From Acidobacterium sp. (lineage in GTDB: Bacteria > Acidobacteriota > Terriglobia > Terriglobales > Acidobacteriaceae), in NCBI GenBank assembly GCA_003131625.1, contig PKVY01000087.1, positions 9,637 through 62,818 of the forward strand: a stretch of DNA of 53,182 nt. The letters run 5' to 3'. The notes beneath the pieces were generated by a model that had not been told where the DNA came from, did not search any database, and worked only from the letters and a program-made list of their open reading frames with translations. Shown here piece by piece: positions 1 through 53,182 of this stretch. Positions within the stretch are counted from its first letter, which is position 1, and each line of letters begins with the position of its first letter. Made by a program: the position numbers and the translations under genes.

Positions 1-54
1 CGAAAGTACCGTCCACCCCGCCCAGAATGCCACCACGGTCGGACGAGGGATCGC

Positions 55-1182
55 CTACCGGCCGCTGTCAAAGGGTGGATCCAACGTCTCTCTGGTGGAA
101 TCGAGTGGCGGACGACCCTGGCCGGAGGTTATGCCAGGCGCCGGCTGTTCCTCTTTTGCACTCTTGTGTGTTCGCGGCTCACATCCGCAGGAGCAGCGCA
201 CGACCAGCTCTACGGGGAGGATCACGCGGTGGCCCGGTTTGGGCCCCTCGCTGCCGAGGATGCGCTGGAACAGCAGGTTCGCCGCCACCTCGCCGAGTTG
301 GTAGATGGGCTGACGAACGACGGTGAGCGCCGGCTGCAGCACATCCGCCATTTCGAAGTCGTCAAAACCCGCCATTGCTATTTGCCGGGGGATGTGGATC
401 CCGGATGCGCTGAGCGCGTGCAGGGCGTAGCGCATGCACAAATTGTTGCCGGCGAAAAGAGCGGTGGGCGGCTCGGGGCTGTTCAGCATGGAACGAAGAA
501 GAGCGGCTGTTTCCTCCGGCGAGCCGCACTCGATGTAAGGCTGAGGAGAGTGACCCGCGCCGGACATGGCTTCGCGATATCCCGCGTAGCGGGCCTTCAT
601 GGTGTAGAGCGTCCTGCTGAGGCCCAGAAACGCAATCGAGCGATGGCCGTGACCGAGGAGATGCTCCACCGCAATCCTGGCGCCTGCGCGGTTCGGGACC
701 AGAACTGAGTCGAAACGTGAGCCCCGCACAGGGCGATCCACGGTGACGACGTGCACCCGGGAGAACGCTTCGCCGCTGTAATAGCGGTCGTTGTCCGATA
801 CCGGAATGATGACAAGGCCATCGACCTGGCGGCGGAGCATGAGGCTGGTCTGCTTCTGTTCAATGTCCGGATTCTCATCGGAAGTGGTGAGGATAACCGA
901 GTAGCCGTGCTGCTTAGCCACCGTAGAAATTGCATGGGCGCAGGTCGCGAAAAACGGGTCGTACAGATAAGGAACGATCACGCCGATAGTTTTGGAATTG
1001 ACCGCGCGCAGACTTCGAGCGACTTCGTTGGGCTGGTAGTGCAGAATTTTGATGGCCCGATAGACCCGCTCCGCGGTTGTTGCCGAGACGCCGGCGCTTC
1101 CCGTCAGGACGCGAGATACGGTCATTTTTCCGACCCCGGCCAAACGGGCCACGTCGGCCATCGTCGCATTGCGCTGGATCAT
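55..1182 (-). CDS. LacI-family transcriptional regulator
   Basis: DNA-binding regulator, 375 aa, cytoplasmic. The N-terminus has the LacI helix-turn-helix (MADVARLAGVGKMTVSRVL, about residues 8-26) and a hinge helix (NEVARSLR) leading into a periplasmic-binding-protein-like sensor domain. Family landmarks include IGVIVPYLYDPFF, DGLVIIPVS, VTVDRPV, and FDDFEMADVLQPALTVVRQP near the end. This architecture usually binds a sugar or nucleoside. About 30 residues beyond the usual LacI end (after VVRCSCGC) are low-complexity and charged. An AAGGCGG ribosome site precedes the ATG. A perfect 12-bp palindrome about 140 bp upstream could be its operator. It may control the glycosidase and TonB-receptor genes elsewhere in the window, but that is inference; the ligand is unknown. 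Confidence 0.93.
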   Translation of the reverse strand: MIQRNATMADVARLAGVGKMTVSRVLTGSAGVSATTAERVYRAIKILHYQPNEVARSLRAVNSKTIGVIVPYLYDPFFATCAHAISTVAKQHGYSVILTTSDENPDIEQKQTSLMLRRQVDGLVIIPVSDNDRYYSGEAFSRVHVVTVDRPVRGSRFDSVLVPNRAGARIAVEHLLGHGHRSIAFLGLSRTLYTMKARYAGYREAMSGAGHSPQPYIECGSPEETAALLRSMLNSPEPPTALFAGNNLCMRYALHALSASGIHIPRQIAMAGFDDFEMADVLQPALTVVRQPIYQLGEVAANLLFQRILGSEGPKPGHRVILPVELVVRCSCGCEPRTHKSAKEEQPAPGITSGQGRPPLDSTRETLDPPFDSGR

Positions 1183-1321
1183 GCCGCCTTTTTGTTCCCG
1201 TTCTTCAATGTATTCCTGGCGGCGGCGGCCAAGTCGCTTATGTTAACAAAGCGGGGGTTTGTGTGCCCCTTCAGTAATCACGCGCTTCGGTAATCAGGAC
1301 CCGAGCGAACCCGTATCAAAA

Positions 1322-1333
1322 CATTTCGAAATG
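1322..1333. promoter_or_regulatory. Palindrome upstream of the LacI-family gene (possible operator)
   Basis: CATTTCGAAATG is a perfect 12-bp palindrome with a central CG, the symmetry typical of LacI-family operators. It lies in the 245-bp gap between the LacI-family gene and the 3' end of the TPR gene. The rest of that gap has no gene that I can support. Autoregulation is inferred. Confidence 0.35.
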
Positions 1334-1427
1334 GGAAGTTTGTCATCGCGCACTTCTCTGGCGCTGCACTGACTGCGGTCCTGGCAACCAATCAGACAAG
1401 CTCATATCGGCGTGACTTTAGCCGGCT

Positions 1428-3440
1428 CTATTTTGAGGCAGTCTGAAGGAGGCGTTTCGCTGAGGCCAGGTCTTTGCGGAGGCCCTCATCGCCAGGAACA
1501 AGCAAAGATGCAGCCCCGAGTTTTCCATAGGCTGCATGCGCGTCCCCGTTCTTCAGCAGCGTTTCGCCCTGGGAGCGGAGGGTCTTCGCGAGATCCGGAT
1601 GCGTGCGCGCCAGGTCCCGGGAAATAGGCTCACCCTGGGATCGGTTACCGCTCATGATCAGAGCCTCCACCAGCAGGACTCGGGCCTCGAGGAGATCGTC
1701 CGCGCCCAGGCTGCTCACTTTCAACTCACTGTCGAATGCGCGAACGGCGCCGGGGCCATCTCCGCGCTCCAGGGCAATTTCGCCCACCACGCGCAGCGCA
1801 TCCGGAGTTTGCGGATTCCCGGACAGCGCGGCCTGGGCAAGATCGGCGGCGCGTGCGACATCGCCAAGATCGAGCCATGCGACGGCCTCGCGAGCCTGCA
1901 CCTGCGGGTCAGGGGCAATTGTGCTGAGGTCCGCCAATGTGTCTTCAGCCTGGGCCCTCTGGCCCGCACGTGCGAATGCCGCGGCCGCCGTTGCTTCGAC
2001 CAGCGGTTTGGATGACAGAGCGGGACCAAAGAACTGGAACGTCGCCGACGCCTCAGAGTATTCTCCGGTTTCGAACAACGCCATACCCAGATAAGCGCGC
2101 GCGGTGGCGTCGTCGGAGTGAATCGCGATCTCCTGGCGCAGCGCTTTTTCGCTCTCTTCATATGAGCCACTGAGGAACGCCGCAAACCCGAGATTCCGCA
2201 TCACGGGATCGAGCGCTGGATCGTCTTCAGCGGCGTAGTGGAACGGCAGGACGGCGGCGGCGTAGTCGTGTTTGCGCGCCAGCGCCGTGCCCATATCGTT
2301 GAGGCTGTTGGCCACCACTTCGCGCAGTTGCCGGGGTGTGGCCCTGACGCCGGCTTTCTTTACAGTTACCATCCCTGGAAGCTGGGAGGGATTGCCGGGG
2401 GCGCCGGCGGCCGCAAGACCGGCGCCGGCATCGGAACTGCGCTCCCCAAAGTCGGCTTGCGGCGCAATCTGCCGCTTCAGCGCGTCCTCGGCCGCGGTGT
2501 TCGCTGGATCGACGGCGGTTCCCTGCTCGTCAGCAATCCGATCCAGGATCAGCAGCGCGAGCCGCACCTGGCCGGGCTTTCCACGCTTGCTGCTTTCCTC
2601 CAGCGAGAGGTAGTGACGCAGCCCGTCGCCAGCCTCTGCCGGACGATCCTGGTCCCAGGCATTCATGCCTAGCTGGTACCAGGGTTCAGGCGCGGAGGGA
2701 TTGACGGCGAGGGCCGCGTGCAAGTGGATCGCAGCTGGCTCGTATTGATGGTATTGCGACTCGATTAAGCCGAGGGACAGATTGCTGGCGTATCCATCAG
2801 GATCGAGATGCTGCGCGGCGGTGAAAGCCCGCAGCGTCTGCTCGTTGTACTGGAAGCCATTGATCTCCCACGAAGCCATGCCGAGGGCAATCTGCGCTTC
2901 TCGCGAGTTGGGGTCAAGTTCGACGGCACGGGTTGCTTCGCGCAGTGCATCGTCGCGATCGGAGCACTGTTCCATGGTCTTGGAAAGCGCGATGCGGAGA
3001 TCGGCCGAGTCCGGATTGGTGCTCAGGATGTGTTTCTCGAGTTCCGCTGCGTCGGCGGTTTCGCCCGACGTGAGCTCCGAGCGTAACAGCAGAAGCTCTG
3101 TGGGCAGGTCGGAGACAAGCCGGTCGGAGGATGGCAGCACCTGAAGGGCTTTGCCGCTCTCCTGGTCCTGTGGGTCCACGGCGGTAAGCAAACGCAGAGA
3201 AGCCACGGCAAGGTCGCGGCTGTATTCGAGGATCGCATCCGGCTCGCCGGAGCTGACTGCGTATTGCTCGGCGAGGATGAGCGGTTTCAGCTCCGGGCCG
3301 AAGAGATCGGGATCGGTTGTGGCGTGGCTGGGGGTCGCCTGAGCCGGAGCCGGTCCGGCCGCACCGAACACGAGGAGAAGAACGAGCAATGGAACGCAGC
3401 CACCGTGAAGCCTGGACAAGAGGGTTGCGGACTCGGTCAT
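1428..3440 (-). CDS. Exported tetratricopeptide-repeat (TPR) protein
   Basis: 670 aa from the ATG at 3440, chosen because it begins 4 bp after the stop of the cytochrome gene and opens with a signal peptide (LLSRLHGGCVPLLVLLLVFG, cleavage near APAQA). A longer open frame upstream overlaps the cytochrome gene and is not believed. The rest is helical TPR units, for example ALREATRAVELDPNSREAQI, AIHLHAALAVNPSAPEPWY and AARAYLGMALFETGEYSEA-type repeats, probably 10 or more. TPR arrays are protein-binding scaffolds. The near-zero spacing implies co-translation with the multihaem cytochrome, so a role in an electron-transfer or envelope complex is plausible. The partner is unknown. Confidence 0.85.
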   Translation of the reverse strand: MTESATLLSRLHGGCVPLLVLLLVFGAAGPAPAQATPSHATTDPDLFGPELKPLILAEQYAVSSGEPDAILEYSRDLAVASLRLLTAVDPQDQESGKALQVLPSSDRLVSDLPTELLLLRSELTSGETADAAELEKHILSTNPDSADLRIALSKTMEQCSDRDDALREATRAVELDPNSREAQIALGMASWEINGFQYNEQTLRAFTAAQHLDPDGYASNLSLGLIESQYHQYEPAAIHLHAALAVNPSAPEPWYQLGMNAWDQDRPAEAGDGLRHYLSLEESSKRGKPGQVRLALLILDRIADEQGTAVDPANTAAEDALKRQIAPQADFGERSSDAGAGLAAAGAPGNPSQLPGMVTVKKAGVRATPRQLREVVANSLNDMGTALARKHDYAAAVLPFHYAAEDDPALDPVMRNLGFAAFLSGSYEESEKALRQEIAIHSDDATARAYLGMALFETGEYSEASATFQFFGPALSSKPLVEATAAAAFARAGQRAQAEDTLADLSTIAPDPQVQAREAVAWLDLGDVARAADLAQAALSGNPQTPDALRVVGEIALERGDGPGAVRAFDSELKVSSLGADDLLEARVLLVEALIMSGNRSQGEPISRDLARTHPDLAKTLRSQGETLLKNGDAHAAYGKLGAASLLVPGDEGLRKDLASAKRLLQTASK

Positions 3441-3444
3441 CGTC

Positions 3445-4611
3445 TCAATCCGGGAAAGGAACTCCGGCCTCGACAATACGGATGTCGTGATCGGTGAAGT
3501 CGTAATGAATGCCGGCCATCTTGATTTTTTCCATGTGGCAGGACGTGCAGCGAGACTTTGCCACAGGGCAGGCAGCCTGAAGCGCAGATCCGCGTGCGCT
3601 GCCGGCCGCGCCGTTGGCATGACAACGGAGGCACGCCGAATCGTAAGCGGCGGCATCGCGTTCCAGTGGCTGATGGGGATTGTGGCAGGCGAAGCAGGTG
3701 AGCCGGGCATCGCCGGCTCGACCCCAGCAGCGGCTTTTCTCCAGCCGGTAGGCGGGAAAACGCGCGGTGAGCGGGCCGACAACCCCCATCAGCTCGGCGT
3801 CTTTCGGAGTCGAGTGACAGGCCCCACAGAAATCGACGGAGACCGCGGGAGAATAATGGGCGGGGTTCACGATCTCCAGGTCGTCGTCATCTCCCGCGTC
3901 CATGGCTGCGACATGAGCTCGGCCGGGACCATGACAGGCCTCGCATGTGATGCCTGGCTGGTAATGCGCAGCGCTCAGCGGTTCGGTGGTGGTGAGTGCC
4001 GTGGCATGACAGGAGTAGCACTCGCGGGCTTCGAACTCGGCAAGCTTGCGCCCCTCCGCCATTTCCAGGGAGACGGGCGGAGCTGCCAGGCGTCCGGGAG
4101 TCCGGTCGAAACCGTGGAGGTCGGCAAAGTAGTTGAACCGGCTTTCGTAAAGCTGCCCCTTTTCCCACCAGAGATAACTTTGGGCGATGGCGCCGGATCC
4201 AAATGCCCACTGCAACAGCTCCGCATGCTCGTGCGTTCCATCGCTGACAGAGAGAATGAATGAACCGTTCACTCGGCCAACTTTGTAGCGCCAGGATCCG
4301 AACGTGAAGATGGGCCCGGTGTGCGTGGCGAGGACCTGCGAACTTGCTGCAGGCATCAGGGTGCGCGCCATCTGGGTTGTGATTTGGGTGCGGGCAATGC
4401 CAGCGTGACACCCAGCGCAGGCGGCCTCCCCCGCGAATTTTGACTCATCCGTGACCTGCCGGGTGGGCCACCATTGCGCCTGCTTCAGATGCTCACGGGT
4501 GGTGGAAGGCGCCGGGGGTGCGGCATTCTCCGGCCCATGCGCAAGCGCGGTTGCCATCACGGCCCCGCTCATGAGAAGAAGCAGCGACAGTTTCCAGCCG
4601 GAAGAATGCAT
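3445..4611 (-). CDS. Seven-haem exported c-type cytochrome
   Basis: 388 aa with a signal peptide (WKLSLLLLMSGAVMATALA). Seven CXXCH haem c sites are visible: CAGCH 65, CYSCH 198, CEACH 223, CGACH 262, CFACH 306, CLRCH 327, CTSCH 355. Their spacing resembles the cytochrome c554/NrfB-like multihaem group, which moves electrons in the periplasm or at the outer membrane. A GTG at 4632 would add seven residues before the signal peptide; the ATG is preferred because it starts a normal n-region, though neither has a strong ribosome site. It lies 96 bp downstream of the TPR duplicate pair and immediately upstream of a TPR gene. No catalytic domain is apparent, so electron transfer rather than a specific reaction is assigned. 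Confidence 0.88.
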   Translation of the reverse strand: MHSSGWKLSLLLLMSGAVMATALAHGPENAAPPAPSTTREHLKQAQWWPTRQVTDESKFAGEAACAGCHAGIARTQITTQMARTLMPAASSQVLATHTGPIFTFGSWRYKVGRVNGSFILSVSDGTHEHAELLQWAFGSGAIAQSYLWWEKGQLYESRFNYFADLHGFDRTPGRLAAPPVSLEMAEGRKLAEFEARECYSCHATALTTTEPLSAAHYQPGITCEACHGPGRAHVAAMDAGDDDDLEIVNPAHYSPAVSVDFCGACHSTPKDAELMGVVGPLTARFPAYRLEKSRCWGRAGDARLTCFACHNPHQPLERDAAAYDSACLRCHANGAAGSARGSALQAACPVAKSRCTSCHMEKIKMAGIHYDFTDHDIRIVEAGVPFPD

Positions 4612-4707
4612 GGGCAGGGGAAGCACTATCACTCTACCAGCAGCGAAAGTCGAAGGGCTACGGGGCGATCCATCCCCGCCCAGACGTCCTGTCGAGGCAA
4701 CCCGGCG

Positions 4708-5838
4708 CTATTTTGCCGTCGGGGGCACTACTTTCTCCAGCTGAGCGATCTGCTGCTTCACCATGTCCACGTTGGGTCCGGGCGGCATATAGGTAAGGCA
4801 ATGCCGCAGGTGTTCCAAAGCGCCCGCGTACTCGCCCCTTCCGGCCAGAATGACAGCCAGAAGCTGTTCGGTGTTCGGCGCACGGTGGCTGGGGTCCATG
4901 GACAGCGAGGTCTCGGCGCTGGTCTCGGCCTGAGAGCGATTGCCAAGGTTCAAGTTACCCACGGCGTTGAAATACCAAATCTGCGGGCTACCGGCCGGGT
5001 TGAGTTTCAACGCCTGATTGGTCGCGTCCCTCACAGCCTGCCAGTTCTTTTGCAGGGCGGAAAGCTCAGCAATGGGCTCGTAAGGCGGGATGTAATTGGG
5101 ATCGGCCGCCGCCGACTTTTCATAGGCAGCCAAAGCATCCTGAGCGTTGTCCTTCTCTTCGAGCTGGCCAAGATGGTACCAGGCCTCGGCAAACTTCGGA
5201 TCGATACTCACTGCCTTCTGCAGGTGGTGACGGGCGCTGTCGAAGTGCTTGTCAAGGTCGTCGTTGTGCGCCTTATCAAACTCCTTGAGAGCGTCGGCCG
5301 AAGCTGATTCCGTTGTCAGGCTGACGCTAGAGCCGGCTGCCCGCTCGTCCGGAGTGAGCATAATTGTGCCGATCGATGGATCGTCCTCCAGTGTGCGGTT
5401 GGCAATGGTCACTCGTGTAGATGCGAAGCCTTCCACAAGGGCGCTGACACTGCATCCCACCAGCTCCGATGGCTGTGCATGATTCGGATCTTTCTTTTGC
5501 GAGATGACCTCGCTGCTCCTGGCGGGAGCCTGGATGTAAAAGCCTCCCTTTGGATCGGCAACCGTGTTGTAGCGCGACTTCCCGTCGCAGGTCACGACCA
5601 CCGGAATGGGATCCCAGGGCAGTTTGCCAGCCGCCATCGCCACCTTGCCGAAGAACTGCATGCTCCCCGTCTGCTTGTTCATGAGCTGGTCCATATTGGC
5701 GTACTTGCCCACGGCGCTGGTTGCTTCCGCGCCACCGCTATTCACCATGGAGGAGGGACTTTGTTGCTGCGCCTGCAGAGCGGCCCAGCAAACCCACCAC
5801 GCGCTCAGGATTCCCGCGATCAGCAGCTTGATCTTCAT
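4708..5838 (-). CDS. Exported TPR protein, copy B of a tandem duplicate
   Basis: 376 aa, start preceded by GGAGGA. It has a signal peptide (LLIAGILSAWWVCWAALQAQ), then a beta-rich carboxypeptidase-regulatory-like segment (about 60-165; FFGKVAMAAGKLPWDPIPVV). A TPR half follows (about 195-376; HHLQKAVSIDPKFAEAWYHL). It lies 18 bp after copy A. From ALKEFDKAHN to the end I count about ten substitutions between the copies, while the first 60 residues differ widely. The fold suggests a secreted scaffold or sugar/protein-binding protein; function unknown. It is probably in one transcript with copy A, the cytochrome and the next TPR gene. Confidence 0.85.
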   Translation of the reverse strand: MKIKLLIAGILSAWWVCWAALQAQQQSPSSMVNSGGAEATSAVGKYANMDQLMNKQTGSMQFFGKVAMAAGKLPWDPIPVVVTCDGKSRYNTVADPKGGFYIQAPARSSEVISQKKDPNHAQPSELVGCSVSALVEGFASTRVTIANRTLEDDPSIGTIMLTPDERAAGSSVSLTTESASADALKEFDKAHNDDLDKHFDSARHHLQKAVSIDPKFAEAWYHLGQLEEKDNAQDALAAYEKSAAADPNYIPPYEPIAELSALQKNWQAVRDATNQALKLNPAGSPQIWYFNAVGNLNLGNRSQAETSAETSLSMDPSHRAPNTEQLLAVILAGRGEYAGALEHLRHCLTYMPPGPNVDMVKQQIAQLEKVVPPTAK

Positions 5839-5856
5839 AGGGGGTCCTCCGGAATT

Positions 5857-6984
5857 CTATTTTGCCGTCGGGGGCGCCACTTTCTCCAGCTGAGCGATCT
5901 GCTGCTTCACCACGTCCACGTTGGGTCCGGGCGGCATATAGGTAAGGCAATGCCGCAGGTGTTCCAAAGCGCCCGCGTACTCGCCCCTTCCGGCGAGCAT
6001 GACAGCCAGAAGCTGTTCGGTGTTCGGCGCACGGTGGCTGGGATCCATGGACAGCGAGGTCTCGGCGCTGGTCTCGGCCTGAGAGCGGTTGCCGAGGTTC
6101 AAGTTGCCCACGGCGTTGAAATACCAAATCTGCGGGGTACCGGCCGGATTGAGTTTCAATGCCTGGTTGGTGGCATCCGTCACGGCCTGCCAGTTCTTTT
6201 GCAGGGCGGAAAGCTCAGCAATGGGCTCGTACGGTGAGATGTAACTGGGATCGGCCGCCGCCGCCTTTTCATAGGCAGCCAAAGCATCCTGAGGGTTGTC
6301 CTTCTCGTCGAGCTGGCCAAGATGGTACCAGGCCTCGGCAAATTTCGGATCGATACTGACGGCCTTCTGCAGGTGGTGGCGCGCGCTGTCGAAGTGCTTG
6401 TCAAGGTCATCGTTGTGCGCTTTATCGAACTCCTTCAGTGCGTCCGGGGGCGCCGATTCCGTTGTCGAGCTGAAGCTTGAGCCGGCTGCGCGCTCATCCC
6501 GGCTCAGGGTGATCGTGCCAAGAGAGGGATCGTCCTCAAGGGTGCGATTGGCAATCGTCAGCCGTGTGGATGTAAAACCTTCCACGAGCGCGCTGACGCT
6601 GCATCCCACCAGCGCTGACGGTGCGGCATGGTTCGGATCTTTCTTTTCCGGGGATAGCTCGCTGCTCCTGCCGGCAGCCACGATGTAAAAGCCTCCCTTG
6701 GCATCCGCCACCGTGTTGTAGCGCGCCGTGCCGCCGCAGGTCACCACCACCGGAATGGGATCCCAGGGCAATTTGCCGGCGGCCATCGCCACCTTGCCGA
6801 AGAACTGCAGGCTCCCGGTCTGCTTATTCAGAAGCTCGCCAAAATTGGCGTCTTTGCCCACGGTGCTGGATTCTTCCGGGCCGCCGCCATTCGACCCCGT
6901 GGAGGGGCTTACCTGCCCCTGCATCCCGGTCCATGAAACACAGGAAAGGCTCAAAATTGCGGCGATCAGCAGCTGGAACTTCAT
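5857..6984 (-). CDS. Exported TPR protein, copy A of a tandem duplicate
   Basis: 375 aa, same layout as its downstream copy: signal peptide (LLIAAILSLSCVSWTGMQGQ), a carboxypeptidase-regulatory-like beta domain, then TPRs. It is the first gene of a minus-strand set of four (copy A, copy B, seven-haem cytochrome, TPR protein). A good -10 (TATAAT, 7009-7014) lies about 25 bp before the ATG, giving a short leader with GAGAG as a weak ribosome site. Function is unknown. Conservation of the TPR half with a divergent N-terminus suggests the mature N-end is the varying surface, or recent gene conversion of the 3' part. Confidence 0.86.
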   Translation of the reverse strand: MKFQLLIAAILSLSCVSWTGMQGQVSPSTGSNGGGPEESSTVGKDANFGELLNKQTGSLQFFGKVAMAAGKLPWDPIPVVVTCGGTARYNTVADAKGGFYIVAAGRSSELSPEKKDPNHAAPSALVGCSVSALVEGFTSTRLTIANRTLEDDPSLGTITLSRDERAAGSSFSSTTESAPPDALKEFDKAHNDDLDKHFDSARHHLQKAVSIDPKFAEAWYHLGQLDEKDNPQDALAAYEKAAAADPSYISPYEPIAELSALQKNWQAVTDATNQALKLNPAGTPQIWYFNAVGNLNLGNRSQAETSAETSLSMDPSHRAPNTEQLLAVMLAGRGEYAGALEHLRHCLTYMPPGPNVDVVKQQIAQLEKVAPPTAK

Positions 6985-7008
6985 GGAGCACTCTCACATT
7001 CGCAAAAC

Positions 7009-7014
7009 ATTATA
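7009..7014 (-). promoter_or_regulatory. -10 box for the TPR/cytochrome set
   Basis: Reads TATAAT on the minus strand, inside GAGTATAATG, about 25 bp before the ATG of TPR copy A. No convincing -35 is seen at 17 bp. Confidence 0.55.
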
Positions 7015-7079
7015 CTCACTCGCACCAGGGCACGGAACACGCGCCATCGCCGCTACGTCAGGATCGAAAACCGATGGAA

Positions 7080-8810
7080 TCAAAGCCACTTGCCAGTCCC
7101 CTCGACGATGGTGATGTAGCGATTCAGAGGCAGGTCGGAGAATCGCTCAGTGGCGCCGCCGGGCATTGGCCAGTTGACCTCGACGCTGTCGATTTTGGGC
7201 CTCTGGCCAATACCCAGGACCATCCTGGGATCGTGAGACGAAAGGAAGCTGCCGCCCCCAACCTTGACGCGCGAGCGCTTCAGATCCCCGGCCTGATAAC
7301 TGACGCGGGCTCCAACCGCATCCGGGTTGCACTTGCGCCCGATCAGATGGACGCCGAGCCAGTTGTTTCGCCGGCCGGCCTGATTACGCAGCAGCAGGGG
7401 CGCCTCATCGTTGGGGACAATGAGCACATCGACGCCGCCGTCATTGTCGAAATCGCCGATGGCCAGGCCGCGCGCGGGGAAAGTTCGGGAAAACGCCGGC
7501 CCGCTCTCCGCGCTCACATCCCGAAATATCTTCCCCTCATGATGAAAGAGAAGCAACCGCTGCCTCCACTGAATCCGCCCTGAGGCCTCCTGCAGCAGCT
7601 CGTCGGGAAACCCATTGGCCGCGATCAGGTCAAGGTCGCCGTCATTATCGTAGTCAAGGAACTTCAGGCCCCAGCCGCTCATCCAGCGGGTCGGCATCCC
7701 GATGCCCACCTGGGTCGCAACATCGTCGAAACTGCCGTCGCCGTTATTTTGATAGAGGGAAAAAACCTCCTCGTCGATATTCGCGACGAACAGATCCATC
7801 CACCCATCCTGGTTGAAGTCAGCCGCGTCGACTCCCATCCCCGAGCGAGCGCGTCCATCTCTGCTGTAGGCGACGTCGGCCTCCAGACCCTTGTCTTCAA
7901 ACTTGCCGCCGCGGTTCATGTACAGACAGTTCGGCACCGTGTCGTTGGAAACAAACAGGTCCATCCAGCCATCGTTGTTCACGTCCGCAGCCACTACGCC
8001 CCATGCCTTCCCGAGGTGCTCGGCAATTCCCGCCGACTTACTCACATCCGTGAAAGTTCCGTCGCCGTTGTTATGGAACAGCCAACTGGGCTCCGGATTG
8101 AAGGTTGTGGGAATGCAGTAGTGGTGCACTCCGGCAGCATCGGTGGCGCAGCCGCGCGAAAGCTCGAATTGGGCAAACTGGCATACGAACAGGTCCAGCC
8201 TGCCATCGTTGTCGTAGTCGAACCAGACAGCGCTCGTACTCCACCCGCCGGCGCCGACTCCCGCCGCGTCCGTGACATCGGTGAAAGTCCCATCCCCGTT
8301 GTTGCGATACAGAATGTTTCGTCCGCATTGCGTCACGTACAAATCGGGGAAGCCGTCGCCGTTGTAATCCCCAACGGCAACTCCCTGTCCGTAGCCTCCG
8401 CCCGGCACCCGCGCTTTCTCTGTAACATCCGTAAATGTGCCGTCCCGATTGTTGCGATACAACGCATTGCGTAGCGGGTGAACGGGGGTGTAGAAGCTCG
8501 ATTTACCGCTGTTCACGAAATAGATATCCATCCACCCATCGTTGTCGTAATCGAGGAGGGCGCACCCCGCCCCGCTGCTCTCCGGAAGATATTTCTGTGC
8601 GGATCTGCCCGCATCGTGCACCCATCGAATGCCGCTCTTTTCAGCAGGCACCTCCTCGAAGGGATAGGGTGCCGGCAGAACAGCAGCCCGGCTCAGCGGG
8701 GTCCGACGCAGAGCGGAGCCTGCAGCGGCCAGAGCTAAACTCCGGAGCAGCTTGCGGCGAGAAAAATCTCCGCAAGGCCGGACGGCTCCGGATTGTGAAC
8801 GAAAGTGCAC
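7080..8810 (-). CDS. ASPIC/UnbV (CRTAC1-type) FG-GAP propeller protein
   Basis: 576 aa from GTG at 8810, chosen because AAGGGG sits 4 bp upstream and any earlier start would overlap the divergent TPR gene. A twin-arginine-like leader (FSRRKLLRSLALAAAG, about 16-31) suggests Tat export. At least seven calcium-binding FG-GAP/VCBS loops follow (DYDNDGWMDIYF, DYNGDGFPDLYV, DYDNDGRLDLFV, DVNNDGWMDLFV, DFNQDGWMDLFV, DYDNDGDLDLIA, DFDNDGGVDVLI), forming an integrin-alpha-like propeller. The ASPIC/UnbV C-terminal domain includes VGARVSYQAGDLKRSRVKVG and VEVNWPMPGG. It probably acts outside the cytoplasm. Acidobacterial relatives often pair with TPR proteins, as here. Ligand unknown. Confidence 0.9.
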   Translation of the reverse strand: MHFRSQSGAVRPCGDFSRRKLLRSLALAAAGSALRRTPLSRAAVLPAPYPFEEVPAEKSGIRWVHDAGRSAQKYLPESSGAGCALLDYDNDGWMDIYFVNSGKSSFYTPVHPLRNALYRNNRDGTFTDVTEKARVPGGGYGQGVAVGDYNGDGFPDLYVTQCGRNILYRNNGDGTFTDVTDAAGVGAGGWSTSAVWFDYDNDGRLDLFVCQFAQFELSRGCATDAAGVHHYCIPTTFNPEPSWLFHNNGDGTFTDVSKSAGIAEHLGKAWGVVAADVNNDGWMDLFVSNDTVPNCLYMNRGGKFEDKGLEADVAYSRDGRARSGMGVDAADFNQDGWMDLFVANIDEEVFSLYQNNGDGSFDDVATQVGIGMPTRWMSGWGLKFLDYDNDGDLDLIAANGFPDELLQEASGRIQWRQRLLLFHHEGKIFRDVSAESGPAFSRTFPARGLAIGDFDNDGGVDVLIVPNDEAPLLLRNQAGRRNNWLGVHLIGRKCNPDAVGARVSYQAGDLKRSRVKVGGGSFLSSHDPRMVLGIGQRPKIDSVEVNWPMPGGATERFSDLPLNRYITIVEGTGKWL

Positions 8811-8820
8811 GAAACCCCTT

Positions 8821-8828
8821 AGTATAAT
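8821..8828. promoter_or_regulatory. Possible shared -10 region of a divergent promoter
   Basis: AGTATAAT contains TATAAT on the plus strand (8823-8828, 19 bp before the TPR ATG) and TATACT on the minus strand (8821-8826, about 10 bp before the propeller GTG). The whole intergenic gap is only 37 bp. Convincing -35 boxes are not visible. Confidence 0.4.
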
Positions 8829-8847
8829 TGGCGATTGGACATACCCC

Positions 8848-10872
8848 ATGCGCCAGCGGGCACTCAGGTCCATTTGCCTCGGACTTGCTCTTTCACCGTG
8901 GGTGGTCCCGGCTTGGGCGCAACCCACTCCGGCAAGCCAGTCTCCACCGGCCGCGACAGCGAATTCAGCCGAGTTCGCCCGTTTGCGAGACCTGGCCGCG
9001 AGCGAAAGCGAAGCCGGCAAGACCGCAGAAGCAGTCCGCGACTACCAGCAGGCATTAGCGCTGCAGCCTGACTGGAAAGAGGGGTGGTGGAACCTTGGAA
9101 TGCTGCAATACAGCGGCAGTCAGTTCCAGGATTCCAAAGCAACTTTCGAAAAAGTCACTGCGTTTGCGCCCAATCTGGGGATCGCGTGGGGTCTCCTCGG
9201 ATTATCGGAGTATGAGACAGGGGATTACGACCAGGCCCTGGGACATTTGCAGAAAGCGGATGCGCTCGGGATGCAGGATGACGACGAAATTTCCCGGGTC
9301 GCCGACTATCACCTGGGCCTCCTGCTGAATCGGGCAGGCCAGTTCGACCGCGCGTCCACGCTGCTGGCCGCAAAGTTCGGATCCGGCGCCATGCCTGAAC
9401 AAGTCAGGATTGCACTTGGGCTGGCCACGCTGCGTGTCCCGCTGCTGCCACAGCGGATCGATCCTTCGCGGGAAGCGCTGGTTCTGGCAGCCGGAGATGC
9501 GGCGATCGGCGATAACCCGGGTTTCTCGGCGATTCTGCGCGCGCACCCCGAGCTTCCCTGGCTGCACCTGGCCTACTGCCGCTCCCTGGCCAAAGCCGGA
9601 AGAGCCCCCGAGGCATTGGAGGAGTGCCATGGGGAAACGCGGATCTCGCCGGAGAGCCCGCTTCCCTGGATCGAAATCAGCCGCATCGAGCTGCAACAGG
9701 GTGCGCTGGACGAATCCCTCCAATCGGCCCGGACGGCGGCCCGCTTGTTTCCCTCCGCCATCGAGGCTCACCAGATGCTCGCCCAGGCAGCGCAGGCTTC
9801 CGGAAATACCGACGAGGCGGAGAAAGAGCGGGAAGTGGCGGCGACGCTCCCACCCCTCCAGGCTCATCCCGAAGAGCGCATCGTGAAGCTCTACGCGAAC
9901 CTGAGCGACCAGGCACAGGCCGACGAAGCCGCTCAGGCGCGATGGAAGCAGGCGCTGCGGGAGTATGTAGCAGCCGACTACGCCGCGGCCAGCGCCGATT
10001 TGAAGGCCTGGCTGGCCTCGACTCCTTCCAGCGGTACCGGCTGGGCTCTGCTTGGGTTGTGCGAATTTGCCCTGAAAGACTACGACAACGCGCTCATTCA
10101 TCTGGACCGGAGCGCGAAGCTCGGCTTGAACGCCAGCTCGGAATCCATCGATCAGGCGCGATACACCTACGGCATCCTGCTCGTCCACGCCGGCCGTTTC
10201 GACGAAGCCGATACCATCCTGGCCACCGCGTGGCATCCGGCCGGTCCACTCAGGCAGAAAGTCGAATTTGCCCTGGGCCTGGCGCTGCTGCGGCGAGCGG
10301 AGTTTCCCGACCAGACCAACGCCACCGAGACAGAGCTGGTCAGCGCCGCGGGACGCATTGCGGTGCTTCTGGAGCAGAGCAAATACGACGAAGCCTTCCC
10401 GCAATTCAAAGTCCTGCTGGACCGTTACCCCAGCGCCCCGTTTCTCCATTACGCCTATGGAACCGCATTGATTGCGCTTTCCGAGTTCGAGCCGGCCGCC
10501 GCGCAGATGCAGGCGGAGCGGACCCTCTCGCCGCGCAGCGAACTGCCCTGCGTCAGCCTGGCATCCATCGCGCTCCGTCAGAGTGACCCCGCTCCAGCCG
10601 TCAAGTGGGCGCAATGCGCTCTCGATCTGAATCATGACTCGGTCGACGCTCATTATCTGCTGGGGCGCGCGAGCCTGGAGGCGGGCGACGTGAACACCGC
10701 GATCCGGGAACTGGAGATTGCCAGCAATCTCTCGCCCGAGAGCCCTGAGATTCACTTCAATCTCGCCAGAGCCTATGCCAGGGCGAAGATGCCGGACAAG
10801 GCCCAGCGCGAGCGGGAAACCTTTTCCCGATTGAACGACGCGCAGAAAGCCAGCCAGTCCGCGCATCCCTGA
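8848..10872 (+). CDS. Exported TPR protein, divergent from the propeller gene
   Basis: 674 aa from ATG 8848, which gives an immediate signal peptide (MRQRALRSICLGLALSPWVV, cleavage near AWAQP). An upstream in-frame start would run through the divergent gene. The protein is built of TPR-like helical pairs in two blocks, about 55-330 and 385-660; for example AEAVRDYQQALALQPDWKEG, ALGHLQKADALGM, AIRELEIASNLSPESPEIHF. Both halves carry an Y-G/H-LLLxxAGxFDxAxTxLA motif, suggesting internal duplication. It is likely a periplasmic or outer-surface scaffold that works with the divergently transcribed ASPIC/UnbV propeller; exact role unknown. Confidence 0.86.
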   Translation: MRQRALRSICLGLALSPWVVPAWAQPTPASQSPPAATANSAEFARLRDLAASESEAGKTAEAVRDYQQALALQPDWKEGWWNLGMLQYSGSQFQDSKATFEKVTAFAPNLGIAWGLLGLSEYETGDYDQALGHLQKADALGMQDDDEISRVADYHLGLLLNRAGQFDRASTLLAAKFGSGAMPEQVRIALGLATLRVPLLPQRIDPSREALVLAAGDAAIGDNPGFSAILRAHPELPWLHLAYCRSLAKAGRAPEALEECHGETRISPESPLPWIEISRIELQQGALDESLQSARTAARLFPSAIEAHQMLAQAAQASGNTDEAEKEREVAATLPPLQAHPEERIVKLYANLSDQAQADEAAQARWKQALREYVAADYAAASADLKAWLASTPSSGTGWALLGLCEFALKDYDNALIHLDRSAKLGLNASSESIDQARYTYGILLVHAGRFDEADTILATAWHPAGPLRQKVEFALGLALLRRAEFPDQTNATETELVSAAGRIAVLLEQSKYDEAFPQFKVLLDRYPSAPFLHYAYGTALIALSEFEPAAAQMQAERTLSPRSELPCVSLASIALRQSDPAPAVKWAQCALDLNHDSVDAHYLLGRASLEAGDVNTAIRELEIASNLSPESPEIHFNLARAYARAKMPDKAQRERETFSRLNDAQKASQSAHP

Positions 10873-11243
10873 GCGGGGTTGCGGAGCAGGGTTGCGCGGC
10901 GCGCGGATGAAACAGGCAAATTGCGGGGAAGTGTTTTTTGCAGGGAACTATTTTCGCGATGGCACGTCTCTTTTCGCAGCACGACAGGACCTGATGCTTC
11001 TCCTCGGTTCCGCGCTGGAGCACGCGGACGGCGCTTACCCGCCGGACCTCCTGCGCCTCTGTTGCTTGTCCGCGAATCCGTGGGGCGGCATGCCGGGTCT
11101 GGCATTGGCCAGGGCCTGTATAATCGCCTTGAAAAATGCATGCGCGCAATGCGCTCACCTCGAATTTCCTGTGCGGCCTGGAACACGGGCGAGGCGCGAA
11201 GGGTGGGACGAGGGTCGTTCGCCCGCTGGAGGGCATGTTGCCC
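10873..11243. other. 371-bp gene-free gap with a possible folded element
   Basis: No credible gene. The 12-mer CGCGGACGGCGC (11023-11034) can pair with GCGCC (11053-11057) and GTCCGCG (11068-11074), leaving a 10-nt bulge and an 18-nt loop, on either strand. A -10-like TATAAT follows at 11119. The remainder is unremarkable. A structured RNA is possible, but I could not match it to a known family by eye. Confidence 0.3.
11119..11124 (+). promoter_or_regulatory. -10 box upstream of the VWFA pair
   Basis: TATAAT in CCTGTATAATCGCC, about 120 bp before the first VWFA-like gene. The -35 region is weak. Confidence 0.45.
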
Positions 11244-12983
11244 ATGTTCCGATCCATTTCGCTGACTGCGGTTTCGTTGTTTTCCATCGTTGCGCTGGCC
11301 CAGCAAACCGACACCGGCGCCGCGCCTCCACCGACTCTCAAGGTCACCACTCGCCTGGTGTACGTCGATGTGCTGGTGCGCGACAAAAGCGGAAACGTGG
11401 TGCGCGGTCTTACCCAGCAGGATTTCAGGATCATGGAGGACGGCAAGCCGCAGCCTGTCCAGTTTTTTGAGGCACACGATGCGGCGCCTGCCAGTCCGCC
11501 AACACCAGTCGCGCCGGAAGAGGCAAAGACCGAATTTTCCAATGTAAATGCCGGCAGCGCGGCGCGGCCGATGACGATGGTGCTGTTCGACCTTCTCAAT
11601 ACGCCCTATGACGATCAGCTATCCGGGCGCCAGCAGATGCTGAAGTTCCTCAACGCCCTGCCCGGCGGAGAGCGCATGGTGGTGTTCACGCTGGGCAACC
11701 GTCTGCAAATGACCCAGGGGTTGAGCGGCAGCCCCACGCTGATTGAGGCGGTTGCGAAGATGCTGGTCCCAACGAATCGCGGCCTCGACACCTCGAAAAC
11801 CGAGGCTATGCAGGACGATCAGGTCGCGGACAACCTCAAAAGGCAATCCAGCCCGTCTCTCGGCGCGCTGCCCGGCGCCAGTGCGAGCGACAATATGGGG
11901 TCCAAACCGGATGCTCAATCCTACGAGACCCGCGCGCGCAGCACGATTTCGGCCCTCGGCGAACTGGCGAAAGCGATGGCGGACTACCCGGGGCGCAAAA
12001 GCCTCTACTGGGTGGCGGAAAGCTATCCGCTCTCCATCGAGATTGTCGGACCCCCGATCGATACGGATCCCTCTTTTGGATCGGCGACTCAGTTCGATAC
12101 CAGCCAAATCAACCTGCAGGGCCACTTCAACCAGACGTCGAAAGACGAAATGCGGGAGACGCTGAACCAGTTGGCCAGCGCCAGAATTGCGGTGTACCCC
12201 ACCAGCATCTTCGGACTCGCCTCCCAGGCCTCGAGCGCGGCGGTCACCTCGCCGGTGGAGTTCGGCGGGCAGAATCCCGGCGACCCGCGCGGCGGCTTCT
12301 TCACCCTGAATAACCTCAAAGTCGAGATGAGGGATCTGGCGGCCGCGACTGGCGGCGAGGCGATCTTCGGGACCAACGATATCGCCGGAGCCATGCGGCG
12401 CACCATGGACGACAGCGCCAGCTACTATACGCTCGCCTACACGCCGACCAACCAGACATGGAACGGCCAGTTCCGCGCGATCCGCGTGAATGCGACCGGC
12501 GGTTTGGACCTGATCTACCGGCGCGGCTACTTTGCCACACCCGATGGCTCCGCGACCGATTCCGGCGGGGACTTTGAACGCGCCATGCAGCCCGGCGTTC
12601 CCGAAGAGACGGGCCTGCGGGTGCGGTCCAGGATCCTGCCGGCGGATCCGCAACACCCGGGATTGTTCGTCGAGTCCACCATCAATACCGCGGACGTCGC
12701 TTTCGCCACCATGCCCGACGGCCATCGCCGCGCAAAGCTGTTCGTCCAGATGGTCGGGTTCAGCGACGCCGAGCAGCAGCCCAAAACGGTGCCCCAAACC
12801 TCCGGCACCCTCAACGTCGACCTTGATCCGCAGAAGTATCAATATATTCTGTCCGCCGGCATCGCCTTCCGCCAGCAGCTGGAACTCAAACCGGGAGCGT
12901 ACCGCGTGCTGTTGGGAGTCAGCGACCAAAACAGCCATAAGGTCGGCACCATCGAGATGCCGATTACCGTCCCGGCCAGCTAA
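11244..12983 (+). CDS. Acidobacterial VWFA-like secreted protein, copy 1
   Basis: 579 aa from ATG 11244, which has GGAGGG 10 bp upstream and starts a signal peptide (FRSISLTAVSLFSIVALAQQ). The conserved N-terminal block (VYVDVLVRDKSGNVVRGLTQ, then DFRIMEDGKPQPVQFF) is the hallmark of acidobacterial VWFA-related proteins. The VWFA-like domain runs about 110-440. The metal-site motif is not a classic DxSxS (LFDLLNT instead), so metal binding is doubtful. A conserved block GDPRGGFFTLNNLK and a late MRRTMDDSASYYTLAYTP region follow. The role is unknown but exported, perhaps adhesion or protein assembly. A paralog begins 39 bp downstream. Confidence 0.87.
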   Translation: MFRSISLTAVSLFSIVALAQQTDTGAAPPPTLKVTTRLVYVDVLVRDKSGNVVRGLTQQDFRIMEDGKPQPVQFFEAHDAAPASPPTPVAPEEAKTEFSNVNAGSAARPMTMVLFDLLNTPYDDQLSGRQQMLKFLNALPGGERMVVFTLGNRLQMTQGLSGSPTLIEAVAKMLVPTNRGLDTSKTEAMQDDQVADNLKRQSSPSLGALPGASASDNMGSKPDAQSYETRARSTISALGELAKAMADYPGRKSLYWVAESYPLSIEIVGPPIDTDPSFGSATQFDTSQINLQGHFNQTSKDEMRETLNQLASARIAVYPTSIFGLASQASSAAVTSPVEFGGQNPGDPRGGFFTLNNLKVEMRDLAAATGGEAIFGTNDIAGAMRRTMDDSASYYTLAYTPTNQTWNGQFRAIRVNATGGLDLIYRRGYFATPDGSATDSGGDFERAMQPGVPEETGLRVRSRILPADPQHPGLFVESTINTADVAFATMPDGHRRAKLFVQMVGFSDAEQQPKTVPQTSGTLNVDLDPQKYQYILSAGIAFRQQLELKPGAYRVLLGVSDQNSHKVGTIEMPITVPAS

Positions 12984-13022
12984 GTCAACGGGAGGTCTGA
13001 CCACCTGCAAGGAGCACCGTCC

Positions 13023-14783
13023 ATGAACAGACCGATTCTGGTTGCGATTCTCGCCACAATGATCTGTTCCGGCCTGCCGGCCCAGCAGGCCGGTCCCGGT
13101 TCCGCCCCCCCACCCACTCTGAGCGTCACCACGCGTCTGGTCTACGTCGATGTGCTGGTGCGGAACAAGAGCGGACAGGTGGTGCCCGGCCTCACCCGGC
13201 AGGACTTCAAAATCGCCGAGGACGGCCATCCGCAAACCATCCGGTATTTCGCCGCGCACGACGCGGAGCCTCAAACTCCTCCGCCTTCCATAGCGGTTCC
13301 GCCCGCCTCGAAAACCGAGTTCTCCAACGTCAATGCGGGCAGCGCCGTACAGCCCAGGACCATCCTGCTATTCGATCTGCTCAACACCCCCAACGACGAT
13401 CAGTTGACTGGCCGCCAGCAGATGCTCAAGTTCCTCGGCGCCCTGCCGCCAGGCGATCGCCTCACCGTCTTCACTCTGTCCAACGATCTGCAGATGACCC
13501 AGGGGCTCAGCGGAAGTCCCGCGCTGCTGGAATCCGTCTCCAAAATGCTCCGCTCCGCCCAGCTCGGCCTCGAAACCTCGAAGACCGAGGTCATGCAGGA
13601 CGATCAGGTTTCGGCGAACTTCAACCGACAGGCGTCCTCGTCCGTCGGCACCCTGTCGACTCAGCCTGTCGACGGAGTGCACAGTGCGACCGCCGATATG
13701 GGGTCCAAACCCGATGCCCAGGAATACGAAGTCCGCGCGCGAGGCACCATCTCGGCGATCGGCCAACTGGCGCACGCCATGGCGGCTTATCCTGGGCGGA
13801 AAAGCCTCTACTGGCTCTCGGAAAGTTACCCGCTCTCGATCGAAATCGTCGGATCTCCGGTGAGTCCTGACCCATCCTCAAGCATGGGGTCCGAATTCTA
13901 TTCCAGCCTCGTCGCTCTGCAGGGACACTTCAGCCAGACTTCGAAGGACGAGATGCGAGGGACGCTCAATCAACTCGCCAGCGCCCGCATCGCCGTCTAC
14001 CCCGTCAGCGTTTTCGGACTGGCCACCCAGGCCTCCAGCGCCGCCGTTACCGCGTCAACTGAGTTTTCAGGGAATCCCGGCGACCCGCGCGGCGGCTTCT
14101 TCACCCTCGATAACCTCAAAGCCGAAATGGACGACCTGGCCCGCGCCACCGGCGGCGAAGCCATCTTCGGCAACAACGATATCGCCGGAGCCATGCGCCG
14201 CACCATGGACGACAGCGCCAGCTATTACACCCTCGCCTATACCCCCACCGACGATCAGTGGAACGGACAGTTCCGCTCCATCCGCGTCAACGCCCCCGGC
14301 GGCCTCAACCTCATCTACCGCCGCGGCTACTTTGCCACCCCCGATGGCTCCGTAGCCGATTCCGGCGAGAACTTCGCGCGCGCCATGCAGCCCGGCGTTC
14401 CCGAAGAAACCGGCTTGCGCCTCCGCTCCAGAATCCTGCCGCCCGATCCGCAGCACCCCGGTCTGCTCGTCGAGTCCACCGTCGATACCGCGGACGTCGA
14501 TTTCTCCACCATGCCCAACGGCCATCGCCGCGCCAAACTCTTTGTTCAGCTGGTCGGCTTCAGCGACGCGGAACATCAGACCAAAACTGTGCCCCAAACC
14601 TCCGGCACCCTCAGCATCGACCTCGATCCGCAGAAGTATCGATATATTCTCTCCGCCGGAATCGCCTTCCGCCAGCAGCTCGAGCTGAAGCCGGGAACAT
14701 ATCGTGTTTTGCTGGGAGTCAGCGATCAGAACAACCACAGGGTAGGCACCATCGAGATGCCGATCACCGTGCCGGCCAGCTAA
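13023..14783 (+). CDS. Acidobacterial VWFA-like secreted protein, copy 2
   Basis: 586 aa, ATG preceded by AAGGAG at 13009. It has the same domain order as copy 1 and is highly similar throughout, most of all in the last 200 residues (RRGYFATPDGS, QPGVPEETGLR, GTIEMPITVPAS at the end). A signal peptide ends near LPAQQ. The VWFA metal motif is again degenerate (LFDLLNT). Codon choice differs from copy 1: copy 2 favours CTC and C-ending codons, while copy 1 uses more CTG and mixed codons. It is probably co-transcribed with copy 1 and the next secreted protein. Function unknown. Confidence 0.87.
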   Translation: MNRPILVAILATMICSGLPAQQAGPGSAPPPTLSVTTRLVYVDVLVRNKSGQVVPGLTRQDFKIAEDGHPQTIRYFAAHDAEPQTPPPSIAVPPASKTEFSNVNAGSAVQPRTILLFDLLNTPNDDQLTGRQQMLKFLGALPPGDRLTVFTLSNDLQMTQGLSGSPALLESVSKMLRSAQLGLETSKTEVMQDDQVSANFNRQASSSVGTLSTQPVDGVHSATADMGSKPDAQEYEVRARGTISAIGQLAHAMAAYPGRKSLYWLSESYPLSIEIVGSPVSPDPSSSMGSEFYSSLVALQGHFSQTSKDEMRGTLNQLASARIAVYPVSVFGLATQASSAAVTASTEFSGNPGDPRGGFFTLDNLKAEMDDLARATGGEAIFGNNDIAGAMRRTMDDSASYYTLAYTPTDDQWNGQFRSIRVNAPGGLNLIYRRGYFATPDGSVADSGENFARAMQPGVPEETGLRLRSRILPPDPQHPGLLVESTVDTADVDFSTMPNGHRRAKLFVQLVGFSDAEHQTKTVPQTSGTLSIDLDPQKYRYILSAGIAFRQQLELKPGTYRVLLGVSDQNNHRVGTIEMPITVPAS

Positions 14784-14894
14784 GTTCGTCAGCAGGGCGA
14801 CCCCCACCGTGTTGAGGGGATCATGAAACGGCGAACCTCTTCCTCGACCCGGAGACGAGGAAGAGGTCTGATGATCGGCAAGGGGAAAACGAGC

Positions 14895-16025
14895 ATGAGC
14901 AAGCCAATTCTGATTGCGATTCTCACCGCTTTGTTCAGTCCCGCTTTGTTGGCCCAGCACATGACCGTGGACCAGTTGCGCGACCTGCTCGCGGCGCAGA
15001 AGGCCGCGCACAAATCCGATGGCGAAATAGCGGGCAAAGTCGCACCCGTTGAGCTCACCGAGCAGTTGACTCCGCCGACCCTCGACAAAATGGAGGCCGA
15101 CCTCCAGCTCGGCCCAAAGACCACTGAGGCTCTCGCGCTCCAGGCCGACGTCTCCGGTTTTCTCGATCCTCCCCCCGCTGAGCTGACCGTCAGGGATCCC
15201 CCCGATGCCGCGGCCCGCGACCAGATCATGCGCAAGGCCATCGAATTTGCGGCCATCACCATGCACCTTATGCCGGATTTCCTCGCTACCCGGGCAACGC
15301 GCAGCTTCGATGATCAGCCTTTGCTGATTTCGCTCGGCGGCTGGTTTCCGGCCCAGAGGGATCTGCATTTGGCGGGCACCTTCACCCAGCAAATCACCTA
15401 TCGCGACGGACACGAGGTATCCGACCAGGGGCCTCCCGGGGAGGTCTCAGCACCGAAGCCCCAGGCGTCCCCGGACGGTCTGACAACCACTGGCGAATTC
15501 GGTCCGATCCTGGCCACTGTGATCACCGATGCGCTAAAGGGTCAGATGACCTTTAGCCATTGGGAGCAAACCTCCGCCGGCGTGACCGCTGTCTTTCACT
15601 TCCAGATTCCCCAGGATGCTTCCCATTACCCGGTGAACTTCTGCTGGATCGAAGGGCCGCGCCTCAACTCCTATCGGCACATCAACGATATGGCCGACGC
15701 TCAGCTCAACTGCTACAAGGGCACGCCTGCCTATCACGGTTCCATTTCCATCGATCCTGCCACCGGAACCGTCCTGCGCATTGCCATTGAATCGGACGTG
15801 CCGCCAAAGGATCGCCTCGCCCGCGCCGATCTCTTCGTCGAGTTCGGCACTGTGGAGATTGGCGGGCGCCTCTACACCTGCCCGGTTCGCAGCGTGGCCA
15901 TCTCGCTCGTCCGCTTTCCAGCCACTGAAGTGTCTCCCGCCAGAACCATGCTGTGCCTCAACGACGCGACCTTCTCGAACTACCACCGCTTCGGCGCGAG
16001 CGTTCGCGTCTTGCCGGCACACTAA
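14895..16025 (+). CDS. Secreted protein of unknown function
   Basis: 376 aa from ATG 14895, chosen for the signal peptide (SKPILIAILTALFSPALLAQ) with AGGGG upstream. ATGs at 14823 and 14871 would add an arginine-rich, non-signal tail. I recognise no domain. An N-terminal helical segment (MTVDQLRDLLAAQKAAHKSD) is followed by a mostly beta C-terminal region with FHFQIPQDASHYPVNFCWIE and SISIDPATGTVLRIAIESD, reminiscent of outer-membrane lipoprotein-sorting-like folds, but this is weak. It lies 111 bp after VWFA copy 2 on the same strand and shares its promoter-proximal style, so it likely belongs to the same exported set. Confidence 0.78.
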   Translation: MSKPILIAILTALFSPALLAQHMTVDQLRDLLAAQKAAHKSDGEIAGKVAPVELTEQLTPPTLDKMEADLQLGPKTTEALALQADVSGFLDPPPAELTVRDPPDAAARDQIMRKAIEFAAITMHLMPDFLATRATRSFDDQPLLISLGGWFPAQRDLHLAGTFTQQITYRDGHEVSDQGPPGEVSAPKPQASPDGLTTTGEFGPILATVITDALKGQMTFSHWEQTSAGVTAVFHFQIPQDASHYPVNFCWIEGPRLNSYRHINDMADAQLNCYKGTPAYHGSISIDPATGTVLRIAIESDVPPKDRLARADLFVEFGTVEIGGRLYTCPVRSVAISLVRFPATEVSPARTMLCLNDATFSNYHRFGASVRVLPAH

Positions 16026-16077
16026 GAGTGGCTTTGCGATGTGACGTGGAGCACGGACCCCGTTTTCGTTGGACACC

Positions 16078-16083
16078 TATAAT
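16078..16083 (+). promoter_or_regulatory. -10 box for the PD40/TPR gene
   Basis: TATAAT in ACACCTATAATCTG, 50 bp before the ATG; the gap after the preceding stop is only 108 bp. No clear -35. Confidence 0.5.
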
Positions 16084-16133
16084 CTGCCTGAATCTCGGTG
16101 CCGCCCCGCGGCCCTCTTCCAGCCTGGAGGCGT

Positions 16134-18665
16134 ATGAGAACACGACACAGCCGTGTTTTGCTTGCCTGCGCACTCCTCAGTGGTTCAGCTCTCCTCGTGA
16201 GCATCGCATTTTGGCCGTTCTACGCGAAGGCCGTGTCGCAGCAGACGGGCAGCGTGGCGAAGCTCATCGTCGACTATCCGCTCCCCGGCTCCATCTTCCC
16301 GCCGGAAATCACGCCGCCCACGCTCCTGTGGCATGACTCGACTGCGGCGAGCCACTGGGCTATCGAAGTTTCCTTTGGCCGCCATGGCGAGACCCTTCGC
16401 TTGAACGCCGCGGGCGAGTATCTGCAACCCGGGGAGCTCGATACCCGCGCCGGCACCACGCTTGAATGGACTGCTGAGCAACAATCGACACGGACCTGGA
16501 AGCCGGATGACAAAACCTGGGAGAGAATCAAGCAGCTCTCCGTCCAGGCGCCTGCGACGATCAGGATTACTGGTTACGCCGACGGCAATGCGGCTCAGCC
16601 ACTGTCAACGGGCGGCGTAACCATCTCCACGTCGCCGGACCCGGTCGGCGCCCCCATCTTCTACCGCGACGTTCCTCTGATGATTGCGCCTCTCGTCGGG
16701 CCAGGCGCCATTCAGCCATTGCCACCCAGCGCCCTGCCCCTCATCAAGTGGGAACTGCGCGACATCGCTCAGCCCCGCAGCCACACGGTCATGGAGAATC
16801 TGCCCACCTGCGCCAATTGCCACTCCTTCTCGCGCGACGGCAGAACGATGGGCCTGGACATGGATGGACCGCGCAACGACAAGGGCCTCTACGCCCTCGT
16901 CTCGACGTCCAAAGACATGACCATCACCAGCCGGGACGTGCTTCGCTGGGCCTCCTTCAAAGAAGACGCCGGGCCCCTGACCTCCGACCCAACCGTCAAG
17001 AGGTTCGGGTTCATGTCCCAGGTCTCCCCCGACGGCAAATACGTCATCACCTCCATCGCCCCGCCCGGGACCAAAGATATCCACGGCGCCGAGGCCCCGG
17101 GATTTGCCGCCGGTGTGGTCAACCGCCTCTTCAGCATGAATTATCAGAACCTCACCTTCACCCAGGTCTTCTTTCCCACCCGCGGCATTCTGGCGTGGTA
17201 CGACAGAGCGGACAGGAAGCTGCGACCGCTGCCCGGAGCCGATGATCCGGCCTGGGTCCAGACCAGCGCCTTCTGGTCGCCCGACGGCAGATGGCTGATC
17301 TACAGTCGGGCCAGGGCGATCGACCCCTATCCGCCGGGCGCTCCGAAGCCGACGTACGCAAACGATCCGAAGGAGCCGCTGGTCCAGTACGACCTGTACC
17401 GGATTCCGTTTAATGATGGCAAAGGCGGGAAGGCCGTGCCGGTGCTCGGCGCCTCGAACAACGGCATGAGCAACAATTTTCCCAAAGTTTCACCGGACGG
17501 GCGCTGGATCGTCTGGGTGCAGAACCGCACCGGCTTGCTGATGCGCCCCGACAGCCGCCTGTTTATAGTGCCTTTCGCGGGCGGCAAAGCCCGGATCATG
17601 ACCTGCAATACGCCGAGGATGAACTCCTGGCACACTTTCTCGCCGAACGGGCGATGGCTCGCGTTTTCATCCAAGGGCCGCTCGCCTTACACGCAGCTGA
17701 TGCTGACGCACATCGATGCTCAGGGCCATGATTCTCCCGCCATCATGGTCGAGAACACGACCGCGGCCAACCGCGCCGTCAACATTCCCGAGTTCCTGAA
17801 TATCCCGCAGGGCGGCCTGGAGAAGATCGACCCCCAGGCAACGGAGTTCTACCGCCTCTTCAACGACGCCTATGCATTCATGGAGAACGGCCAGTATCCG
17901 CAGGCCATTGAAGCGATGCGCGGGGCCCTCGAGCGCGATCCCGACGATCCGCTCGCCCACTATGGCCTGGCGTCGGCACTCTCGGCCAATGGTCAGGAGC
18001 GGGAGGCTCTCGATGAGTACCGCAGGGCCTGCGCGCTGAACCCCAAAAGTGAAGCCTGGCTCGACCACCTCGCTGTGTCTCTCGCGAACAACGGCGATAC
18101 CGAGGAGGCCATTACCACTTGGCGGCAATCGCTCGCACTGAAGCCGGATTCTGCGGCTACGGAAACCGATCTGGGAACTGTGCTCTTCGACAGCGGGAAC
18201 AGGAAGGAGGGAATGGAGCACCTGCAGCGAGCGGTCAGCCTCGACCCGAACCTTCCTGATGGGCACAATCATTACGGCATGGCCCTGGCAGAGTCGGGAC
18301 AAGTGGACGCCGCAGTCGAGCAACTACAAAAGGCGATCGAGCTTCTCCCGGATTCGGTGGAGTATCGCTTTAATCTTGGCTACATTCTCGAGTCACGCGG
18401 GGATTATTCCGGGGCGATTGCGCCGCTCGAGAAGGCCGTGGAACTGAGCGAAAGCCGGGACTGGCACTGTCTGGCCAAGCTGGCCAGGGCCTATGACAAA
18501 ATCGGGCGATCCGCGCAGGCTGTCGCGGCAGAACGCAGGGCGCTCGATCTCGCTGGGCAGGGACACAACGACGAGCTGGCAACGAACCTGCGGAAACTTC
18601 TCGAACGCTATCAGCAGGACAGCGCGAAGGCGCAAATCGCCAGCCCTGCTGGAAGCAAACCATAG
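16134..18665 (+). CDS. PD40 propeller/TPR protein with one haem c motif
   Basis: 843 aa from ATG 16134, which has GGAGG just upstream. An N-terminal signal/anchor (RVLLACALLSGSALLVSIAF) is followed by a beta domain (about 45-215). A single CXXCH (CANCH, 226-230) sits in an ENLPTCANCHSFSRDGRTMG block. TolB/PD40-like propeller blades come next (about 240-540; SQVSPDGKYVITS, FWSPDGRWLIYSRA, KVSPDGRWIVWVQN, TFSPNGRWLAFSS). The C-terminus is TPRs (about 575-830; AIEAMRGALERDPDDPLAHY). The haem motif plus propeller implies a periplasmic redox or sensing role. The substrate is unknown. It stands between the VWFA group and the second ASPIC/UnbV-TPR pair. Confidence 0.87.
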   Translation: MRTRHSRVLLACALLSGSALLVSIAFWPFYAKAVSQQTGSVAKLIVDYPLPGSIFPPEITPPTLLWHDSTAASHWAIEVSFGRHGETLRLNAAGEYLQPGELDTRAGTTLEWTAEQQSTRTWKPDDKTWERIKQLSVQAPATIRITGYADGNAAQPLSTGGVTISTSPDPVGAPIFYRDVPLMIAPLVGPGAIQPLPPSALPLIKWELRDIAQPRSHTVMENLPTCANCHSFSRDGRTMGLDMDGPRNDKGLYALVSTSKDMTITSRDVLRWASFKEDAGPLTSDPTVKRFGFMSQVSPDGKYVITSIAPPGTKDIHGAEAPGFAAGVVNRLFSMNYQNLTFTQVFFPTRGILAWYDRADRKLRPLPGADDPAWVQTSAFWSPDGRWLIYSRARAIDPYPPGAPKPTYANDPKEPLVQYDLYRIPFNDGKGGKAVPVLGASNNGMSNNFPKVSPDGRWIVWVQNRTGLLMRPDSRLFIVPFAGGKARIMTCNTPRMNSWHTFSPNGRWLAFSSKGRSPYTQLMLTHIDAQGHDSPAIMVENTTAANRAVNIPEFLNIPQGGLEKIDPQATEFYRLFNDAYAFMENGQYPQAIEAMRGALERDPDDPLAHYGLASALSANGQEREALDEYRRACALNPKSEAWLDHLAVSLANNGDTEEAITTWRQSLALKPDSAATETDLGTVLFDSGNRKEGMEHLQRAVSLDPNLPDGHNHYGMALAESGQVDAAVEQLQKAIELLPDSVEYRFNLGYILESRGDYSGAIAPLEKAVELSESRDWHCLAKLARAYDKIGRSAQAVAAERRALDLAGQGHNDELATNLRKLLERYQQDSAKAQIASPAGSKP

Positions 18666-18678
18666 CAGTTCCCTGCCC

Positions 18679-20466
18679 TCATGGATGTTTTGCCGGAGCC
18701 GGCCTGGCGATGCTCGGGTCGACAACGCCTTTGCCCTCGAGCACGTTGTAGTGCTGATCGGCAGCGACGTTGGTAAGGTTCTCTACCAACCCCGAGGGCC
18801 AGTGAATCTCCACCTTGTCGATCTTCGTGGCGCTCCCCACCCCAAAGTGAACGCGAAGATCGCTCTGCGAAAGATAGCTGCCGCCGCTGTGGATTTCGCT
18901 GGTCTGCGTCATCCCTCCGGCCACAATTTTGATGCGCGCGTTGAGCGCCAGGCGGTTGGTCTTTGTGCCGTCGAGCTCGAAGCTGACCCAGTGGTTTCCG
19001 GGCACGCCGTGGTTCCGGAGGATCATCGGCTTGCCATCCAGATCTTCGATCACCACGTCCATGTTGCCGTCGTTGAACAGATCGCCGACCGCCAGTCCCC
19101 GCGAGACGCGGCGCTCCTTCAGCGCCTCTCCGGCCTGGTCGCTTGCGTCACAGAAGGTCCCGTCTTTCTGGTTCATCTGCAGCAGCTTCGGCTGACGATA
19201 ACCACCCCCTGAAGGCAGTTGATCGACCTGCGGATACACATGGCCGGTCACGGTGATGAGGTCCAGCCAGCCGTCGTTCGTGAGGTCGACGAAGGCCGTT
19301 CCCCACTTCACCCACGGCAGGGACGGAAGCGCAACGCCGGAGGCGTAGGATACTTCGTCAAAGTCCCAGTTGCCCTGATTGCGGTAAAGAAGGTCGTTCT
19401 CGTCGGTAAAATTCGTAACGAAAATCGAAGGGCGGCCGGTGTGGTTGTAGTCTCCCAGCGCAATGCCCATAGAAGCCTGTTCAGAGCCATCTTCACTCAC
19501 TGCCGTGCCTGATTGAAGTCCAATCTCCTCGAACTTGCCGTTGCCCAGGTTCTTGTACAGGTACTTAGGAGTCGAATCATTAGTGATGTAGATGTCCGGC
19601 CGCCCGGTGTTATTGAAATCCGCCCACACCACACCGAGCCCGTAATATCCATCGGGATCGCTCACGCCGGCCGCCTTCGACACGTCGGTAAACGTACCGT
19701 CGCCGTTGTTGTGAAAGAGCGAGTCGCCGGCGCCGCGCAGCCCTCGCGGTCCGCACTGCACATCCAGCCCCCTGTATTTGCAGAACGATGCGCTTCCGAA
19801 TTTCGGCATGTCGTCCAAATGAAAATCGACGTAGTTGACGACCATCAGATCGACAAAGCCGTCCAGATCGTAGTCGCCGAAAGCGGCGCCGGTGGAATAG
19901 CGATCGTCGTTAACGTGAGCTTGTGCGGTCACGTCGGTAAACGTGCCATCGCCGTTGTTGCGATACAGAACGTTGTTTCCAAGACAGGTGATGTAGAGGT
20001 CGGGCCAGCCGTCGTTGTTGTAATCTCCGACCGCGCCGCCGTTAGCGAGACAGGGAGTATTCAAACCGGATTTGGCTGTGACATCGGTAAAAGTGCCGTC
20101 GTGGTTGTTGTGGTAAAGCGCTCCCGGAGCGTTCACTCCTTTGAGCGCCTGGTCGACGGTGGGCTGATTGGTGAAGTAAATATCCGGCCAGCCGTCTCGG
20201 TCATAGTCGATGAGAATCACTCCGCCGCTCATCGATTCCATGATGTATTTCTTCGAGGGATCGGACGCGTGCGTGAAAGCGATACCTGCGGATGCCGTGA
20301 TGTCTTCCAGTTGGGGAATGGGTCGGCCGCTGCACTTCGTCGCCCTGGCGCCGGGCGGCGGAGGTGGCGGCGTCGGATGCCCTTCGCCCATCTGCGCTGC
20401 GGCAACGCTGAGGGCGCAGAAGGTTACGGCAACAGGTCGCAGGGACCTCAACAGTCGAATGAACAA
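18679..20466 (-). CDS. ASPIC/UnbV (CRTAC1-type) FG-GAP propeller protein
   Basis: 595 aa. A TTG start at 20466 is chosen because it lies 2 bp after the stop of the upstream TPR gene and begins a signal peptide (FIRLLRSLRPVAVTFCALSV); AAAGGA is the nearest ribosome-site-like run. Calcium-type FG-GAP loops include DYDRDGWPDIYF, DYNNDGWPDLYI, DYDLDGFVDLMV, DFNNTGRPDIYI, DYNHTGRPSIFV and DLFNDGNMDVVI. The ASPIC/UnbV end includes VEIHWPSGLVENLTNV. A proline-rich linker (PTPPPPPPG) follows the signal peptide. Coupled to the TPR gene upstream, it repeats the ASPIC-plus-TPR pairing seen at 7.1-10.9 kb. Confidence 0.9.
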   Translation of the reverse strand: MFIRLLRSLRPVAVTFCALSVAAAQMGEGHPTPPPPPPGARATKCSGRPIPQLEDITASAGIAFTHASDPSKKYIMESMSGGVILIDYDRDGWPDIYFTNQPTVDQALKGVNAPGALYHNNHDGTFTDVTAKSGLNTPCLANGGAVGDYNNDGWPDLYITCLGNNVLYRNNGDGTFTDVTAQAHVNDDRYSTGAAFGDYDLDGFVDLMVVNYVDFHLDDMPKFGSASFCKYRGLDVQCGPRGLRGAGDSLFHNNGDGTFTDVSKAAGVSDPDGYYGLGVVWADFNNTGRPDIYITNDSTPKYLYKNLGNGKFEEIGLQSGTAVSEDGSEQASMGIALGDYNHTGRPSIFVTNFTDENDLLYRNQGNWDFDEVSYASGVALPSLPWVKWGTAFVDLTNDGWLDLITVTGHVYPQVDQLPSGGGYRQPKLLQMNQKDGTFCDASDQAGEALKERRVSRGLAVGDLFNDGNMDVVIEDLDGKPMILRNHGVPGNHWVSFELDGTKTNRLALNARIKIVAGGMTQTSEIHSGGSYLSQSDLRVHFGVGSATKIDKVEIHWPSGLVENLTNVAADQHYNVLEGKGVVDPSIARPAPAKHP

Positions 20467-20468
20467 AC

Positions 20469-22859
20469 CTATGGGATCCTTTCCTGGTGGGTCTGCTGCC
20501 GGAGGGCATCCGCAACGCGCGCGCGCGACTGGGCTTTGAGCCCCTTGTAAATTTCCAGTTCCCGGTCCGCATCCGCGTTGCGGCCCAGCTTTCGGTAGGC
20601 CGCCTGCAATTGATAGTGTATGTAATCCTTGTCCGGGCTGAGGCTCGCCGCGGCCTGCAGATGGACCGCCGCGTTCGCGAAGTCACCGCGATCCATCAGA
20701 ATTTTCCCCGCTTCGTACTGCGCATTCACGTAGTCCGGGTTCGCGGCAATCACCTTCAGGTAAAGCGCGAGCGCCTCGTCGATCCTCGATTGCTCCTGAT
20801 CCACAAACCCGAGGTGGTACAGGGCATCGGGTTCGTCAGGCACCGCGTTCAGCTCAGCCTCAAATTCCTTCGCCGCGTCCGCCCAGTGTTCCCAGCGAAT
20901 GTAGGCCAGCCCCTCGTAGAAATGCGCCCTCGGCAGCGTGGCCTCGGAATCGAGCGCGCGCTCGAGCGTCGCGACTGCGCGCGCATAATCCCCAATCTCG
21001 GTCCAGAGCTGGCCCACGAGGAGTAAGGTCTCGGGCGCGCGCGGTTGCGACTCATAAGCGGCCAGCACTTCCGTGGCTTTCTTCATGTCGCCGGTATGAG
21101 CCAGCGAAGCTGCCCAGGCGTAGCCCGTCTCGCTATCCGTCATGCCGGCTGGCCCCAGAGGCTCAAACGTGCGCACGGCATCCGCAAACTTGTCGGTGGC
21201 GAACCAGGAAAGACCCAGCATCCCGCGAACCGCGGAAGAGTCGTCGCCCTGCTGCTGAGCCGCCGCAAGCGCCCGGGTCGCCTCCGCATAATCTTTGCTG
21301 CGGAAGGCGCACAGGCCAAGGTTCTTCTCGAGCCCCGACAGTCCGCTGTCCCAGTGCTCAGCCTGCTGGTAGAAGCCGAGAGCCGCGGGATAGTTCTTTT
21401 GAATGGCGTTCGCAGTCGCCAGGTCGTTGAATGCGAGGGCCAGAACCGACTTCAATGCCTGCTCCCGCTGCTTTGCTGCCGCCATCTGTGCGGCCGTCAG
21501 CCGGCGGTTCCCGGGAGCGTCCTCGCTGTTGTGCACCGGAGGTGCTGACTGGTCCTCCTCCTGGCGGGTCAGCGGCACCACGGCCGCGCCCATGCCCTTA
21601 CCGCTCTCAGCCTGCTCCCGGCTCACTTGCTGCTGGGTTTGCGCCATGATCTTGTTCTGCAGCTCGCGCGCTTTGGCCGCAAAAGTATTGCTCTCCTGCA
21701 TCCGTCCGCTCTGAGCCGTGATGCGGGTCAGATCGACATAGGCGCGGCGAATCTGATAATTGTTGCGCTCCTCGTCGCTTCCTGTCAGTTCGATCGCCTT
21801 GCGCATCATGGCCTCTGCTCGATCCATCTTTTCCCCGGCATAGGCGTTCATGCCGAGATAAAGAAACGGGTCCGGCGAAGTGGGATCGATGCGCGAAGCG
21901 GCAGTCAGATACTTGTAAGATTCGTCGTACTTCCGCTCTCCGGCAGTAGTCAGGCCCAGCATGTAATTGGCCAGGTAATCGTCCGGATAGTACTCGGCTT
22001 CCTTCTGCAGTTCCGCCTCGATCGCCGGCGTGGGCTTCCAGTCGTTCAGAAACAGCTGAGCCAGCCCGAGAAAATAGTGAGCGTGCGGCGTGCGCGGATC
22101 AATCGCAATCGCGCGCTGAAACTCGCGGATGGCGGCCTGCATGTCACCCCCATCGCGAAACGCGCGGCCCATCAGCACGTGGAGCGACCCGCTGTCCCCC
22201 GCTATGCGCTTCATTTGCGCGAAAACTTCGATCGCCCGCTGTCTGTCTTCCGGCTTCTTCGTCTGCAGCAGGCACTCGGCCAGTGGATACAGGTTGTCGA
22301 CCGTAGGCTCAGCCGTCGCAATCCGCGTGAAGGGCTCGACCGCTTTGACGTACTCTCCTTTCTGGTCCAGAGAACTGGCCAGAAGCCTGTCCGCACCCAG
22401 ATTCCGAGGATCCTCGGCGTGCGCTTTTTCCCCAAGCTCAATGGCCTCGTCCAGATGACCCGCCTGCAGTTCGGAATAGCCCAGCGGCTCGTAAATGGCA
22501 GGACGGTCTTCGAATTCCAGGGAACTGCGGTAGAGCCCAATGGCCGCTGAGTAGTCGGACTCCACCAGTTTGAGGCTGGCAAGCTCCCGCAGGGCCGAGC
22601 CGATCACCAGGCGATTCGCCGCGGCCACAGTCGAGGGGTCGCCGGAGTTGCGCGCCTGTTCGGCTGCTGCGACACGCCTTTCCAGCTCCTCGGGCGCCAA
22701 CTGCCCCTTTTGCACCGCGGAAGGCCGATGAGGCGTTTGCTGCGCCGCTCCGAAAGACACAGCCCCGAACGCGACCAGGAGCACGAACCAATCGGCCCAG
22801 CGCAAACACTCCGGAGAATGTCGGAATCGAGGTACAGAGGGCGAGAGGTTCGACCGCAT
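20469..22859 (-). CDS. Large exported TPR protein
   Basis: 796 aa. The N-terminus contains a hydrophobic export segment (WFVLLVAFGAVSFGAAQQ, about 24-41) after a long basic n-region. The rest is TPR repeats in two arrays (about 60-400 and 480-780), e.g. AIREFQRAIAIDPRTPHAHY, AVATLERALDSEATLPRAHF, AVHLQAAASLSPDKDYIHYQ. A low-complexity linker (about 405-460) is rich in Q, E and R. It is the first gene of a two-gene unit with the ASPIC/UnbV propeller. The ATG is only about 30 bp below the TonB-receptor terminator, with a -10-like TAGAAT between. Scaffold function is inferred from TPRs. Confidence 0.86.
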   Translation of the reverse strand: MRSNLSPSVPRFRHSPECLRWADWFVLLVAFGAVSFGAAQQTPHRPSAVQKGQLAPEELERRVAAAEQARNSGDPSTVAAANRLVIGSALRELASLKLVESDYSAAIGLYRSSLEFEDRPAIYEPLGYSELQAGHLDEAIELGEKAHAEDPRNLGADRLLASSLDQKGEYVKAVEPFTRIATAEPTVDNLYPLAECLLQTKKPEDRQRAIEVFAQMKRIAGDSGSLHVLMGRAFRDGGDMQAAIREFQRAIAIDPRTPHAHYFLGLAQLFLNDWKPTPAIEAELQKEAEYYPDDYLANYMLGLTTAGERKYDESYKYLTAASRIDPTSPDPFLYLGMNAYAGEKMDRAEAMMRKAIELTGSDEERNNYQIRRAYVDLTRITAQSGRMQESNTFAAKARELQNKIMAQTQQQVSREQAESGKGMGAAVVPLTRQEEDQSAPPVHNSEDAPGNRRLTAAQMAAAKQREQALKSVLALAFNDLATANAIQKNYPAALGFYQQAEHWDSGLSGLEKNLGLCAFRSKDYAEATRALAAAQQQGDDSSAVRGMLGLSWFATDKFADAVRTFEPLGPAGMTDSETGYAWAASLAHTGDMKKATEVLAAYESQPRAPETLLLVGQLWTEIGDYARAVATLERALDSEATLPRAHFYEGLAYIRWEHWADAAKEFEAELNAVPDEPDALYHLGFVDQEQSRIDEALALYLKVIAANPDYVNAQYEAGKILMDRGDFANAAVHLQAAASLSPDKDYIHYQLQAAYRKLGRNADADRELEIYKGLKAQSRARVADALRQQTHQERIP

Positions 22860-22875
22860 GGAGAGATTTGAGTCG

Positions 22876-22881
22876 ATTCTA
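22876..22881 (-). promoter_or_regulatory. -10 box for the TPR/propeller pair
   Basis: TAGAAT on the minus strand, 17 bp before the TPR ATG and 7 bp after the terminator stem-loop. Any -35 must lie within the terminator itself. Confidence 0.4.
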
Positions 22882-22887
22882 CTCCAG

Positions 22888-22925
22888 AAAAAACTGCGGA
22901 GCCTGTACGAGCGCTCCGCAGTTTT
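22888..22925 (-). terminator. Intrinsic terminator after the TonB receptor gene
   Basis: A 13-bp perfect stem (AAAACTGCGGAGC at 22890-22902, GCTCCGCAGTTTT at 22913-22925) with a 10-nt loop. On the minus strand it is followed by a run of six T. It lies 39 bp after the receptor stop codon. A-tracts on one side and T-tracts on the other could let it act in both directions. Confidence 0.85.
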
Positions 22926-22963
22926 CGTTCTGGCTCTTCCATCAGGCCCTGAAGTTTTCGTCC

Positions 22964-25900
22964 TTAGAACGAGAAGTTCAGGGAGTATTGCAGCTCGCGA
23001 TTGCCCTTGGCAGTCTGCAAGCTGGTTGGCTGTCCCAGGGTCGCGCCGTTGTTCAACCCGGCCGCGGTTCCGGCACTGGTGATCACGTTGTTGGTCGGAG
23101 AGCAGGCAGCGCTGCCGCAGGCAATCACGCTGGGCGCGTATCCCTCACCCTCCATGCCGCCGCTGTTGAAGTTCGGGTGATTAAGGAAATCGAAGAAGTC
23201 CATGGCGAACTTGATCCTGTACTTCTCCTTAACCATCCAGTTCTTGGCTAACTGCGAGTCCCAGTCCTCGGTTGGAGCGCCGTAGCCGAAGCCGCGGTGT
23301 TCGATGTTTTTGGGAATGGTTCCCAGGGCATAGCCGACCAGGGTGAAGGCGCCCGCGTTCCCAACGTGGTTGGTTTTTTCACCCGCGTTGAACTTCTGCC
23401 CGGTCACCAGAGGACGGTTGTTGCCGGCGTAGCCGGTACCGATGAGCTGACTGATCGGCGCCGAGTTAAAGCTGTCGGTGTAGCCCCCGTTCGAGAAGAC
23501 CGTCAAAGAGCTGGCGTGGACCGCGTCGACGATCCCGTTGACCTCCCAGCCTCCCACGGTTTGCTTGACGAAGTTGTTGGAGGCGGCAAACTTCGGCAGA
23601 TAGTAAACCTCGTTTGCCACGAAGATATCCGGACGGTTGATGTTGGTGTTGCCTTTGTCCAGAGAGCTATCGCCCGAGTACGTCTGGATCTCCTGGTTGG
23701 CGCTGCCGGAGGAATTGTCTTCTTCCACATCGCCGATGGAGTGACCCCAGGTGTACGCAGCCTGGAACGTTGAGGGACCGAGTTGAGAGCGGAACAACGC
23801 CTGCAGCGAGTTGTAGCTTGCGTGACCCGCACGCGCAAACCCATTGATCGGCCCGAAGTTGAGTGCCGGACGCCACGGGTTCGTTCCGGTACCGCTTCCG
23901 CTGAACACTGCGTTCGACCAGTTCGACGGCCCGATCCCGTTGAACTGCTGCATCGAAGTCAGGTGTACACCGGTGTTCCCCACGTAGCCGATTTGCAGGG
24001 AGGTATTCCGGTGGAGTTCCTGCTCGATCGTGACGTTGTACTGCCAGCTGTTGGGAGTCACAGCACGCGCGACTCTGGCGAAGTTCGGCGAAACCGATCC
24101 ACCCGCAAAGCCCGGCGCCGACGTGCAGCCCGTGGCCGTGCAGACCCAGCTGGTTGCCGAATCCACCGGACGGTTGGAGCTTGCAGCCAGGGAGAAGGGA
24201 GCACCCTTTTCCATGCCTTCGTCCTGGCCCACCAGCTCTCTCTGGAAGAACTGCCCGCCGCCTGCGCGGATTGCCGTCTTCCCGTTCCCGAAGACATCCC
24301 ACGCAATGCCCACACGGGGAGCAATGTCGTGGTTGTTATTCGGAATCAGAGCCTTGCTGGTGCCCTGCGTCCCAGCCGACAAGTTAAAGGGAACGCCGAG
24401 GCTCGCCATCAGCTTGTTCGCGGCAGCGCATGGCTGGGTGCCAGGCTGGACGATCAGACCGTTGCAGGCATCGGTAGGATTGGTAGTTGCCTCGGAAGCG
24501 CTCCAGTTGGCCAGGCTCCAGTTCGCCCACTGATTGTCGGCCGAAAAAGGCTCACGGTAGAAGGACCACCGCATGCCGAGTTCGACAGTCAGTTTCCTGT
24601 TGAGCTTCCAGCTGTCGGAGAGATACCACTCATAGTCATACCATTTGACCTGAGCAGTGATGTCCGTGCTGCCCTCGCCGATGCTGGTGAAGACCTGGGG
24701 CGAGGTACCGGTACCCGGAACCAGAACATTGGCCAGCGAGTTGTTGGTGTTCACGCACGCCGGTACACCCGCCGTCGGAGCGGCTGTCGGTGTCTTCTGG
24801 CCCGCCAGGCAGTAAGGCGCGCCGCCCGGGAAGCCCGGACGATCCGCTCCGTCGCCGGAGTCCTCCACTTTGATGTTGTTGCCGTAGAAGAAACCCGCCT
24901 TCAGCGTGTGGTTGCCTCTAACCTTGGACAGGTTGTCCTGGACGGTATAGAGGTCCTCGTGGTTCTTGTACGGGGCAATGTTCCAGAACGACGCTTCGCC
25001 CTGATAGGAGCCGTACGGGTTGAACCCACCCCAGTTGCCGAAGAAGGCATCCTTCTCCTTGAGCGAACCTGGGAAGGTTGCCGGATACGCTGTTTGGAGC
25101 GCCGGAACGATGCTGGCCTTGGAGCCGCCGAGCGTGGTGATGATGGCGTTGTTCCCATAACCGAACTCGACGTCATTGATCATGCTGGACGTGATGGTCG
25201 AGCTCAACTTTGCCATCACGCTTTTGGAGGGCTGGCTCCAGGCGGACTGCACCGTCGGGAAGTCGGACTCGCCCCAGAAAGAGTCGCCCACGTTGGGAGT
25301 CGGATTGGTCCACGAGTCCTGCGTCCACCGGAAGGTAACGCGATTGGATTTGTTGATATCCCAATCCGGCCTGATGTTCCACTCGCTCCAGTTGAGCGGG
25401 TTATTGATGGGCGCAGCCCAGTTGAAGCCCGACGAATTGAGCGTAGTCCCATTGCTCCCGACATTCGGCAACGGATAGAACTGCGCCAGCAGCGCTCCCG
25501 CCGCGTCGACGGTAGTGAGCTTGTTGGGAGTGCCAAGCCAGGATGGGAAGCCCGGGTTGGCGCTGGTGCCCGTCCCGCTGCCGGGAATAGCGGCGCCGCA
25601 CTGATCGCTGGTCGCCGTTCCATATCCGCTGAAGTCGCCTGCGGATTCCGCGGATGTCGGAACGCAGGCGCCAAAGGCGGATCCGCGAATTTCCTTGTTC
25701 CACTCCTGGTTCCACCACACGAAGACATGGTCTTTCCAGACCGGGCCGGCGCCGTAGTAGCCGTAGTCGTTGCGGCGCAGTTTGGCCTTGCCGACGTTCA
25801 GGTTGTTATTGAAGAAGTTGTTCGCGTCGAGCGCGCTGTTCCGGCCCGCGTAGAAGAAGCCGCCGTGGATCGTGTTCGATCCCGACTTCGTGGTGATGCT

Positions 25901-26662
25901 GATGATCGCGCCCGACGCCTGTCCATATTCGGCCCCGAACGAGTTGCGGATCATCTTGAACTCGGCGATCGCCTCCGTGGACGGATAGACCAGGATTGTC
26001 CGGTTCGACCCGACGTCGTTGTTGTTGACGCCGTCCACCAGAAACAGGTTATTGGTGTAAGGATTGCCGTTCACCGAGAAGTTGACGCCGCCCTCCAGGC
26101 CCTTGTCCTCGCCGTCAAACGAGGCTGCGGGACTGACACCGGGAGAAAGCTGAGTCAACCCAATGAAGTTTTCACCGTTCAGCGGAAGTTCCCGAGTCTG
26201 CTCGCCCGTCACAACTTCGCCGACCGATGCGGAGGCGGTTTCCACCTGGATCTGGTTCGCCTCAACGGTCACCGTCTGGGTGGTCGCGCCCGGCGAGAGG
26301 GAACCGTTGATTGTGGTGTCCGTCGAAACGTGAACTTCCACGCCGTCGACTTTGAATGCCTTGAAATTCGGCGCGGTGATCGTAACCGTATAGGTTCCCA
26401 CTGGCAGCTGCGCCAGCGAATATGCCCCGATGGAAGATGTGACGGTGTTGAACGACACGTCGGTCGCGTTGCTGACCACTGTAACTTTCGCCCCGACGAT
26501 CACGGCGCCGGTAACGTCCGTCACGTTGCCGACGATCGATCCGTAATAAGCTTGTGCGTGAATGGCGGCGGGTATCGTCGCCAGCATCAGGATTGTGCAA
26601 ATCGCCCAGATCCTGTTTTTTGCCCGAGACCCGATCTTTCTATTTGCCCACGCTAACGTCAT
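22964..26662 (-). CDS. TonB-dependent receptor with carboxypeptidase-regulatory N-domain
   Basis: 1232 aa from ATG 26662, which has GGGAGGT five bases upstream; a longer frame adds 47 unlikely residues. Signal peptide (IWAICTILMLATIPAAIHAQ), then a carboxypeptidase-regulatory-like domain (about 38-120; GSIVGNVTDVTGAVIVGAKV). A plug-like region follows (about 130-250; RELPLNGENFIGLTQLSPGV and FLVDGVNNNDVGSNR), then a long barrel ending in aromatic LQYSLNFSF. This is the Oar-like type common in Acidobacteria, usually used for energised uptake of large substrates across the outer membrane. A TTGACA/AATACT promoter and an AAACGTTTT operator-like site lie upstream. Substrate unknown; shared operators suggest a carbohydrate. 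Confidence 0.93.
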   Translation of the reverse strand: MTLAWANRKIGSRAKNRIWAICTILMLATIPAAIHAQAYYGSIVGNVTDVTGAVIVGAKVTVVSNATDVSFNTVTSSIGAYSLAQLPVGTYTVTITAPNFKAFKVDGVEVHVSTDTTINGSLSPGATTQTVTVEANQIQVETASASVGEVVTGEQTRELPLNGENFIGLTQLSPGVSPAASFDGEDKGLEGGVNFSVNGNPYTNNLFLVDGVNNNDVGSNRTILVYPSTEAIAEFKMIRNSFGAEYGQASGAIISITTKSGSNTIHGGFFYAGRNSALDANNFFNNNLNVGKAKLRRNDYGYYGAGPVWKDHVFVWWNQEWNKEIRGSAFGACVPTSAESAGDFSGYGTATSDQCGAAIPGSGTGTSANPGFPSWLGTPNKLTTVDAAGALLAQFYPLPNVGSNGTTLNSSGFNWAAPINNPLNWSEWNIRPDWDINKSNRVTFRWTQDSWTNPTPNVGDSFWGESDFPTVQSAWSQPSKSVMAKLSSTITSSMINDVEFGYGNNAIITTLGGSKASIVPALQTAYPATFPGSLKEKDAFFGNWGGFNPYGSYQGEASFWNIAPYKNHEDLYTVQDNLSKVRGNHTLKAGFFYGNNIKVEDSGDGADRPGFPGGAPYCLAGQKTPTAAPTAGVPACVNTNNSLANVLVPGTGTSPQVFTSIGEGSTDITAQVKWYDYEWYLSDSWKLNRKLTVELGMRWSFYREPFSADNQWANWSLANWSASEATTNPTDACNGLIVQPGTQPCAAANKLMASLGVPFNLSAGTQGTSKALIPNNNHDIAPRVGIAWDVFGNGKTAIRAGGGQFFQRELVGQDEGMEKGAPFSLAASSNRPVDSATSWVCTATGCTSAPGFAGGSVSPNFARVARAVTPNSWQYNVTIEQELHRNTSLQIGYVGNTGVHLTSMQQFNGIGPSNWSNAVFSGSGTGTNPWRPALNFGPINGFARAGHASYNSLQALFRSQLGPSTFQAAYTWGHSIGDVEEDNSSGSANQEIQTYSGDSSLDKGNTNINRPDIFVANEVYYLPKFAASNNFVKQTVGGWEVNGIVDAVHASSLTVFSNGGYTDSFNSAPISQLIGTGYAGNNRPLVTGQKFNAGEKTNHVGNAGAFTLVGYALGTIPKNIEHRGFGYGAPTEDWDSQLAKNWMVKEKYRIKFAMDFFDFLNHPNFNSGGMEGEGYAPSVIACGSAACSPTNNVITSAGTAAGLNNGATLGQPTSLQTAKGNRELQYSLNFSF

Positions 26663-26841
26663 GGAACCTCCCGTGAAAGCAGTTGGAACTTCTTGTTGTT
26701 CTTTCTGTGCTCGCTTCCCTTCTGGGATCGCGACCAGGACCTGCATTTGAAGCCCACGAACACAGCCGTGGACCTTTACGTGCAAGGCCAATACCCTTGC
26801 CACGTTCGTGACAGCATGACGTGGTCCTTTGAAATCGAGAC

Positions 26842-26871
26842 AGTATTCTCCCTCGCACCGCCGCCTGTCAA
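26842..26871 (-). promoter_or_regulatory. Promoter of the TonB receptor gene
   Basis: On the minus strand TTGACA (26871-26866) and AATACT (26847-26842) are 18 bp apart, close to the sigma-70 consensus. This implies a leader of about 170 nt. Confidence 0.6.
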
Positions 26872-26886
26872 TGAAATTCTTACTTT

Positions 26887-26902
26887 ACTCAAACGTTTTG
26901 GC
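26887..26902. promoter_or_regulatory. LacI-type operator-like site upstream of the TonB receptor
   Basis: ACTCAAACGTTTTGGC contains the near-palindrome CAAACGTTTTG with a central CG. It matches the site before the GH1 gene at 15 of 16 bases. It lies upstream of the -35 box, so it would suit activation or looping better than simple blocking. Confidence 0.5.
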
Positions 26903-27296
26903 CCGATAGCGAGACCTGGCCACAGGGCTCATCTGACTGGCTGCGGATTCGCCCTTCAAACCCGGCCACTCAGCGGAGCCGTGGCGCCTGTAAGGGGCTG
27001 AAACGAGGAAACGGGGGGCTGATGAGATCGATATCACCCCCCTGGCCACCGGACCTCATTACCGCATTTCTCGGGGTTTCAGGGTGCTTTCAATGATTTC
27101 CAGTCTGCTCTTCGCGGCGGGTGTGGCAATTGCAGGAAGCAGGGGCGCCGATCCCCCCACGGCTCAGCCCGTGACCCACTTGGTCAAAGACCTGCTGTTT
27201 TGGCAGCAAATTGGTAGCAAATGGCGCCGGGAGAACCGGTTTCTTGCTCCTCGCCCGGCTCTTAACTCCTTGAATTGCTTGAGCCGGTGGGTTTGC
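26903..27296. other. Gene-free gap between the receptor promoter and the tRNA remnant
   Basis: No gene that I can support. It holds an imperfect stem GGGGGGCTGAT / ATCACCCCCC (27013-27041) and two tandem 11-mers at 27200-27221. A long open frame running into the tRNA remnant gives the familiar spurious VVGSNPAAPT translation and is not a gene. Confidence 0.6.
27200..27221 (+). repeat. Tandem 11-mers near the tRNA remnant
   Basis: TTGGCAGCAAA (27200-27210) is followed directly by TTGGTAGCAAA (27211-27221), differing at one base. They lie about 75 bp before the tRNA-like sequence. Tandem short repeats beside a tRNA 3' end are typical of recombinase arm sites, but no integrase gene is present in the window, so this is inference. 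Confidence 0.45.
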
Positions 27297-27348
27297 CACC
27301 ACCTTCACACGGTGGAAGTCGTAGGTTCGAATCCTGCTGCGCCCACCA
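27297..27348 (+). pseudogene. 3' remnant of a tRNA-Val(CAC) gene (probable att site)
   Basis: Anticodon arm CCACC-TTCACAC-GGTGG (27299-27315, anticodon CAC), variable loop AAGTC, T arm GTAGG-TTCGAAT-CCTGC, acceptor 3' strand TGCGCCC, discriminator A and CCA (27346-27348) are all canonical. The 5' side fails: no GGGCGCA acceptor strand and no pairing D arm precede it. This is the piece usually duplicated at the distal end of elements that integrate into tRNA genes. Confidence 0.7.
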
Positions 27349-27365
27349 TCCTCAGCGATCCGGAT

Positions 27366-27824
27366 CTAGTGCCACAACGCCCACCACTGCCCAGTGCAGT
27401 CCGCGGACGTCCCATCCCACGGCACCGCCATATCGAACCCGATATCCCACGTCACTCCGCCCGCCGTCCCTTGCGTCCGTCCCTTCCAGATCGTCACCTC
27501 CGGTTTTCCCGGCGCCATCAGCACGGTCGCTTGCCCCATCGGCATGTTCCCCAGCACCTGTCCACCCTTGGTCTTCACGCTGATCGCGCCAAAGAGAAAC
27601 AGCTCCGCCGGCAATCCGTTGTTCACCGGATAGAGTGCAAACGTAATCACATCCCCCGACGCCAGCGTCAGCGTGTCGGGTGTATTCGCGGGCAGAATCC
27701 ACATACCCGGAGGCGGTGGCCCCGGCTTCCAGTCCGACGAGTTTTGCGTGGTGAAGAACAGCCGAAGGTCGCCGCCGCAGTTGCCGGCCACCGCTCCATA
27801 ACGCAGCGTGTACAGAAGTCTCAT
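27366..27824 (-). CDS. Hypothetical protein, 152 aa
   Basis: Start at 27824 chosen because AGGAGGA lies just upstream; a longer frame adds 23 residues without a ribosome site. No signal peptide and no domain I recognise. The sequence looks like a small beta-rich soluble protein: LLYTLRYGAVAGNCGGDLRL, TLTLASGDVITFALYPV, LFLFGAISVKTKGGQVLG, and a tryptophan-rich C-terminus (CTGQWWALWH). It lies immediately past the tRNA remnant. Function unknown. Confidence 0.65.
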   Translation of the reverse strand: MRLLYTLRYGAVAGNCGGDLRLFFTTQNSSDWKPGPPPPGMWILPANTPDTLTLASGDVITFALYPVNNGLPAELFLFGAISVKTKGGQVLGNMPMGQATVLMAPGKPEVTIWKGRTQGTAGGVTWDIGFDMAVPWDGTSADCTGQWWALWH

Positions 27825-27949
27825 GGGTCCTCCTGGAATCAACCAGACTCGGAAATCTGCTTCCGCAAAACACCGCAGTGAGCAGGGTTCCATGACTAGT
27901 GTCGCTCAGCGCCCCGGCGTTTCTCGCAGACGTTTGCTAAGATCGCCGG

Positions 27950-28060
27950 ATGTTCAAACTCGGCAAGCCGGAAACCCCTGGCCAGTGGATCGGCCACATC
28001 CTTCTCGCCATCGTCGCGCTGCTTCTTGTCTGGTGGATGTTCCGGGCCTACGTGCTGTAG
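27950..28060 (+). CDS. Small single-pass membrane protein, 36 aa
   Basis: An open frame too short for routine calling: starts MFKLGKPETPGQW, then a hydrophobic helix (HILLAIVALLLVWWMF, about 16-31) and a short RAYVL tail. The basic N-end and single helix fit a small inner-membrane protein, N-end inside. A -10-like TAAGAT (27938-27943) ends 6 bp before the ATG and there is no ribosome site, so the message may be leaderless. Function unknown. Confidence 0.6.
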   Translation: MFKLGKPETPGQWIGHILLAIVALLLVWWMFRAYVL

Positions 28061-28114
28061 ACTCAGCGTCAGATCCATCGAAATTCGTCCGTGTCGGAGA
28101 GGCGCGACATCCCC

Positions 28115-29365
28115 TCAACGCTCGTTCAGCAGGATTTCGATCCGCGTATCCTTTGGAAACTGAACTTCGTGCCCCTTCGCGATCCATCGGTAGTAGATCG
28201 ATTTCGACAGCGCAAAATACGCGAATCCCCGGCCCACCGCCGCGTTGGCTGAAGCCATCGCCGCTACCCGAGCTGCAAACCCGAACCCGTTGCTGATCAC
28301 CGCGCTGTTGCCGGGGTTCGCCGCATCGTCTCCGTAGGAGGCGGCGGTCAGAACTCCCAGAGCCATCGGCGCCAGGTATTTTCCCGGCCCTGAACTCGAG
28401 GCGGCGGTTCCCTCCTCGTTGATCTTCAGCTTCTCCTGGCCTGCGGCCTCGGTCGCGGCCAACTGTCCGTGGACCGTCGATGCCCGACCTCCTTCTGCCC
28501 CGATGCTCCGGAAAGTGAAACGCAGACGCCCATTGCGGGCGAACCATCGCGCCGGCCGCGCGAGCGTCACCAGACCCTTCATCTCCGCTCCTTCGGGAAA
28601 GAGCACCTGCGTCCCATCCGGCGTAAGCAGCGGAGCGGTCAGCACCGCCGTGACCGGCGCGCCGTGCTTGTCTTTGGCCGAATCCAGATCCACGGTCATC
28701 CGCGCCTCGACGACTCCGGTCGGCGTGTCGTGCACCTCGGCCTGCGGCAGCGGAGCGGGCGGCGGACCGGGGATCTCCACCGGAGCTGTGAGCTGCACAT
28801 CGTACTGCGTCCCCGTCCAGATGGTGGGCGGACTCCACGGAAGCTGTGCGTAAACCCATTTCACAAACCGATCTCCCAGGTTCGGATGGTGAAACGTGTC
28901 CAGCGCCTCGCGCTTTCGATCTTCGATCTGTGCCCGAACCTGCTGGCTGAGCGTCGAGTGCTTTTTGTTGGCGCTCATCTTCACAACTGTGGCGTCCCGC
29001 TGGACCACGGAGGTGTGAAGGGTGACAGCCGTACCATCCGGAAGGCGCAGCGCGTCGAAGGTGACGTCGGGAACCGAAGGCGGCACGAACTGGCCATCCA
29101 GCAATTCCTTCACGCGGCTCTCCTGGGCGGGGTGCGCACCCAGAATCATTCCGGAGACAGGTGTATTCACCGCCAGTACCTTGCGATCCACGCTGTAGAT
29201 GGGCGCGATCAGGTGCCCATCGATACGGGTCCCGGCCCGCACGCGGTAGCGGTGGTCGACCTGGATGCGCAGGGGCACGCCGGCTGGAATGGCGGTTTGC
29301 GCCAAAACGGGCAGCACGCCGAAGAACCCGGCGGATAAGTAGACACAAGTTGCACGAAAGACCAT
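28115..29365 (-). CDS. Secreted protein of unknown function, 416 aa
   Basis: ATG at 29365 chosen because AGGAG lies five bases upstream; a GTG two codons earlier would sit on the ribosome site. Signal peptide (FRATCVYLSAGFFGVLPVLA). A beta domain near the N-end (LRIQVDHRYRVRAGTRIDGH, APIYSVDRKVLAVNTPVSG) recalls the VirB10/TrbI-like fold, as does PLLTPDGTQVLFPEGAEMKG, but this is a weak resemblance and no secretion genes are nearby. The last 110 residues are glycine/alanine-rich with a possible membrane helix (AAMASANAAVGRGFAYFALS). It lies 51 bp after the YncE-like gene and is probably co-transcribed with it. Confidence 0.72.
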   Translation of the reverse strand: MVFRATCVYLSAGFFGVLPVLAQTAIPAGVPLRIQVDHRYRVRAGTRIDGHLIAPIYSVDRKVLAVNTPVSGMILGAHPAQESRVKELLDGQFVPPSVPDVTFDALRLPDGTAVTLHTSVVQRDATVVKMSANKKHSTLSQQVRAQIEDRKREALDTFHHPNLGDRFVKWVYAQLPWSPPTIWTGTQYDVQLTAPVEIPGPPPAPLPQAEVHDTPTGVVEARMTVDLDSAKDKHGAPVTAVLTAPLLTPDGTQVLFPEGAEMKGLVTLARPARWFARNGRLRFTFRSIGAEGGRASTVHGQLAATEAAGQEKLKINEEGTAASSSGPGKYLAPMALGVLTAASYGDDAANPGNSAVISNGFGFAARVAAMASANAAVGRGFAYFALSKSIYYRWIAKGHEVQFPKDTRIEILLNER

Positions 29366-29416
29366 CCTCACTCCTGATTTAGACGGTCCCAGGAAGAAAG
29401 AGCCTCCTGCCGCACT

Positions 29417-30430
29417 TCAGCGGCGTCCGACAACCAAAATTTCAAAAGTGCCGGGCTTTGCCTTTGGTCGTCCGGTCGTCGCAGGCTCGAGTTCTGCTGT
29501 GGCCAGAAAGATCTCGTGCGTCACCGCATCGATGCCCATGGTCCGCGCGCCGTCCGCGGTCGTCAGGGTCTGGACAACCTCGTAGCTCCCGGACTTCTCC
29601 GCGGCAACCGTCAGCGAACCGTCGCGGCAACTCGCGAAAGCCTGGCCCTCGTCGGCCTTGGTCGCGTCCACGCCTGCGCCGATGGGCAATGCCGCCTCCA
29701 CCTTGCCGTCTTCTGTGCTCATCACGATCATCTTCTGGGGATTGCGGCAGCCGATGAACAGCCGGTGCGTTTTCTCATCGAGCGCCATGCCCACGGGATG
29801 GCCGCCCGGAGCCACCGGCCAACGCGCCACTACCTTCCGGGTATGCAGGTCCACCACCGCGACGAGGTCCTTGTCCACCAGGTTGATGTAGACCTTGCCC
29901 TTTCCATCCGCGGCCAGAAACTCCGGCTTCCCGCCCAGATCAATCGGCGGATCCATCTTCCCGTTCACCGGATCGATGTCCGGCCGGAAGGTCATGAGCA
30001 CGCCTCCGTCGCCCGAGACCGACAGCACTCGATCCATCCCCGCGTCGTAGATGATGCCGTCCGAATCCGGAACCGTGGGAATGCTCCCGAGCACGTTGAA
30101 GGTCTTCAGATCGAAGACCACGATGGCTCCGCTGCCGCCACCGTCGGTGATGAAGCCGCGCCCAAGTTTCGGAACCAGTGCCACTCCATGCGAAACCTTC
30201 TGGCCCGGAATATCCCCCAGCACTTTCCCCGTTGCCCCGTCGATCGCCATGGTGTGCGTGGTTCGCGTTACGTAGACCCGATGTGACTGGGAATCCACGG
30301 TGACGTAATCCCAGCCGCCGTCGCCGCCCACGTGAAACGTGTTCGTCACCTGCCAGTTCGCCTGGCCAAACACCGGCCCTGTGACGAACGAAAGAGCTAC
30401 CACCGCCAGAACCATACGCTTCGATCGCAT
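29417..30430 (-). CDS. YncE-like secreted beta-propeller
   Basis: 337 aa from ATG 30430 (GGAGAAA upstream); a longer frame adds 12 residues before the signal peptide (MVLAVVALSFVTGPVFGQA). Repeated propeller strands follow, for example WDYVTVDSQSHRVYVTRTTH, AIDGATGKVLGDIPGQKVSH, VVFDLKTFNVLGSIPTVPDS, VVDLHTRKVVARWPVAPGG and PVGMALDEKTHRLFIGCRN, the pattern of YVTN/YncE repeats. These are periplasmic seven-bladed folds of mostly unknown role. Likely first gene of a pair with the downstream secreted protein. No catalytic residues can be assigned. Confidence 0.85.
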   Translation of the reverse strand: MRSKRMVLAVVALSFVTGPVFGQANWQVTNTFHVGGDGGWDYVTVDSQSHRVYVTRTTHTMAIDGATGKVLGDIPGQKVSHGVALVPKLGRGFITDGGGSGAIVVFDLKTFNVLGSIPTVPDSDGIIYDAGMDRVLSVSGDGGVLMTFRPDIDPVNGKMDPPIDLGGKPEFLAADGKGKVYINLVDKDLVAVVDLHTRKVVARWPVAPGGHPVGMALDEKTHRLFIGCRNPQKMIVMSTEDGKVEAALPIGAGVDATKADEGQAFASCRDGSLTVAAEKSGSYEVVQTLTTADGARTMGIDAVTHEIFLATAELEPATTGRPKAKPGTFEILVVGRR

Positions 30431-30634
30431 TGAGTTTCTCCAGAATGGTTGAAAGGAGGCCCGCACACACAGGTCCTGAAGGCGAACGCCCCCGGACGAG
30501 CTAACTGTATGACAGCTTCCTGAATCCTGGCTGAAGATCGGCGTGGTTTGTTTACGCGGCGCGCGTTCGCGCCGGCGTATATCGATACCCGCATCCTGGC
30601 GGATGCGTTCTGACGGATAGAACCGAGTCGTGCC

Positions 30635-30826
30635 CTACGCTAACTGCCGTTCGTCAGCCCGCAGCAGCAGTTCCAGGTCCGACTCGTGCGCCAGCTTTTT
30701 GGGCGGCGTGTGATTCCCATCCAGCTGGACCACGTACATATCCTGCAGGTACGCAAGCTTTCTCGCGACCACTCCGCTTGCCTGCCCGCCTTTCACACGA
30801 ACCTGTTGCCCTTCTGCGAATGCCAT
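30635..30826 (-). CDS. Small SH3/KOW-like protein, 63 aa
   Basis: Starts MAFAEGQQVRVKGGQASGVV and continues ARKLAYLQDMYVVQLDGNHT, a short beta-barrel pattern resembling a KOW or SH3-like module, then an acidic tail (ESDLELLLRADERQLA). The frame extends 29 residues upstream (to 30913), but that part looks non-coding. Neither start has a good ribosome site. A 10-bp inverted repeat (30919-30928 with 30943-30952) lies upstream. Possibly nucleic-acid binding, but this is only fold-like resemblance. Confidence 0.55.
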   Translation of the reverse strand: MAFAEGQQVRVKGGQASGVVARKLAYLQDMYVVQLDGNHTPPKKLAHESDLELLLRADERQLA

Positions 30827-30980
30827 GGAGGGAATCTTGCCTCTTTTCCCGAAATGGAACAATGGCTCGATGGGGACACGATCCCTCCCCCTGGTAGGGT
30901 CAGCACGGGCCATTACCGTAGAGCCGTGGGGCTCAGTTACTACGGTTCTACTCCCGTTCTCAACTTCCGTTCATCCCTTT

Positions 30981-32528
30981 TTAACGACACTCGAAATTCG
31001 CCGCATCCTCTGCATTTCCAAATCCCCTGTATTGCGCGTGTTTTGGATAAGCGCACAGCGGCCGGCTCCGCCCCGGAAATGCCTTCCCGGTCGCCACCAC
31101 CGACTCCGGCGCCGTCCTTTTTTCCACCCAGTTCGCCAGCGCCCCCAGCATGTCGAAATCGTCCAGCGCCGCTCCGCCTCCACCGCAGTGGCTCATCCCC
31201 GGCACCAGATAAATCTGGCTCCATTGCTCCACCTTGTCGAGGCCACCGTTGGCCGCCGCCATTTTCTTGTAGTAGTCCAGCGTGTCCAGCGGCGAAAACC
31301 AGGGATCGCTGTCTCCGTGATAGAAGATCAGTTTCCCGCCATTCGCGGAAAACGTCGTCAGATTCGTCGAGATCGAATCGACGAGCGGTTGCGCTGCCGC
31401 TGCCGCTTCCTTATCCACGTCCATCTTTGTATCGGTCACCGGCATACCCAGAAAACCACCGCGCATTGCCAGCAAACCTGGAATCGGCGCGGTGTACGTG
31501 ATCCCCGTGTCGTAGAGGAATCCGGGGTACACATTGTCCCCGTGCAAATCCTTCGGCCCGGCAAAGACGCGTTCGATCGCCGCCGCCTTCTCCGGTGCTA
31601 TGCAGCCATCGCTCTGTCCCGCCTTGCACGCCACCATCGCCGGATCGAAATCGCAGTCCATCGGATCGAAGATCATCCCGTCGGCCACGCCGTCCTTCGC
31701 GTCGCACTGCTTGAGCAGCACGTCATGCATCAGCTTGCGATCCGCATCGGTGAATGCTTCGGCCGTGATCGGTTTTCCTGACGCATCCTTCGGTGCAATC
31801 TGGTTCCAGTTCACCACCGACCACCGGCTCGCCGCGAGATTCGAGAACCCTGTGTCCATCGCCGGATCACCCGAGATGATCCCGTTGAACACCGTTGGAT
31901 ACCGCTGCGACAGGATCATCCCCTCGCGCCCGCCCGTCGAGCACCCCGCGAAATATGAATACGCCGCCGCTTTCCCGTAATACTGCGCGATGATCTGCTT
32001 CGCGACGCCCGCCACCTCGGCGTTCGCCAGATACGCGAAATCGAGCATCGCCTGCTCGTCCCGCATAAAACTGAAGTCGAACGGCCCGGTCTTCGCTTTG
32101 TGCCCGGTATCGGTCGATGCCACCGCGAAGCCGCGCGTCAGCCCCGGCTTGTCGCCCGCCGCCGCGGACCCGATCGGCTGCGAAACGTAGCCGTTCCCGC
32201 CGCCTCCGCCCTGCATCAGAAAATCCCCATTCCAGCCCTCCGGCAGCGCCACCGCAAACCCGATCCCGAACTCCTCCCCATCCGCACCCTTCCGCCGGTT
32301 GATCACCCCATCCACGCGGCAATGCGCCGGCAACGGCCCCGTGTAGCCAGGCCACCCCTGGGGCAACGGCGCGGCGTTCCCCACCGGCGCCATCTCCGCC
32401 TTGACGATCTCCACTCCAGGAATTCTCAGGCTGGTCAGATTTCCGCATGCGTTCGCCGCCTGCGCCCACCCGGTTGACCCCAGTACCAGCACCCCGCACA
32501 CCAGAACGCCGCTCCGTTTCGCTCGCAT
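30981..32528 (-). CDS. Tannase/feruloyl-esterase-family hydrolase
   Basis: 515 aa from ATG 32528, where a signal peptide begins (RSGVLVCGVLVLGSTGWAQA); the longer frame is rejected. Alpha/beta-hydrolase with nucleophile Ser in AGCSTGGREG (about 197), acid GDSDPWFSP and His in VPGMSHCGGG. The Cys before the Ser and after the His fit the CS-D-HC disulfide motif of the tannase family. It also has YLANAEVAGVAKQIIAQYYG and the typical CAYPKHAQYRGFGNAEDAAN end. Such enzymes cleave aromatic-acid esters (tannins, feruloylated polysaccharide) outside the cytoplasm. Divergent from the formate-THF ligase gene across 118 bp. Confidence 0.92.
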   Translation of the reverse strand: MRAKRSGVLVCGVLVLGSTGWAQAANACGNLTSLRIPGVEIVKAEMAPVGNAAPLPQGWPGYTGPLPAHCRVDGVINRRKGADGEEFGIGFAVALPEGWNGDFLMQGGGGGNGYVSQPIGSAAAGDKPGLTRGFAVASTDTGHKAKTGPFDFSFMRDEQAMLDFAYLANAEVAGVAKQIIAQYYGKAAAYSYFAGCSTGGREGMILSQRYPTVFNGIISGDPAMDTGFSNLAASRWSVVNWNQIAPKDASGKPITAEAFTDADRKLMHDVLLKQCDAKDGVADGMIFDPMDCDFDPAMVACKAGQSDGCIAPEKAAAIERVFAGPKDLHGDNVYPGFLYDTGITYTAPIPGLLAMRGGFLGMPVTDTKMDVDKEAAAAAQPLVDSISTNLTTFSANGGKLIFYHGDSDPWFSPLDTLDYYKKMAAANGGLDKVEQWSQIYLVPGMSHCGGGGAALDDFDMLGALANWVEKRTAPESVVATGKAFPGRSRPLCAYPKHAQYRGFGNAEDAANFECR

Positions 32529-32646
32529 GGCCACTCTCTTTCCGGAAAACAGATGAGTATAGCGGCCTGCTGTTGGGATCGCGAGACACGCAAACCAATG
32601 TGATCTTCCGCACAGCACCCCTCGCCCGATCGGCTGAAAATATCGG

Positions 32647-34287
32647 GTGATCGACACTATCGAAACGCCCGCCGCCAAACTGCCGCTGCTCCCCATCACC
32701 GCCATCGCCCGCAAGCTGGGCCTGCGCGACGACGACTACGACCAGCTCGGCCCTCAATTTGCCAAGCTGCACCTCGACCTTCTCCGCGACCCCGCTCGTC
32801 CGCCGAGCGGCAAGCTGATCCTCGTCACCGCCACCACCCCCACAGCTTCCGGCGAAGGCAAGACCGTCACCTCCATCGGCCTCGTCCAGGGACTCGAGCA
32901 TCTCGGCAAACGAGCCATCATCACCTCCCGCGAGCCCTCCCTCGGCCCGGTCTTCGGCATGAAAGGCGGCGCCGCCGGCGGCGGGCTCTCGCAGATCGAG
33001 CCCAGCCAGAAGGTCAATCTGCATTTCACCGGCGACTTTCACGCCATCACCTCGGCGCACAACCTTCTCGCCGCGCTCATCGACGCGCACCTCTTCCACG
33101 GCAACGACCTCAACCTCGATCCCGCCAACATCTGGTGGCCGCGCGCCATGGACATGAACGACCGCGCGCTGCGCAGGATCAGCATCGAAATCGACGGCAA
33201 GCGCGACGGCGCCAACCGCCGCACCGGCTTCGTCATCACCGCGGCCTCTGAGATCATGGCTATCCTCGCCCTCGCCAAAGACCGCTCCGACCTGCGCCGC
33301 CGCCTCGCCGCCATCGTCATTGGCGCAACCCGCGACCGAAAACCCGTCCGCGCCGCCGACCTTAATGCCACCGGCGCTATGATGGCCCTCCTCGCCGATG
33401 CCATTCTTCCCAACCTCGTCCAGACCACCGAAGGTGCGCCGGCTCTTGTCCACGCCGGCCCGTTCGGCAATATCGCCCACGGCACCAGCAGCATCATCGC
33501 GCAGCAAATCGGCCTGCGCCTCGCCGACTACGTCATCAACGAATGCGGCTTCGCTGCCGACCTCGGCGCGGAAAAATACATCGACATCGTGATGGGCGTC
33601 TCTGGAACCAGCCCCTCCGCCGCAGTCCTCGTGACCACCGTGCAGAGCCTCCGCAATCAGGGGGAAGGCCATCTCGAGCAGGGTTTCCCCAACCTCGCCC
33701 GCCACGTCCGGAACCTGCAGCGCTTTGGCTTACCCACGCTGGTCGCCATCAACCGCTTCCCGCACGACACCCGTGAAGAACTCGATGAAGTTCGCGCCTT
33801 CTGTGACGCGCTCGGCGTACCCAGCGCCCTTACCGAACCCTTCACCAAAGGCGGCGAAGGCTCGGAAGCTCTCGCGCGTGCCGTCGTCGATCTCATCGAT
33901 CGCAATCCCGGCGTCGTCGCGCACCCCATCTACGCGCTCTCCGACTCTTATGAAGAGAAGCTCGAAAAAGTTGCCACGCAAATCTACGGAGCCGATGGCG
34001 TGACCCTCAGCGATACCGCGCGCGCCAAACTGCGTGAGTTTGTCGAGTGGGGCTACACGAGCCTGCCCATTTGCGTCGCGAAAACGCAGTACTCCTTCAC
34101 CGACGATCCCAAAAAGCTGGGCGCGCCGGTTGGCTGGACGCTACCCATCACCGATGTCTCGCTATCAGCCGGCGCCGGATTCCTCGTCCCGATCGCCGGC
34201 AGCATGATGCTCATGCCCGGCCTGCCCAAAGTCTCCCGCGCCGAAGACATCGACGTCGACGACGACGGCGACATCCTCGGCGTGTGA
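32647..34287 (+). CDS. fhs: Formate-tetrahydrofolate ligase
   Basis: 546 aa, close to the usual 555-560. Joins formate to THF using ATP, making 10-formyl-THF for one-carbon metabolism in the cytoplasm. GTG start. Landmarks: P-loop TPTASGEGKTVTSIGL (about 60-75), LGPVFGMKGGAAGGGLSQ, DFHAITSAHNLLAALIDAH, GFVITAASEIMAILALA, and VPIAGSMMLMPGLPK near the C-end. No clear ribosome site precedes the GTG. It stands alone on its strand. Core-metabolism content supports the right half of the window being chromosomal backbone. Confidence 0.95.
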   Translation: MIDTIETPAAKLPLLPITAIARKLGLRDDDYDQLGPQFAKLHLDLLRDPARPPSGKLILVTATTPTASGEGKTVTSIGLVQGLEHLGKRAIITSREPSLGPVFGMKGGAAGGGLSQIEPSQKVNLHFTGDFHAITSAHNLLAALIDAHLFHGNDLNLDPANIWWPRAMDMNDRALRRISIEIDGKRDGANRRTGFVITAASEIMAILALAKDRSDLRRRLAAIVIGATRDRKPVRAADLNATGAMMALLADAILPNLVQTTEGAPALVHAGPFGNIAHGTSSIIAQQIGLRLADYVINECGFAADLGAEKYIDIVMGVSGTSPSAAVLVTTVQSLRNQGEGHLEQGFPNLARHVRNLQRFGLPTLVAINRFPHDTREELDEVRAFCDALGVPSALTEPFTKGGEGSEALARAVVDLIDRNPGVVAHPIYALSDSYEEKLEKVATQIYGADGVTLSDTARAKLREFVEWGYTSLPICVAKTQYSFTDDPKKLGAPVGWTLPITDVSLSAGAGFLVPIAGSMMLMPGLPKVSRAEDIDVDDDGDILGV

Positions 34288-34322
34288 TCCGGGGCACAAA
34301 CCTGGACGCGCAACTGTTTTTC

Positions 34323-34389
34323 TGAACGCGAACGCTTCTCTGTGCCCTGTGCCCTGATCCCTGATCACCGATCACTGACCACTGCTCCC
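34323..34389 (+). repeat. Heptad array A (7-bp period)
   Basis: Two degenerate units (TGAACGC, GAACGCT, 34323-34336), then seven in exact 7-bp register from 34341: TGTGCCC x2, TGATCCC, TGATCAC, CGATCAC, TGACCAC, TGCTCCC. It lies between convergent genes and overlaps the 3' end of the permease gene, supplying its stop codon. Confidence 0.85.
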
Positions 34390-35825
34390 AGTTCCAGCAG
34401 CTTCTTTTTCTTCCTCCGCCCAATCGCAAACACCACCACTCCCGCCCCCACCAGCGCCGCCGTCAACACCAGCACCTTCGCCACCGCCAGCGCCTTGTGC
34501 GGTTCCTCTTCCGCCGGAAAAACCGACAGCACAATAGCCGCAGCCGTTGTTACAAATCCCATCATCGCCACCGCAATCGCCACGGGACGCTTCCCCGGCA
34601 CCCGCATCACCTCCGGACCCGCAGGCTGGCTTTGCGCCCACGCCATCGCTGCGAACAGCGCCAGAAACGGCAGAAACGTCGTGATAATCGTCATACTCAC
34701 CATCACGTCGTACGCGCCGCGAACGCTGGTTCCCGCCTGACCCAGCGCCGCCATCAGCATCCCCGCCAGTCCGTACACCACAATCGCCACCCACGGCGTG
34801 TGGAACCGCGGATGCACGCGCGCAAACACTGGCGGCAAATAAAGATCAATGCCTGCTACAAATGGCAGCCGCGACGTCGACGACAGATACGCCGCCGCGC
34901 CCCCAATCGCCCCCAGCACCAGCAGCCCGGCCACCACCACTCCCAGCCACGGCAGGCCCAGCCGACCGCACAGCACCGCCGTACCCTGCATAAATCCATC
35001 CACGCCGGAAATCTGTCCCGCCGGCAGCGTCACCAGCAGCGCCGCCGTCCCCAGCACGTACGCCAGCGCCAGCGCCACTCCGCTCACCACGAGCGCCCGC
35101 GGAATCGTCTTCCGTGGCTCCTCGATCTCCTCCCCCATAAACGATCCCGTTTCGCACCCCGAAAACGCGCCAAAGATCGTCGCCCAGAAAATTGCGTTCC
35201 TCGCCGACAAATGCGGCGTCATCGCTCCCCACGAAAACCGGGTCGCCACCCCGAACCGCTCCGCAGCCACCGCCGCCAACGCTACCAGCACCAGCATCGA
35301 CAGCCACATCCCCGTCGATCCGACGTTGTTCAGCCACTTCCCGGCGTTCAGCCCCACCACATTCACCGCGGTGATTACGGCCAGCCACGTCACCGCGAAC
35401 GTCATAAAGTACCAGGGACTGCCGGCCAGCCGATGTCCTCGCTCCCCAGCGGCAAACAGCGCCGCCCCCGCGCCAAAATAAAGAATCGCCGCAAAGTACG
35501 GCAGGTTCGACATCCAGTACGTCCAGGCGCTCAAAAATCCCGCGAAATCCCCGAACGCCTCCCTCGCCCAGATGTACAGCCCGCCCTCCTGCGGATAGCG
35601 CGACGACAGCTCCATCACGCTCATCGCCAGCGGCACAAAAAATCCAACCAGCGCGAAAATCCACACCACCAACGCACTCGGCCCCGCCGCTGCTGCCGTC
35701 GCCACCCAGCGCACGCTCAGCGTCGTGGCAATGTAGAGCAGCGCCACATCCCGCAGCCGCAGCGTCCGCTTCAGCCCCTGCGCATGCCCGTGCCCCGCGG
35801 CATCCGGCACGATCAGCGGCACCAT
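34365..35825 (-). CDS. APC-superfamily amino acid permease
   Basis: 486 aa from ATG 35825; GTG codons at 35846/35840 overlapping the previous stop are alternatives. About 12 hydrophobic helices. The conserved APC start (LRLRDVALLYIATTLSVRW), SSRYPQEGGLYIWAREAFGD in helix 2-3, and GAFSGCETGSFMGEEIEEPR in the helix 6-7 region fit amino-acid or polyamine transporters (glutamate:GABA-like). Likely imports an amino acid by proton symport, inner membrane; substrate unassigned. It follows the FAD oxidoreductase by 7 bp, probably the same transcript. The last residues (AVVSDR) and stop codon are written by a heptad array. Confidence 0.9.
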   Translation of the reverse strand: MVPLIVPDAAGHGHAQGLKRTLRLRDVALLYIATTLSVRWVATAAAAGPSALVVWIFALVGFFVPLAMSVMELSSRYPQEGGLYIWAREAFGDFAGFLSAWTYWMSNLPYFAAILYFGAGAALFAAGERGHRLAGSPWYFMTFAVTWLAVITAVNVVGLNAGKWLNNVGSTGMWLSMLVLVALAAVAAERFGVATRFSWGAMTPHLSARNAIFWATIFGAFSGCETGSFMGEEIEEPRKTIPRALVVSGVALALAYVLGTAALLVTLPAGQISGVDGFMQGTAVLCGRLGLPWLGVVVAGLLVLGAIGGAAAYLSSTSRLPFVAGIDLYLPPVFARVHPRFHTPWVAIVVYGLAGMLMAALGQAGTSVRGAYDVMVSMTIITTFLPFLALFAAMAWAQSQPAGPEVMRVPGKRPVAIAVAMMGFVTTAAAIVLSVFPAEEEPHKALAVAKVLVLTAALVGAGVVVFAIGRRKKKKLLELGAVVSDR

Positions 35826-35832
35826 CGGGATC

Positions 35833-37374
35833 TCAGCCACGCGCACCGCTTTCCAGGTCCTTCAGCACCGCCATCGCCGCATTTCGCCCGTTTACCCCAA
35901 TCACGCTGCCGCCCGGATGCGTACACGCCCCGCACAGATACACGCCCTCCATCGGCGTGCGCGCCATCAGCCGTCGCGACCACATATAAGGCGGCAAACA
36001 TTCTCCCTGGAAAATATGTCCGCCCGTCAGCCCCACCTTCTCCTCAATGTCTGGAGGGCCCAGCACTTGCGCCTCCACGACAGCAGAATCGAGATTCGAA
36101 CAGAAACGCCCCAGCGATCCCAGCGCCAGCCGTCGCACTTCCTCGCGCCACGCGTCCCACGTCCCATTTGTAAACGTGTACGGCACATATTGCGCGAACA
36201 CGCTCATCGTGTGCATCCCCTCGGGCACCACGCTCCGATCGTGCACGCTCTGGAAGTACAGCTCGCACCACAGCGCCTCCGGCAGCTCGCCCCGCCTCGC
36301 CGCGGCAAATCCCGCTTTCCACTCCGCCTTCGTCAGCGGCGCGTTGATCTGTCCATAATGGTGCGGCTCATCCACTCCCGGTCGCGCAGTGAAATTCGGC
36401 AGCGACCGCAGCAGCACATTCAGCTTCACCGTGCAGCCTTCAATCGGAACGCCCTCCACCTTCGCCTTCCACTGCGCATCCGCCGCCCCGCCCAGCAGCC
36501 GCAGCGTCACCCGCGGATCCGCATTCGACACCACCACCCGCGCTGCAATCCGCTCCCCGCCTTCCAGCCGAACGCCCTCGCCAGGCAGAATCTCTGCGAC
36601 ACCGACACCCGAAGCCACCACCGCGCCCGCCTCGCGCGCCGCGTCGCAAAAATAAAACGACACCATCCCCATCCCGCCGCGAACATACCCCCACATCCCC
36701 GGCATCCCGCCCAGCCGACCCGACGCATGATGGAACCGGATCGACGCCGTCCCCGCATCGAACGGGCTCGCGTTCGTCCCGATCACTCCCTGCCCCAGAT
36801 ATGCAATTTGTAACCGCTCCTCTTGCAAATAGTGCTCGACAAACTCCGCCATCGACCACTCGTAGAGCAGCTTGTGTGCATCCTCATCGCCGTTCAACCG
36901 CGCGTCGATCTCTTCCGCCGTCGGCGCGTCGCCAATCCACGCATCCCCATCCCCCGCCGGACGCAGCTTGTCCCGCAGCCGCCCCAGCGTCGCGTTCATC
37001 GCCTTCCATCCCTCCACATCGCGCGGCGAGAAGCGCCGAATCTCCGCCTCACACCGCGCATCGTCATCCCACAGCTGCACGCTCGACCCATCGAGCAGCG
37101 GGACAAACAACCCATTCACCGCCGGAGTCCAGTGAAATCCCCGCGCCGGCAGCCCCAGTTCCTCCACCACCTTCGGGTGCAGCAATCCCGCCAGGTACGC
37201 GCACGGCGACATCCGCACCTCCGGATGCGTCTCCGGAAATGGTTCCTCGATGGTGCACGCTCCGCCCACGCGCTCGCGCGACTCCAGAACCAGCACGCGC
37301 TTCCCCGCCCGCGCCAGATACGCCGCGCACGCGAGGCCATTGTGTCCGGCGCCTACGATCACAACGTCCCACAT
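35833..37374 (-). CDS. FAD-dependent phytoene-desaturase-like oxidoreductase
   Basis: 513 aa from ATG 37374, placing the dinucleotide motif at the N-end (WDVVIVGAGHNGLACAAYLA and RVLVLE); a longer frame upstream is rejected. Another landmark is GGACTIEEPFPETHPEVRMS. The C-end LCGACTHPGGSVIGVNGRNA is typical of phytoene desaturase/carotenoid-isomerase-like flavoproteins. No neighbouring carotenoid genes were seen, so the substrate is open; many acidobacterial relatives are simply FAD oxidoreductases. A GGAG lies about 9 bp upstream of the start. Gene order with an amino-acid permease might hint at amine/amino-acid oxidation, which is only inference. Confidence 0.85.
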   Translation of the reverse strand: MWDVVIVGAGHNGLACAAYLARAGKRVLVLESRERVGGACTIEEPFPETHPEVRMSPCAYLAGLLHPKVVEELGLPARGFHWTPAVNGLFVPLLDGSSVQLWDDDARCEAEIRRFSPRDVEGWKAMNATLGRLRDKLRPAGDGDAWIGDAPTAEEIDARLNGDEDAHKLLYEWSMAEFVEHYLQEERLQIAYLGQGVIGTNASPFDAGTASIRFHHASGRLGGMPGMWGYVRGGMGMVSFYFCDAAREAGAVVASGVGVAEILPGEGVRLEGGERIAARVVVSNADPRVTLRLLGGAADAQWKAKVEGVPIEGCTVKLNVLLRSLPNFTARPGVDEPHHYGQINAPLTKAEWKAGFAAARRGELPEALWCELYFQSVHDRSVVPEGMHTMSVFAQYVPYTFTNGTWDAWREEVRRLALGSLGRFCSNLDSAVVEAQVLGPPDIEEKVGLTGGHIFQGECLPPYMWSRRLMARTPMEGVYLCGACTHPGGSVIGVNGRNAAMAVLKDLESGARG

Positions 37375-37576
37375 CCGCGCGGCGAGCTCCCGCACCGGCG
37401 CAGGCAATCCAACCTTTCCCAGAACCGCGGCTGTTGGCGACGTGCCCAGATCGATTTCCCCCGAGGGTTTCCTGCCAGTATCCACACCCAAACGCCAACG
37501 CGAAAGCAAATTACGCAAATCCGCGCCGTCACCGGTCCGCAACCGCACTTCGGTACAACGCCCGCCCCGCGCGTCC

Positions 37577-37582
37577 TATACT
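37577..37582 (+). promoter_or_regulatory. -10 box for the GH3 gene
   Basis: TATACT about 40 bp before the ATG; a ribosome site AGGAG lies at 37611-37615. Confidence 0.55.
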
Positions 37583-37594
37583 GTCGCTTCGTTC

Positions 37595-37608
37595 AGAGAA
37601 CGTTTTCT
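37595..37608. promoter_or_regulatory. LacI-type operator-like site before GH3
   Basis: AGAGAACGTTTTCT has central CG symmetry (AGAA-CG-TTTTCT) and shares AACGTTTT with the sites before the TonB receptor and GH1. It lies just after the -10 box, a position suited to repression. Confidence 0.45.
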
Positions 37609-37620
37609 TCAGGAGCTTTC

Positions 37621-40311
37621 ATGTCCCGCATTCGTACGTTCCTTGCACCGCTCGCAGTCCTCCTTGCCGTCCTCGCCGCACTCTCCTCGCCGGCCCAGCA
37701 AACCGCCGAAACCCAGCAGCCCTGGCTCAACACTTCCCTGCCCACCGATCAGCGCGTCGATGCCCTGCTCTCGCAAATGACCCTCGAAGAAAAAGTTCAG
37801 CAGATGCGCGACCACGCCCCTGCCATCCCGCGTCTCGGCGTTCCCAAATACGACTGGTGGAATGAAGGCCTGCACGGCGTCGCCTTCGCCGGCTACGCCA
37901 CAAATTTCCCCCAGGTCATCGGCATGGCCGCCACCTGGGATACGCAGCTGGTCCACACCATGGGCCAGACCATCTCCATCGAAGCCCGCGCCAAGTACGA
38001 CGAGGCAATTCGTAACAACCAGCATGAACAATTCTTCGGCCTCACCTTCTGGGCGCCCAACATCAACATCTTTCGCGATCCCCGCTGGGGACGCGGCCAG
38101 GAAACCTACGGCGAAGATCCTTTCCTCACCGGCCGCATGGCCGTCGCCTTCGTCACCGGCATGCAGGGCGACGACTCCCGCTACTTTCGCGTCGTCTCCA
38201 CACCGAAGCACTACGCCGTCCACTCCGGTCCCGAGCTCACCCGCCACCAGGCCAATGTCGACGTCTCTCCGCACGACCTCGAAGACACTTACCTCCCCGC
38301 CTTCCGCGCCGCCGTCACTGAAGCGCACGCGCAATCTGTCATGTGCGCCTACAACGCCATCGACGGAGCTCCCGCCTGCGCCAACACCATGCTGCTGCAG
38401 GATCATCTCCGCGACGCCTGGCACTTTGACGGCTACGTCGTCTCCGATTGCGCCGCAGCCGCTGACATTTTCACCGGCCATCACTACGCGCCCGACATGG
38501 CCCACGCTGCGGCCGATGCCGTGAAAGCCGGCACCGACCTCGAATGCGGCTACGGTGAAGGCCAGGCTTACCCCACCCTCGTCGACGCCGTCCACCAGGG
38601 ACTCATCACCGAAGCCGAAATCAACACCGCCCTCCACCGGCTCTTCCGCGCCCGCTTCAAACTCGGCATGTTCGACCCGCCTTCGAGCTACGCGTACGGC
38701 CAAATCCCCTTCAGCGAAGTCAATTCGCCCGAGCATCGCGCGCTCTCCCTCCGCGCCGCTCGCGAATCCATGGTCCTGCTCAAAAATCAGGACCACATCC
38801 TCCCGCTGAAATCCGAGACTTCCTCGATCGCCGTCATCGGACCCACTGCCGAGCTCATCCAGTCCCTGCAGGGCAACTACAACGGGCCGCCCCCGTCGCC
38901 CATCTACCCGCTCACCGGCATCGAGAAGCGCTTCTCGTCGTCGCACGTCCGCTACGCCCAGGGATCCAGCCTCGTCGCGGGTTACGCCATTCCCATCGAG
39001 CACACCGCGCTCCAACCCTCGTCCGGCTCCGGACGCGGCTCCGATTCCGGCCTCACCGGCGAATATTTCTCCACGCCCGACTTCACCGGCTCGCCAGTCC
39101 TCACCCGCACCGATCGCAACATCAACTTCAACTGGGATAAAGTCGTCCCCCTCCCCGGCCTCCAGCGCAACAACTACTCCGTTCGCTGGACCGGAACCTT
39201 CACCCCGCCCGCGCCCGGCAATTACCAGATCGGTGTCCGCGTCAACTACTGCTACGCCTGTGAAAACGCCGAAGGGTTTCGCCTCTATCTCGACGGCAAA
39301 CTCATCGTCGCCAGCTCCAGCGAGAAGCAGGCCGAGCGCGGCGCCGTGTTCGACGCTTCTGTGCACTTCGCTGATACAAATCCTCACCCGATTCGCCTTG
39401 AATACCTTCACGGAACCGGCTCGGCCGGCATCGACCTTACCTGGATTCCTCCCGCCGCGGTTCTCCGGGATGAGGCCGTCAAAGCCGCGCAACAATCCGA
39501 CATCGTCATCGCCTGTGTCGGCCTTTCGCCCAACCTTGAGGGCGAAGAAATGCCCGTTCACCTCGAGGGCTTCAGCGGCGGCGACCGCACTTCCATCTCG
39601 CTTCCGGCAGTTCAGGAAGATCTGCTCAAAGCTTTGGCCGCGACTGGCAAGCCCCTCATCGTCGTTCTTGAAAATGGCTCCGCCCTCGCCATCGACTGGG
39701 CCGCCCAGCACGCCAACGCCATCCTCGAAGCCTGGTATCCCGGCGAAGAAGGCGGCACCGCCATCGCCGAAGTCCTCGCCGGAGACACCAACCCCGCCGG
39801 CCGCTTGCCGCTCACCTTCTACGCATCGCTCGACGATCTCCCGCCCTTCGCCGACTACTCGATGCGCAACCGCACCTACCGTTACTTCACGGGCAAGCCG
39901 CTCTATAGCTTCGGCTACGGACTCAGCTACACCACCTTCACCTACAGCGATCTCAAAGTTCCGCAGCAGGTCCAGGCAGGCGATCCCGTCCAGGTCGAAG
40001 CCGAAGTCCGCAACACCGGCGGTGTCGCAGGCGACGAAGTCGTCGAGCTCTACCTTACGCAACCCAAAGGCTTCGAAACCCCGCAGCGCGAACTCGCCGC
40101 TTTCACGCGCATCCATCTCGACGCAGGCGCCCTCGCCCACATCGGCCTCACTCTCAATCCACGCTCCATCGGCCAGGTCGACGCACAAGGCAACCGCATC
40201 ATCCTCCCCGGCGACTACACCCTTTCCATCGGAGGCGCCCAACCCGGCGACTCCCCCTCCGGCCAAACCGCCACCTTCACCATCACCGGCCAAAAAGAGT
40301 TGCCGAAATGA
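37621..40311 (+). CDS. Exported GH3 glycosidase with inserted PA14 domain
   Basis: 896 aa, signal peptide (FLAPLAVLLAVLAALSSPAQ). The GH3 N-domain includes WWNEGLHGVAFAGYATNFPQ, NINIFRDPRWGRGQETYGED and KHYAVHSGPE. The catalytic nucleophile is Asp in VVSDCAAA (about 276). A PA14 carbohydrate-binding insert (about 475-615; LTGEYFSTPDFTGSPVL) and C-terminal GH3 and fibronectin-like domains follow. The family removes terminal beta-linked sugars (beta-glucose/xylose) from oligosaccharides; the RWGRGQETYGED region resembles beta-xylosidases. Likely periplasmic. The promoter has an operator-like site also seen at the TonB receptor and the next gene, GH1. Confidence 0.94.
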   Translation: MSRIRTFLAPLAVLLAVLAALSSPAQQTAETQQPWLNTSLPTDQRVDALLSQMTLEEKVQQMRDHAPAIPRLGVPKYDWWNEGLHGVAFAGYATNFPQVIGMAATWDTQLVHTMGQTISIEARAKYDEAIRNNQHEQFFGLTFWAPNINIFRDPRWGRGQETYGEDPFLTGRMAVAFVTGMQGDDSRYFRVVSTPKHYAVHSGPELTRHQANVDVSPHDLEDTYLPAFRAAVTEAHAQSVMCAYNAIDGAPACANTMLLQDHLRDAWHFDGYVVSDCAAAADIFTGHHYAPDMAHAAADAVKAGTDLECGYGEGQAYPTLVDAVHQGLITEAEINTALHRLFRARFKLGMFDPPSSYAYGQIPFSEVNSPEHRALSLRAARESMVLLKNQDHILPLKSETSSIAVIGPTAELIQSLQGNYNGPPPSPIYPLTGIEKRFSSSHVRYAQGSSLVAGYAIPIEHTALQPSSGSGRGSDSGLTGEYFSTPDFTGSPVLTRTDRNINFNWDKVVPLPGLQRNNYSVRWTGTFTPPAPGNYQIGVRVNYCYACENAEGFRLYLDGKLIVASSSEKQAERGAVFDASVHFADTNPHPIRLEYLHGTGSAGIDLTWIPPAAVLRDEAVKAAQQSDIVIACVGLSPNLEGEEMPVHLEGFSGGDRTSISLPAVQEDLLKALAATGKPLIVVLENGSALAIDWAAQHANAILEAWYPGEEGGTAIAEVLAGDTNPAGRLPLTFYASLDDLPPFADYSMRNRTYRYFTGKPLYSFGYGLSYTTFTYSDLKVPQQVQAGDPVQVEAEVRNTGGVAGDEVVELYLTQPKGFETPQRELAAFTRIHLDAGALAHIGLTLNPRSIGQVDAQGNRIILPGDYTLSIGGAQPGDSPSGQTATFTITGQKELPK

Positions 40312-40365
40312 AGCGGCGATTGGCGTCCGGTGCGCCCGGAACCCGCCCCTGAAGAAAACCCTTCC

Positions 40366-40381
40366 ACTCAAACGTTTTAGC
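40366..40381. promoter_or_regulatory. LacI-type operator-like site before GH1
   Basis: ACTCAAACGTTTTAGC, identical in 15 of 16 positions to the site upstream of the TonB receptor at 26887-26902. It lies 82 bp before the GH1 ATG. Confidence 0.5.
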
Positions 40382-40424
40382 TGCTAGGCTAAATGCCGAC
40401 CGATAAGGCGCCCCACTGCTTTTC

Positions 40425-40452
40425 TGAACGCTGAGCGCTGAACGCTGTCCCA
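40425..40452 (+). repeat. Heptad array B (7-bp period)
   Basis: TGAACGC, TGAGCGC, TGAACGC, TGTCCCA in exact 7-bp register, ending 10 bp before the GH1 start. Confidence 0.75.
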
Positions 40453-40462
40453 CGAGGCTCCC

Positions 40463-41914
40463 ATGAAACGCCGCTCCTTCCTGCAATCCGCTGCCGCTCT
40501 CGCCGCCGCGCCCGCCCTCCAGTCCCTCCTTAATTCCGCCGCCGCGCAAAACCTGCCCTCCCTCTCCGCCGCGCCCAACCGCTTCCCCAACGACTTCATC
40601 TGGGGCACGGCCACCGCCGCGTATCAGGTCGAAGGCGCCGTTCACGAAGACGGCCGCGGTCCCTCCGTCTGGGATACCTTCTCCCACACGCCTGGCAAAA
40701 CCTTCCAGGGCCAGACCGGCGATGTCGCCGACGACTTCTACCACCTCTACCCGCACGACATCGAGCTGATGCAGCGTCTCGGCACGAAGGGTTTCCGCTT
40801 CTCCATCGCATGGCCCCGCATCTTCCCCGACGGAACCGGCACGCCCAACCCCAAAGGCATCGACTTCTACAAGCGCCTCGTCGACGCCCTCCTGGCCGCC
40901 AACATCGAGCCCTTCTGCACCCTCTTCCACTGGGATCTACCCCAGGCACTCCAGGACAAAGGCGGCTGGACCAGCCGCGCCACCGCTCAGGCCTTCGCTG
41001 ACTACGCCCACTACACCGTCAGCCAGCTTTCCGACCGCATCAGCCACTGGATGACCATCAACGAATTCGGCTCCTTCATCGACGCCGGCTACGGCGAGGG
41101 CGTCTCCGCGCCCGGCCTCCGCCTGCCCCGCGCCCAGGTTATGCAGGCCCGTCACAACGCCGTCCTCGCTCATGGTCTCGCTGTCCAGGCCATTCGCGCC
41201 GCGGCCACTCGTCCCGTCGAAGTGGGACTTGCTCAGGACATGCCCGGAGCCATGCCCGCCATCGCCGACCCCGCCCACATCCGCGCCGCTGAAATCGCCT
41301 TCCGCGAAATCAACGCTCAGTACGCGACCGTCATCTTCGAGGGCCGCTACACTGACCGCTATCTGCGCACCCTCGGCGCGGATGCTCCGAAATTTACACC
41401 CGAAGAGCTGAAAACCATCTCCACCCCGCTGGACTTCGTCGGCATCAACATCTACACCACGCAGGAGGTCGTCCCCGCGGACACTCCCGACGGCTTCCTC
41501 ATGGTTCCGCGCCCCACCACCTACCCGCACGCAGCCTCCAACTGGCTCTTCGTCAATCCGCAGGCGCTCTACTGGACCCCGAAACTCGTCTCTCAACTCT
41601 GGGGCGTCAAAAAGATCTACATCACCGAGAACGGCTACTCCTCGGCCGACGTCCTGCGTCCCGACGGCCGCGTCCTCGACTCGGACCGCATCCTCTACCT
41701 TCGCAACTACCTGCTCCAGTTGCAGCGCGGCATCGCCGAAGGCAATCCCGTCGCCGGTTACTTCCTCTGGAGCCTCCTCGACAACTTCGAGTGGAGCTCC
41801 GGTTACAGCCTCCGCTTTGGCATCACCTACGTCGACTACGCAACCCAGAAACGCACGCCCAAGCTCTCCTACGACTTCTACCGCAACGTCATCGCCACCA
41901 ACTCCGTCGTGTAG
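40463..41914 (+). CDS. Exported GH1 beta-glucosidase-like enzyme
   Basis: 483 aa. A Tat-type leader (KRRSFLQSAAALAAAPALQS). GH1 barrel start DFIWGTATAAYQVEGAVHED; nucleophile Glu in ITENGYSSA (about 389). The acid/base motif reads TINEF (Glu about 201) rather than the usual T-F/L-N-E-P, so the Pro is missing; the Glu itself is present, so activity is still possible. The C-end LLDNFEWSSGYSLRFGITYV is typical. Retaining hydrolysis of beta-glycosides, probably periplasmic. Follows the exported GH3 gene on the same strand and shares an operator-like site with the TonB receptor. Confidence 0.93.
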   Translation: MKRRSFLQSAAALAAAPALQSLLNSAAAQNLPSLSAAPNRFPNDFIWGTATAAYQVEGAVHEDGRGPSVWDTFSHTPGKTFQGQTGDVADDFYHLYPHDIELMQRLGTKGFRFSIAWPRIFPDGTGTPNPKGIDFYKRLVDALLAANIEPFCTLFHWDLPQALQDKGGWTSRATAQAFADYAHYTVSQLSDRISHWMTINEFGSFIDAGYGEGVSAPGLRLPRAQVMQARHNAVLAHGLAVQAIRAAATRPVEVGLAQDMPGAMPAIADPAHIRAAEIAFREINAQYATVIFEGRYTDRYLRTLGADAPKFTPEELKTISTPLDFVGINIYTTQEVVPADTPDGFLMVPRPTTYPHAASNWLFVNPQALYWTPKLVSQLWGVKKIYITENGYSSADVLRPDGRVLDSDRILYLRNYLLQLQRGIAEGNPVAGYFLWSLLDNFEWSSGYSLRFGITYVDYATQKRTPKLSYDFYRNVIATNSVV

Positions 41915-41917
41915 TTC

Positions 41918-42002
41918 TGATCACTGTTCACTGCTCACTGATCACGGTTTTTCGGAACGCTGTGCCCTGTACCCTGTTCCCTGCACCCTGTACCCTGACT
42001 AC
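41918..42002 (+). repeat. Heptad array C (7-bp period), whole intergenic gap
   Basis: First block TGATCAC, TGTTCAC, TGCTCAC, TGATCAC (41918-41945). After an 8-base spacer, a second block runs from 41954: GGAACGC, TGTGCCC, TGTACCC, TGTTCCC, TGCACCC, TGTACCC, TGACTAC, in register up to the base before the GTG of the polymerase gene. Nearly the whole gap is this array. Confidence 0.9.
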
Positions 42003-43100
42003 GTGTCGTTCAAAGACTTCCTCGGCAACGAGCCCACCGTCCGCCACCTGCGCGAATCCATCGCCGCCGGACGTCTGCCCAACGCGCTCATCCTCGCCGG
42101 ACCCCGCGGATCCGGCAAGTACACCCTGGCCATCATGCTCGCCCAGGCCGCCAACTGCCTCACGCCTCCGCACGGCCCCGACGGCCTCCCCGACTTCTGC
42201 GGTGTCTGCACCAATTGCGAGCGCATCGGCCAGTCCCTCGATCTCGACGCCCGCGTCGACGAAGCCATCGCCGCCCGCGAAGAACTCCGCGACGTCGACA
42301 AGCGCGACACCCGCATCCTCATCCAGACTCACCCCGACGTCCTCGTCATTCCCCCCGACCCGCCGCAGCTCCTCATCAAAATCGGCCAGGTCCGCGTCCT
42401 CACCCGCGAAATCTACCGCGTCCCCGCCGAAGGCCGCCGCGCCTTCTCCATCTTCACCAGCGCCGCCTTCATGAAGGAAGCCGCCAACTCCCTCCTCAAA
42501 GTCCTCGAGGAGCCGCCCGCGTACGCCACCATCGTCCTCCTCGCCGAAAACACCGGCGAACTCCTGCCCACCATCCGCTCCCGCGCCGGCATCTTCCGTC
42601 TCGGCGCCATCCCCATCGACCAAATCGAAAAACTTCTCGCCGAACGCCGCCCCAGCGACCGCCCCGCCGAACGCGCGCTCATCGCCCGCCTCTCGGAAGG
42701 CGCCATCGGCCGCGCTCTCGGCTTCGATCTCCCCACATATCTCGCCAGCCGCGCCGACGCCCTCGTAGTACTGCGCAACAGTATTGGCCAAGCCGACGCC
42801 TCCGACCTGTTCAAGGTCACGGAAACCTACCGCGCCGGTGCCGAAGGCCAGGAAAAAACCGAAGGCCTCCTCCGCGCCGCCTCCTCTCTCCTCGAAGACC
42901 TGCTGCTTCTTAAATCCGAAACGCCGCAGCTGGTCCGCAATATCGATTTGCAAAAAGAGCTGGCCGAGATGGCCTCTGTGGTCACTTACGACTGGATTGA
43001 GTCCGCCGCCCGCGGCCTGCGCCAGGTCGAATCCGGCATGCGCCGCAACCTCCTCCGCTCCCTTTCGCTCGACAGCTTCGCCGCCCAGCTCAGTCAGTAG
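42003..43100 (+). CDS. holB: DNA polymerase III delta' subunit
   Basis: 365 aa from GTG 42003, where the family start SFKDFLGNEPTVRHLRES begins; the longer frame translates GH1 sequence and repeats. AAA+ clamp-loader subunit of the replisome. Walker A is AGPRGSGKYTLA (about 32-43); zinc-type cysteines are C52, C66, C69, C72. Sensor-1 region includes EAANSLLKVLEEPPAYATIV. No ribosome site is seen; the start abuts a 7-bp-period array. Position downstream of GH1 appears accidental. No neighbouring tmk or tatD was found. Confidence 0.92.
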   Translation: MSFKDFLGNEPTVRHLRESIAAGRLPNALILAGPRGSGKYTLAIMLAQAANCLTPPHGPDGLPDFCGVCTNCERIGQSLDLDARVDEAIAAREELRDVDKRDTRILIQTHPDVLVIPPDPPQLLIKIGQVRVLTREIYRVPAEGRRAFSIFTSAAFMKEAANSLLKVLEEPPAYATIVLLAENTGELLPTIRSRAGIFRLGAIPIDQIEKLLAERRPSDRPAERALIARLSEGAIGRALGFDLPTYLASRADALVVLRNSIGQADASDLFKVTETYRAGAEGQEKTEGLLRAASSLLEDLLLLKSETPQLVRNIDLQKELAEMASVVTYDWIESAARGLRQVESGMRRNLLRSLSLDSFAAQLSQ

Positions 43101-43114
43101 CTGCAGCAGATCAG

Positions 43115-43142
43115 TGCCCGGTGCTCGGCGCCCGGTGCCCGG
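43115..43142 (+). repeat. Heptad array D (7-bp period)
   Basis: TGCCCGG, TGCTCGG, CGCCCGG, TGCCCGG in exact register, starting 15 bp after the holB stop. Confidence 0.8.
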
Positions 43143-43284
43143 GCCCCTCAGTGGATTCCCACAACCGACCCAGGTTACTATCTCCGCAACGCTTCTCCAG
43201 CCCGTTTTTGCTGTTCCGCCATGCGACGCGGCCCGCGTTTCCTGCATCACATAGGCACATCTTGTCCGCTAAGGATTTTTGGGT

Positions 43285-43827
43285 ATGTCCCTTTTGCCTG
43301 CCTCAACCGTGCGCACGCTGCGTCCGCGAGTCGTCTCGAGCGCTTCTCAGCGAGCTTCGTCCGCACTTGCTTCGGCCATTCCGGGTCCGGTTCCGGTTCC
43401 AGCCCCCGCCCCCGCGCCGCTCCCCAGCAAAACGCACGACCTCGACGTCATCGGCCCGCGCAAACTCATCCGCCCCACTTTGCCTGACAGCGCCCGCCGC
43501 AATCGCCGCTTCCAGCGCCAGGACCAGCCCACTCTGATCGTCGGCTCCGGCGTCGCGCACGCCGCACGCGCGCAGGAATCCTCGCACGCCGAATCCTTCT
43601 ACCTGCAAAAGCAGGTGCAGGCGCAAACCCCGATGATCTTCGTCCTCGAAGACGGCGAAAAAATCGATGGCTGCATCGAGTGGTACGACCGCAACGCCAT
43701 CAAGGTGCGCTGCACCGCATCGCCCTTCCGCAACAACCGGTCCAGCGATGCAACCACGCGCGCCCTCATCTACAAATCCAGCATCAAGTACCTCTACAAA
43801 GCCGGAGAAAATTCGTCACAGCCATAA
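43285..43827 (+). CDS. hfq: Hfq-like Sm-domain RNA-binding protein with long N-tail
   Basis: 180 aa from ATG 43285 (AAGGA 9 bp upstream); a TTG two codons earlier is possible. Residues 1-100 are Pro/Ala/Arg-rich and probably disordered (GPVPVPAPAPAPLP). From about 105 an Hfq fold is seen: FYLQKQVQAQTPMIFVLEDG and GCIEWYDRNAIKV (Sm1). An 18-residue insert (CTASPFRNNRSSDATTRA) follows, then LIYKSSIKYLYKA (Sm2, cf. YKHAIS in classic Hfq). Hfq rings bring small RNAs to messages. Classic Hfq is about 70-100 aa with the Sm fold at the N-end, so this is an unusual form. The product call rests on the Sm pattern. Confidence 0.72.
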   Translation: MSLLPASTVRTLRPRVVSSASQRASSALASAIPGPVPVPAPAPAPLPSKTHDLDVIGPRKLIRPTLPDSARRNRRFQRQDQPTLIVGSGVAHAARAQESSHAESFYLQKQVQAQTPMIFVLEDGEKIDGCIEWYDRNAIKVRCTASPFRNNRSSDATTRALIYKSSIKYLYKAGENSSQP

Positions 43828-43830
43828 TAT

Positions 43831-43862
43831 GGGTGCCCCATGTCTCGATTTTGAGACATGGG
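43831..43862 (+). repeat. GGGTGCCCCATGTCT repeat with stem-loop
   Basis: GGGTGCCCCATGTCT (43831-43845) overlaps a perfect 10-bp stem (CCCATGTCTC 43837-43846, GAGACATGGG 43853-43862). It follows the Hfq-like stop by 3 bp and could be a terminator, though no T-run follows. A matching start recurs at 53165. Confidence 0.6.
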
Positions 43863-43896
43863 AAAACGCGCGAAGCGCGTCCGCTCCCCCGCACCC

Positions 43897-43957
43897 AACG
43901 CTGAGCGCTTTTTTCTAAACCCTAAACTCTAAACTCCAAACTCCTCCCTGCTCCCTG
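43897..43957 (+). repeat. Heptad array E (7-bp period)
   Basis: AACGCTG, AGCGCTT, then from 43916 in register TAAACCC, TAAACTC, TAAACTC, CAAACTC, CTCCCTG, CTCCCTG. It overlaps the Sua5-type gene and provides its last codons and stop. Confidence 0.85.
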
Positions 43958-45038
43958 CCCTCAACAGCCGATCCCGCACCGCCGCCCCTATCCCCACCGG
44001 CTCCGGCAACGGACACACAATCGCCGTCACCCCCGCCGCATCCAGCCACCGCAGTCCCGCGTACAGCTTCTGCGCCAGTTCCTCCGGCTTCTCCCACGAT
44101 CCCCAGGGGTAGACATGCACCGTGTCGTAGCCCATCGTGAACCCGCGCGGGTCAAACGGTTTCTTCCGCATTGCCATCAGCGCTGCCTTAAAACCCTCCG
44201 GCGCCATCACGCCCACCATTTCGCCAGCCTCCTCCAGGCGATTCACCTCATCGATCAACGCAACGTGCAGGCCCGGCGGGAATCCTTCCACCAGCACCAG
44301 CCGCGCTCGCGGCGCATAATGCCGCACACCCATCCCCGGCGCCGGAGCCGCCGCCTCACTCTCCTCGAGTTCCGTCCGAAACTTCACATCGCCCCGGCAC
44401 ACCGAGCGAAGCTGCTCCAGCGTGATCATCCCCGGCCGATAAATCACGCACTCCCCCTCCCGCACATCCACCACCGTCGACTCCACCCCGTGCGTTGTCT
44501 CTCCGCCATCCAGAATCGCGTCGATCCGGCCGTCCAGATCCTCGGCTACGTGGGCTGCGGTCGTTGGGCTGATCCGCCCAAACCGGTTCGCGCTCGGCGC
44601 CGCCACCGGAACCCCCGCGGCCACCAGCAGCGCATGCGCTACAGGATGCGCCGGCATCCGCGCTCCCACCTTCTCCAGCCCCGCCGTCACCGACTCCGGC
44701 ACTCCGGGATGCTTCGGCAGCAGCAGCGTCAGCGGTCCCGGCCAGAACGCATCCATCAGCCGCCGCGCATCCTCACTCACTTCCGCCGCCACCTGCTCCA
44801 GCATCGCTGCCTCGCCGATATGCACAATCAGCGGATCCCAGCGCGGCCGCTCCTTCGCCCCAAAAATCCTCCCCACCGCCGCCGCATCCAGCGCATTCGC
44901 CCCCAGCCCGTAGACCGTCTCTGTCGGAAACGCCACCATCCCGCCCGCCCGCAGAATCTCCGCCGCGCGCGCAATCGCGGCTCGCGAAGCCCTGCTCTCC
45001 GGATTGCCGGCTTCCACCGTGAGCCTCAGCGTCTGCAC
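43929..45038 (-). CDS. tsaC: Sua5-type L-threonylcarbamoyladenylate synthase
   Basis: 369 aa, cytoplasmic. Makes threonylcarbamoyl-AMP from threonine, bicarbonate and ATP, the first step of t6A37 tRNA modification. The YrdC domain (about 15-205) contains GGMVAFPTETVYGLGANALD, KERPRWDPLIVHIGE, DAFWPGPLTLLLPKH, PSANRFGRISPTTAAHV and HGVESTVVD. The additional Sua5 domain (about 245-360) marks the long form; MGVRHYAPRARLVLVEG joins the domains. The C-end EEFGV and stop codon come from the heptad array. Divergent from the CYTH gene. Confidence 0.93.
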   Translation of the reverse strand: MQTLRLTVEAGNPESRASRAAIARAAEILRAGGMVAFPTETVYGLGANALDAAAVGRIFGAKERPRWDPLIVHIGEAAMLEQVAAEVSEDARRLMDAFWPGPLTLLLPKHPGVPESVTAGLEKVGARMPAHPVAHALLVAAGVPVAAPSANRFGRISPTTAAHVAEDLDGRIDAILDGGETTHGVESTVVDVREGECVIYRPGMITLEQLRSVCRGDVKFRTELEESEAAAPAPGMGVRHYAPRARLVLVEGFPPGLHVALIDEVNRLEEAGEMVGVMAPEGFKAALMAMRKKPFDPRGFTMGYDTVHVYPWGSWEKPEELAQKLYAGLRWLDAAGVTAIVCPLPEPVGIGAAVRDRLLRAGSREEFGV

Positions 45039-45090
45039 TCTCTCCCTCTCCCGATGCCTATCCTAACCGTCGCCGGACCTTGGCCCGTCT

Positions 45091-45209
45091 TTCGCTAACC
45101 CGTCTTCGGTTAGCCGCCTTTTGCTAACCCCTTCATCCCTGACCAGCCACCTGCCACCCGCGACCGGCCCTCACCTGCGCCCTGTACCCTGCACCCTGTA
45201 CCCTGCTTT
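45091..45209 (+). repeat. Heptad array F (7-bp period)
   Basis: A 14-bp period in TTCGCTAACCCGTC / TTCGGTTAGCCGCC (45091-45118), then units in 7-bp register from 45140 (TGACCAG, CCACCTG, CCACCCG, CGACCGG, CCCTCAC, CTGCGCC, CTGTACC, CTGCACC, CTGTACC, CTGCTTT) ending one base before the CYTH ATG. It covers most of the 172-bp divergent gap. Confidence 0.8.
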
Positions 45210-45210
45210 T

Positions 45211-45789
45211 ATGCCCCTGGAAATCGAAGTCAAATTCCCGGTCCCCGATCCCGAGGCACTCGTGCGCCGCCTCCGCGCCGCCGGCTTCCACGAGGCAACC
45301 CCCCGCACCTTCGAGCGCAATATCCTCTACGACACGCCCGACCGCCGCCTCCGCGCGCAGACGGCCATCCTCCGTATCCGCAAATACGGCGACCGCTGGG
45401 TCGTCACCCACAAGTGCCTCCCGCAAAACAATGACCCCGCCGCCCGCCACAAGCTGCGCGAAGAAACCGAAACCGAGGTGCGGGACGGCGAAGCCCTCGG
45501 CCACATCTTCACCCAGCTCGGCTTTGAGCCCGCCTTCATCTACGAGAAGTGGCGCACCGAGTTCGCTGACGCGACCGGCCACTGCGTCCTCGACGAAACC
45601 CCCATCGGCGTCTACGCCGAGCTCGAAGGCCCCGCGGACTGGATCGACCAGACCGGCCGCAAACTCGGCGTCAACCCCGGCCAGTTCCTCACCCTGAGCT
45701 ACGGCCGCCTCTTCGATCAGTGGCGTCAGTCGACCGGCAGCTCCGCCCAAAACCTCACCTTCGACGAAATCCCGTCACTCTCCCTCTAA
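45211..45789 (+). CDS. CYTH-domain protein (class IV adenylate cyclase-like)
   Basis: 192 aa from ATG 45211 where the CYTH motif begins (MPLEIEVKFPV, the ExExK signature). Other family blocks: FERNILYDTPDRRLRAQTAI, ILRIRKYGDRWVVTHK, RHKLREETETEV, EKWRTEF and DETPIGVYAELEG with charged beta-strand ends. CYTH enzymes form a tunnel that binds triphosphates with divalent metals; members include class IV adenylate cyclases and thiamine- or inorganic-triphosphatases, so the exact reaction is not decided here. The preceding array leaves no room for a ribosome site. Confidence 0.88.
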   Translation: MPLEIEVKFPVPDPEALVRRLRAAGFHEATPRTFERNILYDTPDRRLRAQTAILRIRKYGDRWVVTHKCLPQNNDPAARHKLREETETEVRDGEALGHIFTQLGFEPAFIYEKWRTEFADATGHCVLDETPIGVYAELEGPADWIDQTGRKLGVNPGQFLTLSYGRLFDQWRQSTGSSAQNLTFDEIPSLSL

Positions 45790-46084
45790 TTCTTCCCCTC
45801 GCCGCGCCGATATCCACCTTGAACGTCGCAGTGCGGGCGTAATCCGCTCGACCCGTCCGCCTGCCCGTATTTTTCCAGCGGAGGCATCCGTTGCTCTCGT
45901 CTCTCTACTCTCCCCGCCGCCGGCGTCAGGCTGCGCTATGGCGCGCCTTCCGACAACCCCTCCTGTGCATTCAACCCACCGGTCCCCGCCCGATGAACCA
46001 GGAACCGCTGCTACTGGAAACCTTCCCTGAGCCCGCCACCGCGCAATCAAAATCCACCCTCCCCCTGCGACTGTGGAGACATCG

Positions 46085-47353
46085 ATGAACTTCTTCGCCC
46101 GCATTCCCTTCGGCTATAAATTGCGCCTGATCATGGGACTCCTGATGGCCTCGACCGCCCTCGCCGCCCTCACCGAGGTGTTTCGCCTCAACCGCGCCGA
46201 AACCATCTCCCTCTGGGCTGTGGCGATGGTCGGAGGCACCGTTGCCCTGATCGGGCTCGAACTGACCTCCCGCTGTCTCATCGCCAGCCTCCGCGAGCTC
46301 GGTGAGCGCGCCCGCTCTATCACCGAAGGCAATCTCACCGGCCAGACCGTCATCTGCGGCGCTCACGATGAGGTCGGCGATCTCGGCCACTCCATGGACC
46401 GCATGCAGGAGAGCCTGCAGGGCGTGATTGCCGCCATCATGGAGGCTTCCGCCACGCTCCACAACAACTGCGAAGATCTGGCCCGCGCTGGCGCCCAGGC
46501 CTGGAACCGCACCAGCCAGCAAAGCGCCCAGACCCACCAGGCCGCCAGCGCCATGCAGGAAATGTCTATTTCCATTGCCGAAGTCTCCGGCCATGCCCAA
46601 ACTGCCTCCGACCAGGCCCGCGAGGCCGCCACCGTCGCCCGCGAAGGCGGTGCCATCGTCGAGGAAATGCTCTCCGGCATGAACACCATCTCCGACTCGG
46701 TTTCCCAAACCGCTGCAACCGTCGAGCGCCTCGGCAAAGAATCCGAGCAGATCATCCGCATCGTCAACGTCATCGAAGAAATCGCGCAGAAAACCAACCT
46801 GCTCGCCCTCAACGCCGCCATCGAAGCTGCCCGCGCCGGCGAACAGGGCCGCGGCTTTGCGGTTGTCGCCGGGGAAGTCCGCCGCCTCGCCGAATCCACC
46901 CGCAACGCCACCAGTGAAATCGCGCAGATGATCGAGAGCATCACCGCCAACACCCAGGCAGCCGTCCAGGCCATGGGAGCCGGCACAGAACGCGTGAACC
47001 ATGGAATGGAGATCACCGCCCGCGCCGGCGCTTCTCTCAAGCGCATCATGGCCGCCACCGACCAGGTCGAGTCCATGATCGCCCAGATCGCCACCGCCTC
47101 CACCGAGCAATCCGTCGCCGCTCAGGAATTCAGCCAGAACCTCGAAGTCATCAACCAGCTCGGCGAAGAAGGCAACGCCGCCAGCCCTGTCACCAAAGGC
47201 CTCGTCCAGTCCGTGGGAGCCGGCGCCGACCGCCTCCAGGAATCCGTTGGCCACTTCCGCCTCGGCGATGCCCGCTCCATCTCAGGCCCCACGCCGCGCC
47301 GTGACCCGCCGCCCGCAGTCGCTCCCCACCCCGCCCCCACCTTCGGCGACTAG
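46085..47353 (+). CDS. Methyl-accepting chemotaxis protein without a sensor domain
   Basis: 422 aa from ATG 46085 (GGAG upstream). Two close membrane helices (about 13-31 and 43-60) leave almost no periplasmic loop, so there is no typical ligand-binding domain. HAMP-like region about 60-110. The signalling tip shows the near-invariant [20 protein letters not shown] followed by [20 protein letters not shown]. Proline-rich C-tail. Such receptors control CheA kinase and probably form part of a chemosensory cluster elsewhere; no che genes are in the window. The 295-bp gap before it holds nothing that I can name. Confidence 0.92.
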
Positions 47354-47385
47354 CAGCAGTCGGTGATGCGCGACCTGTTCGCACG

Positions 47386-47413
47386 GTTCACGGATCACTG
47401 TTCACTGTTCTCC
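47386..47413 (+). repeat. Heptad array G (7-bp period)
   Basis: GTTCACG, GATCACT, GTTCACT, GTTCTCC in register between the convergent MCP and MscS genes; the MscS stop (47402-47404) lies inside it. Confidence 0.75.
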
Positions 47414-48406
47414 GGTAAACGGATTCACCTCCGTCGACTTCGCCGCCGTCGGATCCGCCTTCGCCCCCTCATGCTCCGCCCCCGCTCCTGCGAGCCGGTT
47501 TTCCTGTGCTCTGTGCTCTGTGCTCTGTGCCCTCGTGTAAATCCGATTCGGATCCCCCGGCAGAATCCCTTTCTCCTCCAGCGCCAGCGCGATCCGCCGC
47601 TGCGTCTCTCGCTGTGCCGCCCACTGCTGGTTCGCCTTCGTCTTCAGCTGCACCGGATAGATCACCTGCGATCCCCTGATCGAATCCACGCCCAGCAGCA
47701 CCGGATCGGCCAGATAGACATCCTTGTACGCAGGATCGTTCCTCACGCTCATGGCCACATCCTTCAGCAGCGCCATCACCTCGTCCGGATTCGCGGAAAA
47801 GTCCACCGACACATTGATCGTCGCCACGGAGAAGTCCCGCGTCAGGTTCGCTACCGTCGTGATCTGCGAATTGGGCACGATGTAGAGCGTCCCATCCGCG
47901 TCCCGCACCTGCGTCCTGCGCAGCGTCATCGTCTCCACCGTGCCGCTCACCCCCGCTACCCGCACTACATCGCCCACGTTGAACTGGTCGTCGATCAGGA
48001 TCAGGAATCCGTTGAAGCAGTCCCTTACGATGTTCTGCGCCGCCAGCCCAATCGCCACCCCCGCCACGCCTGCGCTTGTCAGCAGCGGCCCCAGATTGAA
48101 GCCCAACACCGGCAGCACCTGCAGCACCGCCAGAAACACGATCACCCCGACGCCCGTCGCGCGAATCACCGACAGCAGGGTCCGTACCTGCGCCGTATGC
48201 CCCACCGAACTCGGCTGCCGCTCCGTGATTCTCAGGATGTGATCCGTCACCAGCCGCAGCACCCACATCAGCACCCAGCCGAGCAGCGCGACCAAAATCA
48301 GCTTGGGCAGCTTCTCATGCAGGAACTCCTGCAGATCCATGACATACTTGTCCCCCAGCCCCTCAAAAAACTCCCGCCGCCCCAGCATCAGCATCTCAAT
48401 CCACAT
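47402..48406 (-). CDS. MscS-family mechanosensitive channel
   Basis: 334 aa, ATG preceded by GAGGGA. An inner-membrane channel that opens on membrane tension. Helices: LPKLILVALLGWVLMWVL, ATGVGVIVFLAVLQVLPVLG and the pore helix GVAGVAIGLAAQNIVRDCFN. The MscS beta-domain follows (FNVGDVVRVAGVSGTVETMT, GTLYIVPNSQITTVANLTRD), then the alpha/beta C-domain ending near LPGDPNRIYT. About 45 extra residues (TRAQSTEHRAQ onward) are low-complexity; they include a heptad array translated in frame. The stop codon is in another heptad array. Convergent with the chemoreceptor gene. Confidence 0.93.
   Translation of the reverse strand: MWIEMLMLGRREFFEGLGDKYVMDLQEFLHEKLPKLILVALLGWVLMWVLRLVTDHILRITERQPSSVGHTAQVRTLLSVIRATGVGVIVFLAVLQVLPVLGFNLGPLLTSAGVAGVAIGLAAQNIVRDCFNGFLILIDDQFNVGDVVRVAGVSGTVETMTLRRTQVRDADGTLYIVPNSQITTVANLTRDFSVATINVSVDFSANPDEVMALLKDVAMSVRNDPAYKDVYLADPVLLGVDSIRGSQVIYPVQLKTKANQQWAAQRETQRRIALALEEKGILPGDPNRIYTRAQSTEHRAQENRLAGAGAEHEGAKADPTAAKSTEVNPFTGEQ
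47505..47532 (+). repeat. Heptad array H inside the MscS coding tail
   Basis: TGTGCTC, TGTGCTC, TGTGCTC, TGTGCCC in exact register (four units, 28 bp), translated on the minus strand as part of ...TRAQSTEHRAQ. A low-complexity tail follows. Confidence 0.85.
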
Positions 48407-48463
48407 GGTTTTCCCTCAGCATAACGTCACAGTGTGTTTACCTTTCTCCGCGCCCAACGGGCT

Positions 48464-48469
48464 TATAAT
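48464..48469 (+). promoter_or_regulatory. -10 box for the small secreted gene
   Basis: TATAAT about 61 bp before the ATG at 48530; AGGAGG at 48517-48522 is a strong ribosome site. Confidence 0.55.
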
Positions 48470-48529
48470 TCTGCCACCACCGAAAGCCCCGGTGCGTTCC
48501 TTCCCAACCTGTTTGTAGGAGGCGCTTTC

Positions 48530-48928
48530 ATGATCAACGTTGCCCAGTTGACGCGGAACAGCCGTCTGGTTCTCATCGCCCTGCTCGCCGCGTTCGCGCT
48601 CCCCGCCGCGCACGCCCAGCAGCAAACCGTGCCAGCGGTACCCACAACGCCCCAGCATAACGGTGTCGACGCCTCTGGTTTTGGCGATCCCAGCCCCCGC
48701 GACCCCGATCAGGCGCGCATGATGAAGGACATGAGCCGCGAGCGCAATGCCATTCGCCAGAAACAGATTGTCGATGATACCGCTCAGCTCCTCGACCTGG
48801 CCAAACAGCTCAAGGACGCCGTCGACAAGAGCAGCAAAGATCAGCTTTCGCTTTCCGTCGTCAACACCGCCACCGAAATCGAGAAGCTCGCCAAAGTCGT
48901 CAAAGAAAAAATGCGCGACGGCCAATAA
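48530..48928 (+). CDS. Small secreted helical protein of unknown function
   Basis: 132 aa from ATG 48530 with a strong AGGAGG upstream; a longer frame adds 32 residues without support. Signal peptide (LVLIALLAAFALPAAHAQQQ). After a proline-rich linker, a C-terminal helix-rich stretch (RERNAIRQKQIVDDTAQLLD and LAKQLKDAVDKSSKDQLSLS) looks like a coiled coil or a helical hairpin. Own promoter. No family recognised; similar small exported helical proteins are common in Acidobacteria. Function unknown. Confidence 0.75.
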   Translation: MINVAQLTRNSRLVLIALLAAFALPAAHAQQQTVPAVPTTPQHNGVDASGFGDPSPRDPDQARMMKDMSRERNAIRQKQIVDDTAQLLDLAKQLKDAVDKSSKDQLSLSVVNTATEIEKLAKVVKEKMRDGQ

Positions 48929-49048
48929 CAGCGCTTAGCGTTCAGGAACTCCCGTCACCGGCTGCTTCGCTCGCCCTTCGCTGGAAGTTGGCTAGCTTCC
49001 CGCGTTCAGAGTTTTTCTCGCATCGCCCACAGCATTTTGCCGGCCCGA

Positions 49049-49351
49049 TCAGCCAGTAACGTCGCCAATTTTCGCCGGATCTCCGAAGCCGAGTTCGTGC
49101 GCAATCACAAGTTGCGTCTGAATCTCCATGGCCGAGCCACGCGCCATTCCCAGAAAGCTTCGATATTCGCCCCTCGAGGATCGGCCATAGCCCTCGGCAA
49201 TGTTGCTGGCGACTGAGACTCCCGCTCGGCGCAGCTGACTAGTCAGCCCGTAAACCTCCTCTCTCGGAAAGTCTCTTGTCAGTCTGTAAAGCGCAACGGA
49301 CATCTCGATCGCACACTGCCAGACATCAAGTTCACGATACGACTTCGCCAT
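49049..49351 (-). pseudogene. S23-type four-helix bundle protein, C-terminal frameshift
   Basis: As written, 100 aa: AKSYRELDVWQCAIEMSVAL, YRLTRDFPREEVYGLTSQLR, RAGVSVASNIAEGYGRSSRG, then a shortened tail ending GDVTG. These are the marks of the S23/four-helix bundle family linked to 23S rRNA intervening sequences and to many mobile or unknown contexts. In the other frame after the stop lies ADRAGKMLWAMREKL-stop, ending at 49006, the usual end of the family. Removing one base in the AA at 49058-49059 would read ...GDVLADRAGKMLWAM and restore a normal length of about 115 aa. So the last helix is probably lost by a 1-base insertion. Confidence 0.78.
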
Positions 49352-49362
49352 GGCGACCCCCT

Positions 49363-49390
49363 GAACCCCGAACGCCGAACGCTGTCCTCA
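49363..49390 (+). repeat. Heptad array I (7-bp period)
   Basis: GAACCCC, GAACGCC, GAACGCT, GTCCTCA in register just upstream of the S23 start. Confidence 0.75.
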
Positions 49391-49404
49391 GATCGAAGGG
49401 CGTC

Positions 49405-49454
49405 CTGCCGAACATCGATCTCAGGATATGACGTCGCCCGTCATGGCAACTCCG
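49405..49454. pseudogene. Degraded copy of the S23 gene's 5' end
   Basis: 49405-49438 matches 49316-49349 at about 26 of 34 bases, covering the first codons of the S23 gene and its ATG context, then continues into array J as the original does into array I. The copy has a stop early in the frame and no remaining gene body. Confidence 0.6.
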
Positions 49455-49489
49455 GAACGCCGAACGCCGAGCGCCGAACGCTGTCTTCA
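49455..49489 (+). repeat. Heptad array J (7-bp period)
   Basis: GAACGCC, GAACGCC, GAGCGCC, GAACGCT, GTCTTCA in register; the last three bases supply the stop of the phosphatase gene. Confidence 0.8.
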
Positions 49490-50689
49490 GACGCGCCGGA
49501 TCAACAGCAGCGTCTGATCGTCCCCCTGCTTCCCAAACGCCCGCGCGCTCCCCAGAATCGCCCCCGCCAGTTCCGGCAGCGCCGCGTGCGCGTCCGCGGC
49601 AATCGTCCTCTCTACGCGCTCGATTCCAAATTCCTGCCCCTGCCGGTCGCAGACTTCCAGCACCCCATCCGTCGCCACTACCAGCAGGTCCCCCGGCCCC
49701 AGCGCGATCGCCGCCCCCGTAAATCCTTCCACCGGCAGCAGGCCCAGCGGAAACTGCTCCTCCTCCATGCGCCGCCAATCCTGCCGCTGCGGACTCCAGT
49801 GCAGGATCGGAGGGCTCGCCGCCATCGCATACCATGCTCCGCCATCCGCGTTCAGCCGGAACGCCGTCAGCGTCGCATACATCTGCGGCTCCTTCACATC
49901 CGGCAGCACCTGGTTCAGCTTCTCCAGCAGAAGCGGCAGCGTCCCGCTCGGATGCCCCGTCGCCGCATCCAGCAGCGCCGTCCGCGCCGCAATCTTCAGC
50001 ATCCCCATCAAAATTCCTGCCGGCAGCCCATGCCCCGCAATATCCGCCACGTACGCCACCATGTCGCCATTCGGCAGCAGCAGCGCGTCCACCAGGTCGC
50101 CGCCCACCTTGTCGCTGGGCTCCGAAATTCCATAGACCTCGAAGCGCTCCGTGCGCAGCGAGACCGGCGGCACCAGCGTCTTCTGGATCCCGTGCGCCAG
50201 CTCCAGCTCACTGCGTATCCGGTACGATTCCTTCCCTTCCGCCCGAATGAAGCCAATGAAAAAGAAGTACGAGGCCATGACCACCAGCACGATGCCCACT
50301 GCTGCAGACTGCACTCCCGCCTTCGTCGCCACCTCATGCAGGCCGAACGTGCGCATCATCCAGCGCGCCAGCCACGTCATCAGCGTCCCGTTGAAGAATT
50401 GCAGAACAATCAGGCCCACGATCAGGCCCGCGATGAATTTACGCGGCGATTTGTAAATCACCAGGATCCAAAGCGCGCAATTCGCCCCGCTGAGGATCGC
50501 CAGAACTATGACCACCGCGTAAGGAGTCGTTCCCAGACTCATCAGGTCATAGAAAAACCCAAAGACAGAAAACAGCAGCGACGCCGCCACCAGCAGCAGC
50601 CACAGCCGTTTCCACGGTATCGCGCGCATTCGATCCCAGCGTGAAAAACGCCAGGCTCTTGATATCAGAACTTGTTCACCCTTCCCCAT
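49487..50689 (-). CDS. Membrane-bound SpoIIE/RsbU-type serine phosphatase
   Basis: 400 aa. N-terminal helices (about 28-50, 58-80, 85-105, 125-150; WLLLVAASLLFSVFGFFYDL, FIAGLIVGLIVLQFF, AVGIVLVVMASYFFFIGFI). The cytoplasmic PP2C-type domain (about 165-400) has the RsbU start ELELAHGIQKTLVPPVS, VGGDLVDALLLPNGDMVAYV, ADIAGHGLPAGILMGMLK, LLVVATDGVLEV and GDDQTLLLIRR, with metal-binding Asp in GGD, ADIAGHG, ATDG and GDD. Likely dephosphorylates an anti-sigma-factor antagonist in a partner-switching pathway. The start could be at 50629. Stop codon comes from array J. Confidence 0.9.
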   Translation of the reverse strand: MGKGEQVLISRAWRFSRWDRMRAIPWKRLWLLLVAASLLFSVFGFFYDLMSLGTTPYAVVIVLAILSGANCALWILVIYKSPRKFIAGLIVGLIVLQFFNGTLMTWLARWMMRTFGLHEVATKAGVQSAAVGIVLVVMASYFFFIGFIRAEGKESYRIRSELELAHGIQKTLVPPVSLRTERFEVYGISEPSDKVGGDLVDALLLPNGDMVAYVADIAGHGLPAGILMGMLKIAARTALLDAATGHPSGTLPLLLEKLNQVLPDVKEPQMYATLTAFRLNADGGAWYAMAASPPILHWSPQRQDWRRMEEEQFPLGLLPVEGFTGAAIALGPGDLLVVATDGVLEVCDRQGQEFGIERVERTIAADAHAALPELAGAILGSARAFGKQGDDQTLLLIRRV

Positions 50690-50721
50690 AGGCTGCCAAC
50701 ATATCAGCGATTCGCCCCCAC

Positions 50722-50770
50722 CACCAGCGACCCACCACCGGCTACCGGCTACAGGCTACCGGCTCCCATC
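50722..50770 (+). repeat. Heptad array K (7-bp period)
   Basis: CACCAGC, GACCCAC, CACCGGC, TACCGGC, TACAGGC, TACCGGC, TCCCATC in exact register in the divergent gap between the phosphatase and E1 genes. Confidence 0.8.
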
Positions 50771-50835
50771 CCCTCCCACCCGCGTACCCCCAAACAGTTA
50801 CCTTCCGACCATCCCAAATTCACGTTTCCCCGCGA

Positions 50836-50841
50836 TACAAT
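50836..50841 (+). promoter_or_regulatory. -10 box for the E1 gene
   Basis: TACAAT, about 100 bp before the ATG; -35 not obvious. Confidence 0.4.
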
Positions 50842-50943
50842 CTTTCGTCGGCCCGGTCCGGCGCGCCATTCCCCAGGCTTTCGTTCCCCGTGCGCCCTAA
50901 ACTGGAAAGACACATCTAAATAAAGGGTTAGAGAAAAGTCCCC

Positions 50944-53142
50944 ATGGCCCGAACCGCAGTCTCAGGCGCTGAACTCAGCAAACCCGGCGAGCTGGCACCC
51001 TCCCGCAACGGGAGCGGCCCCCCGCTCTCCCGCGACCAGCTGATCCGGATTTACCGCCTCATGTACCTCTCGCGCCGCACCGACGACCGCGAGATCATCC
51101 TCAAAAATCAGCAAAAGGTCTTCTTCCAGATCTCCGGCGCCGGCCACGAAGCCCTCCTCGTCGCCGCCGCCCTTTCCCTGCGCTCCGGCTACGACTGGTT
51201 TTTCCCCTACTACCGCGATCGCGCCCTCGCCCTCGCCCTCGGCGCCACCGTCGAAGAACATCTCCTCCAGGCCGTCGGCGCTGCCACCGACGCCTCCAGC
51301 GGCGGCCGCCAGATGCCTTCCCACTGGTCCAGCCCCGACCTTCACATCGTCACCCAGTCTTCCTCCACTGCGACCCAGTGCCTCCAGGCCGTCGGCTGCG
51401 CCGAAGCCGCCCTCTACCTCCAGCAGCATCCTGAAGCCGCCGAGCCCCACCAGGGCGACTACCGCCAGTTCCGCAAAGTCGATTTCCACGGCGACGAAGT
51501 CGTCTACGTCTCTCTCGGCGATGGCGCCACCAGCGAGGGTGAGTTCTGGGAGTCCGTCAGCATCGCCTCCAATCTGAAGCTCCCCGTCCTTTTCGTCGTC
51601 GAAGACAACGGCTACGCCATCTCTGTTCCCGTCGAGGTCAATACTCCCGGCGGCAACATCTCGCCGCTGGTCGCCGGCTTCCCCAATTTCTATTTCGCCG
51701 AAGTCGACGGCACCGATCCGCTCGCCTGCCTCCCCGCCTTCGAGGCCGCCGTCGCCCATTGCCGCGCCCGCAAGGGTCCGGCGCTCGTGCACGGCCACGT
51801 CATCCGCCCCTACGCGCATTCGCACTCCGACGACGTCCGCCTCTATCGCCCGGAAACCGAGCGCCAGGCCGAAGCCCTCCGCGATCCCATTCACAATTTC
51901 CAGATGCACCTCCTGCGCGAAGGCATCCTCGACGCCGAGGCCATCGACCGCATCGAGAAGGAAATCGACGAAGAAGTCCGCCAGGCCGCCGAGCGCGCCC
52001 TCAGCGCCCCGCTGCCTTCGACCGAGACAGCCGCGATCCTCCGCCATCAGTATTCCGAGGACTACGACCCCACGCGCCCCGAGCTCCAGACCACCCCCGC
52101 CTCCGAAGGCAAGGCCCGCACCATGGCCGACCTCATCAACGCCTGCCTCCACGACGAAATGCAGCGCGACTCCCGCATCGTCGTCTTCGGCGAAGATGTC
52201 GCCGACTGCTCCCGCGAGGAGTATCTCGAGAACAAGCAGGTCAAAGGCAAGGGTGGAGTCTTCAAGCTCACCGCCGGCCTCCAGTGCGAGTACGGCTCCG
52301 GGCGCGTCTTCAATGCCTCGCTCGCCGAAGCCGCCATCGTCGGCCGCGCCATCGGCATGGCCGTCCACGGCCTCAAGCCCGTCGCCGAAATTCAGTTCTT
52401 CGACTACATCTGGCCCGCCATGCATCAGCTCCGCAACGAGCTCCCGCTCATCCGCTGGCGCTCCAACGGAGGCTTCGCCGCCCCCGCCGTCATCCGCGTC
52501 CCCATCGGCGGCTATCTCACCGGCGGCGCCATCTACCACTCGCAGTCGGGCGAGAGTCTCTTCACCCACACCCCCGGCATCCGCGTCGTCTACCCCTCCA
52601 ACGCTCTCGACGCCAACGGACTCCTCCGCACCGCCATCCGCTGCGACGATCCCGTGCTCTTCTTCGAGCACAAGCGCCTCTATCGCGAATCGTACGGTCG
52701 CGCCCCGTATCCCGGCCCCGACTACACCATCCCCTTCGGCAAAGCCAACATCGTGCGCGAAGGCAAACACCTCACCGTCATCACCTATGGAGCCATCGTT
52801 CCCCGCGCACTCCAGGCGGCCCAGCGCGCTTCGCGCGAATTAGGCGTCGAAACCGAAATCCTCGACCTCCGCACCCTCAACCCCTACGACTGGGAAGCGA
52901 TCGCGACCTCCGTCACGAAGACCAGCAAGGTGATCGTTGCGCACGAGGACATGATCAGCTGGGGCTACGGCGCGGAAATCGCCGCCCGCATCGGCGAAGA
53001 ACTCTTCGACTCGCTCGACGCTCCGGTCCGCCGCATCGGCGCGATGGACACCTTCGTCGCCTACCAACCCGCCCTCGAAGACGCCATCCTCCCCCAGCCC
53101 GAAGGCATCTTCCAGGCCATCGCCTCTCTGGCCAGGTACTAA
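50944..53142 (+). CDS. Fused alpha/beta 2-oxo acid dehydrogenase E1
   Basis: 732 aa. Thiamine-diphosphate E1 with alpha and beta subunits in one chain. Alpha half about 25-370: [30 protein letters not shown] with EDNGYA (ThDP site, about 193-222), and [20 protein letters not shown]. Beta half about 395-732: [74 protein letters not shown]. It decarboxylates a 2-oxo acid and passes the acyl group to E2 lipoyl. Pyruvate, branched-chain oxo acids or acetoin are possible; the fused form is most like branched-chain/pyruvate-type E1. E2/E3 would lie outside the window. The gene is complete. Confidence 0.93.
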
Positions 53143-53164
53143 GCTGCCGTCGCGGAACGAATCC

Positions 53165-53179
53165 GGGTGCCCCATATCT
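53165..53179 (+). repeat. Second copy of the GGGTGCCCCAT repeat at the window edge
   Basis: GGGTGCCCCATATCT differs from the copy at 43831 at one position in 15. The window ends before any stem-loop can be seen. It follows the E1 stop by 22 bp. Confidence 0.5.
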
Positions 53180-53182
53180 GCC

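Follow-up and report, generated by a model that had tools for sequence, protein, structure and literature searches.

Heptamer repeat arrays that follow GC skew in the spacers of soil Acidobacteriaceae

Short tandemly repeated heptamers (STRR) are a familiar feature of filamentous cyanobacteria, with specific sequences in heterocystous species. Period 7 is reportedly favoured across bacteria, according to a statistical survey attributed to Mrazek, which is said to have proposed polymerase slippage as the cause, the length of DNA occupying the active site determining the step. Xanthomonas has 186 and 183 arrays of GGGAATC/GGGANTN in two genomes, described as mostly intergenic, with four units in most and a mean distance of 28 nt to the next 5' ORF versus 160 nt to the downstream ORF; the description of these arrays includes no leading or lagging strand preference (Rehm et al. 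2015, PMC4692102). The same account mentions arrays of GGGGA(T/C)T in Nostoc, cites three heptamers for Calothrix, and remarks that an excess of seven-base repeats in bacteria has been noted while detailed literature is lacking (PMC4692102). TAACTGA repeats occur in Beggiatoaceae, cyanobacteria, and Bacteroidetes (MacGregor 2015, PMC4679880). In Beggiatoaceae they are intergenic, mostly directly before start codons, and have been proposed as sites for RNA- or DNA-binding proteins; in Cyanothece strains their indels come mainly in 7-nt steps, and Microcystis has mixed heptamers, with stop codons on either side of 8 of the 24 mapped sets, all of which share a single orientation on the chromosome (PMC4679880). 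The initial annotation of the DNA studied here recognized no described equivalent outside cyanobacteria, which overlooked the arrays published for Xanthomonas, Beggiatoaceae, and Bacteroidetes, besides Nostoc (PMC4692102, PMC4679880). Among the titles listed in a search of open-access literature, none dealt with heptamer arrays in Acidobacteria.

The window, i.e., the whole stretch of 53,182 nucleotides that was analysed, comes from a metagenome-assembled genome (MAG) of Acidobacteriaceae; the host group consists of uncultured soil bacteria. A match-scoring scan (score of at least 11) identified 12 arrays at lag 7, one at each of the 12 positions listed in the initial annotation. The other lags gave none (4, 5, 8-11, and 13), four (lag 6), or one (lag 12), with four at the harmonic lag 14, and 40 order-1 resamples of the window had on average 0.05 lag-7 arrays and at most 1. 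Two further, weak rows of period 7, at 28915 and 43554 (2.1 and 2.8 copies), were picked up by Tandem Repeats Finder. The region left of 34 kb, initially described as free of arrays, has indeed none scoring at least 11 left of 34,340, but it does contain the weak row at 28915. The arrays have 3 to about 6 units rather than the 3 to 10 first given; longer ones exist outside the window, such as the 179 bp at C148:1-179.

All 12 arrays are oriented on the plus strand and lie in a domain of strong negative GC skew (30000..53182, -0.21 to -0.29 per 5 kb), to the left of which the skew is between +0.06 and -0.09. The first, of CTGTGCC/CTGATCA units (34340..34384), overlaps the 3' end of an amino acid permease gene on the minus strand by 20 bp. 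A glycoside hydrolase family 1 (GH1) gene is preceded, 15 bp ahead of its start, by CTGAACG/CTGAGCG units with no net C excess (40424..40447), and directly followed past its stop by CTGATCA/CTGTTCA units (41917..41945). Next come CTGTACC/CTGCACC units (41960..41997), whose 3' edge is occupied by CTGAACG units in the relative G002, GTGCCCG units (43114..43142), and a CTAAACY array (43915..43958) that enters the 3' end of the minus-strand Sua5/YrdC gene. CTGTACC/CTGCACC units recur near the start codon of a plus-strand gene (45174..45205). Two arrays are associated with the MscS-like gene: one of CTGTTCA type at its stop (47382..47410), identical in the relative G001, and one of CTGTGCT units (47504..47533) inside the reading frame, where it translates to RAQSTEHRAQ in the C-terminal tail. 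Of the two CCGAACG arrays (49359..49382 and 49455..49481), the second ends 5 bp off the stop of a minus-strand SpoIIE-domain gene. The last array, of GGCTACC (50737..50767), is not CTG-phased and has its C-rich strand on the plus strand. The arrays are thus mostly intergenic, as originally proposed, with the exception of the one in the MscS-like frame and the two that enter gene 3' ends (34340-34384 and 43915-43958).

The fixed seven-base period is a rule throughout the genome and the genus, as the initial annotation had supposed for the window. In 1.08 of the 5.39 Mb of the MAG we found 62 arrays at lag 7 and 0 to 3 at each of lags 4-6 and 8-13; because the contigs were chosen for holding arrays, the density in this sample does not represent the genome average. 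Four relatives (362 kb) have 49 lag-7 arrays versus 0 to 1 at other lags, so that neither a lack of excess at lag 7 nor an equal excess elsewhere was observed, and all 12 genus genomes have matches. The cultured relatives Silvibacterium bohemicum S15 and Terracidiphilus gabretensis S55 also match the pattern. Lag-7 clusters number 41 in 141 kb called intergenic versus 7 in 573 kb called coding, with genes called by a simple codon-usage script rather than a standard caller, which leaves stops firm and starts uncertain.

The unit itself is constrained, which contradicts the earlier view that the period is conserved without the sequence: across the genome and the four relatives, 117 of 149 arrays fit CTGNNCN (CTG..C) at 75% or more. 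These CTG-phased arrays (72 from the genome, 45 from relatives, leaving 32 others) comprise 642 units, with C at position 1 in 636, T at position 2 in 586, G at position 3 in 590, and C at position 6 in 561, figures that describe arrays selected by this fit and do not test it. Ninety of the 117 lie in spacers; with this mostly intergenic location near ORF ends and a tandem seven-base period lacking comparable excess at neighbouring periods, they qualify as intergenic heptameric simple sequence repeats. No age gradient was seen within arrays (lag-7 identity of 0.82-0.89 by fifths). Their flanks show a mild excess of T-runs, with TTTT within 10 bp on the 5' side in 12 of 117 and on the 3' side in 4 of 117, compared with 2.0% of control 10-mers.

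The orientation of the arrays is locked to the local GC skew and stays the same along extended parts of the chromosome. In 110 of the 117 CTG-phased arrays (67/72 in the genome, 43/45 in relatives) the CTG strand is the one richer in C locally, and it agrees with the sign of the skew in 99 of 102 where the absolute skew is at least 0.1. The lock is found for each base at unit position 7 (63/66, 23/24, 13/16, and 11/11). Among the 32 other arrays, judged by eye, the C-richer strand agrees with the skew in 25, disagrees in 6, and ties in 1. Array density climbs with absolute skew: the 32 bins below 0.03 contain 2 arrays, whereas the 15 bins of at least 0.25 contain 20. Fourfold-site skew agrees between plus- and minus-strand genes (r = 0.88, 86 bins), and the skew is therefore a property of the DNA. 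This is in line with the initial remark that C-rich strands are mostly on the plus strand whatever the gene direction: orientation tracks a property of the DNA strand instead of the direction of most genes, which is what replication or repair would be expected to produce. Gene direction as the cause is rejected, since arrays run antisense to the main gene strand on C65 and over most of the initial 100 kb of C67, but sense over most of C112. Two CTG-phased arrays oppose the local skew, one upstream of Sua5 in G010 and one downstream of Sua5 in G000. No array was found at MscS in G009, where skew is strong at that gene, at MscS or Sua5 in the low-skew G005, G006, and G007, or, at a score of 14, in a 100-kb domain of G239 with skew near -0.15.

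The arrays also have a polarity relative to genes. Of the 90 spacer arrays, 41 have the 3' terminus of their CTG strand no more than 6 bp from a gene boundary and 6 the 5' terminus, for an expected 7.2, and 74 are nearer a gene on the 3' side versus 16 on the 5' side. This 3' nearness is found in the genome (48/55), in relatives (26/35), and when flanking genes have at least 150 aa (49/59); in non-CTG arrays it is not significant (17/27). The 3' end has a start codon within 10 bp in 17 arrays, and a stop in 29. In the genome's own DNA, arrays near stops (15 bp) are antisense in 16 cases and sense in 3, and those near starts are sense in 11 and antisense in 0. The 5' flank keeps a residual seven-base periodicity (0.317 at lag 7 versus 0.251-0.282 at lags 4-6 and 8-11), and the 3' flank shows coding periodicity.

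Orthologous spacers contain arrays of differing units. An array is present within 135 bp upstream of Sua5 in 7 of 12 genus genomes, with various units, and ahead of the gene divergent from Sua5 four aligned species share, by eye, the register, with CTG 8 bases before the ATG. G001 has two arrays identical to those of the genome; upstream of GH1, G002 has a leader of similar length that, by eye, lacks an array, and palsa_139 (L085) has a GGCTACM/GGCTCCC array in the spacer matching 50737..50767. Array length and spacer length are uncorrelated (r = -0.05 in 12 informative pairs, 4 of 28 pairs being excluded for a length difference above 300 or an own spacer below 15 bp), which, in this small sample, may fit overwriting better than simple insertion.

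The specificity for lag 7, the fit of most arrays to CTG..C, the skew lock, the tracking of density, the polarity, and the re-filled orthologous sites suggest that the arrays come from a copying of DNA and not from gene regulation, without proving the cause. We give a probability of about one half to the reading that they are degenerate tandem heptamers, made and renewed by replication-coupled re-copying in seven-base steps, mainly on one strand. The generating step would be slippage or re-copying, and the product strand, or its template, would be the locally C-rich one, so that the CTG strand coincides with whichever strand is rich in C across tens of kilobases. An array would grow towards the 3' end of its CTG strand until a gene stops it, with its 3' edge set where selection on the gene sets in, which for a sense gene is its start and for an antisense gene its stop. 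Point mutation would diversify the units and later rounds of copying would homogenise them, so species may differ in units at a shared site, sometimes in the same register, and the arrays would have no selected function of their own. The process of replication or repair in seven-base steps put forward initially thus keeps its fixed period and strand-linked orientation and loses its sequence-free unit. Plain slippage alone does not explain the CTG..C shared at unrelated loci, nor the polarity.

Seven-base re-copying on one strand assumes that skew marks the direction of replication, for which the markers conflict: rplB has a G-rich sense strand in all 11 genus genomes that gave a match, dnaA has a C-rich one in 11 of 11, and rpoB is mixed in 9; skew is therefore not proven to report the direction of the fork. 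For the closed Terracidiphilus genome G220, where skew is weak in 20 samples, array strand shows no significant relation to half-chromosome at the midpoint (p = 0.21), and p = 0.01 only at a post hoc cut; neither G220 nor the closed G239 starts its sequence at dnaA. Three dnaA regions searched with a DnaA-box consensus gave no match. Several contigs show a skew that declines slowly and then leaps up sharply, a sawtooth as known from multi-origin genomes. Sharp steps number 6 up and 1 down in the genome's own DNA, 1 up in G009, and 1 up in G196; one leap, from -0.25 to +0.25 inside 1 kb, is at C67:222,903. Contrary to the sawtooth, skew rises slowly in contig C45. At fourfold sites of this genome, C on the C-rich strand increases at the expense of both purines, going from 0.42 to 0.73, with G going from 0.39 to 0.14, A from 0.10 to 0.05, and T from 0.10 to 0.08, and skew peaks at 0.82 in 10-kb bins. 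A wave-like skew of 0.2-0.3, linked to arrays, is itself unusual beside the typical value of about 2.5% given in a survey (PMC8941118). We offer, quite tentatively, the extension that the arrays and the extreme skew are both left by a single focal process of strand-specific DNA synthesis; the sawtooth would then imply that asymmetric, error-prone synthesis begins at several fixed sites on each chromosome, writing C and re-copying seven-base steps.

The strongest competitor, although we consider it improbable, is that the arrays are selected RNA or DNA signals, either C-rich unstructured leaders ahead of starts or sites, spaced by 7 nt, at which a protein binds RNA or DNA. Such signals would account for 3' ends near starts and stops, for a CTG-to-ATG register kept in four species, and for sites that persist though their units change, and the polarity could reflect a filter at the RNA level because sense starts and antisense stops always share one side of a spacer. 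However, orientation follows the DNA strand, arrays occur at gene starts as well as at stops, in spacers of every layout (tandem, divergent, and convergent) and inside a reading frame, units are swapped wholesale between species, and the low-skew genomes lack arrays at MscS and Sua5. Somewhat less probable still is a by-product of base composition, with C-rich strands simply supplying more C-rich seeds. Density does track skew, net C excess on the CTG strand is above 0.25 in 77 of 117 arrays, and single copies outside arrays (coding included) are commoner on the C-rich than on the other strand for CTGTACC (27/10) and CTGCACC (143/37). Yet singletons of the other four of six tested units are without bias or biased in the opposite sense (CTGAACG 46/90, CTGATCA 36/47, CTGTGCT 21/20, CTGTTCC 45/42), and arrays with little C excess are locked as well (18/20 at 0.1 or less, 17/20 at 0.1-0.25, 75/77 above 0.25). 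This weakens composition alone, which accounts for neither the sole period 7 nor the polarity. Quadruplex or i-motif elements like the Xanthomonas arrays are very unlikely, and are rejected as a general cause: the CTGYACC class yields GGG every seven bases on the opposite strand and 43 of 117 arrays match the G3 pattern, but the 74 without it are similarly locked (68/74). Least probable of all is spread by a mobile or inserted element (MITE, REP, or CRISPR-like), since the many dispersed copies and the inverted pairs of Terracidiphilus, whose CTG strands point outward in 10 of 10, are set against units that differ among sites, sites re-filled with other units, and flanks of the 117 arrays with no conserved core, terminal or palindromic.

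Compared with described systems, the preference for period 7 matches that of the general survey mentioned above, which is statistical in kind. The arrays resemble those of Xanthomonas, as far as these are described, in having a heptamer with fixed and variable positions and in being mostly intergenic; the convergent inverted pairs there recall those of Terracidiphilus, and closeness to the 5' ORF would equal the C-rich 3' end at genes observed here if 5' refers to the G-rich strand, which is our interpretation (PMC4692102). They differ in that Xanthomonas has a single, unrelated unit family, GGGANTN, and that the units here are CTGNNCN, mostly without a GGG tract, and follow a strand, namely the one given by local skew. 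The Nostoc arrays and STRR are also short tandem heptamers in spacers, with other units and, in the account available, no reported skew lock (PMC4692102). TAACTGA is one fixed unit in forward orientation just upstream of starts, whereas here there are several unit families, stops outnumber starts at 3' ends, and the skew lock was tested. New in the present arrays are the skew-locked CTG strand, the polarity of the 3' end towards genes, and the replacement of units at orthologous spacers. The genus offers several unit families and 12 genomes for comparison, and its arrays carry a strand and a direction, tracking local skew and tending to halt at genes, which turns a statistical curiosity shared with the other heptamer systems into a testable claim about the copying step.

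The window spans positions 9637-62818 of contig C148 in a metagenome-assembled genome (MAG) of 5.39 Mb in 148 contigs, hereafter the own genome. The best matches of its E1-dehydrogenase, at 81-86% identity (nine records), are Acidobacteriaceae, Acidobacterium, and Acidobacteria MAGs; next come one MAG (75%) and Silvibacterium (73-76%). The initial annotation had listed 12 coordinates of heptamer arrays in the window, and we found period-7 repeats at all 12 positions. Our match-scoring scan detected 12 lag-7 arrays; lag 6 had 4, lag 12 had 1, the harmonic lag 14 had 4, and the remaining lags within 4-13 had none. Order-1 resamples of the window (n = 40) had a mean of 0.05 lag-7 arrays. Across the 1,081,497 bases scanned from the own genome, the search identified 62 arrays at lag 7, three at lag 6, one each at lags 11-13, and none at lags 4, 5, 8, 9, or 10. 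In 362,239 bases of four relatives of the same genus there were 49 at lag 7 and 0-1 at lags 4-6 and 8-13. The proposed comparison of lag 7 with neighboring lags reveals an excess in the window, in the own genome, and in the four relatives. Four consecutive units of CTGNNCN were matched in all 12 genomes of the genus, from 3 times (G005) up to 201 (own genome), while the reversed pattern, used as a control, had 0-3 matches per genome. In the family, the pattern occurs in 141 of 300 genomes and 34 of 79 genera. Control matches outnumber pattern matches in certain of these genomes, e.g., G136, G240, and G268, which means that other heptamers may be present there.

We analyzed the units of 149 arrays from the own genome and the four relatives, taking the best of 14 registers and a fit cut-off of 75%. 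The consensus CTG..C fits 117 arrays, whose 642 units have C at position 1 (636), T at 2 (586), G at 3 (590), and C at 6 (561), counts that are partly circular because the arrays were chosen by this fit. Positions 4, 5, and 7 are variable, yet constrained: A at position 5 pairs with C or G at position 7 (209/216 units), G with T or C (94/100), and T with A or C (93/108). Units such as GGCTACC, CTAAACY, and GCTCCCA make up the remaining 32 arrays. Genomes differ in their dialects. CTGTACC and CTGCACC are foremost in the own genome (129 of 393 units), CTGCTCC in G002 (19/96), and CTGAGCT in G009 (13/48), the latter two being small samples.

The direction of the strand reading CTGNNCN (CTG strand) is constant across long stretches, with reversals within contigs C27, C45, C67, and C117. 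It is the strand of negative GC skew for 67 of the 72 arrays in the own genome and for 43 of the 45 in relatives, whose regions were chosen from array positions before their skew was known; for arrays with an absolute skew of at least 0.1 the count is 99/102. This lock persists where the C excess is slight or absent (18/20), in arrays lacking a G3 pattern (68/74), and whichever base occupies position 7. Among single units outside arrays, CTGTACC and CTGCACC are biased to the C-rich strand, and CTGAACG, CTGATCA, CTGTGCT, and CTGTTCC are not. Array density also tracks absolute skew (Spearman 0.42, 211 bins of 5 kb). The window has skews of +0.06 to -0.09 up to 30 kb and of -0.21 to -0.29 beyond that point, which agrees with the earlier remark that no arrays were seen left of 34 kb. 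A weaker lock is found in Terracidiphilus (13/17 of the loci listed, strands compared by eye).

The skew at fourfold sites is correlated between genes of the plus and minus strands (r = 0.88, 86 bins), reaches 0.82 in 10-kb bins, and arises from C gained on one strand at the expense of G and A. This skew shifts across 50-150 kb, and all the DNA examined has 8 sharp steps up vs 1 down. Such waves, with sharp steps almost only upward, are seen on C18 (L045-L052), C23 (L167-L172), C27 (L053-L056), C67 (L075-L080 and L161-L166), and C112 (L065-L068), and do not look like a two-replichore pattern. On C45 the skew climbs slowly, which speaks against a sawtooth reading. The sharpest step, C67:222,903, coincides with the end of a gene that has no Pfam match and adjoins MazG; 8 proteins around this step were tested, and no origin protein was among them. 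The dnaA gene is on C129, where the DnaA domain match (15291-15747) is split in two pieces in different frames, suggesting that the gene is frameshifted or that the MAG is misassembled at this point. The sense strand is G-rich for rplB and C-rich for dnaA, each in 11/11 genomes, and mixed for rpoB (9 genomes). These markers thus disagree as to whether the CTG strand would be leading or lagging.

Arrays are also polarized relative to genes. Called spacers contain 90 of the 117 CTG-phased arrays, of which 41 have a gene boundary within 6 bp of the CTG-strand 3' end and 6 within 6 bp of the 5' end; random placement within the same spacers would give 7.2 within 6 bp. The 3' side is the nearer one for 74 arrays and the 5' side for 16. 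This holds in the own genome (48/55) and in relatives (26/35), and with larger flanking genes (49/59 for at least 150 aa, 28/36 for at least 250 aa); non-CTG arrays show 17/27, which is not significant. Counting boundaries up to 10 bp away, the 3' end meets 29 stops and 17 starts, and the 5' end 6 stops and no starts. In the own genome, the arrays up to 15 bp from a stop are mostly antisense (16, vs 3 sense), and those up to 15 bp from a start are all sense (11 vs 0). Selection at the RNA level is the main rival to a re-copying process, since sense starts and antisense stops share one side of the spacer and position by itself does not distinguish the two explanations. In two closed Terracidiphilus genomes, both CTG strands point outward in 10/10 of the listed inverted pairs less than 250 bp apart; these head-to-head pairs, at least 10 in number, have spacings of 28-127 bp and comprise part of the arrays on G239:C1 and G220:C1. 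At C117:5065-5416, inverted CTAAACY-type arrays surround a hairpin with a T-run (by eye), which looks like a bidirectional terminator.

Fixed sites carry changing units. An array lies within 135 bp upstream of the Sua5/YrdC gene (Sua5) in 7 of 12 genus genomes, always on one strand, with unit types CTGYACC, GGCTACC, CTGCACG, GCTTCCA, CTCCCTG, CTGTYCC, and CTATCCC. In G001, no array at Sua5 exceeds the threshold; the long spacers there (L350) have a weaker 7-base period, by eye a very degenerate AGCGNNN. Adjoining the Sua5 array of the window is a period-15 repeat, CCCGTCTTTCGCTAA (45084-45130), with an inverted GTTAGC/GCTAAC core. Behind a hairpin at C23:95068, the unit is CTAATCC in the own genome and CTGTGCT in G003, and at C148:51550 arrays with a common 3' edge are made of CTGYACC in the own genome and CTGAACG in G002 (both by eye). 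From 207 spacers queried, 28 had syntenic flanks and 24 were compared: arrays were in both species in 6, in the relative only in 2, in the own genome only in 4, and in neither in 12 (p = 0.03). Spacer length did not track array length in this comparison, and at the start of the glycoside hydrolase gene (GH1) the G002 leader is about equal in length and lacks the array (by eye). At the MscS-like channel gene, two arrays of G001 are identical to those of the own genome. An array at 47504-47533 of the window is inside the reading frame of this gene and encodes a repetitive C-terminal tail, and G002, G003, and G004 have other heptamers within this gene.

Taken together, a strand-specific re-copying of seven-base steps at the DNA level, bounded by genes, fits most of these observations. 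The class of heptamer arrays is already known from published cases; the variant described here is set apart by the strand lock to skew, the co-variation with skew strength, the several unit families, and the re-filling of sites. A Xanthomonas study reports heptamer arrays nearer their 5' ORF as well as convergent pairs (PMC4692102); should 5' be meant on the G-rich strand, a distant lineage with a different unit shares the polarity described above. For Microcystis, a hint of chromosome orientation has already been published: the TAACTGA sets that lie between stop codons, eight in number, all face one way (PMC4679880).
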